The notes under the pieces are model-generated. The model made no database searches and was not told the DNA's origin. It saw only the letters and a list, made by a program, of their open reading frames with translations. DNA of 64,000 nt from Leucosporidium creatinivorum (Eukaryota; Basidiomycota; Microbotryomycetes; Leucosporidiales; Leucosporidiaceae): positions 189,581 through 253,580 of the forward strand of contig BCKL01000005.1 of NCBI GenBank assembly GCA_001600635.1, in the 5' to 3' direction. A program made the position numbers and the translations under genes. This document shows positions 1-64,000 of this stretch, in pieces. How positions within the stretch are numbered: position 1 is the first letter of the stretch; each line of letters begins with the position of its first letter.

Positions 1-55
1 GCTGTACAGCTTGCAGAGAAGGAGTAGAGCTGACCCTGTGCTCGCTCGTCTACAG

Positions 56-1748
56 GCGCTGGAGGACTTGGATGCGAGATCCTGGCCAACCTCGCTCTGT
101 TGGGTTTCTGCGACATCCATGTCATCGATATGGATACGATCGACATCTCCAACCTCAACCGTCAATTCCTCTTCCGGTCAGTTCGACTACGGCCAGCTCA
201 GAAGGAGCAGAGCTTGGGACGCGCGCGTTGCTGACTTGCTGGAGTCTCTTGCTCGCTTAGTCCAAAGGATGTAGGCCAACCGAAAGCCACTGTAGCTGCA
301 GAGTTCATCATGAACCGCGTCCCTGGCGTTACCGTCACTCCGTACGTCTCTCTCTTCTCCTCTCTCCGCTGCTTGGGCTCAAGTCGAGCTGACACCGCTC
401 GCTCGGTGTCTGCACAGTTACCACGGCAAGATCCAAGACAAGGACGACGACTACTACATGCAGTTCAACCTCGTCATCTGTGGCCTCGACTCCGTCGACG
501 CGAGGAGGTGGATGAGTGCTACATTGGTGAACATGGTCGACCCCTCGGTGCCCGAGAGCTTGAAGCCTCTCATCGACGGCGGGACGGAGGGTTCGTCGTC
601 TTGCTCTCTCTCCCTCCTCCTCTCTCTCCCTAGCGACGAGCTGACGACCCTGCGGTACGGTACACCAGGCTTCAAAGGCCAAGCCCGCGTGATCCTCCCG
701 ACCATCACCTCCTGCTACGAATGCTCGCTCGACATGCTCACCCCGCCCACCGCATTCCCCATCTGCACCATCGCCAACACGCCCCGTCTGCCCGAGCACT
801 GCATCGAATGGGCCAGCATCTTGGAGTGGCCTAAGGTGTTCAAAGGTTCGTTCGTCACTTGCCCCCCTCCTCATCCTCGGCGATGGAGAAGCTGACGCGG
901 TGGGCGGCGTACAGAGAAGAAGCTCGACAATGACGATCCCGAGCACATTCAGTGGTTGTTTGATACGGCGAGGACGAGGGCCGAGCAGTACAATATCGAG
1001 GGAGTGACTTGGAGTTTGACCCAAGGAGTGGTCAAGAGGATCATCCCCGCCATCGCTTCGACCAACGCTATCATCTCGGGTGAGTTCTCTCGCTGTACCA
1101 TGTGGGAGCGAGGAACCGAGCTGATGAGTGCTGTGGGAACGCATCCAGCCGCCTGCTGCAACGAAGCCTTCAAGATGGCCACCTCGTCCAACCCCTACCT
1201 CTCCAACTACATGTTCGTTCCCCATTCTCCCTTGCCCTCTTTCTCCCTCGCTAACCGTTCAACTCTCAAATAGGATGTACACCGGCAACGAATCCATCTA
1301 CACCTACACCTTCGAGCACCAGCAGAAGCCCGAGTGCCCCGTCTGCGGAGGCGAGTCGACTGAAGTGACTAGGCCCGCCGAGTCGACGCTGCAGGATTTG
1401 ATTGACTACTTGTTGGAGAAGCAGGATCTGTACGATCCCCTTGTCCTCCTTCTCTCTCCCCTCTCCCTCCCCCTCCCCCACTGCCGCTCCCCTCTCCCTC
1501 CGCCGAGCCTCGCTGACCCTCCCCTTCCCTCCTGCACTCGAAACAAAACAAAACAAAGCCAAATCCGCCGTCCCTCCATCTCCTTCGGCCCCAAAAACCT
1601 CTACCTCCAAGCGCCCCCTCAACTCGAAGCGGCCACGCGCCCCAACCTCGAAAAGACCCTCGCCGAACTCTTCACCTCCGGAGACGTTTTGACGGTGACG
1701 GATGCGGGCTTGCCCTTTTCCTTGAGCTTGAGCGTTAGGCTCGCTTGA
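56..1748 (+). CDS. UBA3: NEDD8-activating enzyme E1 catalytic subunit (UBA3), 5' end missing
   Basis: Catalytic half of the heterodimeric E1 that adenylates the ubiquitin-like protein NEDD8/Rub1 and takes it up as a thioester before handing it to UBC12 for cullin neddylation. I read eight exons: 56-176, 261-341, 418-590, 669-845, 915-1079, 1149-1212, 1274-1431 (this end approximate) and 1559-1748. The first visible exon opens in the nucleotide-binding loop ([17 protein letters not shown]) and continues into the [12 protein letters not shown] block typical of E1 enzymes. CxxC zinc ligands appear as SCYECSLDM and CPVCGGES. The catalytic cysteine lies in [13 protein letters not shown], a UBA3 signature. 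The last exon encodes the ubiquitin-fold domain ending [10 protein letters not shown]. The protein begins upstream of the window. It converges on VPS33 with about 270 bases between stop codons. Confidence 0.93.
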
Positions 1749-2019
1749 GCATCCCCGTCTCGTTCGTTGAGAACCTCGTTCGCTCGCTCGCATAGTAGTA
1801 GGTAGTCCTTGATACCCCCTTCCCTTCTCGCTCACTCGCTCGCTCTCCGTACCCCCTTGCCAAGCAAAGAAACGCTCGTCTCGTCGGCTGACTTCGAGGG
1901 CCTCGCAAACTGGTACAACAGAGTCACGACTTGCAGTACGCGAAGCGAAGTACGAGCACCTCTGCTCGTTTCCTTTCCCTCGTCGAGCCGACCCCCTTGC
2001 CGAGCTCCCGTCGGCGAGC

Positions 2020-4885
2020 TCACGCCGACGTCCTCGTCGCCTCGGGCTGTAGGCTCGTCAGGAGCGACGAGCCTTGCACGCAGCTGGTGGTGACGATGAG
2101 GAGGTTGCGACCTGTGTTCATTGGGCGGGCGAAGGGAAGGGGAGAGCGAGGGAGGGAGGAGGTAGGAGGGAGGGTCAGCGTTCGATCGGTCTCTACGTCT
2201 CTCAGAGGGTCGTTCGGCGAGAGCGATAAGGTGGTGAAGGAGGAGGGAAGAAGCGGGAAGGAGGAAGGAGAAAGGAAGACGAGAGCGGGACGTACCCGGC
2301 GTCTGCTTGTTCAAGAACCTCAACGCTGCAATCTCGGCATAAGTTACGCCACCGAGGAAGCAGACGATGGTGGTGGGGACTTGATGGTTGCTTGGCGCTG
2401 CTCATCGTTGAGAGGTCAGCTCATAACTCGCGAATCGACAGCGAGGAAGAAGGAAAGAGTAGGGAGCGGGACGTACGCCGAGAATGAGGCGACTCATCCT
2501 CCTTCTGCCAATCCTCGAACGTCACTCCCGGCAGCGGCCTGAGGACCTCCTCCACTCCCTTCCAACCATTCAATTGACTCCCACTCCCGCTCCCACTCCC
2601 CCCACCACCACCACCACCTCCCCCTGCCCCATTCCTGACGCCATTCCCCCCTCCTCCCCCTCCCGTCGCAGGCCCCATCGCCGCCTGCACCAACCTAACA
2701 CTCAGCGGCGCATACCCCGAGAACACATAAGAGATGTCCGTCGGATCTTCTTCGTCTACGTCGTCTACGACCAGACGGAGGGGCTTGCGAGCGAGGGCAA
2801 AGGGGGATTTGAGAGGCGTTGCGCGCGTGAGGAGGGAGAGGGAGGTGAGCGAGAGGAGGAGGGGGATGTGGTGGTAGCCGTATGTCTGTTGCATCGCACC
2901 ACGCCGGTCAGCGAACGCGCGCGAGGAGGAAGGACAAGGAAAGCGGACCTGTAGGACCTCCCGCTTGAAGTCTTCTAGCACCTTAGGCTTGAGACCACCC
3001 GAGATGACGCTATACAAACAGAGGAGGCGAAGCACGGTGCGAAGCGGGGCTTCTTGGTTGATTAGCTCGCGGATGGAGAGTTCTTGGGCGGGGAGGTCGA
3101 CGCCGGCGATGAGGTCTGCGATGCGCCGAGGGGAGGGCAGGTTAGCTCGAGGGAGAAAGGGAGAAGGCGAGGGAGAGGGGAAGGGGACACACTCTGCTGC
3201 ACTTCCAGCGCAGTGTTGAACTCGTCCGTAGCGGTAACAGCCATGATCTGCTCCGTCAATCCCGTATCTGTTCGGTCGTCGTGGTCAGCCTCTCCTCCTC
3301 ACCGCCGCCGAAGAAGGACACCAACTCACGCAACCTCAACCCCTGATGTTCGTTCTGCAGCCCTCCCAATTGGCCAACAAAAGCCCTCAGTTCCGCCGGC
3401 GTCTTGGCCTGATGTCTCCTCTCATAATCCTCGTTCAACCTCCTCGCCGTCCGATTGAGCACCGAGCCGACGACGGCGAAATTCCGGTCGCGGAGCTCGG
3501 AAAAGAGTGGGTCGGAGGAGGAGGAGAGGAGGTGCTTCTTCTTCTTTTGTTGGTGGGTGGGGAAGGACGAGGCGGAGGGGGTCGAGGTTGAGGCGGTGGG
3601 AGCGGGGTTGAGCAGGTTGGGGTCAACGTCGACGTGTGCTGTAGATTTTAGCGCATCAGCGAGAGTCCTACGACATAGCGAGAGAGATGACTGACAGTTC
3701 CGAATACCGATAACCTCATCCACGAGCCCTTCGTACGTCAATTGAGTGCACAACGGGGTGACCATATCGACCTGCCGGTCAAGGATGATCATCGAGTCGA
3801 CCGTGCCGTTCGCGAGTGGGGTAGAGGAGGGAGAGGCGAGTGGGAGTTCTTTGCGGAGGCGGTGGAGGAGGTCGGTCAGGCGCTGTTCGAGGAGGAGGGA
3901 GGAAGGTCAGCGCCGAGCCGAGTGCGAGAGAAGGGGAGAGACACGAACCTTGGCTTGATCCCCTTTGCCGATGATGCGAGGGATGAGTCCAAACGCTCGT
4001 TGAATGGTCATCAGAGCCTTGCCCATATCATACACCGGGGCATAGTCGCCATCCTGCTCGGTCGGCGCTCCGGTCAGCTTCCACCTCTCCTTCTCCTACC
4101 TCGACACCAACTCACAAGGAACAGCTTCCGGTACACATCCTGATACTCCAAGCTCAGCAGATCCTTCTCCAATGGTATCAACCCGAGCTGAAACTCCTGC
4201 ACGTCGATGGAGCCGAGGACGCCCAAGTCGGAGAGAGTGGAGGTGCAGAGTGTGGTCATGCGCGGGACGACGAGGAGGTGGTACATGTGAGCGTTGGGGG
4301 CGGGGGAGGTCTTGATTTGGTCTATGTTGTAGAGCAGAGGGAGTCAGCGGGAGTAGAGAGAGGAGGGGCGTGTCGTCCGCCCCGATGGTGAGCTCGCTAA
4401 GTCGTATGGGAGAGGGACCAGGAGCAAGGAGGGCTAGCTGGGTGCTGTACGGAGCCTAGACTGACCCCGCCTTTGGTGAAGCGTAGTAGCAAAGGCGAGG
4501 CTAATGTCCTCCGGCGTTCGAGAGAGAGAGCGAGGTGGGAGAGGACCAACTAACCTGCGATGATCTTCATCCACTTGACTTCGGGTCTGCAGAGGTACAC
4601 GATATTACGCTCTGCTTGGGAAAGAGCTCCTTGCTCGAGCCAGAACATCTTGGTCACGCCGTGTTGGTTCTGAGTGGGCAGCGAGCGTCAGCTCCAAGTC
4701 CAGGCTGAAGAGCTGCAGCGACGAGTACACACCTTGAGAGCGCCTACTTCAGTGACTAGGCCTAATGGTCCAGCTAAAGAAGGGGACAAGACGAGAGTTT
4801 TGGGTCCTACAATCTTGTCGAGCAGGCCTTGGAGCGCCGACGACGAGACGAGTTGGAATAGGGTCGCATCGGGCAGCGAGTCCAT
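2020..4885 (-). CDS. VPS33: VPS33, Sec1/Munc18-family subunit of HOPS/CORVET
   Basis: SM-family protein that binds and proofreads SNARE bundles within the HOPS and CORVET tethers during vacuole and endosome fusion. Many short introns. The N-terminus (MDSLPDATLFQLV...) leads into KTLVLSPSLAGPLGLVTEVG, the family's first strand. Further blocks are NQHGVTKMFWLEQG, PEVKWMKIIA, MIILDRQVDMVTPLCTQLTY (domain 2), LFSELRDRNFAVVGSVLNR, and the C-terminal CFLGGVTYAEIAALRFL followed by NLLIVTTSCVQGSSLL. The insert after VLNRTARRLNEDYERR matches VPS33 rather than VPS45 or SLY1. An unusual Gly/Asn/Ser-rich tract (about 2570-2680) interrupts the region before the C-terminal domain. I chose the ATG at 4885 because it lies about 27 residues before the first conserved strand, as in relatives. 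Transcribed divergently from HTS1. Confidence 0.9.
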
Positions 4886-5006
4886 CTTGTAGCCGAGTAG
4901 GAGCTGTAGCTTGTTACGACGAGAGATGTGGCAGGAAGCAGAGAAGCGAAGGAGGGGCGCGACGAAGCTGTCAACGACTCCGCGACTCTCTCGCTCCTCC
5001 TGGTGA
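4886..5006. promoter_or_regulatory. compact divergent promoter between VPS33 and HTS1
   Basis: Only 121 bases separate the two predicted start codons, so promoter and both 5' UTRs must be packed here or reach into the opposite gene. I see no TATA box. The reading on the minus side depends on the VPS33 start at 4885. Confidence 0.6.
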
Positions 5007-7315
5007 ATGCTCCGCGCCTTGTCCCGACCACTTTTATCTTCTACTCGACGACTTTACAGCAGCATGGCGTCTATCGAACAGATTCAACAAGAGATTAAAG
5101 CACAGGGAGATGTAGTTCGTCAGCTTAAAGCGGACAAGGTCGACAAGGACTCGCTTCAACCTCAACTCGACGCTCTCGCTAAGCTCAAGGAGCAACTCGC
5201 TCGCTTGAAGCCTGATGACGGCAAGGGCAAAGGCAAGGGGAAGAAGGTCTTTACTCTCAAGACTCCCAAGGTAAGCTGCAGCTCGCTCCCAGTACAGCTG
5301 CAGCAGCTCGTTGACTCGTCGCCCACCTCTCAACACACAGGGCACCAAAGATTGGCACCCCTCCGATATGCTCCTCCGTCAATCCATCTTCCGTAAAATC
5401 ACCGACGTCTTTGAACTCCACGGCGGAGTGACCATCGACACGCCCGTCTTCGAGCTCAAGGAGATCCTCTCGGGAAAATATGGCGAGGATTCAAAGCTCA
5501 TCTACGACCTCCAGGACCAGGGAGGAGAGCTCTGCTCCTTGCGCTATGATTTAACCGTCAGTTTGGCTGTAGCTGGGTGCTTGGAGCCAGAGGAGGAGAG
5601 CTGACAGTCCGCGTTCAACCCGAACAGGTCCCCTTCGCCCGCTTCCTCGCCATCAATGGATCGCAATACCCCAACATCAAGCGCTACCACATTGCCAAAG
5701 TCTACCGCCGCGACCAGCCCGCCATGTCCAAGGGCCGCATGCGCGAGTTCTACCAATGCGTACGTCGGGTCTCTCTCGGCGCCGAGCTTTCCGCTTCGTT
5801 CGATGGATAGATAGCTGACGGGGATTGAATGGCAACAGGACTTCGACATTGCTGGAACGTACGACGCCATGCTCCCCGACGCCGAGATCCTGACCATCGC
5901 CTGCGAGGTGCTCCAATCCCTCGGCATCGGCGAGTTCACCATCAAGGTTCCTTTTTCCCTCTCTTCCTCCTCCCTCTTCCCTACTGACTTCCCTCTGTCA
6001 AACAGCTCAACCACCGCAAGCTCCTCGACGGCCTCTTTGCCGTCTGCGGAGTGCCCGAGGATAAGATCCGCACCATCAGTTCGGCAGTGGACAAGTTGGA
6101 TAAGATGGCTTGGGAGGACGTCAGGAAAGAAATGACTGTCGATAAGGGGCTGGACGGGGATGTCGCCGACAAGATTGGAGAGTATGTCAAGTTGAAGGGT
6201 GAGTTTCTCGTCTCTCCCTCTCGGTCTCTTCGAGCTCGGCGATGGCTGATCGAGGCCTGGGGGTTCGAACAGGCGGAGAGGAGCTCGTCGGCCGACTGCT
6301 GCAGGATGAGAAGCTCGCGGGCAACGCTTCCGCCAAGGCTGGACTCGAGGATATGGGCCTCCTCTTCAAGTACCTCAACATCTTTGGCGTCTCGGCCAAG
6401 GTTCGTCGTCTCTTTCTCTCGCCCTCTCTCCCTTTCACACTCTCTCTCGCTGCTTGAGCCAGTCGCTGATCTCGCTTCCTCTTCTTCTCCTCCCTTTCTT
6501 TCCTACTCGAATAAACTCTACTCGCCTTGCCCCTCGCCCACACCAAATCCACAGATGTCCTTCGACCTCTCCCTCGCCCGCGGCCTCGACTACTACACGG
6601 GCATTATCTACGAAGCCGTGACCGAGGGTTCCGCTCCCCCCGCTCCCATCGCTGCGACTCCCTCCGCCGTCCCCGCCCCCGCCTCCGCACCAAAGAAGGC
6701 TTCGAAGAAGGCTGCTCCCACTGGCGCCGACGAGGAAGGCGACATCGACGAATCGACCATCGGTGTCGGTTCGATCGCCGCGGGAGGACGGTACGACGAG
6801 CTCGTGGGCATGTTCAGTGGCTCCACCTCGGCGGCAGGGCGGATCCCCTGCGTGGGCATTTCGTTCGGAGTGGAGAGGTTGTTCTCCCTTCTTCTGGCTA
6901 AGGCCAAGGCTGAGGGGGAGGAGAGTGGGAGGGGAAAGGCGACAGAGGTGTTTGTGATGAGTTTGGGAGAGGGACTGTTGGAGGAGAGGATGAAGGTGTG
7001 CGCCGAGCTTTGGACTGCGGGGATCAAGGTCTGTTTCTTCTGCTCTCTCTCTTCGCCTTTTCGCTCGCTAATCACGATGATGATGACGAACAGGCCGAGT
7101 TTATGTACAAGAACAAGCCCAAACTTCCTCAGCAATTCGCTTTCGTCGACAAGGAGCGGATTCCCTACGCCGTCACCGTCTCGCCCGACGAGTTGGCCGC
7201 TGGGCAAGTCAGGGTCAAGCCTCAGGTGGGAAAGGAGCAGGGAAGTGGGAACGGTGTGCTGTTGGAGAGGAGCGAGTTGGTGCCGTGGTTGTTGAAGGAG
7301 TTGGGGAGGCAGTAG
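5007..7315 (+). CDS. HTS1: Histidyl-tRNA synthetase, likely cytosolic and mitochondrial from two starts
   Basis: Class II aminoacyl-tRNA synthetase charging tRNA-His. The first exon (5007-5270) begins [20 protein letters not shown], an Arg/Ser-rich amphipathic leader typical of mitochondrial targeting. A second in-frame Met ([10 protein letters not shown]) at 5064 would give the cytosolic form, as yeast HTS1 does with two starts. A WHEP-like coiled-coil segment ([19 protein letters not shown]) and a Lys/Gly linker precede the catalytic core. Class II motifs and His-specific blocks follow: [61 protein letters not shown] and [13 protein letters not shown]. The C-terminal anticodon-binding domain ends LLKELGRQ. 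Between the histidine motif and AAGGRYD lies an Ala/Pro/Lys-rich insert about 40 residues longer than the human loop. Early exons are 5341-5556, 5628-5759 and onward from 5839. Converges on the GH78 gene. Confidence 0.95.
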
Positions 7316-7550
7316 ATGTGAGGGAGGGGAGGATTGAAAGGAAGCGGGCCGTCAAAAGTCGAGCCGAGGCGAGCGGGAGAGCGAGGGGGGGCGAGAGGTG
7401 AAGATTTGAGCTCGCCAGCGCCTCCAGAGAAGGAATACGAACAACCTGGGTGCATGACAAGAAACGAGGGTATGAACAAAGCCAACCTTCTCCGCCCGCC
7501 GCTCCTGCTCGTCTCCCAACCCAGCTAAATCAACGCCCACAACCCCAAAG

Positions 7551-10500
7551 CTAAGCCTGCACAATCATCATCTTCCCCTGTCCACCCTTGACCGTCACCT
7601 GTCCCTTTAACCCCTTCTTCCCATTCACCGAGAACGAGCCCTCGAAGGGCATCGTAATCGTCCCGGTCGTCCCCTTGGGCGCAGTGATCTCCATGCTGAC
7701 CTTACCCTTCGAGTCGCGGCCCCAGCCAATGTTGATCGTGCCGTGAGGGGTGGCTGTTGCGAGCGAGAGAGCGTGTCAGCGCCGAAGGGAGAGAAGAGCC
7801 GAGGGAGGAGGAGGACGAGAGGGCAAGACGTACGAACACGACCGTGGACCCAATCACCTTGCCAGTTGGCGAGAGGGGCGACGCGGAAGGTGGCGAAGCC
7901 GGGGGTGATGGGCTGGACGCCGAGGACGTATTCGGTGAGGAATGCAGTCTGTAGCGTAGCGGGGAGCTCGTCAGCTATGGAGCTCGAGCGAGCGACAAGA
8001 CGACGAGGTGAAACTCACAGGGAAACCTCCCCAGAAGTGAGAAAGCGCCGTCTGGAGGTCGTTGCCGGGGTAGGTGCCGTCGGCGCTCTGCGAAGCCGAG
8101 GGCAGCGAAAGGTCAGCGAGAAGCTCGGGAGAGGGCAGGCGATGTAGCAACGTACCATGAACTCCCAGTACGCTCCAGTATAGTTGACGCCTCGCTCGAC
8201 CATAGGTCCGTACGTCCTCTTCATGAGATCCTGAGCGAAAGCGGCATCCTTGCGCTCTCCAGCCGCCCAAAGGAGGTAGCCCTGAACGTTGACATCGATA
8301 GGGTGAAGACCAGCGTCGAGGAGGTTGAAGTTGTCGTGACTGGGAGGATCGGCGTATCCTCCCGGCTTGACGCGCGAGGAGAGAAGCTTCCACGCCTGAT
8401 CGCGGCGCTCCTTGGTTCCAATCTTGTTGATCTCAATCATGGCGAGGTCGATGAGGGTCCACTGCGCTCCAGGAAGAGCGTAGAAGCCGCCGGTAGCGTT
8501 CCACGAGTTCTCGACGGCCTTGCGCGAGAGTTGAGCCTGAGTAGCAAGGGGGACGACGGAGGCGTTGTGACCAAGGTGCTGGCCCATGATGACCATCTCT
8601 TCGAGGTTCTGGATGATGTGCACGGTGGAGCGCAGGAGAGGGCCCGAGCCACCGTTGGTGCCGATGTTGGTCTTGGGGTCGATAGAGGATTGGATGGTGT
8701 AGGCGTTCATCGACATCAACTGGCCCCAGTACTCGCTGATGAAGCTGTCATCGCCCGAACTGTAGAGTAGCAGAGTGGGTCAGCACGTCGCCTGCAAGCG
8801 AGAGCGACTCCGAGAGCGGAAGAGGCGAGAAGTCGAAGAAGAGGCGAGCGCCGAGTCGCCGAGACGAGAGAAATGAGGAGAGGAAGCTTGAGACCGACAC
8901 TCACCGGAGCCAGTACTGGTAGATGACATCGGTGAAGCGGTTGAGCCAGTCGACGAGGATGAGGTCGAGGTTCTCGGTGCGCCCAAGAATGCCGAGAGGA
9001 TCCAGCTCCGAGAAGAGGGTGTTGGCGGGCACTCCTCCGGTCGAGACCTGGCGAGAGAGGGCCTGCCTAGCAGGGCCACTGACGGCGTCGAAGTCACCGA
9101 CGGCCTCGATGGCGCGAGCCGAGATCTGACGGTCGCCAATCCAAGCGAAGCGATCCCTCTTGCCGGCGTCGGAGCAGACATAGTAGTCGTTGGGCGCGAT
9201 TCCGTACTCGATCTTGACGTCCTCGCTAGTCATCGGGTTGGTGTACCAGTTGGCGCCGGTGGAGAGGGTGACGTTGACGTTGCGGTACCAAGCCGCCTGA
9301 TCCTGCCAAGGGCCGAGCGCGAACGAGTAGTAGGCGGCGGGAGGGAAGTAGGGAGGGCGAGAGCCTTGGCCGTAGGCGGTGAGGTTGAACGAGGCGATCT
9401 GCTTGTTGTCGATCTTGACGGTGTAGGTGCCGTCGCCCGGCGAGGTGGTGGAGATGGTGTGCCATTCCTTCTCGGTGACGTCCTGTTGTCAGATATCAGG
9501 TCAGCACGACTCCCGGAAGCCCAGAGAAGGGGAAGCCGACGCACGAAAGGAATGGGGAACGAATCGAGGTGCCAGCCGCTGAGCGTCGTCTGGTTCTGAA
9601 GAGCCCATCCTCGACCGAGCACGAGCGTGTTCTTGGGAATGAGCGACGAGTTGTAGTTGACGAAGGAGCCTTCGGGGTAGTTGGAAGACAGGACGACTGT
9701 AGGAGGGGCACAAGGTGTCAGTACAGCTCGACTAGAGATAAGGAATGCTCGGTCGAAGCGATCGACGTACGAAGAGGACCTTGAGCCCAGAGGTTGTCGA
9801 CCTCGGTATCGAGACGCCATCCGACTCCTCCATAGTCAATCATCGTCTCGAATGACAGAGTGTAGTTCTCAGCGTTGGCACCCTTGATGGTGGTCGCCGG
9901 CCTGCACAGTCGAGAATCAAGATCAGCTCACGCTCGTAGGGCTGGGCCGGCGACACTCACTTTTGTCCACGGACGTAGGCGCCCTTCGTCGAGTCGATCT
10001 CCCACGTCGAGATCTGGGTGTCGGCCGAGTAGCAAGAGAGCTGTTGAGTGCGAGGACCGAGGTTCCAGATGTCGGTGAAAGTCGAGTCGCTGGAGGCGAA
10101 GTAGCCGGGCTTGGAGGAGAGCTGCAGGGCAGGCAGGGAGATATCAGTCTTGCTAGAAATGAGGAGCATGAGCTGGTGTACTCACAGGCGATTGATCCAC
10201 GGTCGAGACGAAGCCAGCCGACTTGATGGTGAGGGCGCCTCCCTTGATGAGCTTGATCGACTGCCAGCGCTGCGAGCCTTGGACGAGGAAGCTCGAGAGC
10301 TCTCCCTTCTTCGTGACGTTGAGGGTCTCGACGCGGAACTCGTTGGAGAGACCGTTGGCGAAGCCGTAAGGTCCGTCAGAGTAGTTCTGCTTGAGGCCGC
10401 TGTAGAGGAAGAAAGGAGGGGATTCAGCGCTGCCTACAAGTCGAAGACTGCAAGAAAAGAAGCTTGTGACTCACTTGAAGGTCTCCGAATACTTGATTTC

Positions 10501-10892
10501 GATCTGAGCGAACGAGGAGCCGAGGTCGGCGATGTTGAAGACGGGCTTGCCAGCGACGTCGCCTCCGTAGTCGACTGTGTTGAGCGACGGATCAGCGCGA
10601 GAGGATGAGGACGGGCAGCTGAGAAGCCGTTGCACGTACGAGTGAAGACGTCGCCGACGTTCTTGAGCGCAATGGTTGAGGCCGAGGTGCGCGAGTGGTT
10701 GCTGGTCAAGCCCTTGACGACGGAGACGGGATAGACGTAGACGGGACCGGAAGGCTGCTTGTAGGTGGATTGCGAGGGAATTGACGGCCAGGGCGTGCCA
10801 CCCTTGTCGTTGTTGCGGACTTGGAAGCGTGAAGCGTCAACGCCGAGGAGCCCGCCGAGAGCGGCGAGGACGGCCACTCGAGTGTACATCAT
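7551..10892 (-). CDS. Secreted GH78-type glycosidase (alpha-L-rhamnosidase-like)
   Basis: Predicted secreted enzyme with a six-hairpin (alpha/alpha)6 catalytic domain of the alpha-L-rhamnosidase family, which cleaves terminal rhamnose from plant or bacterial glycans. The start at 10892 (MMYTRVAVLAALGGLLGVDA) gives a clean signal peptide. N-terminal beta-sandwich domains follow, with many N-glycosylation sequons (NYT, NQT, NLT). The hairpin domain carries YVCSDAGKRDRFAWIGDRQ, matching the conserved Asp/Arg/Asp-rich GH78 active-site stretch, then LDLILVDWLNRFTDVIYQYW and GLHPIDVNVQGYLLWAAGE. The C-terminal beta domain runs through VLGVQPITPGFATFRVAPL to KGQVTVKGGQGKMMIVQA. The gene is split by numerous short introns with CTGAC branch sites. 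Substrate is not decidable from sequence; rhamnosidase activity is inferred from the family. Confidence 0.78.
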
Positions 10893-11338
10893 CTGGGGAG
10901 ATGCTTGTGGAGAGTGAGAATAGAACGAAGAGGAGAAGAAGTCCCAGCCTGGAGAGAGATGGGGCACCGAAACGATCGCCGGAAAGGAAGTGGGAGGTGG
11001 GAGGTGTGAACGCCCCGGCGAGCGTCTCGATGTCGCGCTAACGGGGTACACGGTTCAGCCGAAGCCGAAAGAACAATGATTTGACATCGGTCGAGGTGCG
11101 GGGACCGCAAGTGAGAAGTGAGAAGCTCGACGACGCCGAGACTCGGAACCGGCGGCTCTCGTTGTCGGCGCCGAGTGGGGGAAGGAAACCCAGCGCATTG
11201 CAGTCAGAGAGCGACTGTCGACTCGTGTCATGTAGCAAGCTCCATCTGTACGACGAGGAGGGTCAGTTTGAGCCTACACAGCGCGAGAAGAAGCGCCGAC
11301 CCACCTCAACTCGCAGATCTCGTCGCCAGTAGCTGAGC

Positions 11339-12673
11339 TCATTCACCGAGAGTAAGCTCGATACCGTTCTCCGCAAGCATGGAGCTAAGACCTGCCAGCT
11401 CGTCGTCTGGCCACCAATCGTCGTGGGTCAAGGCGGCAGGAAGGGCGACGGACCTCAACGAAGTCGGCGCCGAGCTCATCCAACTCGCAAAGCCCTCGAA
11501 GCTGAGCTGTGAGAGGTAGATGGCAACGGCGGTGGCAGTAGACTTCATGTTGTGAGTGTGGGAGAGAGAGAAGTAGCGTAGGTGCTTGAGCTCCGCTAGG
11601 AGAGAGAAGAGGTTGTTCAAGTCGAGGCCGTGAAAGCCGATCGTGAGGCTTCGAAGGAGCGGCATGGCCTTGACGAGGCCCTCGACTTGGCGAACATTAT
11701 CCTCTCCTCGTTTGGCGAGGGCGTCGGCTCTCTGATCCTGCTCAGCGTCGCGCATCGTGAACTTGGCGAGCTGAGGGGCGACGATCTTGACGGCTTCCAT
11801 CAGCTTTCCGCCCTCGCTGATGCAGACTTCTCCGACGTCGAGACGCTTGAGGGTGTTTTGCGTGGCTCGAAGGAGAGCTCCGATCAACTCGAGGTTCTTG
11901 ACGTCGGAGAGTCGAAGGTCGATGAGGTGGGAAGGAGGGTGGTTGAATTCGAAAGGCGCGCTCTTGTCAAGAGTGTCCGTCCCAATATGCATGAGGCTGA
12001 GTATCTCGAGATTGGGCCATGCTTCGAAGAGCCTGTACAGCGTCAAGGTTGGTCAGGAAGCTATTCGCCGAGCCGGTGCGTTCAAGCCGACTCACTCGTC
12101 GAGCACTGAGATGGGCAAGGGGCTCACTCCAAACAGCCCAGCTTCTCGGAGCGCGACTCCGCAGAGGCCATCCCTCACCACCTTGCCGAGCGAACCGTCC
12201 TCGCGGCGACGTGCTGGAGCACAAAGCTCCCGGTTCAGCTCGAGAGCGAGGCGCTCAAGCTTCGGGCACAGACTGAGCAGCTTGGCGATCTTGGCTCCCT
12301 GTCCGCTTGACTTTTTCGCTTCTGCAGTGATGTCGAGCGAGCGGACGGCCCGGCGCGAGCGGTCGGTAGCTTTGAGGACTTGAGCGAGTCGTTGCGCTTT
12401 GGCGGAGGAGCTGACAGTGTAGTGAGGAAGGGGAAGGGCGAAGGAGCACCATGAGCGACACACGAGTCCGTACTGAACGCGCTGCGCTTGCCCCTTCTCC
12501 TCGTCAGGCCAAACGAAGCCCGCGAGAGCGAGCTCGAAGATGCGAGTGAGCGTCTCGACGGGCAGCGTGGCAGCGAAAGCTTCTGTAGGCTGTTGCGGGC
12601 GGGTGTAGCTGTCGATGGTAGACTCCTGGTCCGAGTCGTAGTCGGAGGAGCTCTGATCCGAGTAGTCTTCCAT
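11339..12673 (-). CDS. F-box/LRR-like family protein, type II (copy 1)
   Basis: Member of a locally expanded family. Two exons, 12673-12096 and 12032-11339, with a 63-bp intron, giving 423 aa. The N-terminus is acidic and disordered, then comes the F-box-like helix TRPQQPTEAFAATLPVETLT followed by RIFELALAGF. The rest reads as irregular leucine-rich repeats (LERLALELN, LRSLTIGFHGLDLNNLF, LRSVALPAAL). F-box proteins usually bring targets to SCF ubiquitin ligases through SKP1; that role is inferred here from a weak F-box match. The intron falls at the same place as in the other copies, just before the conserved LxxWPxLExL block. Start chosen at 12673 because the paralogue at 39338 starts at the same aligned position. 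It lies head to head with a family A gene 765 bp away. Confidence 0.8.
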
Positions 12674-13437
12674 TGCGAGCGGCGAGAGTCGAACAGCGAG
12701 GTGAAAGCGGGAGGGCAAGAGATGGGAAGGCTCGAGGGAGTCAAAATTAGGCGAGCAGGCGAGAGGGGTGAGAGGGTGCAGGTGAGCTGAGAGAATGAGA
12801 ATGGCTGTATTGCTTCGCTGCGCGTTTCCGTACTCACGCACCTCAGCTGAGCTCTTCTCGCGACCCAGTTCAAGCTTCGCCGAGCTCATCCTCTCGCTGG
12901 CCAGTCTCTCTCGACCTCTCCTGAGGTTGCTAGTAGCCCTCACCGCTTCTTGAGCAGTATTATGATGCATGCCCAGCTTCTCTAAGGCAGCCTGTAAGAT
13001 CCTTCTCGACGTCTAGCCAGCGCCGAGCACGTTCCCCCATCGCCGAGGCAGCGGTGGGCACAGCGAGAGGTTCAGCCAGGATTGCAGGACTGCTGTAACA
13101 TTAAGAAAAACGACTCATTCTTGTTCTTCACTCTGCGCACTTTTGAGGCTCGAGACTCGCTTTCTCGAGCTTTCGAGAGCCGGGCGAGCTTTCGCCGAGC
13201 TCGCTTAGAGGGGTGAGGGACACAAGGAGGAGACGGCAGCAAGGGCCAAAAAAACAGACGAGACATGGAGATGACTCTGCGCCGTTGAAGCAATCCACGA
13301 GGGGGCTGAGGCCTAGCGGAGCGCCCTCGGCCCGCTGAGCGTTGCCTCGGCGGAGCTGCAGAGCTGTGCATGCGCGCAGAATTCACTTCCCATTCTCTCC
13401 GTCTCGCGTATCTTCTCTTCGCTACTTTCTCTTCACC
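12674..13437. promoter_or_regulatory. Divergent intergenic region between type II F-box-like gene and family A copy
   Basis: No gene seen. It holds two conserved blocks. GAGCTCGGCGAAGCTTGAA (minus strand, 12887-12869) also occurs upstream of the type II copies at 35303 and 39338. The 26-bp family A block lies at 13316-13341. Both blocks recur at fixed distances from their start codons at other loci, so this region looks like the shared promoter of the pair. Confidence 0.6.
13316..13341 (+). promoter_or_regulatory. Conserved upstream block of family A genes (locus 1)
   Basis: The block runs GCGGAGCGCCCTCGG and then CCCGCTGAGCG, ending about 97 bases before the family A start codon. Near-identical blocks lie at 48472-48498 and 60526-60551 and, more diverged, at 38667-38642 on the minus strand, each about 90-100 bases before a family A ATG. 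Such fixed spacing suggests a core promoter or 5' UTR element. Confidence 0.6.
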
Positions 13438-14628
13438 ATGAGCGCCTATCCAGTGCAACAGTCCCGCCGTCACGACCCGACGTTTCTCGCCCAGCTCAAC
13501 CTCACTCCCGAGGATCTCAACTTCGTGGAGAGGCAGTGACACGGAAAGAGGCTGTTAGAGTATATCAAGCCTCTGAGCTCTATCTTCAAGCATTCAGCAC
13601 GGACAAAACGTAGTACAGCACAAATCCGGGAGCTCCGGACGGAGTACCCGAAGGCCTTCGAGCGCCGAAGCGAGTTCTGTGAATTGTTCACTGGGCCAGC
13701 GCCCTTCTTCCCTCGCCAAAGAGTGGGCAGGTCGGCAGAATACTCTGTAGAATGGTCGAAAGTAGTTGAACTTGCCCAGTACGTCGACTCAACTCGGCGA
13801 GAGCCGTAGGAATTGTTCTCGTTGTCATGCTGTGTGGTGCTGACGTTTAATGCTGCAGAGCCGCTATCGAGCAGACTCAACAGCAGCTCAAGTCGCTCGG
13901 CACCAAGGACAACTGGCGGGTGCTTCATGAATCGTTAGTGCTGGAGCCCTCCGACCCAATCCCGACCCGTAATCGTCCCTTATTCAGGGTGAGTTTGGGC
14001 CTTCGCTACACAATTATATTTGATGACCCTCCTCTTGATTCCCCAGCTCATGGTGAAGCGCTGTTGCGGTCAGTTCGGCGCCGTGAAGAACATCGCCGAG
14101 GCAGAAGCTGACCTCTTTCTGCAGCCGATACGCTATACAACTACGTCGAGCGCATAGCCTGTCGCATGGCGGGAACCTACAGACACCCAGGAGAGCCCGA
14201 ATTGTCGTCACCCATCATCTGGATTGGCTACAGGGATTGGCACACGCTCAACTCCTTCGACCGAGCCCGCGTCGTCCTCTGCTGCAAGGAGTACGAAGAG
14301 GTGCGCGCCTGTTGCAGGCGAGATAGACTCAGAAGCTCACTCCGCCCTTGACTTGGTCATACAGTACGTCGACAAGACTACTGAACGCTTTGCGAGCCAT
14401 GGAGTGGACAAGGCGTTGGAAGTGGAGGTGCCGGAGCATGCGAGTCTGCCCGCTCGCTGGGCGTCAAAGAGTACCAGCTGACGGCTTTCACTTATATAGA
14501 TGACAGCAAAGCACCCGTACTTTGAGCTTCAGCACCGGCACATCCCCAAGCTCAGTTCGAGGCAAGCTCGGCGCTCGGGCGTTTCGGAGGAGGAGCTTCG
14601 CAGGCGCTGGAAGGGATGGCGGAGAATT
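13438..14628 (+). pseudogene. Family A gene, copy 1 (decayed)
   Basis: Homologue of the intact gene at 48596. It starts MSAYPVQQSRRHDPTFLAQL, but a TGA interrupts the frame at codon 34, where relatives have Trp (MEKHWAGQ against VERQ-stop-HGK). Downstream, family blocks persist in order: FCELFTGPAPFF, the WRVLHESL region, YNYVERIACRMAG, IWIGYRDWHTLNSFDRARVV, LCCKEYEE and the C-terminal HRHIPKLSSRQARRSGVSEE. Intron positions match the family (donors near 13780, 13990 and 14300). The normal stop after RRRW is also gone; the frame runs on to 14961, overlapping the 3' end of the next gene. This is a host gene without transposase or viral features. Alternative: a still-expressed shortened protein starting downstream. 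Confidence 0.65.
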
Positions 14629-14927
14629 GGAGTGGTAGACTTGATGAGGCGAGCCTTGAGCAATGGACTCGCGTGTGTAGCTGGCCAGTCCCTTGTAGCT
14701 CTCATTCTCGATCTGATTCTAGCTCTCGCCGCTCGCCGCTCCAAAGCGACTAGTCGCTCTCTTGCATCTGAGCGGAAAGTAGCAGCTTGCAGCTTGGGAT
14801 CTGTAAAGTACCTGTCCCTCCGACGGCCCGGCGCATTCAGACGAGAGCAGCAGTCGGCAAGCTCTGCGATGGAAAAGGCGATCAGGCTATCTCTCCTCCT
14901 GGAAGGGACAAGAGCTCGCCTCGGCCT

Positions 14928-16210
14928 TCACAGATATGTGAGAGTCACACGAGCCTCTTGAGCAGCAATGCGAACTTCAGCCCCCTGGAGCAGCGTCCAG
15001 CGCCTGTCGCGGAAAGATTTGGGCAGTCGGAGATGGCGAAGCTTCGGCGTGCGCTGGAGGAAGCGGACGACGGCGTTGGCGGTGATGGCCCTTAGCACAT
15101 GCTTCGAGGTCGACTTGCCGTAGCGAAGGGTGAACGACCGAAGGCGAGAGAGTTGCGAAAGGCGGTCGAACAAGGTGCTCGAATCGTGCCCATTCACGCC
15201 GAGCGTGAGCGTCCTGACAGCCTTCAAGTGTCCCAGCAGCGTTTCGAGGTACGACGAACCGGTCGCTCCACGCTCGTCGATAATTTTAAGCGTGTGAAGG
15301 CGACGAAGGGCGGATTCGGAGAAGGCAAAGTCGTTCGGCGAAGGAAGGCGGGGATCAGTGGGGATTTTGCCGAGGCGCAGGGTTCTCAACGATCCTTTCG
15401 ACGCCTTGACGAGCTTTTTCACGATGTCGGAGTTTGACGCCAGACGGCCGAGAGGGACTTGGAGGATTGCGAGGGAAGGCAAAGTGGAAGGGACGTCGGG
15501 GCGAGGCTCGGACTCGTCGGGCAGCTGCAGCATCAAGCCGGGCAGGCAAAGCTCCTTGAGCGACGGCCAGCATTCGAGAAGCCTGATGTAGAGAAGTCGC
15601 ACGTCAGCTGGGAAGATCCAGAGTTGAGGAAGAGCACGAACCCGAAGAGAGTGTTCTCGGTGAGGCGGAGCTTGTCTCCTAAGGCGACGGTGTGCAAGTC
15701 CTTCAGCGTACGAAGAGCTTGGTACACGGGCTTCCCGAGCTGTTCGTCGTCTCCCGAGACACCGAGCTTGCTGCCTTCAGTTAGCTGCAGGACGAGCACT
15801 CGCAGCTTCGGAGTGAGCTTGAGCAAGTCGGCGACGCGCTGTCCTCGACCGGCGCCGCTACCCTCGATAGTGATCATGAGCCCTTCCATCTGTCCTTTGA
15901 GGTTGCTGGAGGAGCGAATCGCCTTGACAAGGCTCTCTGCCTCCTGCGAGCTCTTGACCACGACTCGCTCGTTGACCTCTGAGACGTTCCACCAGTGCAA
16001 AGCGACTCGTCCGAGGGCGTAGCGAGCAGCTTGCTCCCTGTCTGCTTTCATTCCGGCGGTCGCGTAGTCGAAGATTTGCTTCAGCGTTTCGGTAGGGAGC
16101 GAGGCGGCGGGAGAGTCGGCGGGTTGCTGAGGGCGAACGTAGGGCGTGGCGGGAGGAGGAGGTGCAGCAGCTGTAGTAGAGCGACGAGGTGTGCGACGAG
16201 GGCGATCCAT
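14928..16210 (-). CDS. F-box/LRR-like family protein, type I (copy 1)
   Basis: Two exons, 16210-15642 and 15582-14928, giving 407 aa. Begins MDRPRRTPRRSTTAAAPPPP, a basic Pro/Ala-rich leader, then YVRPQQPADSPAASLPTETL and KQIFDYATAGM, the F-box-like helix. After the conserved intron comes LLECWPSLKELCLPGL and leucine-rich repeats (LRTLRLGKIP, VRTLTLGVNGHDSSTLFDRL, LRHLRLPKSF). It shares its leader with the copy at 51405 and differs from the type II copies (MEDY../MEAQ..). Tail to tail with the family A gene at 13438. Probable SCF adaptor by family; targets unknown. Confidence 0.82.
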
Positions 16211-16750
16211 CCTGCTTTCCAGTACGAGCGAGTCTAAGCGAGACGAAAATGCGAGACGCAGTGGGAGAGAGCAAGAGGGTGGGAGGCGGCTCGTTCGAGG
16301 AGGTCGGCTCGGAGAAGGAAGCGGCGAGGAGCAGTGAAGCGGGGCAAGTACCTAGTGATGATTCTGAGCTCCCTTGAACAGCGCAAGACGCTCCTCAGGC
16401 CTCGCAGCGAGCAGCAGGCCAACGCTCGGCGATGGCTCGTCGCCCGCTCGCTTCGCAAGACTCGCTAGCTCTACCCGCTCTCTTCAGTCTGCGCCCCCGT
16501 GATAACATCCCTATACGCCCGCTATTTGGCATTTCGTTGTAACAAAAGGAACATACACGAAGGTGGGCCGCTCTCCCCTCCCTCTCGCTCGCCGCCAACC
16601 CCGACCTCTCCACTGATACACCGTCGAGCTCTCAACGTCCTACACATACTCCCACACTCTCAACGGAACCTAGTCTTAGAAAAAAGGTCAGCGCTCAATC
16701 GCTTCTCCTACTCGTCCCTCAAACTCACCTTCCCCTCCACTCAAGCACGC
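16211..16750. other. Intergenic, no gene seen
   Basis: Between the type I F-box-like start and the ALY stop codon. Only short unsupported reading frames; it should hold the F-box-like promoter and the ALY 3' UTR. Confidence 0.5.
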
Positions 16751-18655
16751 TCAAGCAGTAGTAGCCGGCGCAGCGGCATCTCCTCCAGCGGTCGCCTGCC
16801 AATCGCTCATCTCGGCATCGAGCGACTCGAGGGTAGCCTTAGGCCTCGGCGCCGAGCGCCCTCCTCCTCCTCCGGCTCCACGACCTCCACGACGTCCTCC
16901 TCCGGTGCCGGCTTGACGGGGCTGGCGGGCGGATCCTCCGGCAGCGGCGACGGTGCTGGTAAAGTTGAAGGAGTGGGAGTAGAGAGAGAGGGAGAGGCAG
17001 GAGGAGGAGGGAGAGAGGCGTAGAAGAGAAGGCGAAGTGAGGGGAAAGGAGAAGAGAGAGCGAAGGAGAGTCAGCGCTCCATCACGGTGGTGGAGGGTCA
17101 AAGAGACATCAACTCACGCAGAGACGATCTTAGGCTGCTGGGGAGCGGCGCCGAGACGAGCGGCGAGGGGAGCGGCGGGGACACGGGAAGGGTCGACGAC
17201 GATCTCGACCTTCATGGCGCGCTCTGATGGCGAGGAAAGTCGTCCGAGGAGAGAGGGAGAGAGTCGTCCGATGGAGATGAGGGTAGGGCGGAGGCGAGGA
17301 AGTGCGAGAGGACGTTTGATGGAGAGGTAGGGTGGCAGTTGGATGTGCGATGAGGAGGAGGTAGAGGAGAGAGGGGTGCGATTCGTCAGACGGTGCTCAT
17401 TGAGGGGTGAACGAGTTGGCAGTGCGAGTGCGAGTGCGGAGGGTCGAAGACGAATCCATCGTAGCCGAGCTGGGACGTGAGGGTCGCTGCACCGGAGTCG
17501 AACCTGGTGGGTGTCGGAACTCCTGCCACGCTGAGCGGGCGCGCGTAAAACCGAGCATCGTCGAGTGGAGCCGCTCAACGAGAGGGGACAGCAGAGGTCA
17601 ACCCATCCTCGAGGGCTAGCCGACTCTCGAGCGAGCGAGCCAACGTCGCGTCGCATGGCGGATCCTGATCCCCCGCTGCTGTCGGATCGCCAAGGACGTC
17701 GACTCCAGGCTGCTGCTCGCGCTCCTCGTGGCTCGACCCTGCCTTGCTATCGAGCTGAAGGCGGATCGGCCGCTCTCCTCGTCGAACCACCGCTGGGTTG
17801 AGCGTCGTCGGGATCCAGCCGTTCTGTCGTCGCGAGATCCGGCTCGTGGTAGAGCGTGTCTGCTGAGTCGGGCTGTATCCATCGCTGTCGAGCGATCCTG
17901 CTGCTAGCCGATAGCTACGCATGGCGCGGCCTCCGAAGCTGAGCTGATCTGCAAACGTCGTGCTGCCGCGCCCGCTTTACGTCCATCGCGGTACGAGAGC
18001 CTCCGCACTGCATAGAAGGGAAGGGGAAGAGAGGGAAAATGAAAGAAGAGACCCACTGCCGTCGATGAGGCGGCCATTGTAGTCGCGGAAGGCCTTTGTT
18101 GCGTCGGCGGCTTTGCGGAAGACGACGGTGGCGACACCGGTGCTCTTCTGCTTGCTGTTGTAGGCGAGGAAGACGGATCCGACGGGGCCGACGGTGGTGG
18201 TGAAGAGCTCCTGTAGGTTGGTACAGAGCAAGACGATGCCGCATTCCCGAGTCAGCTTTGAGAGGGTTCCACACGTGGCTGTCCTGTTTCTACCGCCCTA
18301 CAGCCTCCTGCTACTCCCCTGGCTGTGCTCCTACAGAGCAGAAGATGTTACTCACCCTAACCTGCTGCTCGTTAACGTCGTCGGGAAGGTTGGAGACGAT
18401 GACCTTGTCGCCAACGACGCCTCCCAACGAGGGCAGCTGAGGAGCGGCCTGCTGCTGCTGCTGCTGCTGCCTGGGCTGCCTGCCTCCCCTTGGCTGCTGC
18501 TGCTGCTGCTGCTGCTGCTGAACGGGCGCATCTCCTCCCTTGGCGGCTCCTCCACGGTTCGAAGGTCCACGGCGGCGCTGGTTGTTGCTGTTGCGCGATC
18601 CGGCCTTCTTGGCGGAGACAATGTCGTCCAGGCTCTGGTCAAGGGACATCGACAT
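16751..18655 (-). CDS. YRA1: ALY/REF (YRA1-type) mRNA export factor with one very long intron
   Basis: RNA-binding adaptor of the TREX complex that loads the Mex67/NXF1 export receptor on spliced mRNA in the nucleus. Exons: 18655-18356, 18210-18057, 17223-17118, 16955-16751; 254 aa. The N-terminal box MSLDQSLDDIVSAKK is the UAP56-binding motif of the family. A linker with two Gln runs (about residues 48-70) and Arg/Gly follows. The RRM runs from KVIVSNLPDDVNEQQV through GVATVVFRKAADATKAF and RDYNGRLIDG, and KRAMKVEIVVDP closes it. A C-terminal RGG-like stretch leads to SLDAEMSDWQA, the family's C-terminal helix. The third intron to remove in genome order, 18056-17224, is 833 bp, while its neighbours are 145 and 162 bp. 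Start taken at 18655 because MSMSLDQ fits the family. Confidence 0.9.
17224..18056 (-). other. 833-bp intron of the ALY/YRA1 gene with an internal alternative acceptor
   Basis: Starts GTGGGTCT, a weak donor, and ends CCATCAG. Joining its two exons restores IDG-KRAMKVEIVVDP, the expected family sequence. A nearer acceptor (TTCTATGCAG, just above 17999) would instead give about 35 novel residues (RRLSYRDGRKAGAAARR...) and a stop, truncating the protein after the RRM. S. cerevisiae YRA1 also has one exceptionally long intron whose poor splicing limits its own expression. A comparable control here is inference. Confidence 0.7.
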
Positions 18656-19468
18656 CTTGTGCTGTAGTTTGGTAGAAAGTGGGAGAAGAGGGAGAGCGGT
18701 TGGAGGTGGACTCGAGGCGAGAAGCGTGTGGGAGGAGGGAGAGAGGTTCAAGTGCGGAATTGGAGCTTTCTAACCTTAGCCTTAGCCCAATTTCTAGTCC
18801 AACTGGCTCCCCTCGTCGCTCGGTCTCGACGCGTCTATGTGGCTGGTTACGCTACAGGACGAGTCTGTACCATTTCAGCTCAATCATCAGCAGCCTCTCG
18901 CCCGCTTCGAAGCCGTCTGACTGGATCTGGCGCTCTCTCTTAACCTCGCAGCGGGCTGGTGCGTTTGGATGGCGGTGTTGAGGGTGCAGTTGGAGCAGGA
19001 ACTTCATCAACGATCTACATGAGTCTACTCGAGGAAAGGCAGCGACTGCAGGGGCGAGGACGGGCACTTTTCGGCGCCGAGCTTCGCGCGGGGGGAAGCT
19101 CGAGAGCTGTTCACGCCACTCTGCTCCAGGTGAAGGCTCCTACATGTCCTAACGCTTTAACCGAGACGACCCCCGAGCCAAGAGCCCACTCACTGCCTCT
19201 CGATGCCTCACCTGGTGCTCGGCCGAGGTGTGGCCTCCCCGCTTCTCGCCCAGTCGCTTCGCTGCAGCTCGGTAGGCGGAGGATCTCATAGGGCCTAACG
19301 TCATGCGATCCTACTGCAGGTCAGCTGCTGGCGCGAGGGGAGACTGAGCCGGGAAGGATGACGGGAAGGGCAAGGGTTCGGTCGACTGGTTTTGCCTCCC
19401 ACCACTCTCTTCTTCCATCTACCCAGCTGTCAGCACACGCTCAAGCTATAGCCCTCCAGTATACCGGC
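18656..19468. other. Intergenic between divergent ALY and membrane-protein genes
   Basis: About 810 bp. I looked for a small gene around 18959-19291 (a 110-residue frame) but saw no family resemblance or plausible splicing, and leave it unannotated. Confidence 0.4.
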
Positions 19469-20509
19469 ATGCACTTTTCTGATCTCCACCTCGGCGCTTT
19501 GCTGCTCGGCGTTGTCGCTCAAGTTGCTGCTGGAGAAGGTGCGTTGCCACTCAAGCGCCCGGGAAGCGCTCTGCAGTGTCAAGCTGACGGCTTACCTCTC
19601 TCATACGCGTACCACAGGCATCTCGATCCTCTCGCCCGCCCTTCACTCCTGCAAGTCGGCCAACATCTCCTGGTCCGGCGGCACTCCTCCTTGTGAGCAT
19701 CTCTTCCAGGTCATCTGACTCTGCTCGAGTCAGAGTTGAAGCTAGATTTCCTTCCTCAGATCACCCTCTCGTCGCCGACGCGGCCGGGCAAGTTTTCGCG
19801 AAGCCGTTTCTACTCGGCGCCGAAATGCTGCTGACCTCTCGACGGTCACTTAGAAACGTCTTTATCCTCTATACCACCAACAAGACATCTTTGAAATGGG
19901 TGAGATGATGTTCGACTTCTCTGCTGTACCCGAACTGACCTCCAGTTTTGTGCAGACCGTCACCTTTCCCGAGGGCGCCTCGGTGAACGTCTTCATTCGC
20001 GACGACGGCGGGTGAGTGCGATGGATAGCGTTCGGTGCGCCGTGATTGATCAATTTCCGCACCATTCGAGCAGGTCGACGGGCTCCCTCAACACCACCGT
20101 CCTCGCCGGCTCGTCAAGCTGCGCCAGCTCCTCGCCCTCCCAGCCCTCGAGTTCGCCAATGTCGTGGGACGCACCTGCCTCTCACTCAAAGTGAGCTTCA
20201 TCTCCCCACTTCTTTCGTTCCCGGCGGCGACGCTGATGCCCTCCTTCTGCGCTTTCCGCGTTCAGCACAGCCGCCATCGCCGGAGGAGTCGTCGGCGGGC
20301 TGGCAGCGCTTGCTCTGGCCGCTGGACTGCTATACCTTCGCTCTCGTCGGAGCAAGAAGCGCTCAGAACCTATGGAGGAGCTCGTCGGCAGCGATCTGGT
20401 GGCGGGGCCGAGTGGGCAGAGTCAAGAGCTCGAGAAGGACGGGATCCAGGTTCGAGAGGATGAGGGGGAAGCAGTGCCGGGGCATACGATGATGATGAAG
20501 AAGGACTAG
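19469..20509 (+). CDS. Single-pass cell-surface protein with conserved GHTMMM tail (copy 1)
   Basis: Seven exons: 19469-19538, 19618-19692, 19760-19787, 19854-19899, 19956-20011, 20074-20190, 20266-20509; 211 aa. Signal peptide MHFSDLHLGALLLGVVAQVA, then an extracellular domain with SCKSANISWSGGTPPY, the pattern found in fungal GPI and wall proteins (compare LTWSGGEAPY at 23.7 kb). A Ser-rich stalk precedes the membrane helix AIAGGVVGGLAALALAAGLL and YLRSRRSKKR as a stop-transfer anchor. The acidic cytosolic tail ends VPGHTMMMKKD. The third intron has a GC donor (GCAAGT at 19788), which is needed to keep frame. The 28-nt exon 3 is unusually short. Function unknown; perhaps a wall sensor. Tandem with the next gene. 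Confidence 0.7.
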
Positions 20510-21031
20510 TCCCTTCAAAGTTTGATGCTGGTAGCCTGTATTTGTCCCGCTTGATCAATCGAAGCTTCTTTCTCGCCCTCGCCGAACTTGTTCAACGGTC
20601 GTCTCGGCTCGCAAGGTCGGCGCTCGGGAACCTACTCTCTTCCCCTCAAGCGCACTGGAGGAAGCTCGACACATCTCCACTCTCTACTCGAGTCTGCAGC
20701 CGTTCCTCGACCTCAGCTATCTTCTCAAGCCTCAAGTCGGACTCGGAGCTCGGCGCTCGGTCGACCCAGCAGAAGCAGGATTATCTCCGCCCACGGCCGA
20801 ATGCTATACCGCTCAACCTCTCGTGAACATTGCACTGCTTTGCACCGCCTTGCAGCTACTCGAGATGACCGAGTACGAGAACAGCTCTCGGAGGTCAGAA
20901 AGGCTGGGCCGGGAAGCGAGCGCTTCGGGAAGGGCGTGAGGGAGTCGCTGGTGGCTTCTCTGCTCTTTCGCTCCTGGCCTTCTTCTTTCAACAGCGACGT
21001 CTCAACATTCGACAGGAGCAGCACAGTCAAC
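20510..21031. other. Intergenic between two tandem membrane-protein genes
   Basis: About 520 bp with no supported gene. It should contain the promoter of the 21032 gene. Confidence 0.4.
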
Positions 21032-21781
21032 ATGCACCTCTCCCACCTCCACGCCCTCGCCCTGCTGCTCGGCGTTGGTGCTCGACTCGCTATCGGACAA
21101 GGTGAGCGTCGTCGGTGGTGCTCGGGAAGCTGGCAGCGACAGCAGCTGACACTAACTCTATCCCAGACGCCCCCGGAGTCACCCAAACGTACACCATCAC
21201 CAGCGACTCGATCGTTGATGTCGTCGAGACGGTCTACCTTCCCGACACGACTCTGGTCGAATCGAGCGCGGAAACTACCCAGAGTACAGCAGTCGAGGGT
21301 GTATCTGTGACTCCGAACGCTGGCCCTGCTGCCACTTCGCTCGTCGCTCCCATCCGCTTCACACAATCGCCTCTCGCCTCAGCATCGACGCCGACTCGGC
21401 GCTCGTCGACTTCCCTCCTTCCCACCGCCAGCGGAGTCTCCGAGACCTCCGTTCCCGTCTCCTCGGGAGGATCTTCCAAGTGAGCTCTCTCCTCCCTCGC
21501 CAACAGCCTACCTGACCTCCCTGCCTCCCAGCACGGGCGCCATCGCCGGCGGCGCAGTCGGCGGCGTCGCAGCTCTAGGCATCGGGGCCGCTCTACTCCT
21601 TCTTCGCACTCGTAGAAGGAAGAAGCGCTCCTCTGAATCTTTCACTGAGGAGCTGGGCAGGGCGGCGGGGTATAGTCCTGGAGTGGTGGAGAAGGAGGAG
21701 GGCGGCATTCAGCACCGAGAGACGGCGACGGAGGAGGAGGGCGTGCTGTCGGGTCATACGATGATGATGAGGAGGGAGTAG
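21032..21781 (+). CDS. Single-pass cell-surface protein with conserved GHTMMM tail (copy 2)
   Basis: Three exons: 21032-21101, 21167-21479, 21532-21781; 210 aa. Paralogue of the preceding gene: same signal peptide pattern (MHLSHLHALALLLGVGARLA), same first splice site and phase, same membrane helix and anchor (GAIAGGAVGGVAALGIGAAL then LLLRTRRRKKR), and the same tail ending LSGHTMMMRRE. The extracellular part differs, being Ser/Thr/Val-rich (VTQTYTITSDSIVDVVETVY) and coded by one exon rather than five. Membrane topology and tail are conserved while the ectodomain is not, suggesting that the tail carries the shared job. Function unknown. Confidence 0.7.
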
Positions 21782-23226
21782 GTTGGTTGAGGGAGCTTGT
21801 ATCACTTTATGTAGCCTTCTCTGTATCTCAGCTGTAACAGACAACTTTCGCTGCTCATGCCCTTCGCCGAGGTTCGGCCTTCGCCGCTCAATGGTCGGCT
21901 TCGTGCTTGAAGACAAGACCTTGCGCTGCATAACACTGACTCTACACCTATATCCTCTCCCGCTGGACTTCCCTCACCAGACAGCTCCGCTCGGCGTTTC
22001 TTCTCCCCGACGGACTGAACTTCGGCGCAGCTCCCCGAGCGCAGGCGCCAAGACGAGCGCGAAGGTGCAGGCGTCGCTCAGATCAGCACATGGAGCATCA
22101 AGCGCAATTGTCTGCTCATGCTGTGCTGTGCTGTGCTCTGTGGAGTCCGAATAGTGTTGGAGAAAAGGTGAGCCGAGCCGAGCTGCTTGCGAAGAAGAGG
22201 GGAGCCGAGGGAGAAGGTCAAGAACTCACTGCACCGCATCCTCATGAGCTCCCGGCCACCGAAGCTGCGCAACAGAGCTTCCTGAACGCTGCCGAAGGGC
22301 ATCCACAGCGCCCCAGTCTCGCAGTCGGCGAGCAAGGCCGAGGGCGAGCACACGAGCTCAGAACGGCAACAGCTACAGAAAGCGGCGTTTCAGAGCTCGG
22401 GAGTTGTCGGATACAAGGTGTAGCACAGCCAGCAAGTACCCGCGCGCTCTCCCTCGGCCGAGAGAGGCCTCATACACGACTCAGGACCCGCCTTTTGAAG
22501 GGGTGCTCCGAGAGCCCCAAGCAGCGTCGCGTCGTGATTCAAGGGCGATCTTTGTTGTTGACTGAAGCCCGTAACGAGCTACAGAGCGCCGATGAGAAGA
22601 GCAGGAGAGCTCGACCGAGGATGAGACGGGAGCTGCGAAGTCGATCGCCGTAAGGAAAGAGGCACGAGAGCCACAAGGAGCCACACCGGCTCGGCCTTGG
22701 TTCAAGGAGAAGTTGAGGCGATGCAGGCGAGCTGTAGGGAGGCAGAACGAACTGAAGAGCAAGGTGAAGGTGTTAGGCGACCAGAGAGGTGGCTAGCGAG
22801 TGATGGAAGAGCGGGCAAAGAGCGAGAAGAAGCGCCAGACGAGAGCGGCAAGGCGTCGTGTGGAGCTGAGGACCAGGTGGAGCTGCGTAGAGGCTCTGTT
22901 GGGCGATCTCGAGGCTGCAGGACATCGAAAGACTCGGTACAAAGAGAGGAGAGTGCCGAGCCGAGCTGAGAGGGGCTTGCAGAGCAAAGCCGAGCTGTAG
23001 CAGAGACGAGGAAGCTGAGAGCGAGGGGAGGCGAAGGAAGCGATACGAGACATGGGGAGCAAAGTGAAATTGGCAAAGGAGGAAAGGATCGGAACGAAGT
23101 TGGCCGAATCGAGAAGAGCGCCAGCGAGCTCTGCCAGCTCTCTTCCTCCTCCCCCATCTCCCGCTCTCTCGCTCTCCCTCGCACACCTTAATCTCACCTC
23201 CCTAATCCTCCTACACTACACTCACG
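21782..23226. other. 1.4-kb interval with no supported gene
   Basis: Long overlapping frames exist on both strands (for example 22090-22653 plus and 22702-23184 minus), but their translations are Arg/Ser/Ala-rich, have no family resemblance and show no intron structure like the neighbours. Such frames are expected in GC-rich DNA. The right part should hold the promoter of the GPI gene at 23227. Confidence 0.4.
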
Positions 23227-24733
23227 ATGCTCTGCAAGCTCACCCTCGCCGCCGCCCTCCTCGCCGTTGGAGCCAGCGCCCAGTGTGAGTTGGAAGGCGC
23301 CGCTTTGACCCAACATTCGCTTTCCTCGGCTTCCGAGCGCGCTGTACCGCATCCCTGCTCCCCTCGCGCGACCCAGGGGCAGGTGCAGATGCAGGGCTAC
23401 CTCCGACGACCACCAGCACCTGCTGTAGGGCGTCAGCGAGCGAGCGCAAGCGCGCCAAGTTGGAGCCACGCCAGCCGCCCTCCCTCGGCATCGCCTGGCC
23501 CTCTCGCTCGTCCTGTAGGCGCTGGTGGCGACTGGCGGAGGTACCGTAGTGGCGTAGGAGACCGCCGAGGCCTGTAGACTTACAGAAGGACTGCGAGGAA
23601 GAGCGTTAGCTGATCTGTTTTCCTATCCGCGCTCCCGTCCTCCCTCATTCCTCGCTCTTCGCCCTGTCGCCTGCGCTCGCTCAGCCCTCCTCATCAACAC
23701 TCCTACCGCTCTCATCACCTGCCAGCCTTACGCTCTCACCTGGTCCGGAGGAGAGGCTCCTTGTAAGTCACTCACCCTCAGTTTCGACGAGCGCGAGTGG
23801 GGCCGGCCGCTCATTCGTCGATCTTGCTCCTTCCTTGCCAAACAGACTTCGTCTCCGTTATCCCTGGAGGTGACCAGTCCGCTGCGTGAGTAGGGATGGT
23901 GCTGATCAGCGAGGCTCTCGGCCGAACAAAAGCTGACCCCTCGGCCCTCCCAAACAGCGCTCTCGAGACCATCGGCGAGCAGCCCACCACCGCCACCACC
24001 AACGCCTGGGTGCGTGCTTATCCCAGCTCGTAAAGGGAATCACTCGAACTCACCTATCGCGCCCTCCTGCAGACTGTCAACCTCGCCGCCGGAACCTCGA
24101 TCACCATGAAGGTTACCGACAGCAAGGGGTGAGCTGTTGCTCCTTGTTCTGTAGCGTCAGGCGAGTCCGCTGATCCTAAAAATCATCCACAGAAACTCGG
24201 CCTTCTCCGCTCCTGTCACCATCCTCGCCGGATCCACCACCTCCTGCATCGGCGCCGGCGCCAGTTCGAGCGCAGCTGGAGGAGCCTCCTCGGCTGCCTC
24301 GAGCTCGGCCGCCCCTGCCTCTTCTGCTGCCTCCAGCTCGGCTGCCCCCGCTTCGTCCCAGGCCAGCAGCTCGGCCGCCGCCTCCTCCGCCCCTGCCTCC
24401 AGCTCCTCGGTTTCGACCGCCGTCTCTGCTAGCTCCGCCGCTTCCTCCAAGGCTTCCTCGGCCACCTCGGCCGCCAGCTCGGCTGCCAGCGGAGCTTCCT
24501 CGACCGCTGCCTCGGTCATCTCGTCGGCCAACCCTGCGTAAGTCCCCTCTTCTAACTCGGCGCGGCTCCTTCAGAGCTGCTCTGCCTTGAACCCGAGATC
24601 CCGAGCGACGAGCTGACCTCCCTCTACCATTACCTTCAACAGCGCCACCTCGGCCCCCGCCTCGGGAGCCAACAAGGTCGCCCTTTCCGGCCTCGCCGTC
24701 CTCGGCGCCGCCGCCCTCGCCATTGTCGCCTAA
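23227..24733 (+). CDS. GPI-anchored Ser/Ala-rich wall protein (array copy 1)
   Basis: Seven exons: 23227-23284, 23685-23762, 23846-23885, 23958-24009, 24073-24128, 24193-24537, 24643-24733; 239 aa. Signal peptide MLCKLTLAAALLAVGASAQ. One compact beta-rich domain follows (LITCQPYALTWSGGEAPY, FVSVIPGGDQSAAALETIGE, TVNLAAGTSITMKVTDSKGN), resembling the Kre9/Knh1-type N-terminal domain common in basidiomycete wall proteins. Then about 100 residues of Ser/Ala repeats, probably heavily O-mannosylated. The C-terminus NKVALSGLAVLGAAALAIVA is a GPI-attachment signal without a cytosolic tail. Intron 1 is about 400 bp, long for this region, so a small missed exon is possible. Role in wall structure or adhesion is inferred. 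Confidence 0.8.
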
Positions 24734-25558
24734 AGCGCTCCCTCCGAGCTTTAGCGATCCCGTCGGTCTTTAATCAACCAACCAACAGCCCACAGCAAAC
24801 ACATAACCAGGCGGTCTCGGATCATGGACACTCCTCGGTCGCCTACATCTACCCCCCGTTTTTACATACCTCTTCCCCCCTAACTTAAAGCTCTCCCTAG
24901 TCTAGTCCTACTTCCCCTTGTTCCTGCCATCACAGTCTTTTGTTCCCCCGGTCGTCGCTTGGTCTGAGAGCGAGCAGGGAGCAGCGAGATGAGAAGGAAG
25001 GCGACCGACGGTTCATCGCCGAAGGAAAGGGGAAAGGGGTCCGAGAGAGTCGTCCTGAGGCTGTAAAGGTGCGGGCAAGTCGCGGCGTAGGGGTGGTGTA
25101 CGATGGGCAACAAGGCAAGAAGAGGGAGGAGCAAGAGCGATGTAGGCGCCTGCGCTGAGAGACGGACGTTAACGGTTGAGCTCGGGCCAACCCCTTCAAC
25201 ATCGTCTCGAATCTTTCGACTTGGCGGCTTGCTCTCTCACCAGATCGCATCAGCCTCAGCTCAGTAGCATTTTTATCGTAAGTTCTGGTGCAGCCACTGT
25301 AGCGGATCCGGCTCGCTGCCCTCCCCCTTCGCCCTCCCCCTTCGCCCTCCCCCTTCGCCCTCCCCCTTCGCCCTCCCCCTTCGCCCTCCCCCTTCGCCCT
25401 CCCCCTTCGCCCTCCCCCTTCCAGCGTCTCCTCCCCGTCCGGTGCGCTGACTTGCTGTTTCGAATCACAACACCCTCGTCTTCTTCCCGCCACCTACAGC
25501 ACTACAGCACCTACCACATTCAACTCCCTCCAGCACTACATCACCCGACTCGCCGAAC
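24734..25558. other. Intergenic between two GPI-protein genes
   Basis: Contains the 3' UTR of the previous gene, a C-rich 13-bp tandem array (annotated separately) and the presumed promoter of the gene at 25559. No other gene seen. Confidence 0.5.
25318..25411. repeat. 13-bp C-rich tandem repeat, about 7-8 copies
   Basis: Unit CCCTCCCCCTTCG repeated head to tail, ending with a partial unit before CCAGCG. It lies about 150-240 bp upstream of the GPI gene start at 25559. The minus strand is a run of G3-G5 blocks able to form G-quadruplexes. Units look identical by eye, suggesting recent expansion. Confidence 0.9.
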
Positions 25559-26845
25559 ATGCTGTCCTCCTTCTCCTCCGCCGTCGCTCTTACGACCCTC
25601 CTCGCTGCGGTCTCGTCCGTCAACGCACAAGCCAGGGCTCCCGCTGCCGCTGCTGCACCAGCCACCGCTAGCACTGGCGGCGCTACTGTGAGTCTGAACT
25701 CGCTCATCCCTCGGCGCCTGAAGCTGTCGACGCCGAGCTCCGAGCTGACGTTTGCTCTCTCTCGTTTTAAACGCGAAAACAGGTCCAATCCCCTGAGCTG
25801 ATCCACTGCCAAACGGCTGCGCTCAAGTACACCTGCCTGGCTCCTCCCTGCATGCTCGCCCTGCGCCCTTCCAACACCACGAGCGACAGCTACGCCATCT
25901 GGTACGGTCTTGCCGAGGCCTCGGGCTCGGTTCCCTGGGCTCCTTACGTCGTGCGTTAGGCTTAGTTGCTGCAGCGGTGAATCGTGAAGAGCGATGAACT
26001 GATCCTTGTGCTCCCTTTCTTTCGGCGATCTGTTCTTTTCGCTCGGCGATCGATCTCAACAGCCTGGTGTAAGTTTTGGTCGACGCAGAGGTGGAGGAGC
26101 GGTACAGAACATTGAGCTAACGTTTCGTTCGAACACAGGGAACGAACCTCACCGCCTACATCTACGACGCGGGAGGAAACCCCAACTACTCGTGAGCCGA
26201 GCTACTCGGCGCTGTCTACCTCGACCAGGAGCATCCGCTCACTCTGTTCCCTTACCCTCGTAAAGTGGAGCTTTGATCGTCGGGGATAGCCCTTCGACCT
26301 GGTGAGCTCTCTTCGCTCTTCGAGAGGACTTCCGGAGTTGAAGCTGACCCTCTTCACGTCGCAGCGAGGAGAACCTTGGATGTAGGCTTCTCGGCCTCGA
26401 CTTCCTCATTTGAGACGAAGCAGCAGCTGATGACCGTCGTCTGACGTCGCAGACACTATCACCGACGGCGTCACCTCCTCCGCCGCGCCGACTGGCAGTG
26501 GCTCGCAGACTTCTGCTGCTTCGGGCAAGGGCGCCGCCGCCACCTCTGCTGGAGCTGGAAAGGCCAACGCGACTGCGTAAGCTTCCGAGCCTCTTCCTCG
26601 ACCGCATAGCGGCTCCGCTGACCGCCTCCCTTCGCCCTCCTCTCGTTGCCTCTGATCCTACGAAGAAACAGCTCGGCCGCCGACGCCAAGGGCACCGGCT
26701 CGGCAGCTTCCAAGCTCGCTCAGGGGACGTAAGCTGTAGCTTTCCACCTTCCTCCTTGCCGTTCTGCAGCTGACCTCGCCTCGCTTCGCTTTCAATCAGC
26801 ACCGCCTTCGCTCTGCTCGGAGCTGGAGCCGCCCTCCTTCTCTAA
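25559..26845 (+). CDS. GPI-anchored wall protein with micro-exons (array copy 2)
   Basis: Nine exons: 25559-25687, 25783-25950, 26063-26068, 26139-26191, 26266-26301, 26365-26381, 26453-26576, 26672-26728, 26800-26845; 211 aa. Signal peptide MLSSFSSAVALTTLLAAVSS. The surface domain reads VQSPELIHCQTAALKYTCLA, PPCMLALRPSNTTSDSY, AIWYGLAEASGSVPWAPYV, GTNLTAYIYDAGGNPNYS and ends CEENLGYTITDGV. A short Ala/Ser/Gly stalk follows, and TAFALLGAGAALLL forms the GPI signal. Exons of 6 nt (26063) and 17 nt (26365) are needed to keep frame and to align with the paralogue at 27539. The 6-nt exon is the least certain part. Cysteine spacing is shared with the next gene. Confidence 0.72.
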
Positions 26846-27538
26846 GCAACGGTCGATTCGCTGGACGATCATTCTTATCAGGAAGCTAGATTGTAGTGGA
26901 CCAGTAGAAGTGTACACCTCCTCCCTCACATTCGCCTCCGCCGACGCCGAGCATCGAGCGCGCTAGCCTCTTCATACTTCCCCTGTCATGGACCTTATCA
27001 TTTGGCGGACTCGGGGAGAGATGCGCATTAGATTCGAGAGGTGCTTCAGAGCAAGAGCAGTGAAGTGACTTGCCGTTCCGCTGCCAAATGAGCGCGAATC
27101 TGAAACTCGGCGATGATGCGGCTCGGGCCGCTCAAGAGAGTCGGGCCCCTCGCTGCCGAGCTAACTTGGACGCTGGGCGGAATTTTGAGCCCGATACGGC
27201 GCACCGCCGCTCTTGTAGCCAACTAGACGCCTCGTAGGGCTTGAGGTGTCGGGCGAGAGCTCGGCGAAGAGTTCGGCGACAAAGGGGGACAGCTCGGCGG
27301 TGCTCATCAGCTGTCTATTCTGCATCACATCAAAGCTTCCAAATCAAGATGCGCGGCTGCTAAAACGAGTGTCGACCAGCTCTCCTCTTTTGATGAGGAC
27401 GAGAAGGCAGCACGCTCCTCTTCGAAGCAGACACCTCGGCCAAGGTGCCGTGCGCCTCTTTCCTTCCTCCCACTCACTCGACTTAGCCTCTCAAGCTTCA
27501 AGCTCCACATCTCTCTTGCCCTCACACTCTTTGCAACA
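26846..27538. other. Intergenic, no gene seen
   Basis: About 690 bp between tandem GPI-protein genes. It contains several CGCCGAG/CTCGGCG words but no supported reading frame. Confidence 0.4.
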
Positions 27539-29104
27539 ATGGTCTCCACTCGCTCCCTCCTTGTCGGCGCTTCCGCCCTTCTCGTTTCCTCCGTCGCCGC
27601 CCAGGACATGGTTCTCAGGCGAGTGATACTCCTGCTGTGCGCCATCAAGCTACATCTCACTAATACCTCATCCTGTTGCTCCCTGCAGCCAGCCCGGTGC
27701 GTTCCCCTTCCTATTCACTCGCCGTCGCTCGAGCCCTCGCTGCCCGAACTCGCTGCGGTGCTCTTGAGCTGACACCTCTTCGACCTCTACATCTCGTCGA
27801 TTACGCCACACAGACGTCTCCCACTCCTGCATTGTTGCAGCTTTCCGTGAGTCCAATCTCCCCCTTCGCGACGACCGAGGAAAGGACACGAGGCCGAGAG
27901 CAGAAAGGGCTGACACGGACCGCATTTTTCCTCCCACCTTCCCCGTACCAGCTTACACTTGTGTGTCGACCAAGACTTGCACCGTTAGCTGTAAGTCCAT
28001 GTTCTCCCTTATTCGAGAGCGGGGAGCCCGAGCGCCGTCGCCGAAAATCCTTGTTGACCGGACGCTACGTTTCGCTTCGCTTAATAACAGTCACCTCCGA
28101 CGGTCAGCAAATCGCCCTCTTTTACGGAGTCGCTCCCGGATCCGGAACTGTGAGTGAACGCTGTGGATCTCGAAGCGTGGCTAGCCGGCGCCGAGCTGAC
28201 GGTGTCCCCTCGTGTAGCTCTCGTGGACACCTAACATCGCCGCCGTAGGTCTTGACGATCAGTAGAGTAGCGCTCAAATCTTGCATCGTATGCTGACTCG
28301 AGTGATCTACAGGGAGCCGTTTACATCGGAAAGATCGTCGATGTAAGTTTGGCCATCGTTCTGCGCTTCCGGAGGAGAGATGAGCTGACGCATACACCTA
28401 CAGGACGTTGCAGGAGGTGCTTCCTCTACCGCGATGATCACTGTCATGGACCAGCCCGGTGCCCCTGCATGGTACGGTCACTGTTCGTCCGTCGTTTCGG
28501 CTTGAGCTGACTTCCGTTTCCTTTGCAGCAAACTCGGTGAGACTGCGGTCACGACCATCGGCGGAGCTGCTCCTACTGGTGGAGCCCCTGCTGGAGCTGC
28601 TACCGATGCTGCCACGACTTCTGCCGGTGAGTACTGTTTGCCGAGGCTTTTTCTTTCCACCGCTCACTCGTCTCGATGTAGGCTCCTCCTCCGCTTCCGG
28701 CGCTGCAGGCTCGGCTTCATCCGCCGCATCAGGCGCTACTTCGGCTGCCTCCTCGAGCGCCTCCTCGGCTGCGTCGGGCGCCTCGTCGAAGGCCAGCTCG
28801 GTTTCGAGTGAGGTGTCCTCGGCCGCCAGCGGAGCCGCGTCTAAGGCCTCCAGCGCCGTCTCCAGTGCTACGTGAGTGTTGACGTTGTCTGATCGACTAT
28901 TTTTGAGCTGACGCACATCATTTTACAGCTCGGCCGGCGCTAAGCCCACCGAGACCGCCGCCCCGGCCTCGTCGGCCAACACCGTCGTTCAGGGATCGTG
29001 AGTCGTCTGCTTTGATCTCCAATCTCAACCTGTAGCTAATCATTGACTTTCTGGACAGCTTCGTCGCCGGTGCCCTCGTCGCCGGCCTCGCCCTCTTCGC
29101 TTAA
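27539..29104 (+). CDS. GPI-anchored wall protein with micro-exon and GC-AG intron (array copy 3)
   Basis: Twelve exons: 27539-27618, 27689-27696, 27814-27846, 27952-27990, 28091-28149, 28218-28244, 28313-28342, 28404-28471, 28529-28626, 28682-28871, 28929-28997, 29059-29104; 248 aa. Signal peptide MVSTRSLLVGASALLVSSVA. The domain aligns with the copy at 25559: HSCIVAAFPYTCVSTKTCTV, SDGQQIALFYGVAPGSGT, LSWTPNIAAGAVYIGKIVDD. A Ser/Ala-rich stalk of about 80 residues follows, then the GPI signal FVAGALVAGLALFA. The first intron uses a GC donor (GCGAGT at 27619), and exon 2 is only 8 nt. Both choices restore a frame that matches the paralogue. Nearly every intron carries CTGAC shortly before its acceptor. 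Confidence 0.78.
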
Positions 29105-29446
29105 GCTCGGCGCCGAAAAGCAGCTGAAGCTCGAGTCGTTGGACGCTTAGACGCTTGGAGCGCTAGAGATCCCCTACTTATGTTGAACCCCTCATGACCC
29201 CCTTACGAATCTCTCCCATTCACACTACATAACCCCCTTCCGCTTCTAATCATTTCTTACTCTTTGGGAATCTCATTCGCTTCGTCACTCATTAACTTGC
29301 CATCGCGTCGAGACCGCGAGGAGAGTGAGAGTGAGAGTACCTAAAGAGCCCTGGTCGTCCCGTTCGGGTGAGATCGAAGAAAGGAGAAGAGAGTCAAGGG
29401 GGCTGCGCTGAGCACGTTGAGAAAGAGAGCAATTGCACCTATTGGA
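29105..29446. other. Convergent 3' interval, no gene seen
   Basis: 3' UTRs of the GPI gene and of the minus-strand gene ending at 29447. It contains CTCGGCGCCGAA just after the GPI stop codon. Confidence 0.4.
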
Positions 29447-30579
29447 CTACAGCTCATCGCTGTCCTCCCTCTCAGTCTGCGTCTTCCTCCTCTCAGCAGC
29501 CCTCCAAGCAGCGACCTGCGGCGTCACATCGTCGTCGCCCTCAATCGGCGCAGGCTCGTCGTCGTCGTCGTCGCCCCATTCGCCGAACTCCTCGTCTTCG
29601 GCGGCGTTCTCGCCCGCTCTCTGCTTCCCGTTTCCTTTGCTGCTCCTGTACGAGCTTCGCAGCTCATCCTCTGCAGCTCCGGTGGCCCAATCCTCAAATT
29701 CGGCTTCGGGCGAGGCGAAACGAACTCTCCTGCTCCTGCTTCCCTCACTCTGCAGGCGTTCGACTTGGTCCAGAAGGGAATGTTGACGATCTAGGTAGCG
29801 AGCATAGAGACGAGGAGGGAGGTGAGGCTTGAGTTCGAGGTCGAAGGCGGTTTCGTGGTGCTTGGTGAAGGGAGAGGGAGAAGGCGAGGCGGCGGGAGTT
29901 GCGGATGGAGTAGGGGAGCTGAGACGGAAGAGGCGGTTGTTGCGGTGCTGAGAAGAGTCGGGCTGCTGGATCTCGAGGTCGTCCTCATCGCCTTCGAGCT
30001 GATCATGGCCCTCGGCCTTCCCTCCCTTGGCGAGTTCCTCCTCCTCGCTATCATCGAGCACCAGCACCTCATCCTCCTCCTGCTTGGCTTTCTCCTCCAT
30101 CTCCTGCTCCCTACGATTTAACGCCGCCACCGCACACTTCGTCCTCGCCTTCCTTCCCACCGCCGGCTTGCTCGTCCTGCGCTTTTGCTTAATTTCGTAC
30201 GAGGCGAGGGTGCCGTAGCCATCTTCGTTGTCGAGCGCGTGACGGCGGGAGAGACGGGAGCTGTGTGGCGAGGGGAGCGGGAGCGTCAGCTGTGGAACTG
30301 CGAGAGCGAGTCGCGACGACGACGAACGAGCTGCCTGGAGCGACGGAGCGGAAACCTCGCTCGGAGGGTGGTTTGAAGCTGTGGGGCGAAGCTAAAGGTC
30401 AGCTATCAGTCTCTAGCACCCCTGCCGACCTTAGAGAACGCCTGAAGAGCTCACCTGCTTCCTCCTCGTCGACCGCTCGTAGGAGCGCGACGGCCTGATG
30501 TAGGCTCGCCGGACTGTTGCTTGGGGTTGTAAGAGGGGAAACGCCTTCCTGAGCGCTTCTTGCCGCTCGTACGGCTCAT
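29447..30579 (-). CDS. Unknown acidic, probably nuclear protein
   Basis: Three exons: 30579-30455, 30378-30328, 30260-29447; 329 aa. Not recognised. The basic N-terminus (MSRTSGKKRSGRRFPSYNPK) and KQKRRTSKPAVGRKARTK look like nuclear localisation signals. The block HALDNEDGYGTLASYEIKQK is the most domain-like stretch. A helical Glu/Lys segment (RREQEMEEKAKQEEDEV) follows, and acidic runs (EEEEL, GEWGDDDDDEP) dominate the C-terminal half. The middle contains LPPRLYARYLDRQHSLLDQV, a likely amphipathic helix. Splices were chosen to keep the frame and used donors typical of the window (GTGAGC, GTTCGT). Possibly a chromatin or ribosome-biogenesis protein by composition only. Confidence 0.62.
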
Positions 30580-30828
30580 GGCGAGTCGAAGGCGAGAAGC
30601 GAGCGTTGTGGCGGAGGCAGAGAGATCAAAGCGCCTTTCGAGCTCGACTTGGGAAGGCAGCTGGTCCTTCACCTCTCTCGACGACAGCTGACAGTCGACT
30701 AGTTAAAGATATTATTCCGATGCAGTTCAAGATCAAAGTTGCTATAGTTGTACAGCGGGGTTGCCCCGATTAAGCCCTTCCTCGGCGCAAGTGTCCATGG
30801 GTCTAGCAAATCTCTTGTCGCGCTGCGT

Positions 30829-33038
30829 CTACAAGCACATCGGTCCTTCGACCTCCTCCCTCTTTTCCTGACCGCCGAGAATACCGACGATGGTGAGAGC
30901 CCACTCCATCGCAGTGCCGGGTCCACGACTGCGAAGGGGAAGGAGAAGGGAGAGAAAGAAGATGACGGGTCAGCGTGTGCTCCAGCAAAGGGGAGCGGTG
31001 CAGAAGCGCACCTGGTGACGAGGTTACCGCTGGTGACGACGCGGTCCTCAGAGTAGCGGTAGTCTGTCGGAAGGGAAGAGGACGAGATCAGCTCGGCGCT
31101 CTTCTCCGCCAGTTCAAGAGGCGTTACGACGACTCACGCTTCTCCAAATCGCCCTTGACACTGGGGTGCGAAGTCAAGCGCTGACCGAAGGCGATGCCGC
31201 TCGTCTTGGCGGCGAGGGTACCAGCGCAGATCATGCCGATGAGCTTGCCTTGCTCGTGGAAGGCGCGGATGAGGGCTTGGACGTCGGGGTCTTGCGAGAG
31301 GCGTCTGTGCGATTGGGAAGAAGAGGGAGAAAGGAAGGGGGGGGGGGAGAGGAGGGAATGGTGAAGAAGGGACAAAGTCAGCGCCGCGACCGAGACGAAC
31401 CAAGGGCAACGGGAAGAAGCTCACTCGGCTCCTTTGGCGCCTCCGGGGATGATCTGTATGATGGTGAAGAGTCAGACGTATGTCAAAAGAAGCGAGTGGA
31501 GGGATAAAGACACGAACCAGAGCGTCGAAATCGTCCTTGTGCTCTTGCTTGAGCGTCTCGAATTGGGTGTCGGCCATCATCTTGGCGCCGCGGGAGAGCG
31601 TGACGTACTGCGAGTTATGTGTGAGATCAGTGAGCTCGACTCGGCGCAGCGTGAAGCAGTAGACTCACGGGCAGGCTCTGGCTCGGGCTGAACTGGGGCG
31701 AGACGCTGACGAGGGTAGGGTTTAGGCTGGCGCGAACGAGGATGTCGTAGATGATGACCGTCTCCATCTCCTCGGATCCATCGGCCATCAAGATCAACAC
31801 GCGCTTCTCTCCCTCCTCCTTGGCGAGCGGCTCAAAGGTGAAAGCCTTCTCGGCGGCCTTGCGCATGGCCGAAGCAGCGCGCTTGACGGACGTCTTCCTC
31901 GACAAGGGCTTGTCCTCGAGCTGCACTCCTCTCCTGACCTCTCCCACCGCCGCCGCGTCGGCCGTGCCATTCTTGAGCTCGCCAGCCTCGGAGCCATCGA
32001 CATTCTTGACCGAGGCGCTGCCTGCACGGCTCCTGTTGAGACCGCCGTTCGAGACCTTGCGGTTCTCGCTGGTGAGAGGAGGACCACGGGGAGCGCGTTG
32101 AGATTGAGTGCGGCGAGGGGCGGGAGACCAGCCTTCGAGCTCCTCCTTGGTCCGAGTGCGAACGTTGTCGTTGGAAGGGGCGAACGAGACACCAGGAGCG
32201 GACTGTCCGGGAGTCACATCTCCAATGTCGGCAGCGCTGTAGAGAAGAACGCGTTAGAGAGCTGTGGAAGGCTAGCGCTGCTGCTCGGGGCTCACCGTGC
32301 GCCGATGGAATCGTTATGCCTCGCTCGGCCGTTGGCTTCGCTATCGAGGAGAGTCGCGCGAGGTGGCTTGGGGAAGTAAGAATCTGCAGAGCGATGTAGA
32401 GGGTCAGCAAGCCGTCCTGTGGGCCTCCGGAGCTTGTAATCAACAAGATCCACGTGCCGAGACGCGCCGAGGCGGTGCTCAGGGAAGCATCTGCAGGCGA
32501 GCATAGCAGCCTACACACTCGCCCACCACCTACAGCCCAACCAGCACGGTTGTCTCGTCCAGCTGCTTCCGGTCGAGGACTCCCGCGCGCGGTGCTGGGA
32601 CCTCTGTCCTCATCGTCGCGAGCTCGACCGACCAGCTGTAGTCGACCAGCAGTCCCGGGATATAGCTTGATCCGCCAGAACTGTTGCTACTTCCCTCCAG
32701 CTGCTCTACTGTTCAACAGACCCACAGGCCTCTCCGCACGGCGCCCCTCGCGTCCCGTGCTCTTTCTCCAGCTCTCGCGCTCGTGTAGGGGACTCACCAG
32801 GAGGAGGGCTCGTCGAGAGAGCAGCTCCAGGACTTGCTCCACCATTCCTACCCCTGCTGCTCGTCCTCGGCGGTAGCTCACGACCAGGCGACAGGCTGCC
32901 AACGATGTTCGACTCGTCGCCGTTGCGCTTCTCCCGCGTTGAGCGAGACCTGGAGAGGGTGCGAACGAGGCGCTTGAAGGTGCCCTCGAGGCGAGGGGAA
33001 GTTAGGGGAGGGGTTTCGTTGCTGGGCGAGTACGACAT
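30829..33038 (-). CDS. DJ-1/PfpI-domain protein with a long disordered N-terminal extension
   Basis: Eight exons: 33038-32798, 32383-32296, 32236-31669, 31607-31518, 31453-31425, 31304-31138, 31063-31012, 30928-30829; 444 aa. The C-terminal 190 residues are a DJ-1/PARK7-type flavodoxin-like domain: RVLILMADGSEEMETVIIYD, FDALIIPGGAKGAERLSQD, then LIGMICAGTLAA with the conserved nucleophilic-elbow cysteine, and NLVTSRGPGTAMEWALTIVG. DJ-1 proteins act in oxidative-stress defence or as glyoxalase/deglycase enzymes. Most are about 190-200 aa, yet here about 245 Ser/Arg/Pro-rich residues precede the domain (MSYSPSNETPPLTSPRLEG, RTLSRSRSTREKRNGDE), probably a phosphorylated regulatory tail. Intron 1 is about 414 bp, so an alternative start inside it could give a shorter form. 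Confidence 0.8.
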
Positions 33039-33336
33039 GTCGAGGTGCAGAGACGAAGAGTTAGCGGGAAGCGAAGGGGCGAGCTCGCGTCTGTCCCTCT
33101 TGGTCGAGAAGGCGGGAGCGAAAAGAAGGCGGGTAAAGCTCAGCTGCTTAAGGCTATCTTGTAGCAGAGCTTCAGAGATGGTTTGGAAGCCAGACTTTCG
33201 GAACATGAGATTTGGGCTGAGTCCCCTTTCTCGGCGCTGCAGCCCCTCGCCGAAGCCGATATTTTCTCTACAGCGCGTTGCGATACTAAGCAAGCTATGG
33301 ACAAGATCTCAATCCATTTCTTCTCCCCTGAACGCT

Positions 33337-34508
33337 TACTCCCAACGCCTGCGAAGCTCCTCCTGCGAGACGTTCGAGCGCCGAGCTTGCCTCGGACTGA
33401 GGTTGGGGGTGTGCCGGTGTTGAAGCTCGAAGTACGGGACCGTAGTCCTCTTAAAGATGTACTAGGCATCAGCTTCTGCTCTCTAAGAGTCGGAGAAGTG
33501 TAGCTTGGCTCACGTGCTGGGGTTTGGTAGCCCCGTCGGCCTGACGCCCCAGATCTCGGTCGGCGTTAACTTGGTGAATGTACTGAAGGTTAGGGGGCCA
33601 AAATTAGCAGAGCTCCAAGGAATATGTCTGTGTCCTGAAGCGAGATCTCACCTCATCGTACTCCTTGCAGCACAACACCACTCGCGCTCGGTCGAAGAAG
33701 CTGAGCGAGTTCCAATGCTTGAAGCCCAGATACACGATGGCGCTCGACAGTCCCAGATTTTGGTGACAGAAGTGCATCATGCGATAGGCTACGTAGTCGA
33801 CGTACTCGTGGATGAGTTGTTCTGCGCGAAGAGGTGAGCTTTCACAGTTCGGCGATCGCTCGGCGAGCGCTCAAAGCTCACCGCAGTCGTGTTCTGTCAT
33901 TAGCTGGAGCACCAGAGGCTCAGTCAGCCTACTTTACATCTAAGGCGAAGTTGACATACCTTGACAAAGGGAGGTGGGCTGCTGCTGCCGGTCCCTCCTC
34001 CAGGGTTGGAGGCGTGCACTGCACCCAATACAGAGTAGACAGCCGGTGCGGTCAATGTCTTGCGCGATAAGAGGAAAGCTTGGCAGTCGTGGATGGTAGA
34101 CCTGTACTTCCTGCCAGTCAGTGGTTTTCGAGTGCCTCACGCCGAGCGCGACGGTAGTGTCTGGCAGACTCACTCAGCGAGCTGAATCGTCTTGTGAGAG
34201 ACTAGCTTGGTAAAATAAAGTTGGCGGAAGAAGGCATGTCGACCAACGAAACCAATGAACAGCTTGCAGAACTTCTTCTGTCGCTCAACGGCCTCGATGC
34301 ACATTCGGCGCATCTGTTCTGCTGAGGGTCCCCCCCGTTGGGGCGGTAGAGGCTGCAGGTAGCCGGACAGCTTAGACTGTGCCTGCCTCTCCCAGTGGTC
34401 ATCCATCTCGCCTTTCATGGCTGGAGTGACTAAACGGAACTGGAGCTCGGCGAACTCCTCGCGCTGACTTGGGCCGTATTCGGGCGGGGCGTTGACGGCG
34501 TTGCTCAT
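33337..34508 (-). CDS. Family A uncharacterised protein (copy 3)
   Basis: Family A member, more diverged than the 37 kb and 48.6 kb copies. Exon 1 starts at 34508 (MSNAVNAPPEYGPSQREEFA) and holds MDDHWERQAQSKLSGYLQPL and KKFCKLFIGFVGRHAFF, aligning with MEKHWAGQELSKYMTPL and RFCELFSGAAPFF of the copy at 48596. Later exons give LIHEYVDYVAYRMMHFCHQN, SAIVYLGFKHWNSLSFFDRA, RVVLCCKEYDE, YIHQVNADRDLG and the C-terminal block ELQHRHTPNLSPRQARRS before the stop at 33339-33337. Exon 2 (about 34110-33960) is uncertain because its splice sites are weak. No signal peptide or membrane segment. Looks intact. Head to head with a decayed type II F-box-like gene. Confidence 0.65.
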
Positions 34509-35302
34509 GCTGGTGTGTTCCGGGCTGAAGAGGTGGCTGGAGGTAAAGACAAGAGGCGTGTGGCATGTTCCGAGCGTGAGGTCAGCTTCACCGCTTCGCC
34601 GAGGTGGAAAGCCTCCAGCGGACCGCGAGCGCTCCACGTGGCTCGCCTTGTGACCAAGCTTTGCAGCGATAGGCCAGATCGATTGCAATCCTTGACTCCT
34701 TCTGCTCCGCCCAGCGCTCAGCCAACTCCCTTGATCCTCCCGTCGATGGTCGAGCAAGTTCGGCGCAGGCTCGCTCAAGGACGTGAGCTTCGAGCTGAGT
34801 CGAAGGCGGAGGCGCTCGTGTGCGCGCACTCAACGTTTAAGATCAAACTACATACACTCTGGTGCCGTATCCACCGTGCAGCCCTCGCTGGTCCTCCTGC
34901 TCATCCACGGCTGCCTCGGCGATGAGACGACTTGCTCGGCGCTGGCTCAGTGCTGAGACGGATCCTACATGCTGGCTCAGAGAAAGTGGATGCCGATTGA
35001 ATTGCTTCTCGAGGAGACCCCAAAGCTACTGTCAGCCGCAAAAGCGGTCGAGAGAGACAGGCGTACGAGAGAACGAGAGAACGAGCTCGGCGAAGCTTCA
35101 AGTTGCTCGCAAGAAGGGATCGGCTTTGTTGTGTGAGTTCGGGGATCCTGCAGCAGAGTAACACAGCTCTCTGTACATTCTCAGATCGCCTGTACCCTCT
35201 CGCCCCTCTCGACTGCTCGCCTCACCTCAGCTCTCTTGCCCCTCCGTTTCTTGCTCTCCCGCTCTCACCTCGCTCCTCGTCTCACACCTCCAACCGCCTG
35301 TG
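34509..35302. promoter_or_regulatory. Divergent intergenic region of family A copy 3 and F-box-like relic
   Basis: No gene seen. A 45-bp block at 35083-35127 (starting GAGCTCGGCGAAGCTTCAAG) is identical to 39111-39155. In both places it lies about 220-230 bp before the F-box-like ATG. The wider region also resembles 38930-39337 (variants of CTCGGCGCTGGCTC), so the two A/F-box units arose by duplication including the promoter. Confidence 0.6.
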
Positions 35303-36523
35303 ATGGAAGCTGAGCCTCATCAATGAGCTACCAGTACCATCTACGCCCGCCCTGAACAGCCTACACACTCTCCCGCCGCTGCTCTGCCCGCGGAAACGCT
35401 TCAGCACATCTTCGAGCTCGCGACGGAGGACGAAGAGGACCCCTTCGAGCGGCAAAGGACGAGTTGGAGCTTCGAGCAAGTGAGCTGGCAGTGGTCGGAA
35501 GCTGCAGGAGAGCAAATGTAGAACGCTGTAGGGGGGGAGGAGCACGCAGACGACCTCGAGGCGGCGCTTCGCAAGACGGGACGAGCTGGGAGGGTCCAGA
35601 GTACCGCTCTTCCTCTGCACATGCTGGATGACTACGCGGGCTCTGCCACAGCAGGGCTTCTGGGCGCTTCCTCCGCCGTAAAGAAGCTGGAGCTGGGTCG
35701 ATCGGACTACGCAGGCGGACACGAGGAAGCCTTGCAGGCCGTACTGCAGCTCAAGGAGATTCAAAAGGTCACCTTCATCGGAGCACCCGGATCATGGCCG
35801 CTGTCCAGGTAAGTCTCTTGCTGTCCTCTCGGCGCCTCGCCGAACGCTACTGATCTCCTCGCTCTCGACGTAGGGTACTGAAGGCCTGGTCAGCTCTAAG
35901 AACGGTCAAGTTCAGCTTTAGCTTGATGAGGGAGACCTCTTTGCCTACCGCTGTGCCCTCCGTCGCCCTTCAGCACCTTGACGTCTTCCCCGAGCTCGAC
36001 GTGATCCGCTCGCTCCTCGCCTACCTCGAAGGCTCGACCTGCCTTGCTCGCTTGTCGTCAGGATCGGTCAACTCGGATGAAGCTGTGTTCTCCCCACCAC
36101 TAAAGCTGCACAAGCCCTGCACCCCCTCGCCGAGCGCCTCCACCGCTTCTCGGCGCCTAATGGCTGGGACCTCAAGGCCTGCATCCTCAAGCTCATGAAG
36201 AGCATGACAAGCCTTTGATACCTCTAGCTCGGTTTCAGCGCCTTTGTCTCCTTCCACCGCGGGATTGACAGCCACAACCTCCCCTCCGCCGCCTCGCTCG
36301 CTCAGCTCGAAGCCCTCGAGCAGGTCATTCTTCGCCATTGCGCGTTGACGAGCAGCGCCTGTCGCCTTCTGTCGCCCTTACCGAGATCTTGGACACTGCT
36401 CCTTCCTCCCTCGAGCGCATCCAGCTCGACTTGAGCCTCTGCATGGGGTGGGCTGAAGGTGCGAGAGCCGAGCTTGAGTCGAGAGCCGAAGCTGTTGGCG
36501 TGTGGCTGGTGTTTGTCGTCTGA
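35303..36523 (+). pseudogene. F-box/LRR-like family, type II (copy 2, decayed)
   Basis: Aligns along its length with the intact copy at 39338 but carries an early in-frame TGA (codon 8) and further frame breaks. Recognisable pieces: ATGGAAGCTGAG at the start, YARPEQPTHSPAAALPAETL and QHIFELATEDEEDPFE (F-box-like), KVTFIGAPGSWPLSR just before the conserved intron, VLKAWSALRTVKFSFSLM after it, and a terminal stretch near LDTAPSSLERIQLDLSLCMG. Convergent with the next family A gene. Young enough that the promoter block is still identical to its sister's. Confidence 0.7.
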
Positions 36524-36888
36524 GGAGCAAGCGCGCTGATGATGAACGTGAGCCGTCCTGTTCGGCTGCTGGAGACTTGCGGCAGACCCTTCCGTGCTCA
36601 ACAGCTCGCTCGGCTGCTCGGTGACGACCCGAAGTCTGGCGCAGGCTTGCTCGAGACGGAGAGGAAGCTACAGGGCTTGCTCCAATGGTTGCCGCGGCTT
36701 TGCTATCATACCTCCTTCTTCCATCGCTCAATAGTGCAGCAAGGAGAGGCGAGACTCGCGAACGAGAGAATGTCGACCTTCGCAGTGCTTCCTCGAGGGC
36801 CGTGCAGAGCGCTGTACAAGCCGACAAGGAGGATGTATGATGGCAAGAAAACTTGGAGGCTAATCAAGGGAGTCGTCTCGAAGGTTAC
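36524..36888. other. Convergent interval, no gene seen
   Basis: Between the F-box-like relic and family A copy 2. I saw nothing beyond short unsupported frames. Confidence 0.4.
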
Positions 36889-38094
36889 CTACGCCCACCT
36901 CGCCCTCAACTCCTCCGCCGAAACGCCCGAGCGCCGAGCTTGCCTCGAGCTGAGGGAGGGGGTGTGCCGGTGCTGAAGCTCAAAGTATGGACGAGTGGTC
37001 ATCTGCACAAGTGTTTGAGATCAGCTGCAGGCTTCTGAAAGACGTCGCGGTTCCGGCAAACTCACGTGCAGAGGCTTGGGTATCGTCGACGTCCAATCGG
37101 CGAGCAGCTCAAAATCTCGGTCTGCTGCAAACTGGTGGATGTACTGAGGAGAGCGCAGGAGCTCAGCATAGGCAGATATGGTCCGATTCTCATGCAACGA
37201 GGACCCACCTCATCGTACTCCTTGCAGTAGAGCACGACTCGGGCTCGGTCGAAGAAGTTGAGCACCGGCGAGCGCCACTCCTGTAGGCCTAGCCAGACAG
37301 CAGATGAGGAGTGTCGGACATCACCCTGACAGAACTTCACCATCTTCAGGGCAACGTATTCGACGTAGTTGTGAAGAAGGATAGCTGCGAAACCCCCCGA
37401 TCAGCCTCGTTCTCGGCGATGGTCGTCTGTGAGAGCAGGCGCGGCGCACTTACCGCAGAAGGGCAGGTTCATGAGCTATAGGGGTTCCTGCTCGTCAGTA
37501 CTTCTCCAGGGAGGCTCCGATCATGCTCATACCTCGATGAAGGGACGCCTGTTGAACCTGCTTCGGTCTAGTTGACCCTTGTCCGAAGCCCGCTCCACGA
37601 AGGAATGATACAGCATTTCCCATTCCTCGTGTCCGTTACGCCACTTGGTGAGCTGACCGCTAGTGGAGTCAACGACAGATCTGCACGGCGTGTTAATTGT
37701 CAGTCTCATTTGGCGATCATCTCCTTTGAGCGCCAAGCTTCCATAAAACTCACCGCGCAAGGCTCACTATCGCTTCAAATTGCGCATGCTTCCAGTCAGC
37801 CTCCGCTGAACTTGGCGGAAAGAAGAACGGAGCTGCCCCGCTGAACAGCTCGCAGAATCTGCCGCGAATCTTGACGGCCGACTTGTACTCGCTCCGCAGC
37901 TGAGCGAGCAGGGCTGTCGGACGTTGGCGCAGACCTGGCAGCTTCTCATGGGATACCAGCGGTGTCATGTACTTCGACAGCTCTTGTCCAGCCCAGTGCT
38001 TCTCCATGGCGGCGAGCTCGGCGCTGGTGACGGTACGCTTGAGCTCGGCGAGAGCATGGAGCTCGTGCGGGGAAATGTGTCCGAGCATAGGCAT
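36889..38094 (-). CDS. Family A uncharacterised protein (copy 2)
   Basis: Near-identical over about 1.0 kb, introns included, to the inverted copy at 48596. Body: HELHALAELKRTVTSAELAA, MEKHWAGQELSKYMTPLVSH, RFCELFSGAAPFFFPPS, WEMLYHSFVERASDKGQLD, LLHNYVEYVALKMVKFCQGD, LNFFDRARVVLYCKEYDE and the C-terminal ELQHRHTPSLSSRQARRSGV, ending RARWA (stop 36891-36889). The given start (38094, MPMLGHISPHELHA) is the first Met before the family block; 38139 is also open. The native promoter and start (MSTPPPLHFN at 38544) lie about 400 bp upstream beyond an insertion. If that insert is spliced out (donor AGA/GTGCGC near 38511, acceptor GATAGAG near 38110), the frame is kept, giving a gene of 36889-38544. 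Confidence 0.68.
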
Positions 38095-38112
38095 TCGCAC
38101 CTCTATCGCTTC

Positions 38113-38511
38113 ACCATTCCATGTACGATATATCAGCACTCATTCAGTACTCGCTCGACCTCGCTACGACTCGCCCTTCGCTCCTTCCTCAACTCGCTCG
38201 ACCTCCCTTCGGCTCGGCCTTCGCTCGTCCCAGCTCGGAACGAGATCTCTCCCTCGATGGGCTCAGGAGAGATGGATAGGACCGACCGTACGGTTGGTAG
38301 GGATTGGAGAGATTAGGAGGGATGTGCAGGAGAAGGATTAGGGATGTAGGAGAGTTGAGGCGGNGAGCGGGCTTTAGGCTGAGGGAGCGGCTATCATCTG
38401 NTGGCCTTAGACTTCTCACGAGCTCTGAGCCACAGGTGAGCATTCGAAGTAGCTATCATGTATTATAGACTTCTCACGAGCTCTGAGCCACAGCCTGCTT
38501 CGAGAGCGCAC
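38113..38511. other. About 400-bp insertion splitting the 5' end of family A copy 2
   Basis: Sequence absent from the equivalent point of the copy at 48596. It contains direct repeats of ACTCGCTCGACCTC (near 38153 and 38189), two undetermined bases (38364 and 38401) and a duplicated 28-bp word starting TAGACTTCTCACGAGC at 38408-38435 and 38466-38493. No coding content and no clear terminal repeats. The undetermined bases mean that an assembly fault cannot be excluded. Confidence 0.55.
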
Positions 38512-38667
38512 TCTGTTAAAATGGAGTGGCGGAGGGGTGCTCATGCTGGAGAAGATAGGAAAAGCGGAAGGAGGCGAGGAAGACAAGAGGCAAGGGCAAG
38601 AACGAATGCGAGGACAGCTTCACAGCCTCGCCGAGGGGAAAGCGCTCAGGTGGGCGAAGCGCACCGC
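38512..38667 (-). promoter_or_regulatory. Displaced native promoter and start of family A copy 2
   Basis: On the minus strand the family upstream block (diverged, 38667-38642) is followed about 98 bp later by an ATG at 38544 (MSTPPPLHFN). The same spacing and sequence (CTCGGCGAGGCTGTGAAG, then CGCATTCGTTCTTGCCC) precede the copy at 48596 (MSTARQFQFG). This identifies the piece as the original 5' end, now separated from the body at 38094. Confidence 0.65.
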
Positions 38668-39337
38668 TTGGCGTCAAGTCCTTGTGAAAGGCTACAGCAA
38701 TGGCTCAAATGGTTTCTCGGCCTTGCTCGCTTTCTGCTTCTCTGCAGCCAACTCCACCTCCTCGAAGGCCCTTCTTTCGAACGAGCTCGGCGAAAGTTCA
38801 GCGGACTTCGAGAGACCGACTTTCGAGTCAAATCGAAGGAAAAGCTGCTCGTCAGTATGATCTGCCTCAGAAATGACGCGGTTCATTGCTCTAGCTGACC
38901 GTGCTGTAGCATCTGCGAGCCCTCTCGGTCTCCGACTGCAAAGGGGAAACTTGCTCGGCGCTGGCTCGGCACTGGCTCGATGCTGGCTAGACGCTGAGAC
39001 AAATTCGACAGCCTGGCGCAGAGGAGCCGGAGATATAGCTGCTACTGCCCCAGACCAAAACTCAGAAGCCACCGACAGCTAGATGTGCTGAGACAGGCGA
39101 ACGAGTGAATGAGCTCGGCGAAGCTTCAAGTTGCTCGCAAGAAGGGATCGGCTTTCCTGTGCGAGTGCGGGGAGGAGCCTGCACCGGAGCATCACAGCTA
39201 CCCGTAGAATCACAGCCCACCTGCACCCTCTCAACCCTCTTGACTGCTCGCCTCATCTCCCCGGCCCTCGCTCGCCCTTTGCCTTTTGCTCTCCCGCTGC
39301 TCACCTCGCTTTCGTCACTCACCTCCGACCGCTCGCG

Positions 39338-40605
39338 ATGGAAGCTCAGCCAGCTCAAACACCTACCAGCACCACCTACGCCCGCCCTCAACAGCCTACA
39401 GAAGCGTACGCCGCCACGCTGCCCGTCGAGACGCTCAGTCGCATCTACGAGTTCGCTCTGGAGGGATTCCTCGCGCCTGACGAGGATATGGCTCAGGCGC
39501 AGCGCATCAAGTACGGCCTCGTATGTCACTCGTGGTGCTTGGCTGCCGTCCCCCTCCCTCGCTACATCGTCACGTCCTCCAACAAGGCGGAGCGGCTCGC
39601 CCAGCTGCTCAAGGGGCACAAGCGCTCGGGGCACAGCGTGCGCGCCGTCCAAGTCTCAACCTGGTCGGAGGAGGATTCAGGCCGTGGCCGAAAGATCGTT
39701 AAACTGCTGGCTCAATGCCCCCGGCTCGAACGCCTTGTCCTCCAAATCGAGGGTCGACTCTGCGCAACGGGGAGCATCCACACGGACGGCGTCCTAGGGA
39801 AGCCGCTCAGTCAAGCGTGTATGAAGCTCGTGCATCTGCGGCATTTTGAGCTCATTTCGACTAGCCCTTTGCCCCAAGCCGTCCTCGCCGAGTTAGTCGT
39901 TTCGCATTCCGAGCTTCCAACTCGAAGTTGACGCTGCAGATCCTGAATCCTAGATTCCTGAGCTCTTGGCCGAGTCTTACCAGCCTTCGCCTCGACAACG
40001 CAGGAAGAAGCGAGGGCCCCTTCGAGATCTACGAGTTTGAGACGGTCCCGGCACACCTCGCCAAGCTGTCCATCATCGCTTCCAACGACTACGACCTCAC
40101 TCGCGCGCTCATCAAGGCTACCTCCAAAACTTTGAGATCGCTGGACGTCGGCGAGGTTCCTACCAACAGCGGGAAGGCCGTCATTGATGCCGTCACGCCG
40201 GTGCTGCCTCAACTCACCAGCTTCACCATCGCCGACGGAGAGGTCACGCATCCACAACACACAACGCCTCGACTTCTATTCCTTGAGAGAGCCATCAAGC
40301 GCCTGGAGCGTGTCGAGACCCTCATCATCGGCGTGAACGGCTACTCGGACCCCTCCATCCTCTTCGCTCTTCTCGGCACTCTCTCCCACCTACGCTCCTT
40401 CACCCTCGAGACGAGTCGGTACTCGGGTTTAATGCGCCTACGCCAAATCTCCGTTGATCTCGTCCTCTCCTTCTTCAAGAACGCCCCTCCCACCCTCCGA
40501 AACATCGGCTTGCCCTCGGCATGGTTCGATTCTTGGCCGAAGCGCCTCAACGAGCTCGGCTACGCGAGAGTGGAGTCCGGTCTTGCGGTCTGGCGAGGAG
40601 CTTAA
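39338..40605 (+). CDS. F-box/LRR-like family protein, type II (copy 3)
   Basis: Two exons, 39338-39891 and 39954-40605; 401 aa. Starts MEAQPAQTPTSTTYARPQQP, then AATLPVETLSRIYEFALEGF (F-box-like), then KYGLVCHSWCLAAVPLPRYI, closely matching the copy at 12673. The acceptor at 39953 (CCTAG) rather than the nearer GCTGCAG at 39939 keeps frame and gives EFLSSWPSLTSLRL, the conserved post-intron block. Leucine-rich repeats follow (LRSLDVGEVPTNSGKAVIDA, VETLIIGVNGYSDPSILFAL, LRNIGLPSAWF). Head to head with family A copy 2. Looks intact. Probable SCF adaptor by family, partner unknown. Confidence 0.83.
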
Positions 40606-40887
40606 TGGTGTTGAGGTGCGTTTACTCGAGCAGGACATCGCTGAATTGTTTCTTGCGGGCCGAGCTGACTTTTCACGCTTGGCAGGTCGCCGGCGATCCT
40701 TCTCGTAGCTCGTGTCTCTGTCTTACGCTCGCACTCTTGTCAAAGGCTCGCGTGCTGGAACATGCGGTCCCTGCTTCTTCGCAGTTTGAGCGCGCGCTCG
40801 GTGAGGATCGCCGAGAGACCGCTTGCGAGCATGAACATGGGACTAGAAAGACAACAAGTGTACTGCAAGATACTGCTCAGCGACTCG

Positions 40888-43800
40888 CTACTCAAACACC
40901 TTCACCACACCACTCCTGTCCCCGCTCACGACACAGCGGAAGGGCAAGTCGATGACCGCCAGCGCCGTGATGGCTTCTTGATGTCCACGTAGAAGCTGCT
41001 GCTGCGAATTGGCGATGAGAGTAGAGCGGTGGACGCGAGTAGAGGAGGTCGTAGAGCGCGAGCGGGTGGGAGGAGGAGATTCCAGGAAGAGGTTGGGCCG
41101 AGTCGAGCTGGTGTGGACGCTGTCGAGAGGAAGGTCAGCTATAGACAAGATAACGACAAAGAGCGAGAACAGCTCACCTGAACGACGGCGCCTCGTCCTC
41201 AATCTCTAGGCCGCTGATCACGGCGCTCCTACTTGCCCGCCCCAAGTCCCAGAACCTCAGCTTTCGATCCTCCCCTGCCGTCATGAGATAGCCGACTTCC
41301 TTCTTCCCCTCGGTACCGCCGGCGTCGATTAATCCGCCCGACGTCGATGGGGTCGTAGAAGGGCGTGCGTCGCTTTGCATCGAGTAGTCGGTGCCGACGA
41401 GGAAAGCGCGAACGCCGGGAGGGTGAGAGCGTGGCGAGGCAGGGGTGGGCGGGTCGCTCGAGTTGTAGGAAGGCAAGGCGAGACGGGTCCGAGGTTTGAG
41501 AGGGTCGCTGGAGGCTTTGAGAAGAGCTTCGATGGCGGCGGCGGGGCTGAGGGTAGTTTCCTGCGCCGAGGTCGAGGGGAGGTCGATGTTGGCGGGAGCG
41601 GCCTTGTGTGACGTCGCCGATGGAGGAGACGGAGCAGCAGTCGGTACAGGGCTGACGACCTTGAACTCCTCGACCCGCACGCCGCGGTCGATGTCCCACA
41701 CCTCGGCGACGAGCGCTCCCGTCTTCTCCTCAGCTCCTTCCTCCTCCATAGCGACGACAATCCACCTCCCTTTTCCTCGGCAAGGATGGACCGCAATCTT
41801 GTGAATTCTCCCCTTGGTCACCGACCAGCTCCTCAGCAGCAAGCCAAATCTCAGATCCCAGAGGGTGAGGGTGCCCGAAGCGGTGCCGACGACGAGCCAG
41901 ACGCGCTTGCGGTCGACGCAGAGGCAGGAGATGGGGCCGAAGGGAAGGGGGTTGGCGAAGGTTTGAAGGGTGCGCATGGTGCGGATGTCGAGAATGACGA
42001 TGGAGGAGAGGGAGGTGCCGAGAAGGAGGTTGGTGGTCGTGTCTGCGAGAAGGATCGGGTCAGTCACAGCTCGAGAGCGTTGGAGGCAGGACAAGACTCA
42101 CCAGTGTTGTAGCTAGCGATGCAAGTAACAAAGTCGCCCTGCTGCTCGGCGTTCTGCTGCCGAATGAGCTGCTGCTTGCCGTACTTGGGCATCGACCCCG
42201 AGAGGCTGACGTCGACTCGGTGGATCCAAAGAGTGCCGTTATCCGAGGCGCTAGCGACGCAATGCGAATGTTCGACAATGCAGACGGCCGTGATCCTCCC
42301 ACCATGCTGAAAGGTCTGCCTCGACCTGCTCGTGACGTTCTTCTCGAGGCGAATCGTGTCCCAGATCTTGACCGTGCCATCTTCGGATCCCGTGGCAAAG
42401 AAGAGCTGATCCGGCGCGACTTGGATGTCGGTGATGGCTCCAGTGTGCTCGACGAGGTGGGCGATGAGAGTGCCCTCGGGTCGACTCGGCGTTCGCTCGC
42501 GAGGCGGGAAGGAGGTGCGAAGGGCGCGACGCCGGGGGATGCCGAGGGCAATGTGAGGACCGAGTTCGGGGAGAGGCTCGCGGTAGTTGTCGAGGTAGAC
42601 GCGCTCGAGAAGCTGCTTGATGCTGGGGTCGTTGCCGTCTGCGGCGACGACGATGAAGATCAGCTCTCGGCGCTCGCGTGCGGCGGAAACATGAGACAAC
42701 TCACCGTAAGTGCTCACGAACCTCTGAGCAGCAATCGGTTTCCTGCCTCCGCTCCTGCTATACGGCGCACTCGATACGATTCCCGTCATCGCCGACATAG
42801 CATCCTCCTCGCCGGCAGCTCCTCGATACCTCGCGTCGACGTTGAACAAGCCCATGACGTTCGTCGAGTCCTCAGCCACCGCTGGCGCTGCTCGTCCCAC
42901 CTCGACAGCATTGTGATGCACCCGACTCCTCGGTACAGCAGCGACAATGTCGGCTCCTCGAGTCGAGGTGGTCGTGTCCGAGACGTCGGTCGAGGCGTGC
43001 GAAGTAGTTCGCTGGAGCTCGAGTCGCTCGGGAATCGGTGTCTTGCCTCCTGTAGTCGATTGAGCGTCCTCCGAAGCGGCGACGCTGGCGGTCTCGAGTG
43101 CCCCACTGTTGAGCGACGTCGTCGATCCTCCTCCTGCGAGAGCGAGCCGTCTCCTCAAGTCCTCGATTGGCTGTCCACCGCTGACGTTCCGACTTGAAGC
43201 CGGTCTCGCGATGTCGAGAGAGCCAGGCGATCTTGGCGTTGGGTCGAGCGAGAAGCGGCGAGGGATGCCATCCGGTCGCTGCTGGAGGGCGTAGGCTTCC
43301 CTCGAAACCTCGTTAGAAAGCTCGTCGGCGGAGCGGATGCTGAAGAAGATGGTTTGAGGGACGATGCCGAGGTCTTGGAGCTGAGCGCCGCCGGACTGGG
43401 TCAGAGCATCCGAGGCGTCGTAGAGGCGTGAGGGCGCGCTGAGATGGGTGGCTAGTCAGCTTGAGTACGTTCGTACGAGTCGAAGCAAAGCAACGCACGC
43501 TTGACGGGAGATAGCGAGCTTGGAGATGTACTCCCTCATCATGCTGAGCTTGAACTCGTCCTCGGGCTTCATGCCGAGCTGGCGCATCTTCTCGAGCTGA
43601 GCGTGGTCCCTACATGAACTTAAGGTGTCAGCTCGTATCCTTCAAGGATCATACAAATGTGCTCACTCGTCTGTCCTCACTCCTGCATCCCTCGGCGCCC
43701 CTTTAGCCGACCCTCTCGGCAACGACCAAAAGTTGCTCTTGCCGGACCTTCCCGCCCAAGCCACGGCGGCTTCAAAGATGACGCGGGGAAGCTGTGTGGT

Positions 43801-46800
43801 CAGACGAGTGATCAGCAAGCACGTCCACCCACAAAAAGAGCGCCGAATCTCAGCTCACTGGCTCCCTAGCGTTATCCAACAGCGCGAGCTCGGTGATCTC
43901 CTTGATATCGGCTCGAAGGAGACGCTTGATAGTAGGGTAGAGGATGCACCAGCAGTCGGTAGGGCTGAGACGCTTAGCGGTCGAAGCGAGGAAGGCGGCG
44001 GTCCCTGAGCGAGGAAAAGAGGTGTCAACTCCTTCCTCTCGCAGAGCGCCGCTCGCGACGACTCACCTTCTCGAATCCAGATGTTGGGATGGCAGAGGAA
44101 GCCCGTGATCTGCGCGACGAGCTCCCATGTCTTGCCTTTGGTGAGGAAGCGACGTTCGGTGAGGGTGGTGAGAGTCGCGAGCACCTTGACGACGACGAAC
44201 TCCTCGGCGTCTGTTCGAGCCGTTCAGATCCGTCAGCGCTGTGGATTCTCGACGAGGGGATCGGAGTACTCACCAGCCAGCGACATCGTGATCAACGGCA
44301 AGATGTACTCCTCCAAGCTCCGACTCCCCACGCATCCAGCGACCTCAATAGCCACCTCATTCCACTTTGCTCTCAGCAGCCAATCCCTCGTGTTGAGGTA
44401 GGTAACGAGGTGAGCGAGGATGGCGTCGTTGGCGCGAGCGGGTCCGAAGAAGGTGCAGAGGGTGCCGACATGGGTGAGGAGGGCGCGCTTGACTACGGAA
44501 GAGGAGTCGGAGAGGAGGGGAGAGAGGTGGTCTGAAACTTGGGTCTGGAGTTCGAGGAGGCGGGTGTCGAAGTTCTCCTGTGGATCGAGAGGGAAAAATG
44601 AGGAACGTCAGCATCTGATTCGCGAAGCCGAGCAAGAAGTGAGCTCACATCAAACGGCTCCCCTCCGAACTCGTGGACGTTGGCCAACTTGAACGTCCCC
44701 TCCGTCTTCATCGCCTCGGTCATCTCCAAAAAACGCTTAGACTGAGTAGCGAGCGCAGCGATACATTGGGCGTAAGTTGTTCGAGGGAGGAGCTCGGGGT
44801 CGGTCGAGAATGGCCGAGTGTTTGGGAAGATGTACTCGGGGAAGAGGGAGGCGTTGGAGGGGGTGAGGGTGGTGATGAGGAGGAGCTGTTGAGTTTGAGC
44901 CGAGTCAGCGAGTGTGATCAGTAGCATAGGGAAGCGAGACTGACCGTCTGGGTCAAAGCCTTGATCGCCGCCGACCGCACGTAAGCCACCTCATCTTGCA
45001 GTATCGTGACGAGGTACGGAACGAGTCGATCCAGCTTGGTCTCGTCCGTGAGGTAGCGATTGAGTGCGAGAAGGACGTCGAGAGCGCGGATGATGGACGT
45101 CGGGCGGACGCAGTTGCGAATGTTGGAGCAGATGAGCGAGAGGATGATAAGAGCCGGTCCATCTGTAGTGTGATGCAGGTCAGCATGGAGGGACCGAATA
45201 GGCTGAAAGACTTCACGAACCTTCAGCAGCGCCGCCCGAGACTGGCTGGCCTTCGAAGCCTGGGATGTGCAGCCGAAGGGGGAAGATGTCCTGCAGGGCT
45301 TCAAGAGTCAGCTCAAGCTCGCGTGATCTTTACCACAGAGAGCTCACCTCTTCTCCTCGAGCCTCACTCGTCTCCTGCGCGTCTCCGGCCGACTCCTCCC
45401 CCCTCTTCCCCTTCCTCCCCCGCTCCAGATACTCGCTAATCATCTCCCACTCACTCCACACCCTCTCGACCCTCTCATCCGCATCCGACCTCAAAGTCGC
45501 CTGCTGCTGCTGCTGTTGATCCCCACTCTGTCCACCAGGTGTCGCTGCGCCGCCCATCTTGCCGGCGAGCGAGGCGTTCGGCGTCGGTGGAGGGAGGGAG
45601 GGAGAGATATCGTTGAGGGAGGAGATGAAGGGGTGGAGGAAGGTGTAGAAGATGTCGGGGAAGGCGGTGGTGCGGTAGCTGGCGAGGTATTCGGCGCAGG
45701 AGAGGCGGTGGGCCGGGTCGAGGGAGAGCATGCTTCGGATGAGGGCCTGCGAGCGATCTCGACGTCAGCAACGAGCTTGAAAGCGAAGGGAAGGTCACTC
45801 ACCCGAATCTCGACATCCTCAATCTCTGCCAAGTAAGGTTCGGGGCTGTACTGCCCCTCTCTATACTTGAACAGCTGACTCAGAGTGAACGGCGGCGTCC
45901 CCTCCATCCACAGCTCAGCGAACACACACCCCAACGCAAAGACATCCATCGCCTCCGTAACCTTGCCATCCTTCTTTCCGAACTCGAGCCCTTCCTTCCG
46001 TTTCGCCATCTCGGAATCGGGGGCGTAGAAGCGCTCGGGGGCGAGGTAGCAGGTGCGCCGAGATGAGGTGTCGAAGAAGAAGGAGAAGGTCGAGGGGTCG
46101 TCCAGGGGGAGATAGGTCGGCTTGAAGGAGGCAAAGTCGGTGAGGTACACCCAGTTCCAGGAGGAGACGCCGACGTTCTCGGTCTTGATATCGCCGTGCG
46201 AGATCTGGAAAGTAGGGGCGAGTGAGCGGTGGTAAGCGAGGATGAGACAATGGCGAGCTCACATTTCGTTCTCGAGCAGACTGCAGTCCTGTCAAGAGCT
46301 GGAAAGCGATCCACCTCTTCTCCATCAAGCTCAAGAAGGGTCGTGTGCTGTTGTCGGCGAAAGGGTCAGCGCGCTTCTTATGGCCTCAGCTGACCTCGAC
46401 ACTCACCTGATCCTGTCGTAGAGGTTGCTGGCAGTCCATTGGCGAATCAAATACCCTGCCCGCTCCGTCTCGATGGCTCGTTGGTAAGGGAGGACGTTGG
46501 GACAGTCGGCGAGCGCCTCCCGCTCGGCTGCGAGGGTTCAGGCGTCAGCGCTTGGCGAGAAAGCACAGCAGGGAGGCTGCACCCACCCTTGACACGCCGG
46601 TGGAATGCCTTGAGGGATACAGAAGGATCCGCCTTAATGAACACCTTGACGACCAGAGCTCCTTGCTTGTGTCGCCCTCGAATCGTCTTGAGGAAGCGCG
46701 AAGTGCCCATGCTGTTGTACAGGAGTCAGTTTGAGCTACACCCTGCTGCCAAGGACGACTCACCTCTTGTCGTACTGCACTTCGCCGCCCAACTCGCCCA

Positions 46801-46897
46801 AGATGGAATCGGCGCCTGAGCCCGCGCCGTTGGTTTGACGAGCTGCAGAAGTCGAAGAGCCTGGGCCTGTGCCCGTGGTGGAGAGGTTGTTGCCCAT
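40888..46897 (-). CDS. VPS15: VPS15 (PIK3R4/p150), pseudokinase-HEAT-WD40 regulatory subunit of VPS34
   Basis: Scaffold of the class III PI3-kinase complexes used in endosomal sorting and autophagy. The start MGNNLSTTG at 46897 supplies the N-myristoylation site expected for VPS15. Kinase domain: YDKSMGTSRFLKTIRGRHKQ, LVVKVFIKADPSVSLKAFHR, NISHGDIKTENVGVSSWNW (catalytic loop), YLTDFASFKPTYLP (DFA for DFG), DVFALGCVFAELWMEG. A HEAT-repeat middle follows (LIILSLICSNIRNCVRPTSI, LVTILQDEVAYVRSAAIKAL, LVAQITGFLCHPNIWIREGT), then a Ser/Thr-rich linker and WD40 repeats (LVEHTGAITDIQVAPDQLFF, ATGSEDGTVKIWD, VASASDNGTLWIHRVD, LLRGHQEAITALAVIDL). A low-complexity insert with poly-Gln (about 45480-45560) sits after the kinase domain. 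Many short introns. Shares a 124-bp promoter with SNF8, another endosomal gene. Confidence 0.93.
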
Positions 46898-47021
46898 GAT
46901 GGGCCGCCTTGTGATGTGCTACAGAATCCGAGAGAAGCAGAATCAGACGAGATGTGGCGGAGGGAGACCCGTTCCAACTCTCCCTCCTGCTCTTTACCTC
47001 GGTTCTTCGCTACAACTCGAT
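46898..47021. promoter_or_regulatory. Compact divergent promoter between VPS15 and SNF8
   Basis: 124 bases between the two start codons. Both products act on endosomal membranes, so shared control is plausible but unproven. No TATA-like box noticed. Confidence 0.55.
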
Positions 47022-47932
47022 ATGGCCCGACGAGGAGTAGGCTACAGCTCCTTGCAGCGCCATCTAGACTCTGCCAACTCGTACTGTACGCCGTTCGCTC
47101 TCGTCGCGCTGCCTCCCCCCCACTGACGCCTCTCGCTGCCCGCTCTACAGCCACTTTATCCACCTCATTAGCAGAGCAGCAAACTGCCGCTCTCTCCCAA
47201 CAACTTGCTACCTTCCAATCCTCACTCGCCTCCTTCTCCACCCACCACCGCGCCAAGATCCTCTCCTCCCCCTCGTTCCGCTCCCACTTCTCCCAACTCT
47301 GCCAAGAACTAGGCGTAGACCCCTTAGGAGGAGGAGCGAAAGGGATCTGGGACAAGATGGGTGTCGGAGATTGGTATTACGCGCTCGGCGTCCAGATCGT
47401 CGATGTCTGCTTGAGGGCCAGGGAGCGAGGAGGAGGATTGGTCGCGCTAGAGGAGGTTATACAGCAAGTCACCATCATGCGACGAGGAGGACCCAACGCT
47501 GGACTGAACGGCAACGGCAAGAGCTCAACAGCAAGCGGAGGCAAGACGATCAAGCCGCCACCGAGCGCCGAGATCTCTCCCTCGGACGTCGCTCGCGCTA
47601 TCGACGCGCTTGCGCCCCTGCATTGCGGATACAAGATCATCACCGTCGGAGGGAAGCAGGTCGTCCGCTGCTACCCTGGAGGATTGGATCGCGATTCTCT
47701 CATCGTTGTCGAAGCGGCAGGGGAGCAAGGGACTGCTCGAGGAGCGGTGACGATGGAAGAGGTGCATGCGTTTACGAGGAGAGAGGGAGGAGAGGGGTGG
47801 ACTATGGAGCGGGTCGAGAGGGCGGTGGAGAAGGCGATGATGGACGATGGGATGATTTGGGTCGACGAGCAGGCGGGAGGGGGGAGGGAGTACTTTGTGC
47901 CCGCCTTGTTCGAATTCGTGGAGGGGCAGTAG
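47022..47932 (+). CDS. SNF8: ESCRT-II subunit SNF8/VPS22 (EAP30)
   Basis: Winged-helix subunit of ESCRT-II, which sorts ubiquitinated membrane proteins into multivesicular bodies. Two exons, 47022-47085 and 47151-47932; 281 aa. The start MARRGVGYSSLQRHLDSANS matches the family's RRGVG start. Then LAEQQTAALSQQLATFQSSL (helical hairpin), ILSSPSFRSHFSQLCQELGV DP-type block, GDWYYALGVQIVDVCLRARE, the winged helices LAPLHCGYKIITVGGKQVVR and GWTMERVERAVEKAMMDDGM, and a C-terminal YFVPALFEF. The donor used (T/GTACGC at 47086) is the one that gives the family sequence NSYSTLSTSLAEQQ. A short Asn/Gly/Lys insert (GLNGNGKSSTASGGK) separates the helical and winged-helix parts. Confidence 0.92.
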
Positions 47933-48595
47933 AGGTGAGTGAGCTTTCGGATCCTTTGAAGAGTGCTTGCTGATTCCCGACTCGTTTGCAGCTCAGCATC
48001 TTCATAGCGGCGAGGCGCGATGCTCGGCGAAGATTGAGGCGGGTCAGCCATAGACAAATGTTGCGCGGTGTTGTTGTATCAAGGCATTTCGTATCAAGGC
48101 ATTTCGGTACTCGTTTGGGAAGAGGCTCGCGCGAGCTCGGCGCTCGACAAGTCCGAGGCAGGCCTCGCGAGTGAGAGCCCTTCCTTCGCAACTGCTCGGC
48201 ACTCTTGCTCTTTCGACCTAGGACACTCAGCTGAGAGCCGGGCTCAGGGACCGAGGGCTCCAACTCACTCTTCACGGCCGCCTTCCGGCGTCGCTTCCTT
48301 GTTGAGGCGGCTCGAGACTTGCTGTTCCGAAAGTCGGATCAGCCTTCGCCGAGCTCCGTTGAAGGAAGGTATTCGAAGTAGTCCAAGCTGGCTGCACAGG
48401 AGAAGGACACGAGCAAGGCTGAGAGAACATTTGAGCCATTGCTGTAGCCTTTAACAAGGACTTGATGCCCAGCGGAGCGTCCCTCGGCCCGCTGAGCGCT
48501 GTTCCTCGGCGAGGCTGTGAAGTCGGCCTCGCATTCGTTCTTGCCCTTGCCTCTTGTCTTCTTCCCCTATTTCTGCTTTTCCCGTCTTCGCCAGA
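47933..48595. promoter_or_regulatory. SNF8 3' region and family A copy 4 promoter
   Basis: No gene seen. A 15-bp word GTATCAAGGCATTTC occurs twice side by side near 48075-48106. From about 48320 rightward the sequence resembles the 5' flanks of other family A copies (TTCGCCGAGCTC, CACAGG, AGCCATTGCTGTAGCCT), and the 27-bp upstream block sits at 48472-48498, about 98 bp before the ATG. Confidence 0.6.
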
Positions 48596-49803
48596 ATGAG
48601 CACCGCCCGCCAATTTCAATTCGGTACACACGAGCTCCATGCTCTCGCCGAGCTCAAACGTACCATCACCTCCGCCGAGCTCGCCCCCATGGAGAAGCAC
48701 TGGGCTGGACAAGAGCTGTCGAAGTACATGACACCGCTGGTATCCCATGAGAAGCTGCCAGGTCTGCGCCAACGTCCGACAGCCCTGCTCGCTCAGCTGC
48801 GGAGCGAGTACAAGTCGGCCGTCAAGATTCGCGGCAGATTCTGCGAGCTGTTCAGCGGGGCAGCTCCGTTCTTCTTTCCGCCAAGTTCAGCGGAGGCTGA
48901 CTGGAAGCATGCGCAATTTGAAGCGATAGTGAGCCTTGCGCGGTGAGTTTTATGGAAGCTTGGCGCTCAAAGGAGATGATCGCCAAATGAGACTGACAAT
49001 TAACACGCCGTGCAGATCTGTCGTTGACTCCACTAGCGGTCAGCTCACCAAATGGCGTAACGGACACGAGGAATGGGAAATGCTGTATCATTCCTTCGTG
49101 GAGCGGGCTTCGGACAAGGGTCAACTAGACCGAAGCAGGTTCAACAGGCGTCCCTTCATCGAGGTATGAGCATGATCGGAGCCTCCCTGGAGAAGTACTG
49201 ACGAGCAGGAACCCCTATAGCTCATGAACCTGCCCTTCTGCGGTAAGTGCGCCGCGCCTGCTCTCACAGACGACCATCGCCGAGAACGAGGCTGATCGGG
49301 GGGTTTCGCAGCTATCCTTCTTCACAACTACGTCGAATACGTTGCCCTGAAGATGGTGAAGTTCTGTCAGGGTGATGTCCGACACTCCTCATCTGCTGTC
49401 TGGCTAGGCCTACAGGAGTGGCGCTCGCCGGTGCTCAACTTCTTCGACCGAGCCCGAGTCGTGCTCTACTGCAAGGAGTACGATGAGGTGGGTCCTCGTT
49501 GCATGAGAATCGGATCATATCTGCTATACTGAGCTCCTGCGCTCTCCTCAGTACATCCACCAGTTTGCAGCAGACCGAGATTTTGAGCTGCTCGCCGATT
49601 GGACGTCGACGATACCCAAGCCTCTGCACGTGAGTTTGCCGGAACCGCGACGTCTTTCAGAAGCCTTCAGCTGATCTTGAACACTTGTGCAGATGACCAC
49701 TCGTCCATTCTTTGAGCTTCAACACCGACACGTCCCCAACCTCAGCCCAAGGCAAGCTCGGCGCTCGGGCGTCACGCAGGAGCAGCTTCGCAGGCGGTGG
49801 TAG
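48596..49803 (+). CDS. Family A uncharacterised protein (copy 4, reference copy)
   Basis: Best-preserved member. Six exons: 48596-48942, 49016-49163, 49221-49242, 49312-49487, 49552-49629, 49693-49803; 293 aa, frame closed throughout. Not recognised as any known family. Soluble, with no signal peptide or membrane helix. Motifs conserved between copies: MEKHW near residue 32, RFCELFSGAAPFF near 80, WEMLYHSF near 135, RRPFIELMNLPF near 162, HNYVEYVALKM near 180, FFDRARVVLYCKEYDE near 215, and a basic tail RHVPNLSPRQARRSG at the end. The 22-nt exon 3 is short. No DDE, HUH or reverse-transcriptase motifs. The start is set by the conserved block 98 bp upstream and by the aligned MST start at 38544. 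Tail to tail with a type I F-box-like gene. Confidence 0.78.
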
Positions 49804-50145
49804 TGACGGAGACGTTGCACCTGTGCCAAGCAGTAGATGACGAGGAGATCGGGCGCCGCGAAGAGGGATTTGCAAGACGATAGAGCTGTAGCTCATTCTC
49901 TTGCCGTGTTCGGAACTCGACTTCTCTCGGGGCTCGCTCGCTCTCAGCAGCCACATCGTCGCAAGACAGAGCGGGTCTTCTTCCAGCAAGCGCCGTCTGT
50001 ACAACTCATGTCTTCGGCGTCTGCCCTGGGCCAGCGGCCTCCTCAATCTCGCGAGACCGTCACGCCTGCGAGACGAAAGCGAAGATCAGCCTCGGGGTCA
50101 AGCCCGGCCGCTCCCTCGAAGGCTACACTCGACTCACCCTCCATC
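49804..50145. other. Convergent interval, no gene seen
   Basis: Between family A copy 4 and the type I F-box-like stop codon. Only unsupported short frames. Confidence 0.4.
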
Positions 50146-51405
50146 TCAGACACCAAGGATCAACGCGACACCCTTCTGGAGAGCGGCAGCTTTGACCTGT
50201 TCCACTGCCGGCGTCGACCAGTACTTCTTGGGCAAAATCGAGGCGAGGCGAAGATTGCGAAGCGTCGTTTGCTGCAAGAGGTAGGCCACCGTCCCGTCGG
50301 CAGTAATTCCTTGCAACGAAGATTTGCGAGTAAGTCCCCCTTGGAGCATGGTGAAAGACTCGGGTTGCGGCATGCGAAGGAGACGGTCGAAGAGAGCGCT
50401 CGTGTCGTGTCCATGAAAGCCGATCTTGAGCACTTTGATGGCCTGCAGTTTGTCGAGGACGGCTTCGAGATAGTTCGAGTCGAAGACGGTAGCGCCATCC
50501 GTGATGGTAAGCTGACGAAGGCGAGGTGCAATGGGAAGGAGGAAGGAGAATTGGGCAGGACCAGGCGTCGTGACCGAATCGACTGGGCCTAAAGCGAGCC
50601 TGGTGAGTGTCGCTGCCGAGGCTCCGAGAATCTTGGACAGCTCCTCGGCGTGATTGAAGCCGTAGCCGAGGGGGAACTCGAGGCTCTTCAGCGCAGGGAG
50701 ACTCTGGTGCTCGGCGAAGGGCTTCCCCGCCATCGGCCACAAGTTAGGAGCTTTCAGGGTCTTGAGGGACGACCAGGAGCTCAGAAGACTATAACCAACC
50801 AAGAAAGTGAGCTTGCGAAGAGCGAGAGTGTAGCTTCCGACTCACCGGAAGACAGTCGCCGAGTCAAGCGAGATCGTGCTGAGCAGTCTGACCCGCTCCA
50901 GCTTCTTCAAGGTCTGTAGCGCGTCGACCAGAGGCTTTCCTAGCATATCGCCGCCGCGCCCCAGGCTCTTTGAGTCCTTGACGAAGCGCAGCGAGAGGAA
51001 CTCGACGTCGGAGCAAGCGCGAACGAGCGAGGCGATGCGCTGGCCCCTCCCTGCTCCGTCGGCCTCGACTGTGATGAAGATGCCAGCTGGTGCTGTGCGG
51101 GTGGACTGGAGAATTGCCGTTGCGAGCCTCTCGGCCTCATGCGAGTCCTTGACCACGACTCGCTTGTTGACCTCTGCGACGCTCCACCAGTGCACAGCGA
51201 CTCGTCCGAAGGCATAGCGAGCAGCTTGCTCCGCTGCTGGCTTCAGTCCGTCAATCGTGTAGTCGAAGATCTGCTTGAGCGTTTCGGTGGGGAGCGAGGC
51301 GGCGGGAGAGTCGGTGGGTTGCTGAGGGCGAACGTAGGGCGTGGTGGGAGGAGTAGGTGCAGCAGCTGCAGTCGAGCGGCGAGGTGTACGACGAGGGAGA
51401 TCCAT
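50146..51405 (-). CDS. F-box/LRR-like family protein, type I (copy 2)
   Basis: Two exons, 51405-50846 and 50788-50146; 400 aa. Starts MDLPRRTPRRSTAAAAPTPP, then VRPQQPTDSPAASLPTETLK and QIFDYTIDGLK, nearly the same as the copy at 16210. After the conserved intron LLSSWSSLKTLKAPNLWPM begins the leucine-rich part (LPALKSLEFPLGYGF, LQAIKVLKIGFHGHDTSAL, LRNLRLASILP). Strong N-terminal similarity to the 16210 copy but a more diverged repeat region is what one expects if the repeats, the likely target-binding surface, evolve faster. Looks intact. Confidence 0.83.
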
Positions 51406-51764
51406 TATGCTTTCCAGTACGAGCGAGTCGAAGCGAGCGAGTCGAAGTGAAGGGAGGAGAAGCGTAAGAGAGCAAGAGATGGGAGCGGCTCGTTCACGAA
51501 GGTCGAGCTTCCCGGGTGCGAATTTGTAGGCCTACATATCTCCTCGTACAGGTTCTAATAGTCACTGAAGCCCCGCTCATAGCTACAACTACGGCGTCTA
51601 CGATGCCAGCCCGACTCGGCGATAGCCTCTCGCCTTGAACCTCATTCGCGAACCGCTGCCTATCCTTCGAGGCATAGAGTTGGAATCTCCGGCAGATAAA
51701 ACACCAAGGAATGTATCAACTAAGCTACCCTCCCCCTCGCGCCCGAAATGCTCCCCAGTCGTCC
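51406..51764. other. Intergenic, no gene seen
   Basis: Promoter of the type I F-box-like gene and 3' UTR of the membrane-protein gene. Confidence 0.4.
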
Positions 51765-52655
51765 TCACAGCATCGCCGAGTTCTCGCCCTCACATTTCTC
51801 CACCACGACCTCCCTGCACTCGGTTGCGCCGTATCCGGGAGACTTTTTGTTGTCCTCTGAGCCGCACGGCGCAGTGTTGGGGGTGGTCGTGGGGTCGCTG
51901 AGGCGATCGGGAAGGTCTGCGCCGAGTGACAGAATGTCAGGCGTTGTCGGCGAAGCGACGGGCCCGGCAACGAACTCACCAGAAAGGAGGACAAGGAGGA
52001 AGACAAGATACCCGATGCTGAGCCATGCGTTGATGCTGGGCAATTGGCCATCACTGTGGGCGCGTGAAAGGCTACGACAGGGAGGGAAGATCAGCGCCGA
52101 GCCCGGTCGATTCGCCGTACGGTAAACTCACCGATTGTACCAACAGAGAGCACCAGCGAGACCGAGTCCGAAGATACGAGCATTATCCAGGTGGTCTTCA
52201 TCCTCCGAACAGGCCGGCTCCGGCCTCTCCTTCCTCTCATAGATTGCGCCGAGCAAGTCGGGGAGCGTCAAGATCCCCACAAGGATCGCTCCAGCCGGGA
52301 GCACCCACTTCGTATAGAGGTTCCAAAAATAGGGAATGACCTTGGTGATGATATTGCTGTACGACTCGGGTCGGTAGGCAGTGAAACGAAGTGTGTCGAG
52401 TGCGAGCTGAGCGAGAACGGCGAGGGGAGCGAATATGGCGAGGGAGACGCCTATGAAGGCCGCAAGGATAGCAGTGAAGAGGAGCGACAGGAGCAGAATG
52501 ATCAAACCGCCGCCGATGAGCGCGGCGATGGCCATGAGCGCCATCAAGCATAGGCGGGAGGAGAGGCCGTCGAGCCTGACAGACTTAGGGTCCTCTCGTG
52601 CCGCCTGGAGAGCCTGCTGTATAGTGATACGCCCAGGACTGATTTTCTGATCCAT
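51765..52655 (-). CDS. Unknown multi-pass membrane protein
   Basis: Three exons: 52655-52132, 52071-51980, 51916-51765; 255 aa. Not recognised. Starts MDQKISPGRITIQQALQAAR (an upstream in-frame Met exists at 52691). Long hydrophobic stretches MALMAIAALIGGGLIILLLS with LLFTAILAAFIGVSLAIFAP look like two or three close membrane helices, followed by VIPYFWNLYTKWVLPAGAIL, FGLGLAGALCWYN and WLSIGYLVFLLVLL. The C-terminus is hydrophilic and acidic. The closely spaced N-terminal helices resemble hairpins of ER or lipid-droplet proteins, but I cannot name a family. The 63-bp second intron is a multiple of three and free of stops, so its retention would add 21 residues. Confidence 0.68.
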
Positions 52656-52850
52656 GCTAGCGATGGCGTGAGGCGGGCGGGTGGTAGTCAAGGACGTGGT
52701 AGAAGAGAGAAAAGCGAATTCGCCTCTCGGAGCCTTCTCGCTCTTTTTCTCTGACCCTTCGCGCGGTCAAGCTCAGCATGCAGCCAGCCTCAATACTTCT
52801 TACTTCAACACTGTGCTACTCTCTGTCGACGCATAACCTTTCTACACATC

Positions 52851-55800
52851 CTAGACCTCGATCCACTGATCCCCCTTCTTGCCGCTCGATGCCGAGAGGT
52901 GAAGCTTGAGGGTGAGGACCTGGAAGCCACGAAGGTCGACCCTGAAGGACGAGGTCGTCTCTCCCTTGGCGAGGCTTTGCAGAACCGTAACGTCCTTCAA
53001 GTCGCGCTCGAGAATCTGCGAGTGACCAGGAAAGCGGTCAGCGACAGCAAGCGAGCGAGCGCCAAGGGAAAGCCCAGAAACTCACATCGCAGATGGTAGC
53101 CGACTCAACAGCCAGCGGCGTCGAGATCTTGGCATGTCCATGTCCACCGAACGCCTCGTACAAGCGCAAAATCACCGTCTGCCCTTGCTTGCTCTTAGGC
53201 GCGAAATGATCGTCCTCGCCGCGCTTGATGGTGTCGAGCATGATGTTGCGGGTGCCGTCAAGCTTGAAGGGGTGAGGGACCGACAAGGCGGAGCTGAGGC
53301 GAGCGCGAGGGAGGCGACGAATGTGCTGAGGCTGGTTGAAGAGCCAGCCGGCGACGGGAACGTCCGACTCGGCGAACGAGCCGCGGTGGGGAAGGACTGA
53401 AGGGGAAAGTGGTCAGCAGAGGTTCCGGGCCAGATACCGGGCTCGTTACTTACGAGCAAAGGAGAAGGTGTGGAAGCCCTGGTCCTGGTCGGCGTCGGGG
53501 ACGGTCGAAGCGCGAAGGAGCGAGAGGCGCAGGACGTTGCCCTCGCACGCGTAGCCGTCTGTAGTGTGAGTAGTCAGCAACGCTCTTTGGAGGCGATGGA
53601 AGGGTGCGGCCTACACTTTGAGTCGTTGAGAAGGGCGACTCCGTAACCGAACTCGGAGAGATCGGCGTACTTGTGGCCTGCGGGAAGGAGAGAGCGTCAG
53701 TTAGCCCTGCTTGCGAAGCCTTGTAGTGAGATACTCACCGACGACCTCAAACTTGGCACGCTCCCAGGTGGTGTTCCTCGTAGTAGGACGCTGGCAGAAG
53801 CCGAACTGGTTCTCGTAGGTGGCAATCTCGGACGAGATGCGAAGGGGGACCTCCCACTTCAGAAAGCTGCGAGAGTCAAGATCGAGTCAGCCTCCGTTTC
53901 CCTCCATAACCAGCTCCTCGACTCACCGGTGCTTCTCGTACCACTTCACCTCGGTGTCGAAGCGAATCAAGCTGAGCGCATCGGCCTTGGCGATGGGAGC
54001 CACCGAATCAAGCGAGATGGTGGCCTTGACGTGAGAGTGACCGACATGGAAGGAGGCGACGATGGAGGCGCGGAGAGGACCATCCTCGACGACCTTGACC
54101 GAGGTAGCGTTGACTTCCTCCTTGGTCTCGAGATGGAAGAGGTCGACGTCCCTGGTGGGTGCCGAAAGCGAGGTCAACAGAGGTTCACGGAGAGAAGGCA
54201 GCAGGCGGGCAGCTCACCATGCATCCCAGTTGAGCGGGCGGTCCTCGAAGATGACGAATCCAGCCGAGTGACCCTCCTCGATGAGCTCGCGGTTGAGCTC
54301 CGTGTCGACGATGCTCGTGAGACGTCCCTTCTTGTTGATAGTGACCTTGAGTTGAGCGTTTGAAAGGACGATGTCGTCTCCAACGGCGCGAGCTGCGAGG
54401 GAGGGTTTTAAGTCAGCTCCGCTCGGCGAGCGCGAGAGAGAACAAAGCTCGCCTCGAGCGGGCGTGATCGTCTTGTCGTCAAGCTGAGCCATCGAAGTAG
54501 CAGCAACGACAGGCTCGGCGCCATCGTTCTCGAACAGGACGTAAGCAGCTCCATCATGCGAGATCTGAATCGCCGCATCGGCGAGGGCTCGGGCGCTGGC
54601 GAGAGGGATCTTGACGATCTCGCGACGAGCGAAGCCGGTGGTGTTGACGGCGATCAAGTCGTCTCCTGCCGAGTTCGAGTCGGTGACAGGGAACGAGTCG
54701 GGGATGAGGGCCTTGAGAGCCTCCTCGAGCAGGGCGCCTCCCTTGTGCGCCGTCTCGGCGTAGATCTGTCCGCTCGAAGACGTATCAGCGTTCGATGCTC
54801 AACACATCACCGCATGTAAAGCGATCCGTGCTCGCCTTCTCGGCGTCCTCGTAGACCATTCCAATGGCCGACCCGGGCAAGACGTCGTGGAACTGGTTGA
54901 GGAGGACTCCATGCCACAGCGGGTCGAGCTTGTCCTTGGGGAACGTGTACTTGGTCTTGGTGGGACCCCAGACTGAGGCGAGGGTGGCGGCGTACTCAAT
55001 CTCGCGGAGGAGGATCTCGCTCTTGCGGTTGCCCTTCTTGATGCTGCCGTGGGAGGTGGCTGTGCCGCGGTGCAGCTCGAGGTAAAGCTCTGTCCGAGTG
55101 AGCGAGGGAGTATCAAATATGAGCAATGTCAGCACTCTGCACACCAGCGCACCGCATGCTCGGCGACGACTCACCTCCGTTCCAGGTCGGCAGCGTCTTG
55201 CCTCCCTCCGTCTTCTTGAGGATGTCCTCGAAGAAGCCTTCGACACTCTGTCCCATCGTGACCTTGGGGATCTCTCCGGGGCTCTGATCGGCGACAGCCC
55301 TGCAGCGACGAAGGTTCTCGAGCATGGGAGCGAGAGGTCCTCCTCCGCCGTCTCCGTTTCCGAACGCGAGAAGACCCGTCGCAGCGCCGCTTTGGAGGGA
55401 CTTGTGGTTGTTGATCGAGTTGCGGACGTCGGTAACCGAGGCTTGAGCGGTGTAGCTTCGGCAGGAGAAAGAATCAGCTCGGCGCCGAGAAGTAGAAGGG
55501 GAGGGTCGAGCTCACGTATTGACGGGCGTCATGTGCGTAGCTACTTGGCTACCGTCCTGACCGACCCACTTGAAGCTCGTGTGGACGGGCGAGTTGAACT
55601 GACTCCACGAGAGCTTCTGGGTGAAGAAGAAGTCGCAGCCGGCGAGGCTGTCGGCGTCTGGTGGTCAGCTCTCACGCTTGTGAATGAACGCGGAAGACGC
55701 CAAGCTCACCGACACAGCTGAGGGAGCTGCGAAGAGTAGCCGAACGAGTCGGGAAGCCTGTAGTCGACGAGGCGAGCTCCAGAGTCAGCGGTCTCGCCCG

Positions 55801-57758
55801 AGCTCCGAGACGATTGAAGCTCACCAGAAAGTCCTCGTGTACTTGCCGAACCTGCTCTTGTAGTACCTCTGGCCGTAGAGGAACTGACGGCAGAGGGCTT
55901 CTCCTGCTCGGCGGGAGGTCAAAGGTCAGCTCGGCGCTCTCGACGAGGGCAACTCTACGCACCAGAGGGCATGTTGGTGTCCATCTCGACCCATGTTCCA
56001 CCGATCGTCTGGAACTCGCCACTCTCGACACGGCCTTTGATCTTGTTGAAGAGGAGAGGGTAGTCTTGCTCGAGCCTGCGCCGGGCGCCGAGTCAGCCGA
56101 TGCGCTTGGAAGAGAAAAGCTCGGAGAGGAGACCAACCAGTAGTACTGCTGCGCTTGACTTGCGACGAAGCGATGCTCGGGATAGCGATCCATCAAGTCG
56201 AGCTGCGTCGACCACGACCTGTTGTCGACCGAGATCGTCAGCCTCCGGTGCGGTCGCCGTCAGAGGGCAAGGAACGTACCTGGCGCTCTTCTGCCTGGTA
56301 GCTGAGTAAGTCCACAACCACGCCGTGTCAATGTGGCAATTTCCGATGCCCCAGGTCGCTGAAGCGGCGGGGTCGCCCTTGTAGATCTTGTGGCCGAGTT
56401 CCTCCCAGCCTTGACCGAAAACCTGTACGGTGTGCAAGGGATTGAGCGAGAGTGTGCAAGAGATTGAGAGAGGGTGTGCAAGTGATTGAGAGAGAAAGAG
56501 GAGGAGTAGAGGATCGTCAGCGTTCTGCCCAGCCCTTCCTCGCCGCCGATGGAGACGAACGGGCTCCAACTCACCTTCTCAGCCAACTTCCTCGACTCGG
56601 CAATCGACTCTTCGTCATCCCACTTGAACGTGTTCATGATCGAGTTGCCGACCTCCATGCACTTGTTGCCGAGGGGAGAGTTCTCGGGAAGCTCACGAGC
56701 GAGATCGCGGATGGTGCGAAAGTCCCAGAGGAGGCGCCAGGCTTCCATGTTGGGGACGACGAGGTCGGCCGAAGCGAGACGGAACATGCGGTCGTTCTTG
56801 GGCGGGTCGTTGACTGTGATGCAGGGCATTAGTGGGAGCTGGAGAGGAAGCGGGAGGAGACCGACCTTCGGGCTTGCCGTTGCCGAACATGCCTGCGAGT
56901 GAGGGGTCAGCGAGCTGCAATCAAGACTCCAAGCTCAAGGAACGAACCGTTGCACGATACCTCGATGTAGAACTGCAAGCGATTGAGGTCAGCTTCCCGG
57001 CTCGGCGCTTCTTCTCCCTCAACTCGGCTCACCTTGTAAGTCCCCTTCCTCGCCTTCTTGTCCAAGATGAAGTCGACCCTCCTATCTCCACCAAATCCTC
57101 CGGTAATTCCCTGAAGGCTCATCCCCTCGGTATCGAAGACCATCGCCTCACAGCTCGGATCCCACTCGAGCTGGATCCGCTCGTAGTCCTCGTCGAGCCA
57201 CTTGGGGGGGATGGTGAGCGAAACGCGGAACCAGTGGTGAGTCCAGGAAGGTCCAAACTCTTGGCCCTTGTGCGCCGGCTTGAACTTTTGCTTGATGGCC
57301 TCTTTGAAGGGGGTCTGAGGGAGCGAGGTCGCCGAGCAGGCCAACGGTCAGCTTCGGGTGTCTGAGAGCTCACCTCGTTGCTCTGGTTACTCTCCTGCAG
57401 CATCGGAAGCAGTCAATGACTCACCTTGTCCCTGCCCGGGCTACTCCAATACTCCAACTTGACCCACTCGGCTCCATCCTCCCGCTGATGATAGAGCACA
57501 TCCGTGATGTTCTTGTAGGGTCCTCCTTCAAATTGATCGAGTCGGCCTGCTCGTAGGTACAGCGTCGTATCGGAGCGAGAGGGCGAGAGGAGCAGCGAGC
57601 GAGGTGCGTGGAGCGGGGAGACGGCGGGGCGGGTTAGCGACCGCATCGAGGTGAGCTACAGAGCACGGAAGTAGGAGCGCACCAAGAGTCAATCCTCTGA
57701 AATGCATGGGCTGGGGCAAACCCGCCTGGACGGGGTACAGCGGCGCAGAGGACGGCAT
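52851..57758 (-). CDS. AMS1: Vacuolar/cytosolic alpha-mannosidase AMS1 (GH38)
   Basis: Glycoside hydrolase family 38 enzyme that trims free and vacuolar oligomannose. In yeast it reaches the vacuole by the Cvt/autophagy route, and the protein here has no signal peptide ([20 protein letters not shown]). Catalytic region: [20 protein letters not shown] supplies the His/Asp zinc ligands; [40 protein letters not shown] and [16 protein letters not shown] follow, the last holding the Asp nucleophile. [20 protein letters not shown] is also diagnostic. The C-terminal beta domains include [20 protein letters not shown] and [20 protein letters not shown]. Many short introns, one of which contains a perfect CTCGGCGCCGAG beside its branch site (55478-55489). 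A segment of this gene, about 56177-56419, has been copied to 59.9 kb. Confidence 0.93.
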
Positions 57759-58496
57759 CGTGGTCGAGCGGTAGGTGGGTTGCTGACGCTTGCAAGGGCG
57801 AGCTGTAGCGTTGTAGATTTGTGCTGGTAGTGGGAGCAGTCGGAGGTGCTGCTTTTTGCTCTTGCTGTGTGCTAACTGGTCGAGGTACAGAAGACGAGCG
57901 ACTTGGGCGAAGGAGGCAAGCGAGGCCTTCGAGGCCGGAGGGTGGCGCCCAGCTGGACGAGCATGCACTCACTTGACTTGAGCAGTCGCAGACGGACGGC
58001 TGTTTAGCGAGAAAGGATTGGCAAGCTTATTAGCAAGGTGACCCTCCATCGCGCCTGCCTGCAGAGGTTCAGAATCACCTTCGAAGCGATCGCCGAGCTG
58101 GCCTCAGCGTCGAGGTAAGAGGATCGGCAAACAGGAGACGTTGATGCTGCGAGCTGAGAGGCTGGGAGCGGATGCAGCAGATCATTTCGCCTGCGTAAAG
58201 CCCCACAAACGGCCACAATGCGTCGACTCGACAGCAACCCTCCGAGCTTTGCCGCGACGAGAGCTCGCTCGACGTCCGACTCGAAGGTTGGACGTGCTTG
58301 CAGGGGGGTATGGACTAGAGCTCAAGGATGTTGTTCAAAACTTTTACCAAACTTGAAGCGTTACACACTTCTCTCCCGCTCAACCTACCGTCCTGGCGCT
58401 CGCCGAATTCTGCGCCGAGCTCTCCGAGGATGATCTGCGAAGTCGAAGCAGGCTCAGCGAGGGAGCAAGGAGCTAGCCGAAGGGCTGAGACGCACC
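57759..58496. other. Intergenic, no gene seen
   Basis: About 740 bp upstream of AMS1. No supported gene. It should hold the AMS1 promoter. Confidence 0.4.
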
Positions 58497-59146
58497 TCAA
58501 GTCCACACGAGCTTGACATGACTGTCTGCCGCTTGTACCTCCACCGAGCGCTTCTCCGTCCAGTCCCAACTATCGTCGAGCCAGCGAGGAAGGCAAATGC
58601 GCGCAACGGAGGGCGGTAGACTCTGCCCGAAGAAGTGCATAACGTCCTGTGCCGAGCATGCCTTGACGGCGCCGGAAGACGGAGAGCCCACCATGGAGAA
58701 TTGAACTAGCTCGGGGAAGGGCTTGAGGTCGGCGAGATGGTCGTTCACCAAGTGGTGCCGCTCTAGAGTACGGAGCTTCTTCATGTCGCGGAGGAGGTAC
58801 CTCAAGTCTCGACTTGCAGTCCATCCGTCTGGCGCTGAGAAGTGGTGAAGCCGCTCGGCGAGGGGCAGTAACGCTCGAGCACAGTCGAGGCCGGGAAGAA
58901 GGTCCCTCCCCACCTCCTCCTGATGGCCATTGTTGATATTGCTGACACGCTGAGTGAAAGTGGCCTGTCCAGAGGCGTGAGGTATGGGAGGAGAGCCAGA
59001 ACGAGGCGGTGGTCGCCGGAGATGTCGAGGTGTTGGATGTCGAGGTGTTGGAGGGTGTGGGCGGGGGATGGCATTGGTGGGGGCCTAAAGTGCTCGTACG
59101 GGCAGTTGAGGCGAAGGGTGTGCAATCCGGGCCATGATTTGAACAT
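58497..59146 (-). pseudogene. F-box/LRR-like family, 3' exon fragment
   Basis: Begins at a sequence matching the start of exon 2 (MFKSWPGLHTLRLNCPYEHF, compare FLSSWPSLTSLRL), with leucine-rich repeats and a C-terminal part (FFGQSLPPSVARICLPRWLD) like the family ends. There is no F-box-like first exon, and the fragment changes frame near 58910. It is cut off just before the inverted-repeat element at 59168. Divergent from the family A relic at 60640, so the usual pair orientation is kept. The subtype cannot be decided without exon 1. Confidence 0.6.
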
Positions 59147-59167
59147 CCTTTGGGCGAGAGTGACTCG

Positions 59168-59780
59168 CTGGGCTCCACACGGTACGGAACATACACTTTT
59201 TGACCCTCTGTACCCGTACCGTACCGGTTCAAAGGCGTATGTACCCGGTACAGGTGGGTACGGGTACAGAGTGTACCTGTACCCCGAGAAAATGGGCGGA
59301 GAGGGCGAGGTCCGAGCTCGGCGCTGCCTGGGAGGCGTGAAAAGCTGTATTCAAAGGTTGACCGAGAAAAGCTGCCGTTCGCTCATGCACTGCAATGCAT
59401 TTCCTTTGCAAACGAGTCTTGTAGTGAAGTAAAAATGTTCAACGCTTCCTTTCAAGAGCCGGCGAAGGAGGCAAAAAGCTTTTGGCTGAGCAAAATGGCT
59501 CTTGAAAACGCCCAACAGGATACTCGAAATCTGCAGAATAGACCACTAAGCTATCTGGGCCCCAAAGCTGGCGAGTCAAGCAAGCTAGCTCGCCTGTAGA
59601 CGACTCTTGAGCCTCCGCCGAGCGCCCTTCGCCGAGCTCTCTCGATCCCGCGGTACAGTGGTGCAGCGGTACATTTTAGACCCCTCTGTACCTGTACCGC
59701 ACCACTACCTCCAGGCGGGTACAAACGAGCTACAACCGGAGCAGTACGGCACCTTCGGTACCGTACGGCGTGGAGCCCAG
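59168..59780. mobile_element. 613-bp non-coding element with 23-bp imperfect terminal inverted repeats
   Basis: The left end starts CTGGGCTCCACACGGTACGG (59168). The right end, read in reverse, starts CTGGGCTCCACGCCGTACGG (59780). I count 20 matches over the 23 terminal bases. Both ends are rich in GTACC/GGTAC words, and a subterminal direct repeat (CTCTGTACCCGTACCG near 59206, CTCTGTACCTGTACCG near 59686) adds structure. GAGTGA beside both ends (59158 and 59781) may be a target-site duplication, slightly offset on the left. No coding capacity; most like a MITE-type non-autonomous DNA transposon. Confidence 0.6.
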
Positions 59781-59871
59781 GAGTGAGGTCAGCGCAGGCA
59801 GGCTTCAACGCCGAAAGAAAGCGCCGACCTACTCGGCGAGAAGTGAAAGGTTGACAAAAGCCTGGTCACTC

Positions 59872-60118
59872 GGGGTAGCGATCCATCAAGTCGAGCTGAG
59901 TGGACCAGGACCTGGCGTCAACCGAGAACGTTAGCTTCCATCGCTCTCGCCTGCCTACGTCGACGAGCAGGAACGTACCTGGCGCTCTTCTGCCTGGTAG
60001 CTGAGTAAGTCCACAACCATGCCGTGTCGAGGTGGCAACTTCCGATGCCCCAGGTCGCTGAAGCGGCGGGGTCGCCCTTGTAGATCTTGTGGCCGAGTTC
60101 CTCCCAGCCTTGCCCGAA
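59872..60118 (-). pseudogene. Copied internal fragment of AMS1
   Basis: Closely matches 56177-56419 of AMS1, including the intron between the SAR codons and [13 protein letters not shown]. It covers [20 protein letters not shown] and the zinc-ligand motif (GSCHLDTAWLW here, [11 protein letters not shown] in the gene). Since the intron is present, the copy was made from DNA rather than mRNA. The exon parts are clearly more conserved than the intron. Same orientation as AMS1, about 3.7 kb away. Confidence 0.85.
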
Positions 60119-60525
60119 CTGGACTCAACATGGTACAAGTACCCTCAAATCTCTTCGAGCAGTATTAGGGTATGTCCACAGCTTCTCTGAGTCAGACTGT
60201 ACGATCCCTCGTGATGTCTCGCCAGCGCCGAGCACGATCCCTCACCGCCGAGTCAGCGGTGGACGCAGCGAGAGGGTCAGCTGGGAGTACATCAGTGACC
60301 AGCGAGACGAGACGACTCATCTTCTCCTCCACCGCACGCTCTGTGAGGCTCGGACCTCGCTCCCTGGAGGAGTCAGACTCGGTAGGTGAGCCTTCGCCGA
60401 GCTCGGTTGAAGGCGAGGGTGTTGAAGGAGGAGGAGTTGACTGCACAGGGGAAGTACACGAGTACTAATGCTGAGACGATATCTCTCAGCCATTGCTGTA
60501 GCCTGTCACCAGAACTTGACGGCCA

Positions 60526-60551
60526 GCGGAGCGCCCTCGGCCCGCTGAGCG
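60526..60551 (+). promoter_or_regulatory. Conserved upstream block of family A genes (locus 5)
   Basis: By eye identical to the 13316-13341 block and placed about 89 bp before the ATG at 60640. The flank to its left (AGCCATTGCTGTAGCCT near 60490, TTCGCCGAGCTCGGTTGAAG near 60395) also matches the flank at 48340-48450. Confidence 0.65.
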
Positions 60552-60639
60552 CCGCCTCCTCGGCGAGGCTATGAGGGGGGCAGATTGGTACTTTCTGCCT
60601 CTCTGTTCTTCTCTCTTCGTTCTCCCTGCCCTCCTACAC

Positions 60640-61853
60640 ATGAACCCTTCTCCACCTGTTCACTTCGGCCCTTTCGAGCTCAACTGGCTCGCCCGTCTCC
60701 GGGGCAAGGTCAGTACTCAGTGCTGAGCCTGCCGAGCTCAGCCTTGACCCCTTGGAGGATTACTGGATCGGGCAGAGGTTAGCTCTTCCCCAAAAAGCCG
60801 CAAGGCAGGCAGCATACTCCGGAGGAAACGCACGCGCTCTTGAAGGAGTACAAAGCTGCCCTCAAAGTCCGCCGAAAGTTTTGTGAGCTGTTCCTCGGGA
60901 CAACTCCTCTCTTCCTCCGACCGTCTACGAGGTCCTCGTCGCAAGAGATTAGAGAGGCCGAGGAGCTGGTTCGCCTTGCTCAGTAGTCCTTGTTGGGTCC
61001 GGCACACCACAAAAACCCGGGGAGTACAATCGCCGAAGCTTACGTTTCGACTTCTCGCGGCGACTGTGCAGGTCGTCTGCCAACCAAAGTAGCAGTCTAC
61101 TCAACGATTGGTATACAACTCCCCATGAATGGACCCTCATGTACCACAATTTCATACGCGATGAGTCGGTCCACCCTTTGCAGGAGCGCACTGAGTTTCA
61201 CGGACGCCCATTCATCGAGGTGAGAGCATTGCGCTTTCTGCCTCTATCCTAGTCGCTTCTCACATACTTACTGACACACTCGCTCACAGCTCATGTCACA
61301 CACACGCTGTGGTGAGCGTGGCCGTCGAGACTCGACAGGCTGTCGCCGAAACCGAAACTGAGCTCTCTCTCCAGCGACCCTCCTGTACGACTACGTCGAG
61401 TTTGTCGCACTCAAGATGGCAGAAGCTTGCAATCCCGAGCCGAGAAACGCCTCCGTCATAGTATGGCTCGGGTACCGAGAGTGGCGCTTGCTCAACTTCT
61501 TTGACCAAGCCCGAGTCGTGTTGTGCTGCAAGGAGTACGAAGAGGTGGGCTTGTTACACTCGAATACCGCTAAGAAGCAGCTTGTTAGCTGATCGTGTTA
61601 TGTGGGTCTGTAGTACATTCTCAGAATGAATGCAGAGCACCTGTCTCGGCGTCACTTGGTGCCGAACCCTCGCATGTGAGCAGAATCCCCTCTTCACCCG
61701 TCTTGACTACCTACAGCTTACCATGCTTATCTCTGCTAGATGGCAACCGCCTCCATGAACGAGCTGGCGCACCGACACGTCCCCAACCTCAGCCCGAGGC
61801 AGGCTCGGCGCTCGAGCGTTTCGGAGGAGGAGTTGAGGGCGAGGTGGGCTTAG
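60640..61853 (+). pseudogene. Family A gene, copy 5 (decayed)
   Basis: Start MNPSPPVHFGPFELNWLARL aligns with MSTARQFQFGTHELHALAEL, but the first exon then changes frame more than once before KEYKAALKVRRKFCELF. Later parts are well kept: WTLMYHNFIRDESVH, GRPFIEL, LLYDYVEFVALKMAE, VIVWLGYREWRLLNFFDQAR, VVLCCKEYEEY and the C-terminal HRHVPNLSPRQARRSSVSEE with a stop at 61851-61853. Intron positions match copy 4. The upstream block is intact, so decay of the coding part seems recent. Confidence 0.65.
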
Positions 61854-62918
61854 CGCGCCCGCGATAGAGAGAGACGGAGATACCGAGCTTCTGTAGCCAT
61901 CTCCGAGGGACGGGAGGTCCTTCGTTAGCCCAGGTGAAGGGAGCTGTGTGCGAAAGCCTCACCGCCGAACCCTCTCCGCCGAGCTCACTCGCTCAAGCTC
62001 TGATTGGCTCGACTACAGCCTCACGACGCGAGCGAGCCCCTCTCTTTGATTTCCATTTCTCGCTCCCCCTGCCTAAGTTTAAGTTGTGCCGTGCCGTTTT
62101 CGTCTCGAATCGGATCGAGCGCCAAAAGCCTCCCACTCCTCGTCGCTCCAAACCCTCACTCCGACTCCCGCCCCTCCCGCGCAGCGCAGCACTGCATTAC
62201 ACGTCGCTCGTCTCGTCTTGTCCCGCTCCTCGCCTCACGTCCCAAGTCAAGCCGCTCCCAGTCGAGCGCCAACCCGAGCCCAGCCCTCGCCCGCCGAGCC
62301 CTCTCGCGCTCTCCCGCTCGCTCCTCAAGAGCAAAGATGTGGAGTTGAAATGATGATTACAGCCGAAAGAGTCCAGGGGGAAGGAAGGGGGAGGGGGAAA
62401 GCAAATACGAACGAGTGGTGGTGGTGAAGGGGCAAGGGGGGAGGGGGGTTCTTTTACGGTGAGGAGGGTGTGTAGTGAGGGATGGAGGGGAGGGGGAAAA
62501 GGGTACTAAGCAGAGGCAACAGAGACGGAGCGGAGTGGGAAAGGGGTCGGGGTCGAGAAGGGAAGGGGAAGGGAGTACAGGGCGGGCGAGCGAGCGAGTT
62601 CGTGGATCCTCCGACCGACCGACCAAGCCACACACACACACACACACACACACAGACGGGCAACCCGAAAATCTCAAAAAGCGTACACTCAGTGAAGGTG
62701 TCGCGAGCGATTCGGTTTGCCGTTGGTTGTGGGTTGGTGGTGGTGGTGGAAGGAAGGGAGGGAGGAGGCGAGGAAGCGAGAGAGTCGAGTTAAGAAGGAA
62801 GGAGGAAGGAGGAAGGAGGGGGGGGGGGAAGAGCTGCGCGACCGAAGCGAGATTAGCCGAATCGCCCTCTCGCTCGGTCGAGCGCCTCTCCGCGCGCCGG
62901 AAATCGCAAACCCACCCT
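61854..62918. other. Low-complexity intergenic interval with a CA microsatellite
   Basis: About 1.06 kb between the family A relic and the 3' end of the last gene. The left half is pyrimidine-rich; the right half has purine-rich GGA/GGGA runs. A (CA) dinucleotide run of about 13 units lies at 62629-62654. The long frames here read as simple-sequence peptides and I do not support them. Confidence 0.5.
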
Positions 62919-63860
62919 TCAGACAAACGCCCCAAACCCTCCCTGACTCGCCTCACTCGCGACAAAACCCCACTGCTGTCCTCCCCCACCTCCTCCCTGC
63001 TGCTGCTGCTGCTGCTGGGAACCTCCCAACCCGCTCATCCCATACAAATCAAAAGGGTTGACATTCCCCGGCGCTCCCTGCGCTCCCTGTCCCTGCTGCC
63101 CCCCTCCTCCTCCGGCGCCGAGGTTAGGCCCGAACCCCAGTCCCTGACTCTGCATCTGCGCCGCAATCAAGTGCGCTTGGGAGAGGAGCGCAGGGTTGAG
63201 GTAGCCGAACTGGGCTTGCGCTTGTTGTGCTTGGAGGAGCATCAGCTGAGCTTGGGCTTGAGCTTGGGCTTGGGCGTGCTGGTGGTGGTGGTGGTGGTAG
63301 GAAGGAGTAGGCGAGGGAAGGGGAGCGACGGAGGCGAACGAGTGGCGGCGCTCGAGCTCGCCCGCCGAGGTAGTAGTAGTAGAGGAGGAGGAGGGGTTGG
63401 CGCCCGCGCTCCCGAAGTGATGTCCATGGTCGGAGAAGGGGGAGCCTACGAGGGTGGTCGACGCGGTGGGGGACGTGGTCGGCTCGGAGGTGGTGGGAGG
63501 GGGGTTGGAGAAGAGGCCGAACGCCTGTTGGTGGCCGGGAGCCGACGAGGGAGCGAATGAAGGGCTCAAGTGCTGCTGGCCTTCGGAGGAGGGAGGGGAG
63601 GGGAACGAGTTGGTAGGACTAACGCCCATGGCCATCGCTCCCATTCCTCCCGCCGTTCCATTGGTAGGCGAGTGAGCCTCCAACGCTCCCATCCCGGCGC
63701 TCAAGCCGTCGTCCGAACCTCCCATCGACGACGCCGAGCCGCTGCCTGCGCCGGTCAAAGGAGCTGGAGGGGGAAGAGGCGCCATTCCGAGTTGACGGCG
63801 GAGTTGGTCGACTTGACGGCGGAGGTCGTTGTTCTCGCGGATGAGGGCGTGCTCTTTGAC
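62919..63860 (-). CDS. 3' exon of a Gln/Ser-rich protein with a leucine-zipper-like start (runs off window)
   Basis: The exon enters at 63860 after a CCACAG acceptor, in frame, and ends at the stop 62921-62919; 313 residues are visible. It opens VKEHALIRENNDLRRQVDQL followed by RRQLGM, a heptad pattern like the end of a bZIP zipper, so a transcription factor is plausible. The rest is disordered: Pro/Ser/Thr-rich, a His run (YHHHHHQH), alternating Gln/Ala (AQAQAQAQLMLLQAQQAQ), poly-Gln and poly-Gly, ending SQGGFGAFV. The basic region that would prove bZIP lies outside the window. Alternative: another coiled-coil regulator. Confidence 0.6.
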   Translation of the reverse strand, partial: VKEHALIRENNDLRRQVDQLRRQLGMAPLPPPAPLTGAGSGSASSMGGSDDGLSAGMGALEAHSPTNGTAGGMGAMAMGVSPTNSFPSPPSSEGQQHLSPSFAPSSAPGHQQAFGLFSNPPPTTSEPTTSPTASTTLVGSPFSDHGHHFGSAGANPSSSSTTTTSAGELERRHSFASVAPLPSPTPSYHHHHHQHAQAQAQAQAQLMLLQAQQAQAQFGYLNPALLSQAHLIAAQMQSQGLGFGPNLGAGGGGGQQGQGAQGAPGNVNPFDLYGMSGLGGSQQQQQQQGGGGGGQQWGFVASEASQGGFGAFV

Positions 63861-64000
63861 CTGTGGCAGCGTGGGCGAGGAGGAGGAGGAGAGAAGCGGC
63901 GAGAGAGAGGGAGGAGCGTCGCAAGGAGGGAGGGGAGGAGGCGGAGAGGAGAGGAGAGGAGAGGTAAATGATGATGGTGTACAGCGAAAGGAGTCGAGAA

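What the first reader, a model, noticed from the sequence alone, without database searches (positions are those of the whole stretch)
11339..61853. A recurrent two-family gene module: uncharacterised family A always next to F-box/LRR-like genes, with orientation set by subtype
Seen: five family A copies (13.4, 33.3, 36.9, 48.6 and 60.6 kb) and six F-box/LRR-like copies (11.3, 14.9, 35.3, 39.3, 50.1 and 58.5 kb); every A copy has an F-box-like neighbour. Type II copies (MEDY/MEAQ leader) at 12673, 35303 and 39338 are head to head with A. Type I copies (MD-PRRTPRRST leader) at 16210 and 51405 are tail to tail with A. The 11.3-16.2 kb locus has the full order II(-), A(+), I(-). Inference: II-A-I is an ancestral unit that duplicates as a block and then decays. 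I know no described system of this shape. F-box families often diversify when they recognise changing targets, so A could be the target or partner, but that is speculation.
Basis: partly seen in the sequence, partly recalled or inferred. Interest (0 to 1): 0.87.

Follow-up and report, generated by a model that had tools for sequence, protein, structure and literature searches.

The report
Paired F-box and tail-family genes
A stretch of one fungal chromosome carries many copies of a gene module in which fast-changing F-box genes sit beside a gene of an undescribed protein family in opposite orientation, which suggests an evolving recognition or degradation pair whose function is still unproven.

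Summary
On the window's contig (C5) I count 25 A-type genes: 15 family A copies and 10 relatives first found by a shared C-terminal tail. 21 of 25 have an F-box/LRR-like gene (FBX) within 3 kb, and all 27 such flanks are on the opposite strand (18 head to head, 9 tail to tail; 25 distinct FBX). None of 20,000 rotations reached 21. Family A has no credible Pfam or PDB match; it belongs to a larger set of 87 tail matches (65 at E<=0.001). The 62 on other contigs have no F-box hit within 3 kb, and FBX on C2, C17, C50 and C5 484-716 kb have no A match. So the pairing belongs to one C5 cluster. Two claims fail: orientation is not set by one clade per side, and A and FBX do not co-duplicate cleanly: sister A copies carry FBX of different clades, near-identical FBX flank dissimilar A bodies, and gene-conversion-like mosaics occur. 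Most likely an SCF adaptor with a co-expressed substrate or partner family; this mechanism is inferred. F-box antidotes of worms and rice are the nearest analogue; toxicity is untested.

The parts
11339..12673 (-). F-box/LRR-like gene, window type II; two exons 12673-12096 and 12032-11342, 424 aa in my hand splice, no lesion found; head to head with A1
   Evidence: F-box-like PF12937 E 0.0065, under the curated cut-off
12674..13437 (.). divergent intergenic region between FBX and A1, with copies of the CTCGGCGA motif
13438..14610 (+). family A copy A1, six-exon plan, in-frame TGA in exon 1; open frame runs past the usual stop after the tail
14928..16210 (-). F-box/LRR-like gene, window type I; two exons, same intron position as type II; tail to tail with A1; no lesion found
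33342..34508 (-). family A copy A2, one frameshift in the model
35303..36096 (+). damaged F-box-like gene (in-frame stops), head to head with A2; partial row groups with C5 371.9/373.5/425.2/440.9 kb, not with the type II clade
36895..38067 (-). family A copy A3; its first codons are cut off by an element at 38077-38518
38077..38518 (.). solo-LTR-like insert, 93% identical to C19:572790-573230
39338..40602 (+). F-box/LRR-like gene, type II, no lesion found; head to head with A3
48596..49803 (+). family A copy A4: exons 48596-48942, 49016-49163, 49221-49242, 49312-49487, 49552-49629, 49693-49803; 293 aa
49714..49800 (+). conserved tail ELQHRHVPNLSPRQARRSGVTQEQLRRRW; tail copies also at 14524-14610 (+), 33342-33428 (-), 36895-36981 (-), 61761-61847 (+)
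50149..51405 (-). F-box/LRR-like gene, type I, no lesion found; tail to tail with A4
58503..59311 (-). weak C-terminal remnant of an F-box/LRR-like gene on the 5' side of A5
   Evidence: score 90, fragment
60640..61853 (+). family A copy A5, one frameshift in exon 1 in the model (aligned from 60731; ATG by eye)

Best explanation
SHOWN: in this fungus a rapidly turning-over cluster on one contig pairs F-box/LRR-like genes with members of an undescribed tail family (family A and its C5 relatives). The F-box gene is usually divergent from A across a short gap (375-834 bp in 16 of 18 head-to-head cases, measured between match edges, with an assumed 1.2-kb gene for A-prime), sometimes with a second, convergent F-box gene behind A. 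Module parts duplicate, form mosaics and change partners while orientation stays fixed. INFERRED: the two genes are co-expressed from the shared region. The F-box protein docks on SKP1 as an SCF adaptor, and its fast-changing LRR-like half recognises a family A protein (its own or that of a rival module or relative) and controls its level by ubiquitination. The module would then be a recognition pair kept in orientation by co-regulation and diversified by conversion and partner exchange. The conserved tail would be a docking or regulatory segment common to the whole superfamily, not specific to the F-box, because most tail matches have no F-box neighbour.
For: Adjacency and strand rule beyond chance; 25 of 27 FBX below 450 kb on C5 adjoin an A-type gene. 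F-box profile matches in 11 of 15 FBX rows at E<=0.1, best 4.6e-7, and C5:444166-444306, inside a module FBX, passes the curated cut-off. Weak LRR matches. SKP1 matches at one place only, two exons on C30. Against the type II query, N-terminal halves of three module FBX are 53-67% identical and LRR halves 34-38%. Motif CTCGGCGA in 15 of 15 upstream regions of family A (ten Markov-sampled nulls: maximum 6-8); the longer CTCGGCGAA is 70-120 nt before the A start in 11 of 15 and, reversed, 225-270 nt before it in 7 of 15. These regions are related by descent, so shared words alone do not prove function. Partner exchange at constant orientation and mosaics: type I pair dS 0.237 in the N half and 0.024 in the LRR half (unspliced frames); A3/A4 dS 0.013 in the first 220 aligned codons and 0.177 in the last 62.
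Against: No direct evidence of interaction, ubiquitination or expression; structure prediction was off. FBX and tail-family members each occur without the other elsewhere in the genome. A and 5' FBX distances are uncorrelated, which one-to-one coevolution would not predict. Intact A does not require an intact linked FBX: A at 358.3 kb has no lesion while its FBX is degraded. The LRR assignment rests on weak matches under the cut-off. The exact CTCGGCGAA motif is nearly absent from the six A-prime loci fetched on C5 below 172 kb (one occurrence).
Confidence: 0.42

Rival explanations
1. No functional link: two unrelated multicopy families became neighbours once, and local duplication, conversion and inversion multiplied the pair. 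Orientation is inherited, not selected.
For: One contig only; both families are large and occur apart elsewhere; many copies are damaged (8 of 15 A models with a stop or frameshift, plus A3 split by an insert; 10 of 19 modelled FBX damaged or fragmentary).
Against: FBX from several clades occupy the same slot in the same orientation, which simple inheritance of one ancestral pair explains less well unless conversion or very old divergence is invoked; shared upstream motif, itself explicable by descent.
Confidence: 0.36
2. Toxin-antidote (killer) elements: A is toxic in spores or zygotes and the linked F-box protein is the antidote that degrades it, as shown for KSS proteins in Caenorhabditis tropicalis and as proposed for HPA in rice.
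For: Tight linkage of a fast-changing F-box gene with a fast-changing partner, module multiplication and decay. Precedents: F-box antidotes acting by SCF (PMC12680543, passages) and an F-box antidote in rice (PMC10657391, passages).
Against: 62 tail matches off C5 sit without any F-box hit within 3 kb. The predicted asymmetry is not seen: undamaged A in 3 of 8 modules with an undamaged FBX against 1 to 3 of 7 without. Toxicity and segregation could not be tested.
Confidence: 0.14
3. A transposon or retroelement carries the module around.
For: A Copia-like polyprotein lies beside one tail gene on C19 and a solo-LTR-like insert splits A3.
Against: The insert interrupts A3 rather than carrying it. 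Family A genes have introns, and the 15 A copies found are on one contig. I saw no long repeat pair bracketing a module, but made no dedicated search.
Confidence: 0.03

Closest known systems
KSS/KSL F-box antidotes with FARS-3-derived toxins, Caenorhabditis tropicalis (PMC12680543; passages seen)
   Same: Clustered, fast-evolving F-box solenoid proteins, mostly on one chromosome, linked to a partner gene, with module duplication.
   Different: Partner here is an undescribed multi-exon family with a conserved C-terminal tail, in opposite orientation, in a fungus; no toxicity shown; many partner-family members lack an F-box neighbour.
Rice qHMS1 HPT/HPA toxin-antidote (PMC10657391; passages seen)
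   Same: Two-exon F-box gene with N-terminal F-box, linked to its partner.
   Different: One locus; the toxin is a helicase-like protein; no multicopy module in the passages seen.
S-locus F-box (SLF) and S-RNase self-incompatibility (search listing and abstract starts only)
   Same: Multiple linked F-box genes beside the protein they degrade.
   Different: Here many modules over about 425 kb, one A per one or two F-box genes; polymorphism not testable; no RNase match found for A.
F-box gene numbers in basidiomycetes (PMC4469406, passages: PF00646 counts of 3 to 43 in the ten genomes of its table)
   Same: F-box genes vary widely in number: 32 PF00646 matches here and at least 128 PF12937 matches.
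   Different: The passages seen deal with counts only, not with a paired partner family.

Membership tests
F-box proteins (PF12937/PF00646) | N-terminal F-box motif | tested here: met
   11 of 15 rows match PF12937 at E<=0.1, best 4.6e-7; invariant L-P, E, L and W columns in the motif; one module FBX passes the curated cut-off genome-wide; the window's own type II copy is under it (16.7 against 24.3 bits)
F-box/LRR (FBXL) proteins | C-terminal leucine-rich repeats | tested here: inconclusive
   LRR_14 E 0.003 for one of the ten ORFs scanned and LRR_At5g56370 E 0.11 for another, both below the cut-off; profile of the N-terminal half against PDB gives F-box/LRR-repeat protein 5 at E 0.026; structure tool off
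SCF adaptor | binds SKP1 | not testable with these tools
   SKP1 is present: two exon matches at one place on C30
Eukaryotic toxin-antidote element | two tightly linked genes | tested here: met
   21 of 25 A-type genes on C5 paired
Eukaryotic toxin-antidote element | toxin copies do not survive without an antidote | tested here: inconclusive
   A at 358.3 kb undamaged with a degraded FBX; 62 tail matches without F-box nearby; trans antidotes not excluded
Eukaryotic toxin-antidote element | one gene kills non-carriers | not testable with these tools
   needs crosses or expression
S-RNase/SLF type self-incompatibility locus | a single locus with linked F-box genes and one RNase | tested here: not met
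   dispersed modules along C5 17-445 kb; no RNase match in A
Any described family for A | profile match | tested here: not met
   no Pfam family for A4 at E<=10; four A proteins give only scattered matches at E>=0.09; PDB profile best E 0.085, to a gp41 construct; NCBIfam, PHROGs and PADLOC not searched

The most novel reading that the evidence does not exclude
A fungal, contig-scale family of F-box recognition modules (killer/antidote or nonself-recognition cassettes) in which F-box adaptors and their cognate tail proteins are reshuffled by gene conversion at fixed orientation. It would extend the worm and plant F-box antidote principle to fungi with a wholly new partner family.
Probability: 0.17. 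Interest if true: 0.9.

Novelty: new variant of a known kind. Interest (0 to 1): 0.62.

Why it matters
Linked F-box plus fast-evolving partner is the layout behind plant self-incompatibility (abstract starts) and recently described toxin-antidote elements in worms and rice. A dense, countable set of such modules in a fungus (if it can be cultured and crossed, which is not known here) would give a tractable place to ask how F-box adaptors gain, lose and exchange substrates. Independently, a superfamily with 87 tail matches in one genome (65 at E<=0.001), a well-kept 29-residue tail and no described domain is a sizeable unannotated family.

Tried and rejected
Block co-duplication of II-A-I: tested by Mantel and trees, not supported at the 5' side; the 3' side shows a weak correlation. 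The AU test on A partners of type II FBX (first test) is confounded, because A4, near-identical to A3, was left outside the group; I rely instead on the A394/A400/A422 clade (100/99) with its FBX in different clades. In that test I named FBX 392.6+402.1 after seeing the trees.

Tail as an F-box-specific degron: rejected as a module feature, since the 62 tail matches off C5 (42 at E<=0.001) lack an F-box hit within 3 kb. F-box coordinates there come from capped searches, so unseen F-box genes are possible; in the eight off-C5 loci fetched, tblastn with both FBX proteins gave one match, at E 0.094. The tail's third-base identity (0.70 against 0.31-0.51 in exons 1, 2, 4 and 5, 0.63 in the exon 4 core, with the near-identical pair A3/A4 left out) shows nucleotide-level homogeneity; conversion or recent common ancestry are both possible.

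Link to the mating-type receptor: the STE3 matches (two exons) are on C25, not C5. Relatives in other species: the session holds none for this genome, so conservation could not be tested. The public prokaryote and viral collections were not searched. Contig-end check: one of six ends, C19's right end, holds TTAGGG repeats (four counted); two had none and three could not be read.

Rows dropped: FBX C5:177578 too short for the tree and the Mantel test (43 of 44 rows; 9 of 10 pairs). In the 27 flanks two FBX count twice (25 distinct). The FBX remnants at 248 and 283 kb were not counted as flanks.
Full report
The genome. The window is C5:189581-253580 of a 27.7-Mb, 63-contig assembly. STE3-type pheromone-receptor exons, short GT-AG introns and TTAGGG repeats at one of six contig ends looked at fit a fungus, probably a basidiomycete; the lineage is inferred and no name was available. 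'A' means family A, 'A-prime' the C5 genes first found by the shared tail, 'FBX' the F-box/LRR-like family.

The observation. Self-comparison of the window and reading of the frames confirm five A and six FBX copies where reported, the last (58.5 kb) only as a weak remnant. A4 splices cleanly: six exons, 293 aa, introns of 57-73 nt. FBX types I and II are two-exon genes with the intron at the same place, so they are one family. The F-box is supported: 11 of 15 aligned members match PF12937 at E<=0.1, best 4.6e-7, with a conserved ARPQQPTDSPAA-LPTETL preamble. LRR evidence is weak.

Genome-wide. The A4 protein finds 15 A copies by body and tail, all on C5 between 178 and 444 kb, and 72 further tail matches on C5 (10), C9, C36, C19, C8, C15, C38, C6, C52, C13, C30 and C26 (counted by hand from its table at E<=1; 50 of the 72 reach E<=0.001). 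In the loci I held, a profile of A exon 4 also matches near tails on C5, C9, C19, C36 and C52, many weakly (E 5.5e-12 to about 1), but not in the C8 locus, so most of this is one superfamily. FBX queries give 99 and 104 exon matches, most on C5, C2, C17, C50 and C62.

The rule. I tabulated 40 FBX and 25 A-type genes on C5. 21 of 25 A-type genes have an FBX within 3 kb (13 of 15 A, 8 of 10 A-prime). All 27 flanks are on the opposite strand: 18 head to head, 9 tail to tail. 25 of 27 FBX below 450 kb adjoin an A-type gene; the 13 above 484 kb do not. No rotation of 20,000 reached 21 of 25, on the whole contig or within 17-445 kb, and no strand shuffle of 100,000 gave all-opposite flanks. The four exceptions are A at 185.0 and 250.4 kb and A-prime at 77.1 and 101.9 kb (the last a weak tail match, E 0.008). 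At 250.4 kb a weak remnant FBX exists; the A at 284.0 kb, paired at its 3' side, also has a remnant at its 5' side. Off C5, 0 of 62 tail matches have an F-box hit within 3 kb (Fisher p 1.7e-16, which ignores relatedness and detection limits).

What fails. In a 43-row tree of N-terminal parts the window's type I clade is purely 3' and its type II clade purely 5', yet all 5' rows, or all 3' rows, do not form one clade (AU p 7.9e-5 and 2.0e-5). A bodies and 5' FBX do not share distances (Mantel r 0.03, P 0.45, 9 modules); 3' FBX do so weakly (r 0.25, P 0.018, 7 modules). A copies at 394, 400 and 422 kb form a clade (100/99), but the FBX at 392.6 and 402.1 kb do not group (AU p 6.5e-13). FBX at 425.2 and 440.9 kb differ by 1% in the compared part while their A bodies differ by 66% (one of these A models, 422.6 kb, is irregular). 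The type I pair at 239.7 and 269.0 kb is a mosaic: dS 0.237 in the N half, 0.024 in the LRR half. A3/A4 also: dS 0.013 in the first 220 aligned codons, 0.177 in the last 62. So modules exchange parts while their layout persists.

Decay. Of 15 A models, 12 have the six-exon plan; 8 show one stop or frameshift. Of the 7 without, A3 is split by an insert, two (369.4 and 422.6 kb) have irregular plans, and four are regular and undamaged (238.2, 270.6, 358.3, 442.5 kb). Some frameshift calls in divergent regions may be alignment artefacts. Of 19 modelled FBX, 9 show no lesion. Undamaged A occurs in 3 of 8 modules with an undamaged FBX and in 1 (up to 3) of 7 without, so the simple killer/antidote asymmetry is not seen.

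Tail and promoter. The tail is 76% identical between A copies, against 24-55% for exons 1, 2, 4 and 5; its 4-fold third bases are 70% identical against 31-51%. Distant copies on C9 and C8 keep much of the protein with other codons, so protein-level constraint is likely, with conversion or recent ancestry on C5 on top. A CTCGGCGA motif occurs upstream of 15 of 15 A genes (null maximum 6-8 in ten draws). The longer form CTCGGCGAA is at -70 to -120 in 11 of 15 and reversed at -225 to -270 in 7 of 15. A shared regulatory element is inferred; common descent of these regions would also leave shared words.

Reading. The strongest defensible statement is a recurrent divergent or convergent F-box/A module, confined to one fast-turnover cluster. 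I favour an SCF adaptor and its substrate or partner (0.42), with plain co-duplication close behind (0.36). The killer-antidote reading has good precedents (PMC12680543 and PMC10657391, passages) but lacks any positive test here (0.14). A search of the held library for 'spore killer' with 'F-box' listed two papers, on rice and on C. elegans, so that search showed no fungal case. Four searches on F-box genes, expansion and fungi listed 0, 12, 1 and 3 papers; no title or abstract start named such a module, and I saw passages of two of them only (PMC4469406; PMC12884345).

Noticed in passing
window 38077-38518: A ~440-bp solo-LTR-like element, 93% identical to C19:572790-573230 beside a Copia-type polyprotein, splits exon 1 of A3.
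   Followed up: yes
window 56176-56419 and 59869-60118: Two stretches of a coding gene (alpha-mannosidase-like, recognised by eye) are repeated at 82% and 97% identity upstream of A5, where the paired FBX survives only as a remnant.
   Followed up: partly
window 37172-38067 and 48629-49524: 896-nt inverted repeat, 99% identical, covering most of A3 and A4 with ends inside the genes: recent duplication or conversion.
   Followed up: yes
window 25305-25434: Tandem array of a 13-nt unit GCCCTCCCCCTTC.
   Followed up: no
window 19468-19541 and 21031-21104: Two similar stretches (73%) at the starts of two short frames that look like small membrane or secreted proteins (by eye).
   Followed up: no
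C19:502607-611403 (contig end 615231): Nine tail matches lie within about 113 kb of a contig end with TTAGGG repeats, so part of the superfamily may be subtelomeric.
   Followed up: partly
C5:484-716 kb, C2:26-142 kb, C17:310-372 kb, C50, C62: FBX family members, many in same-strand tandem pairs, without an A match nearby.
   Followed up: partly
whole genome G000: At least 128 matches to PF12937 and 32 to PF00646, against 3 to 43 PF00646 in the ten genomes tabled in PMC4469406: several F-box subfamilies may be expanded beyond this module.
   Followed up: no
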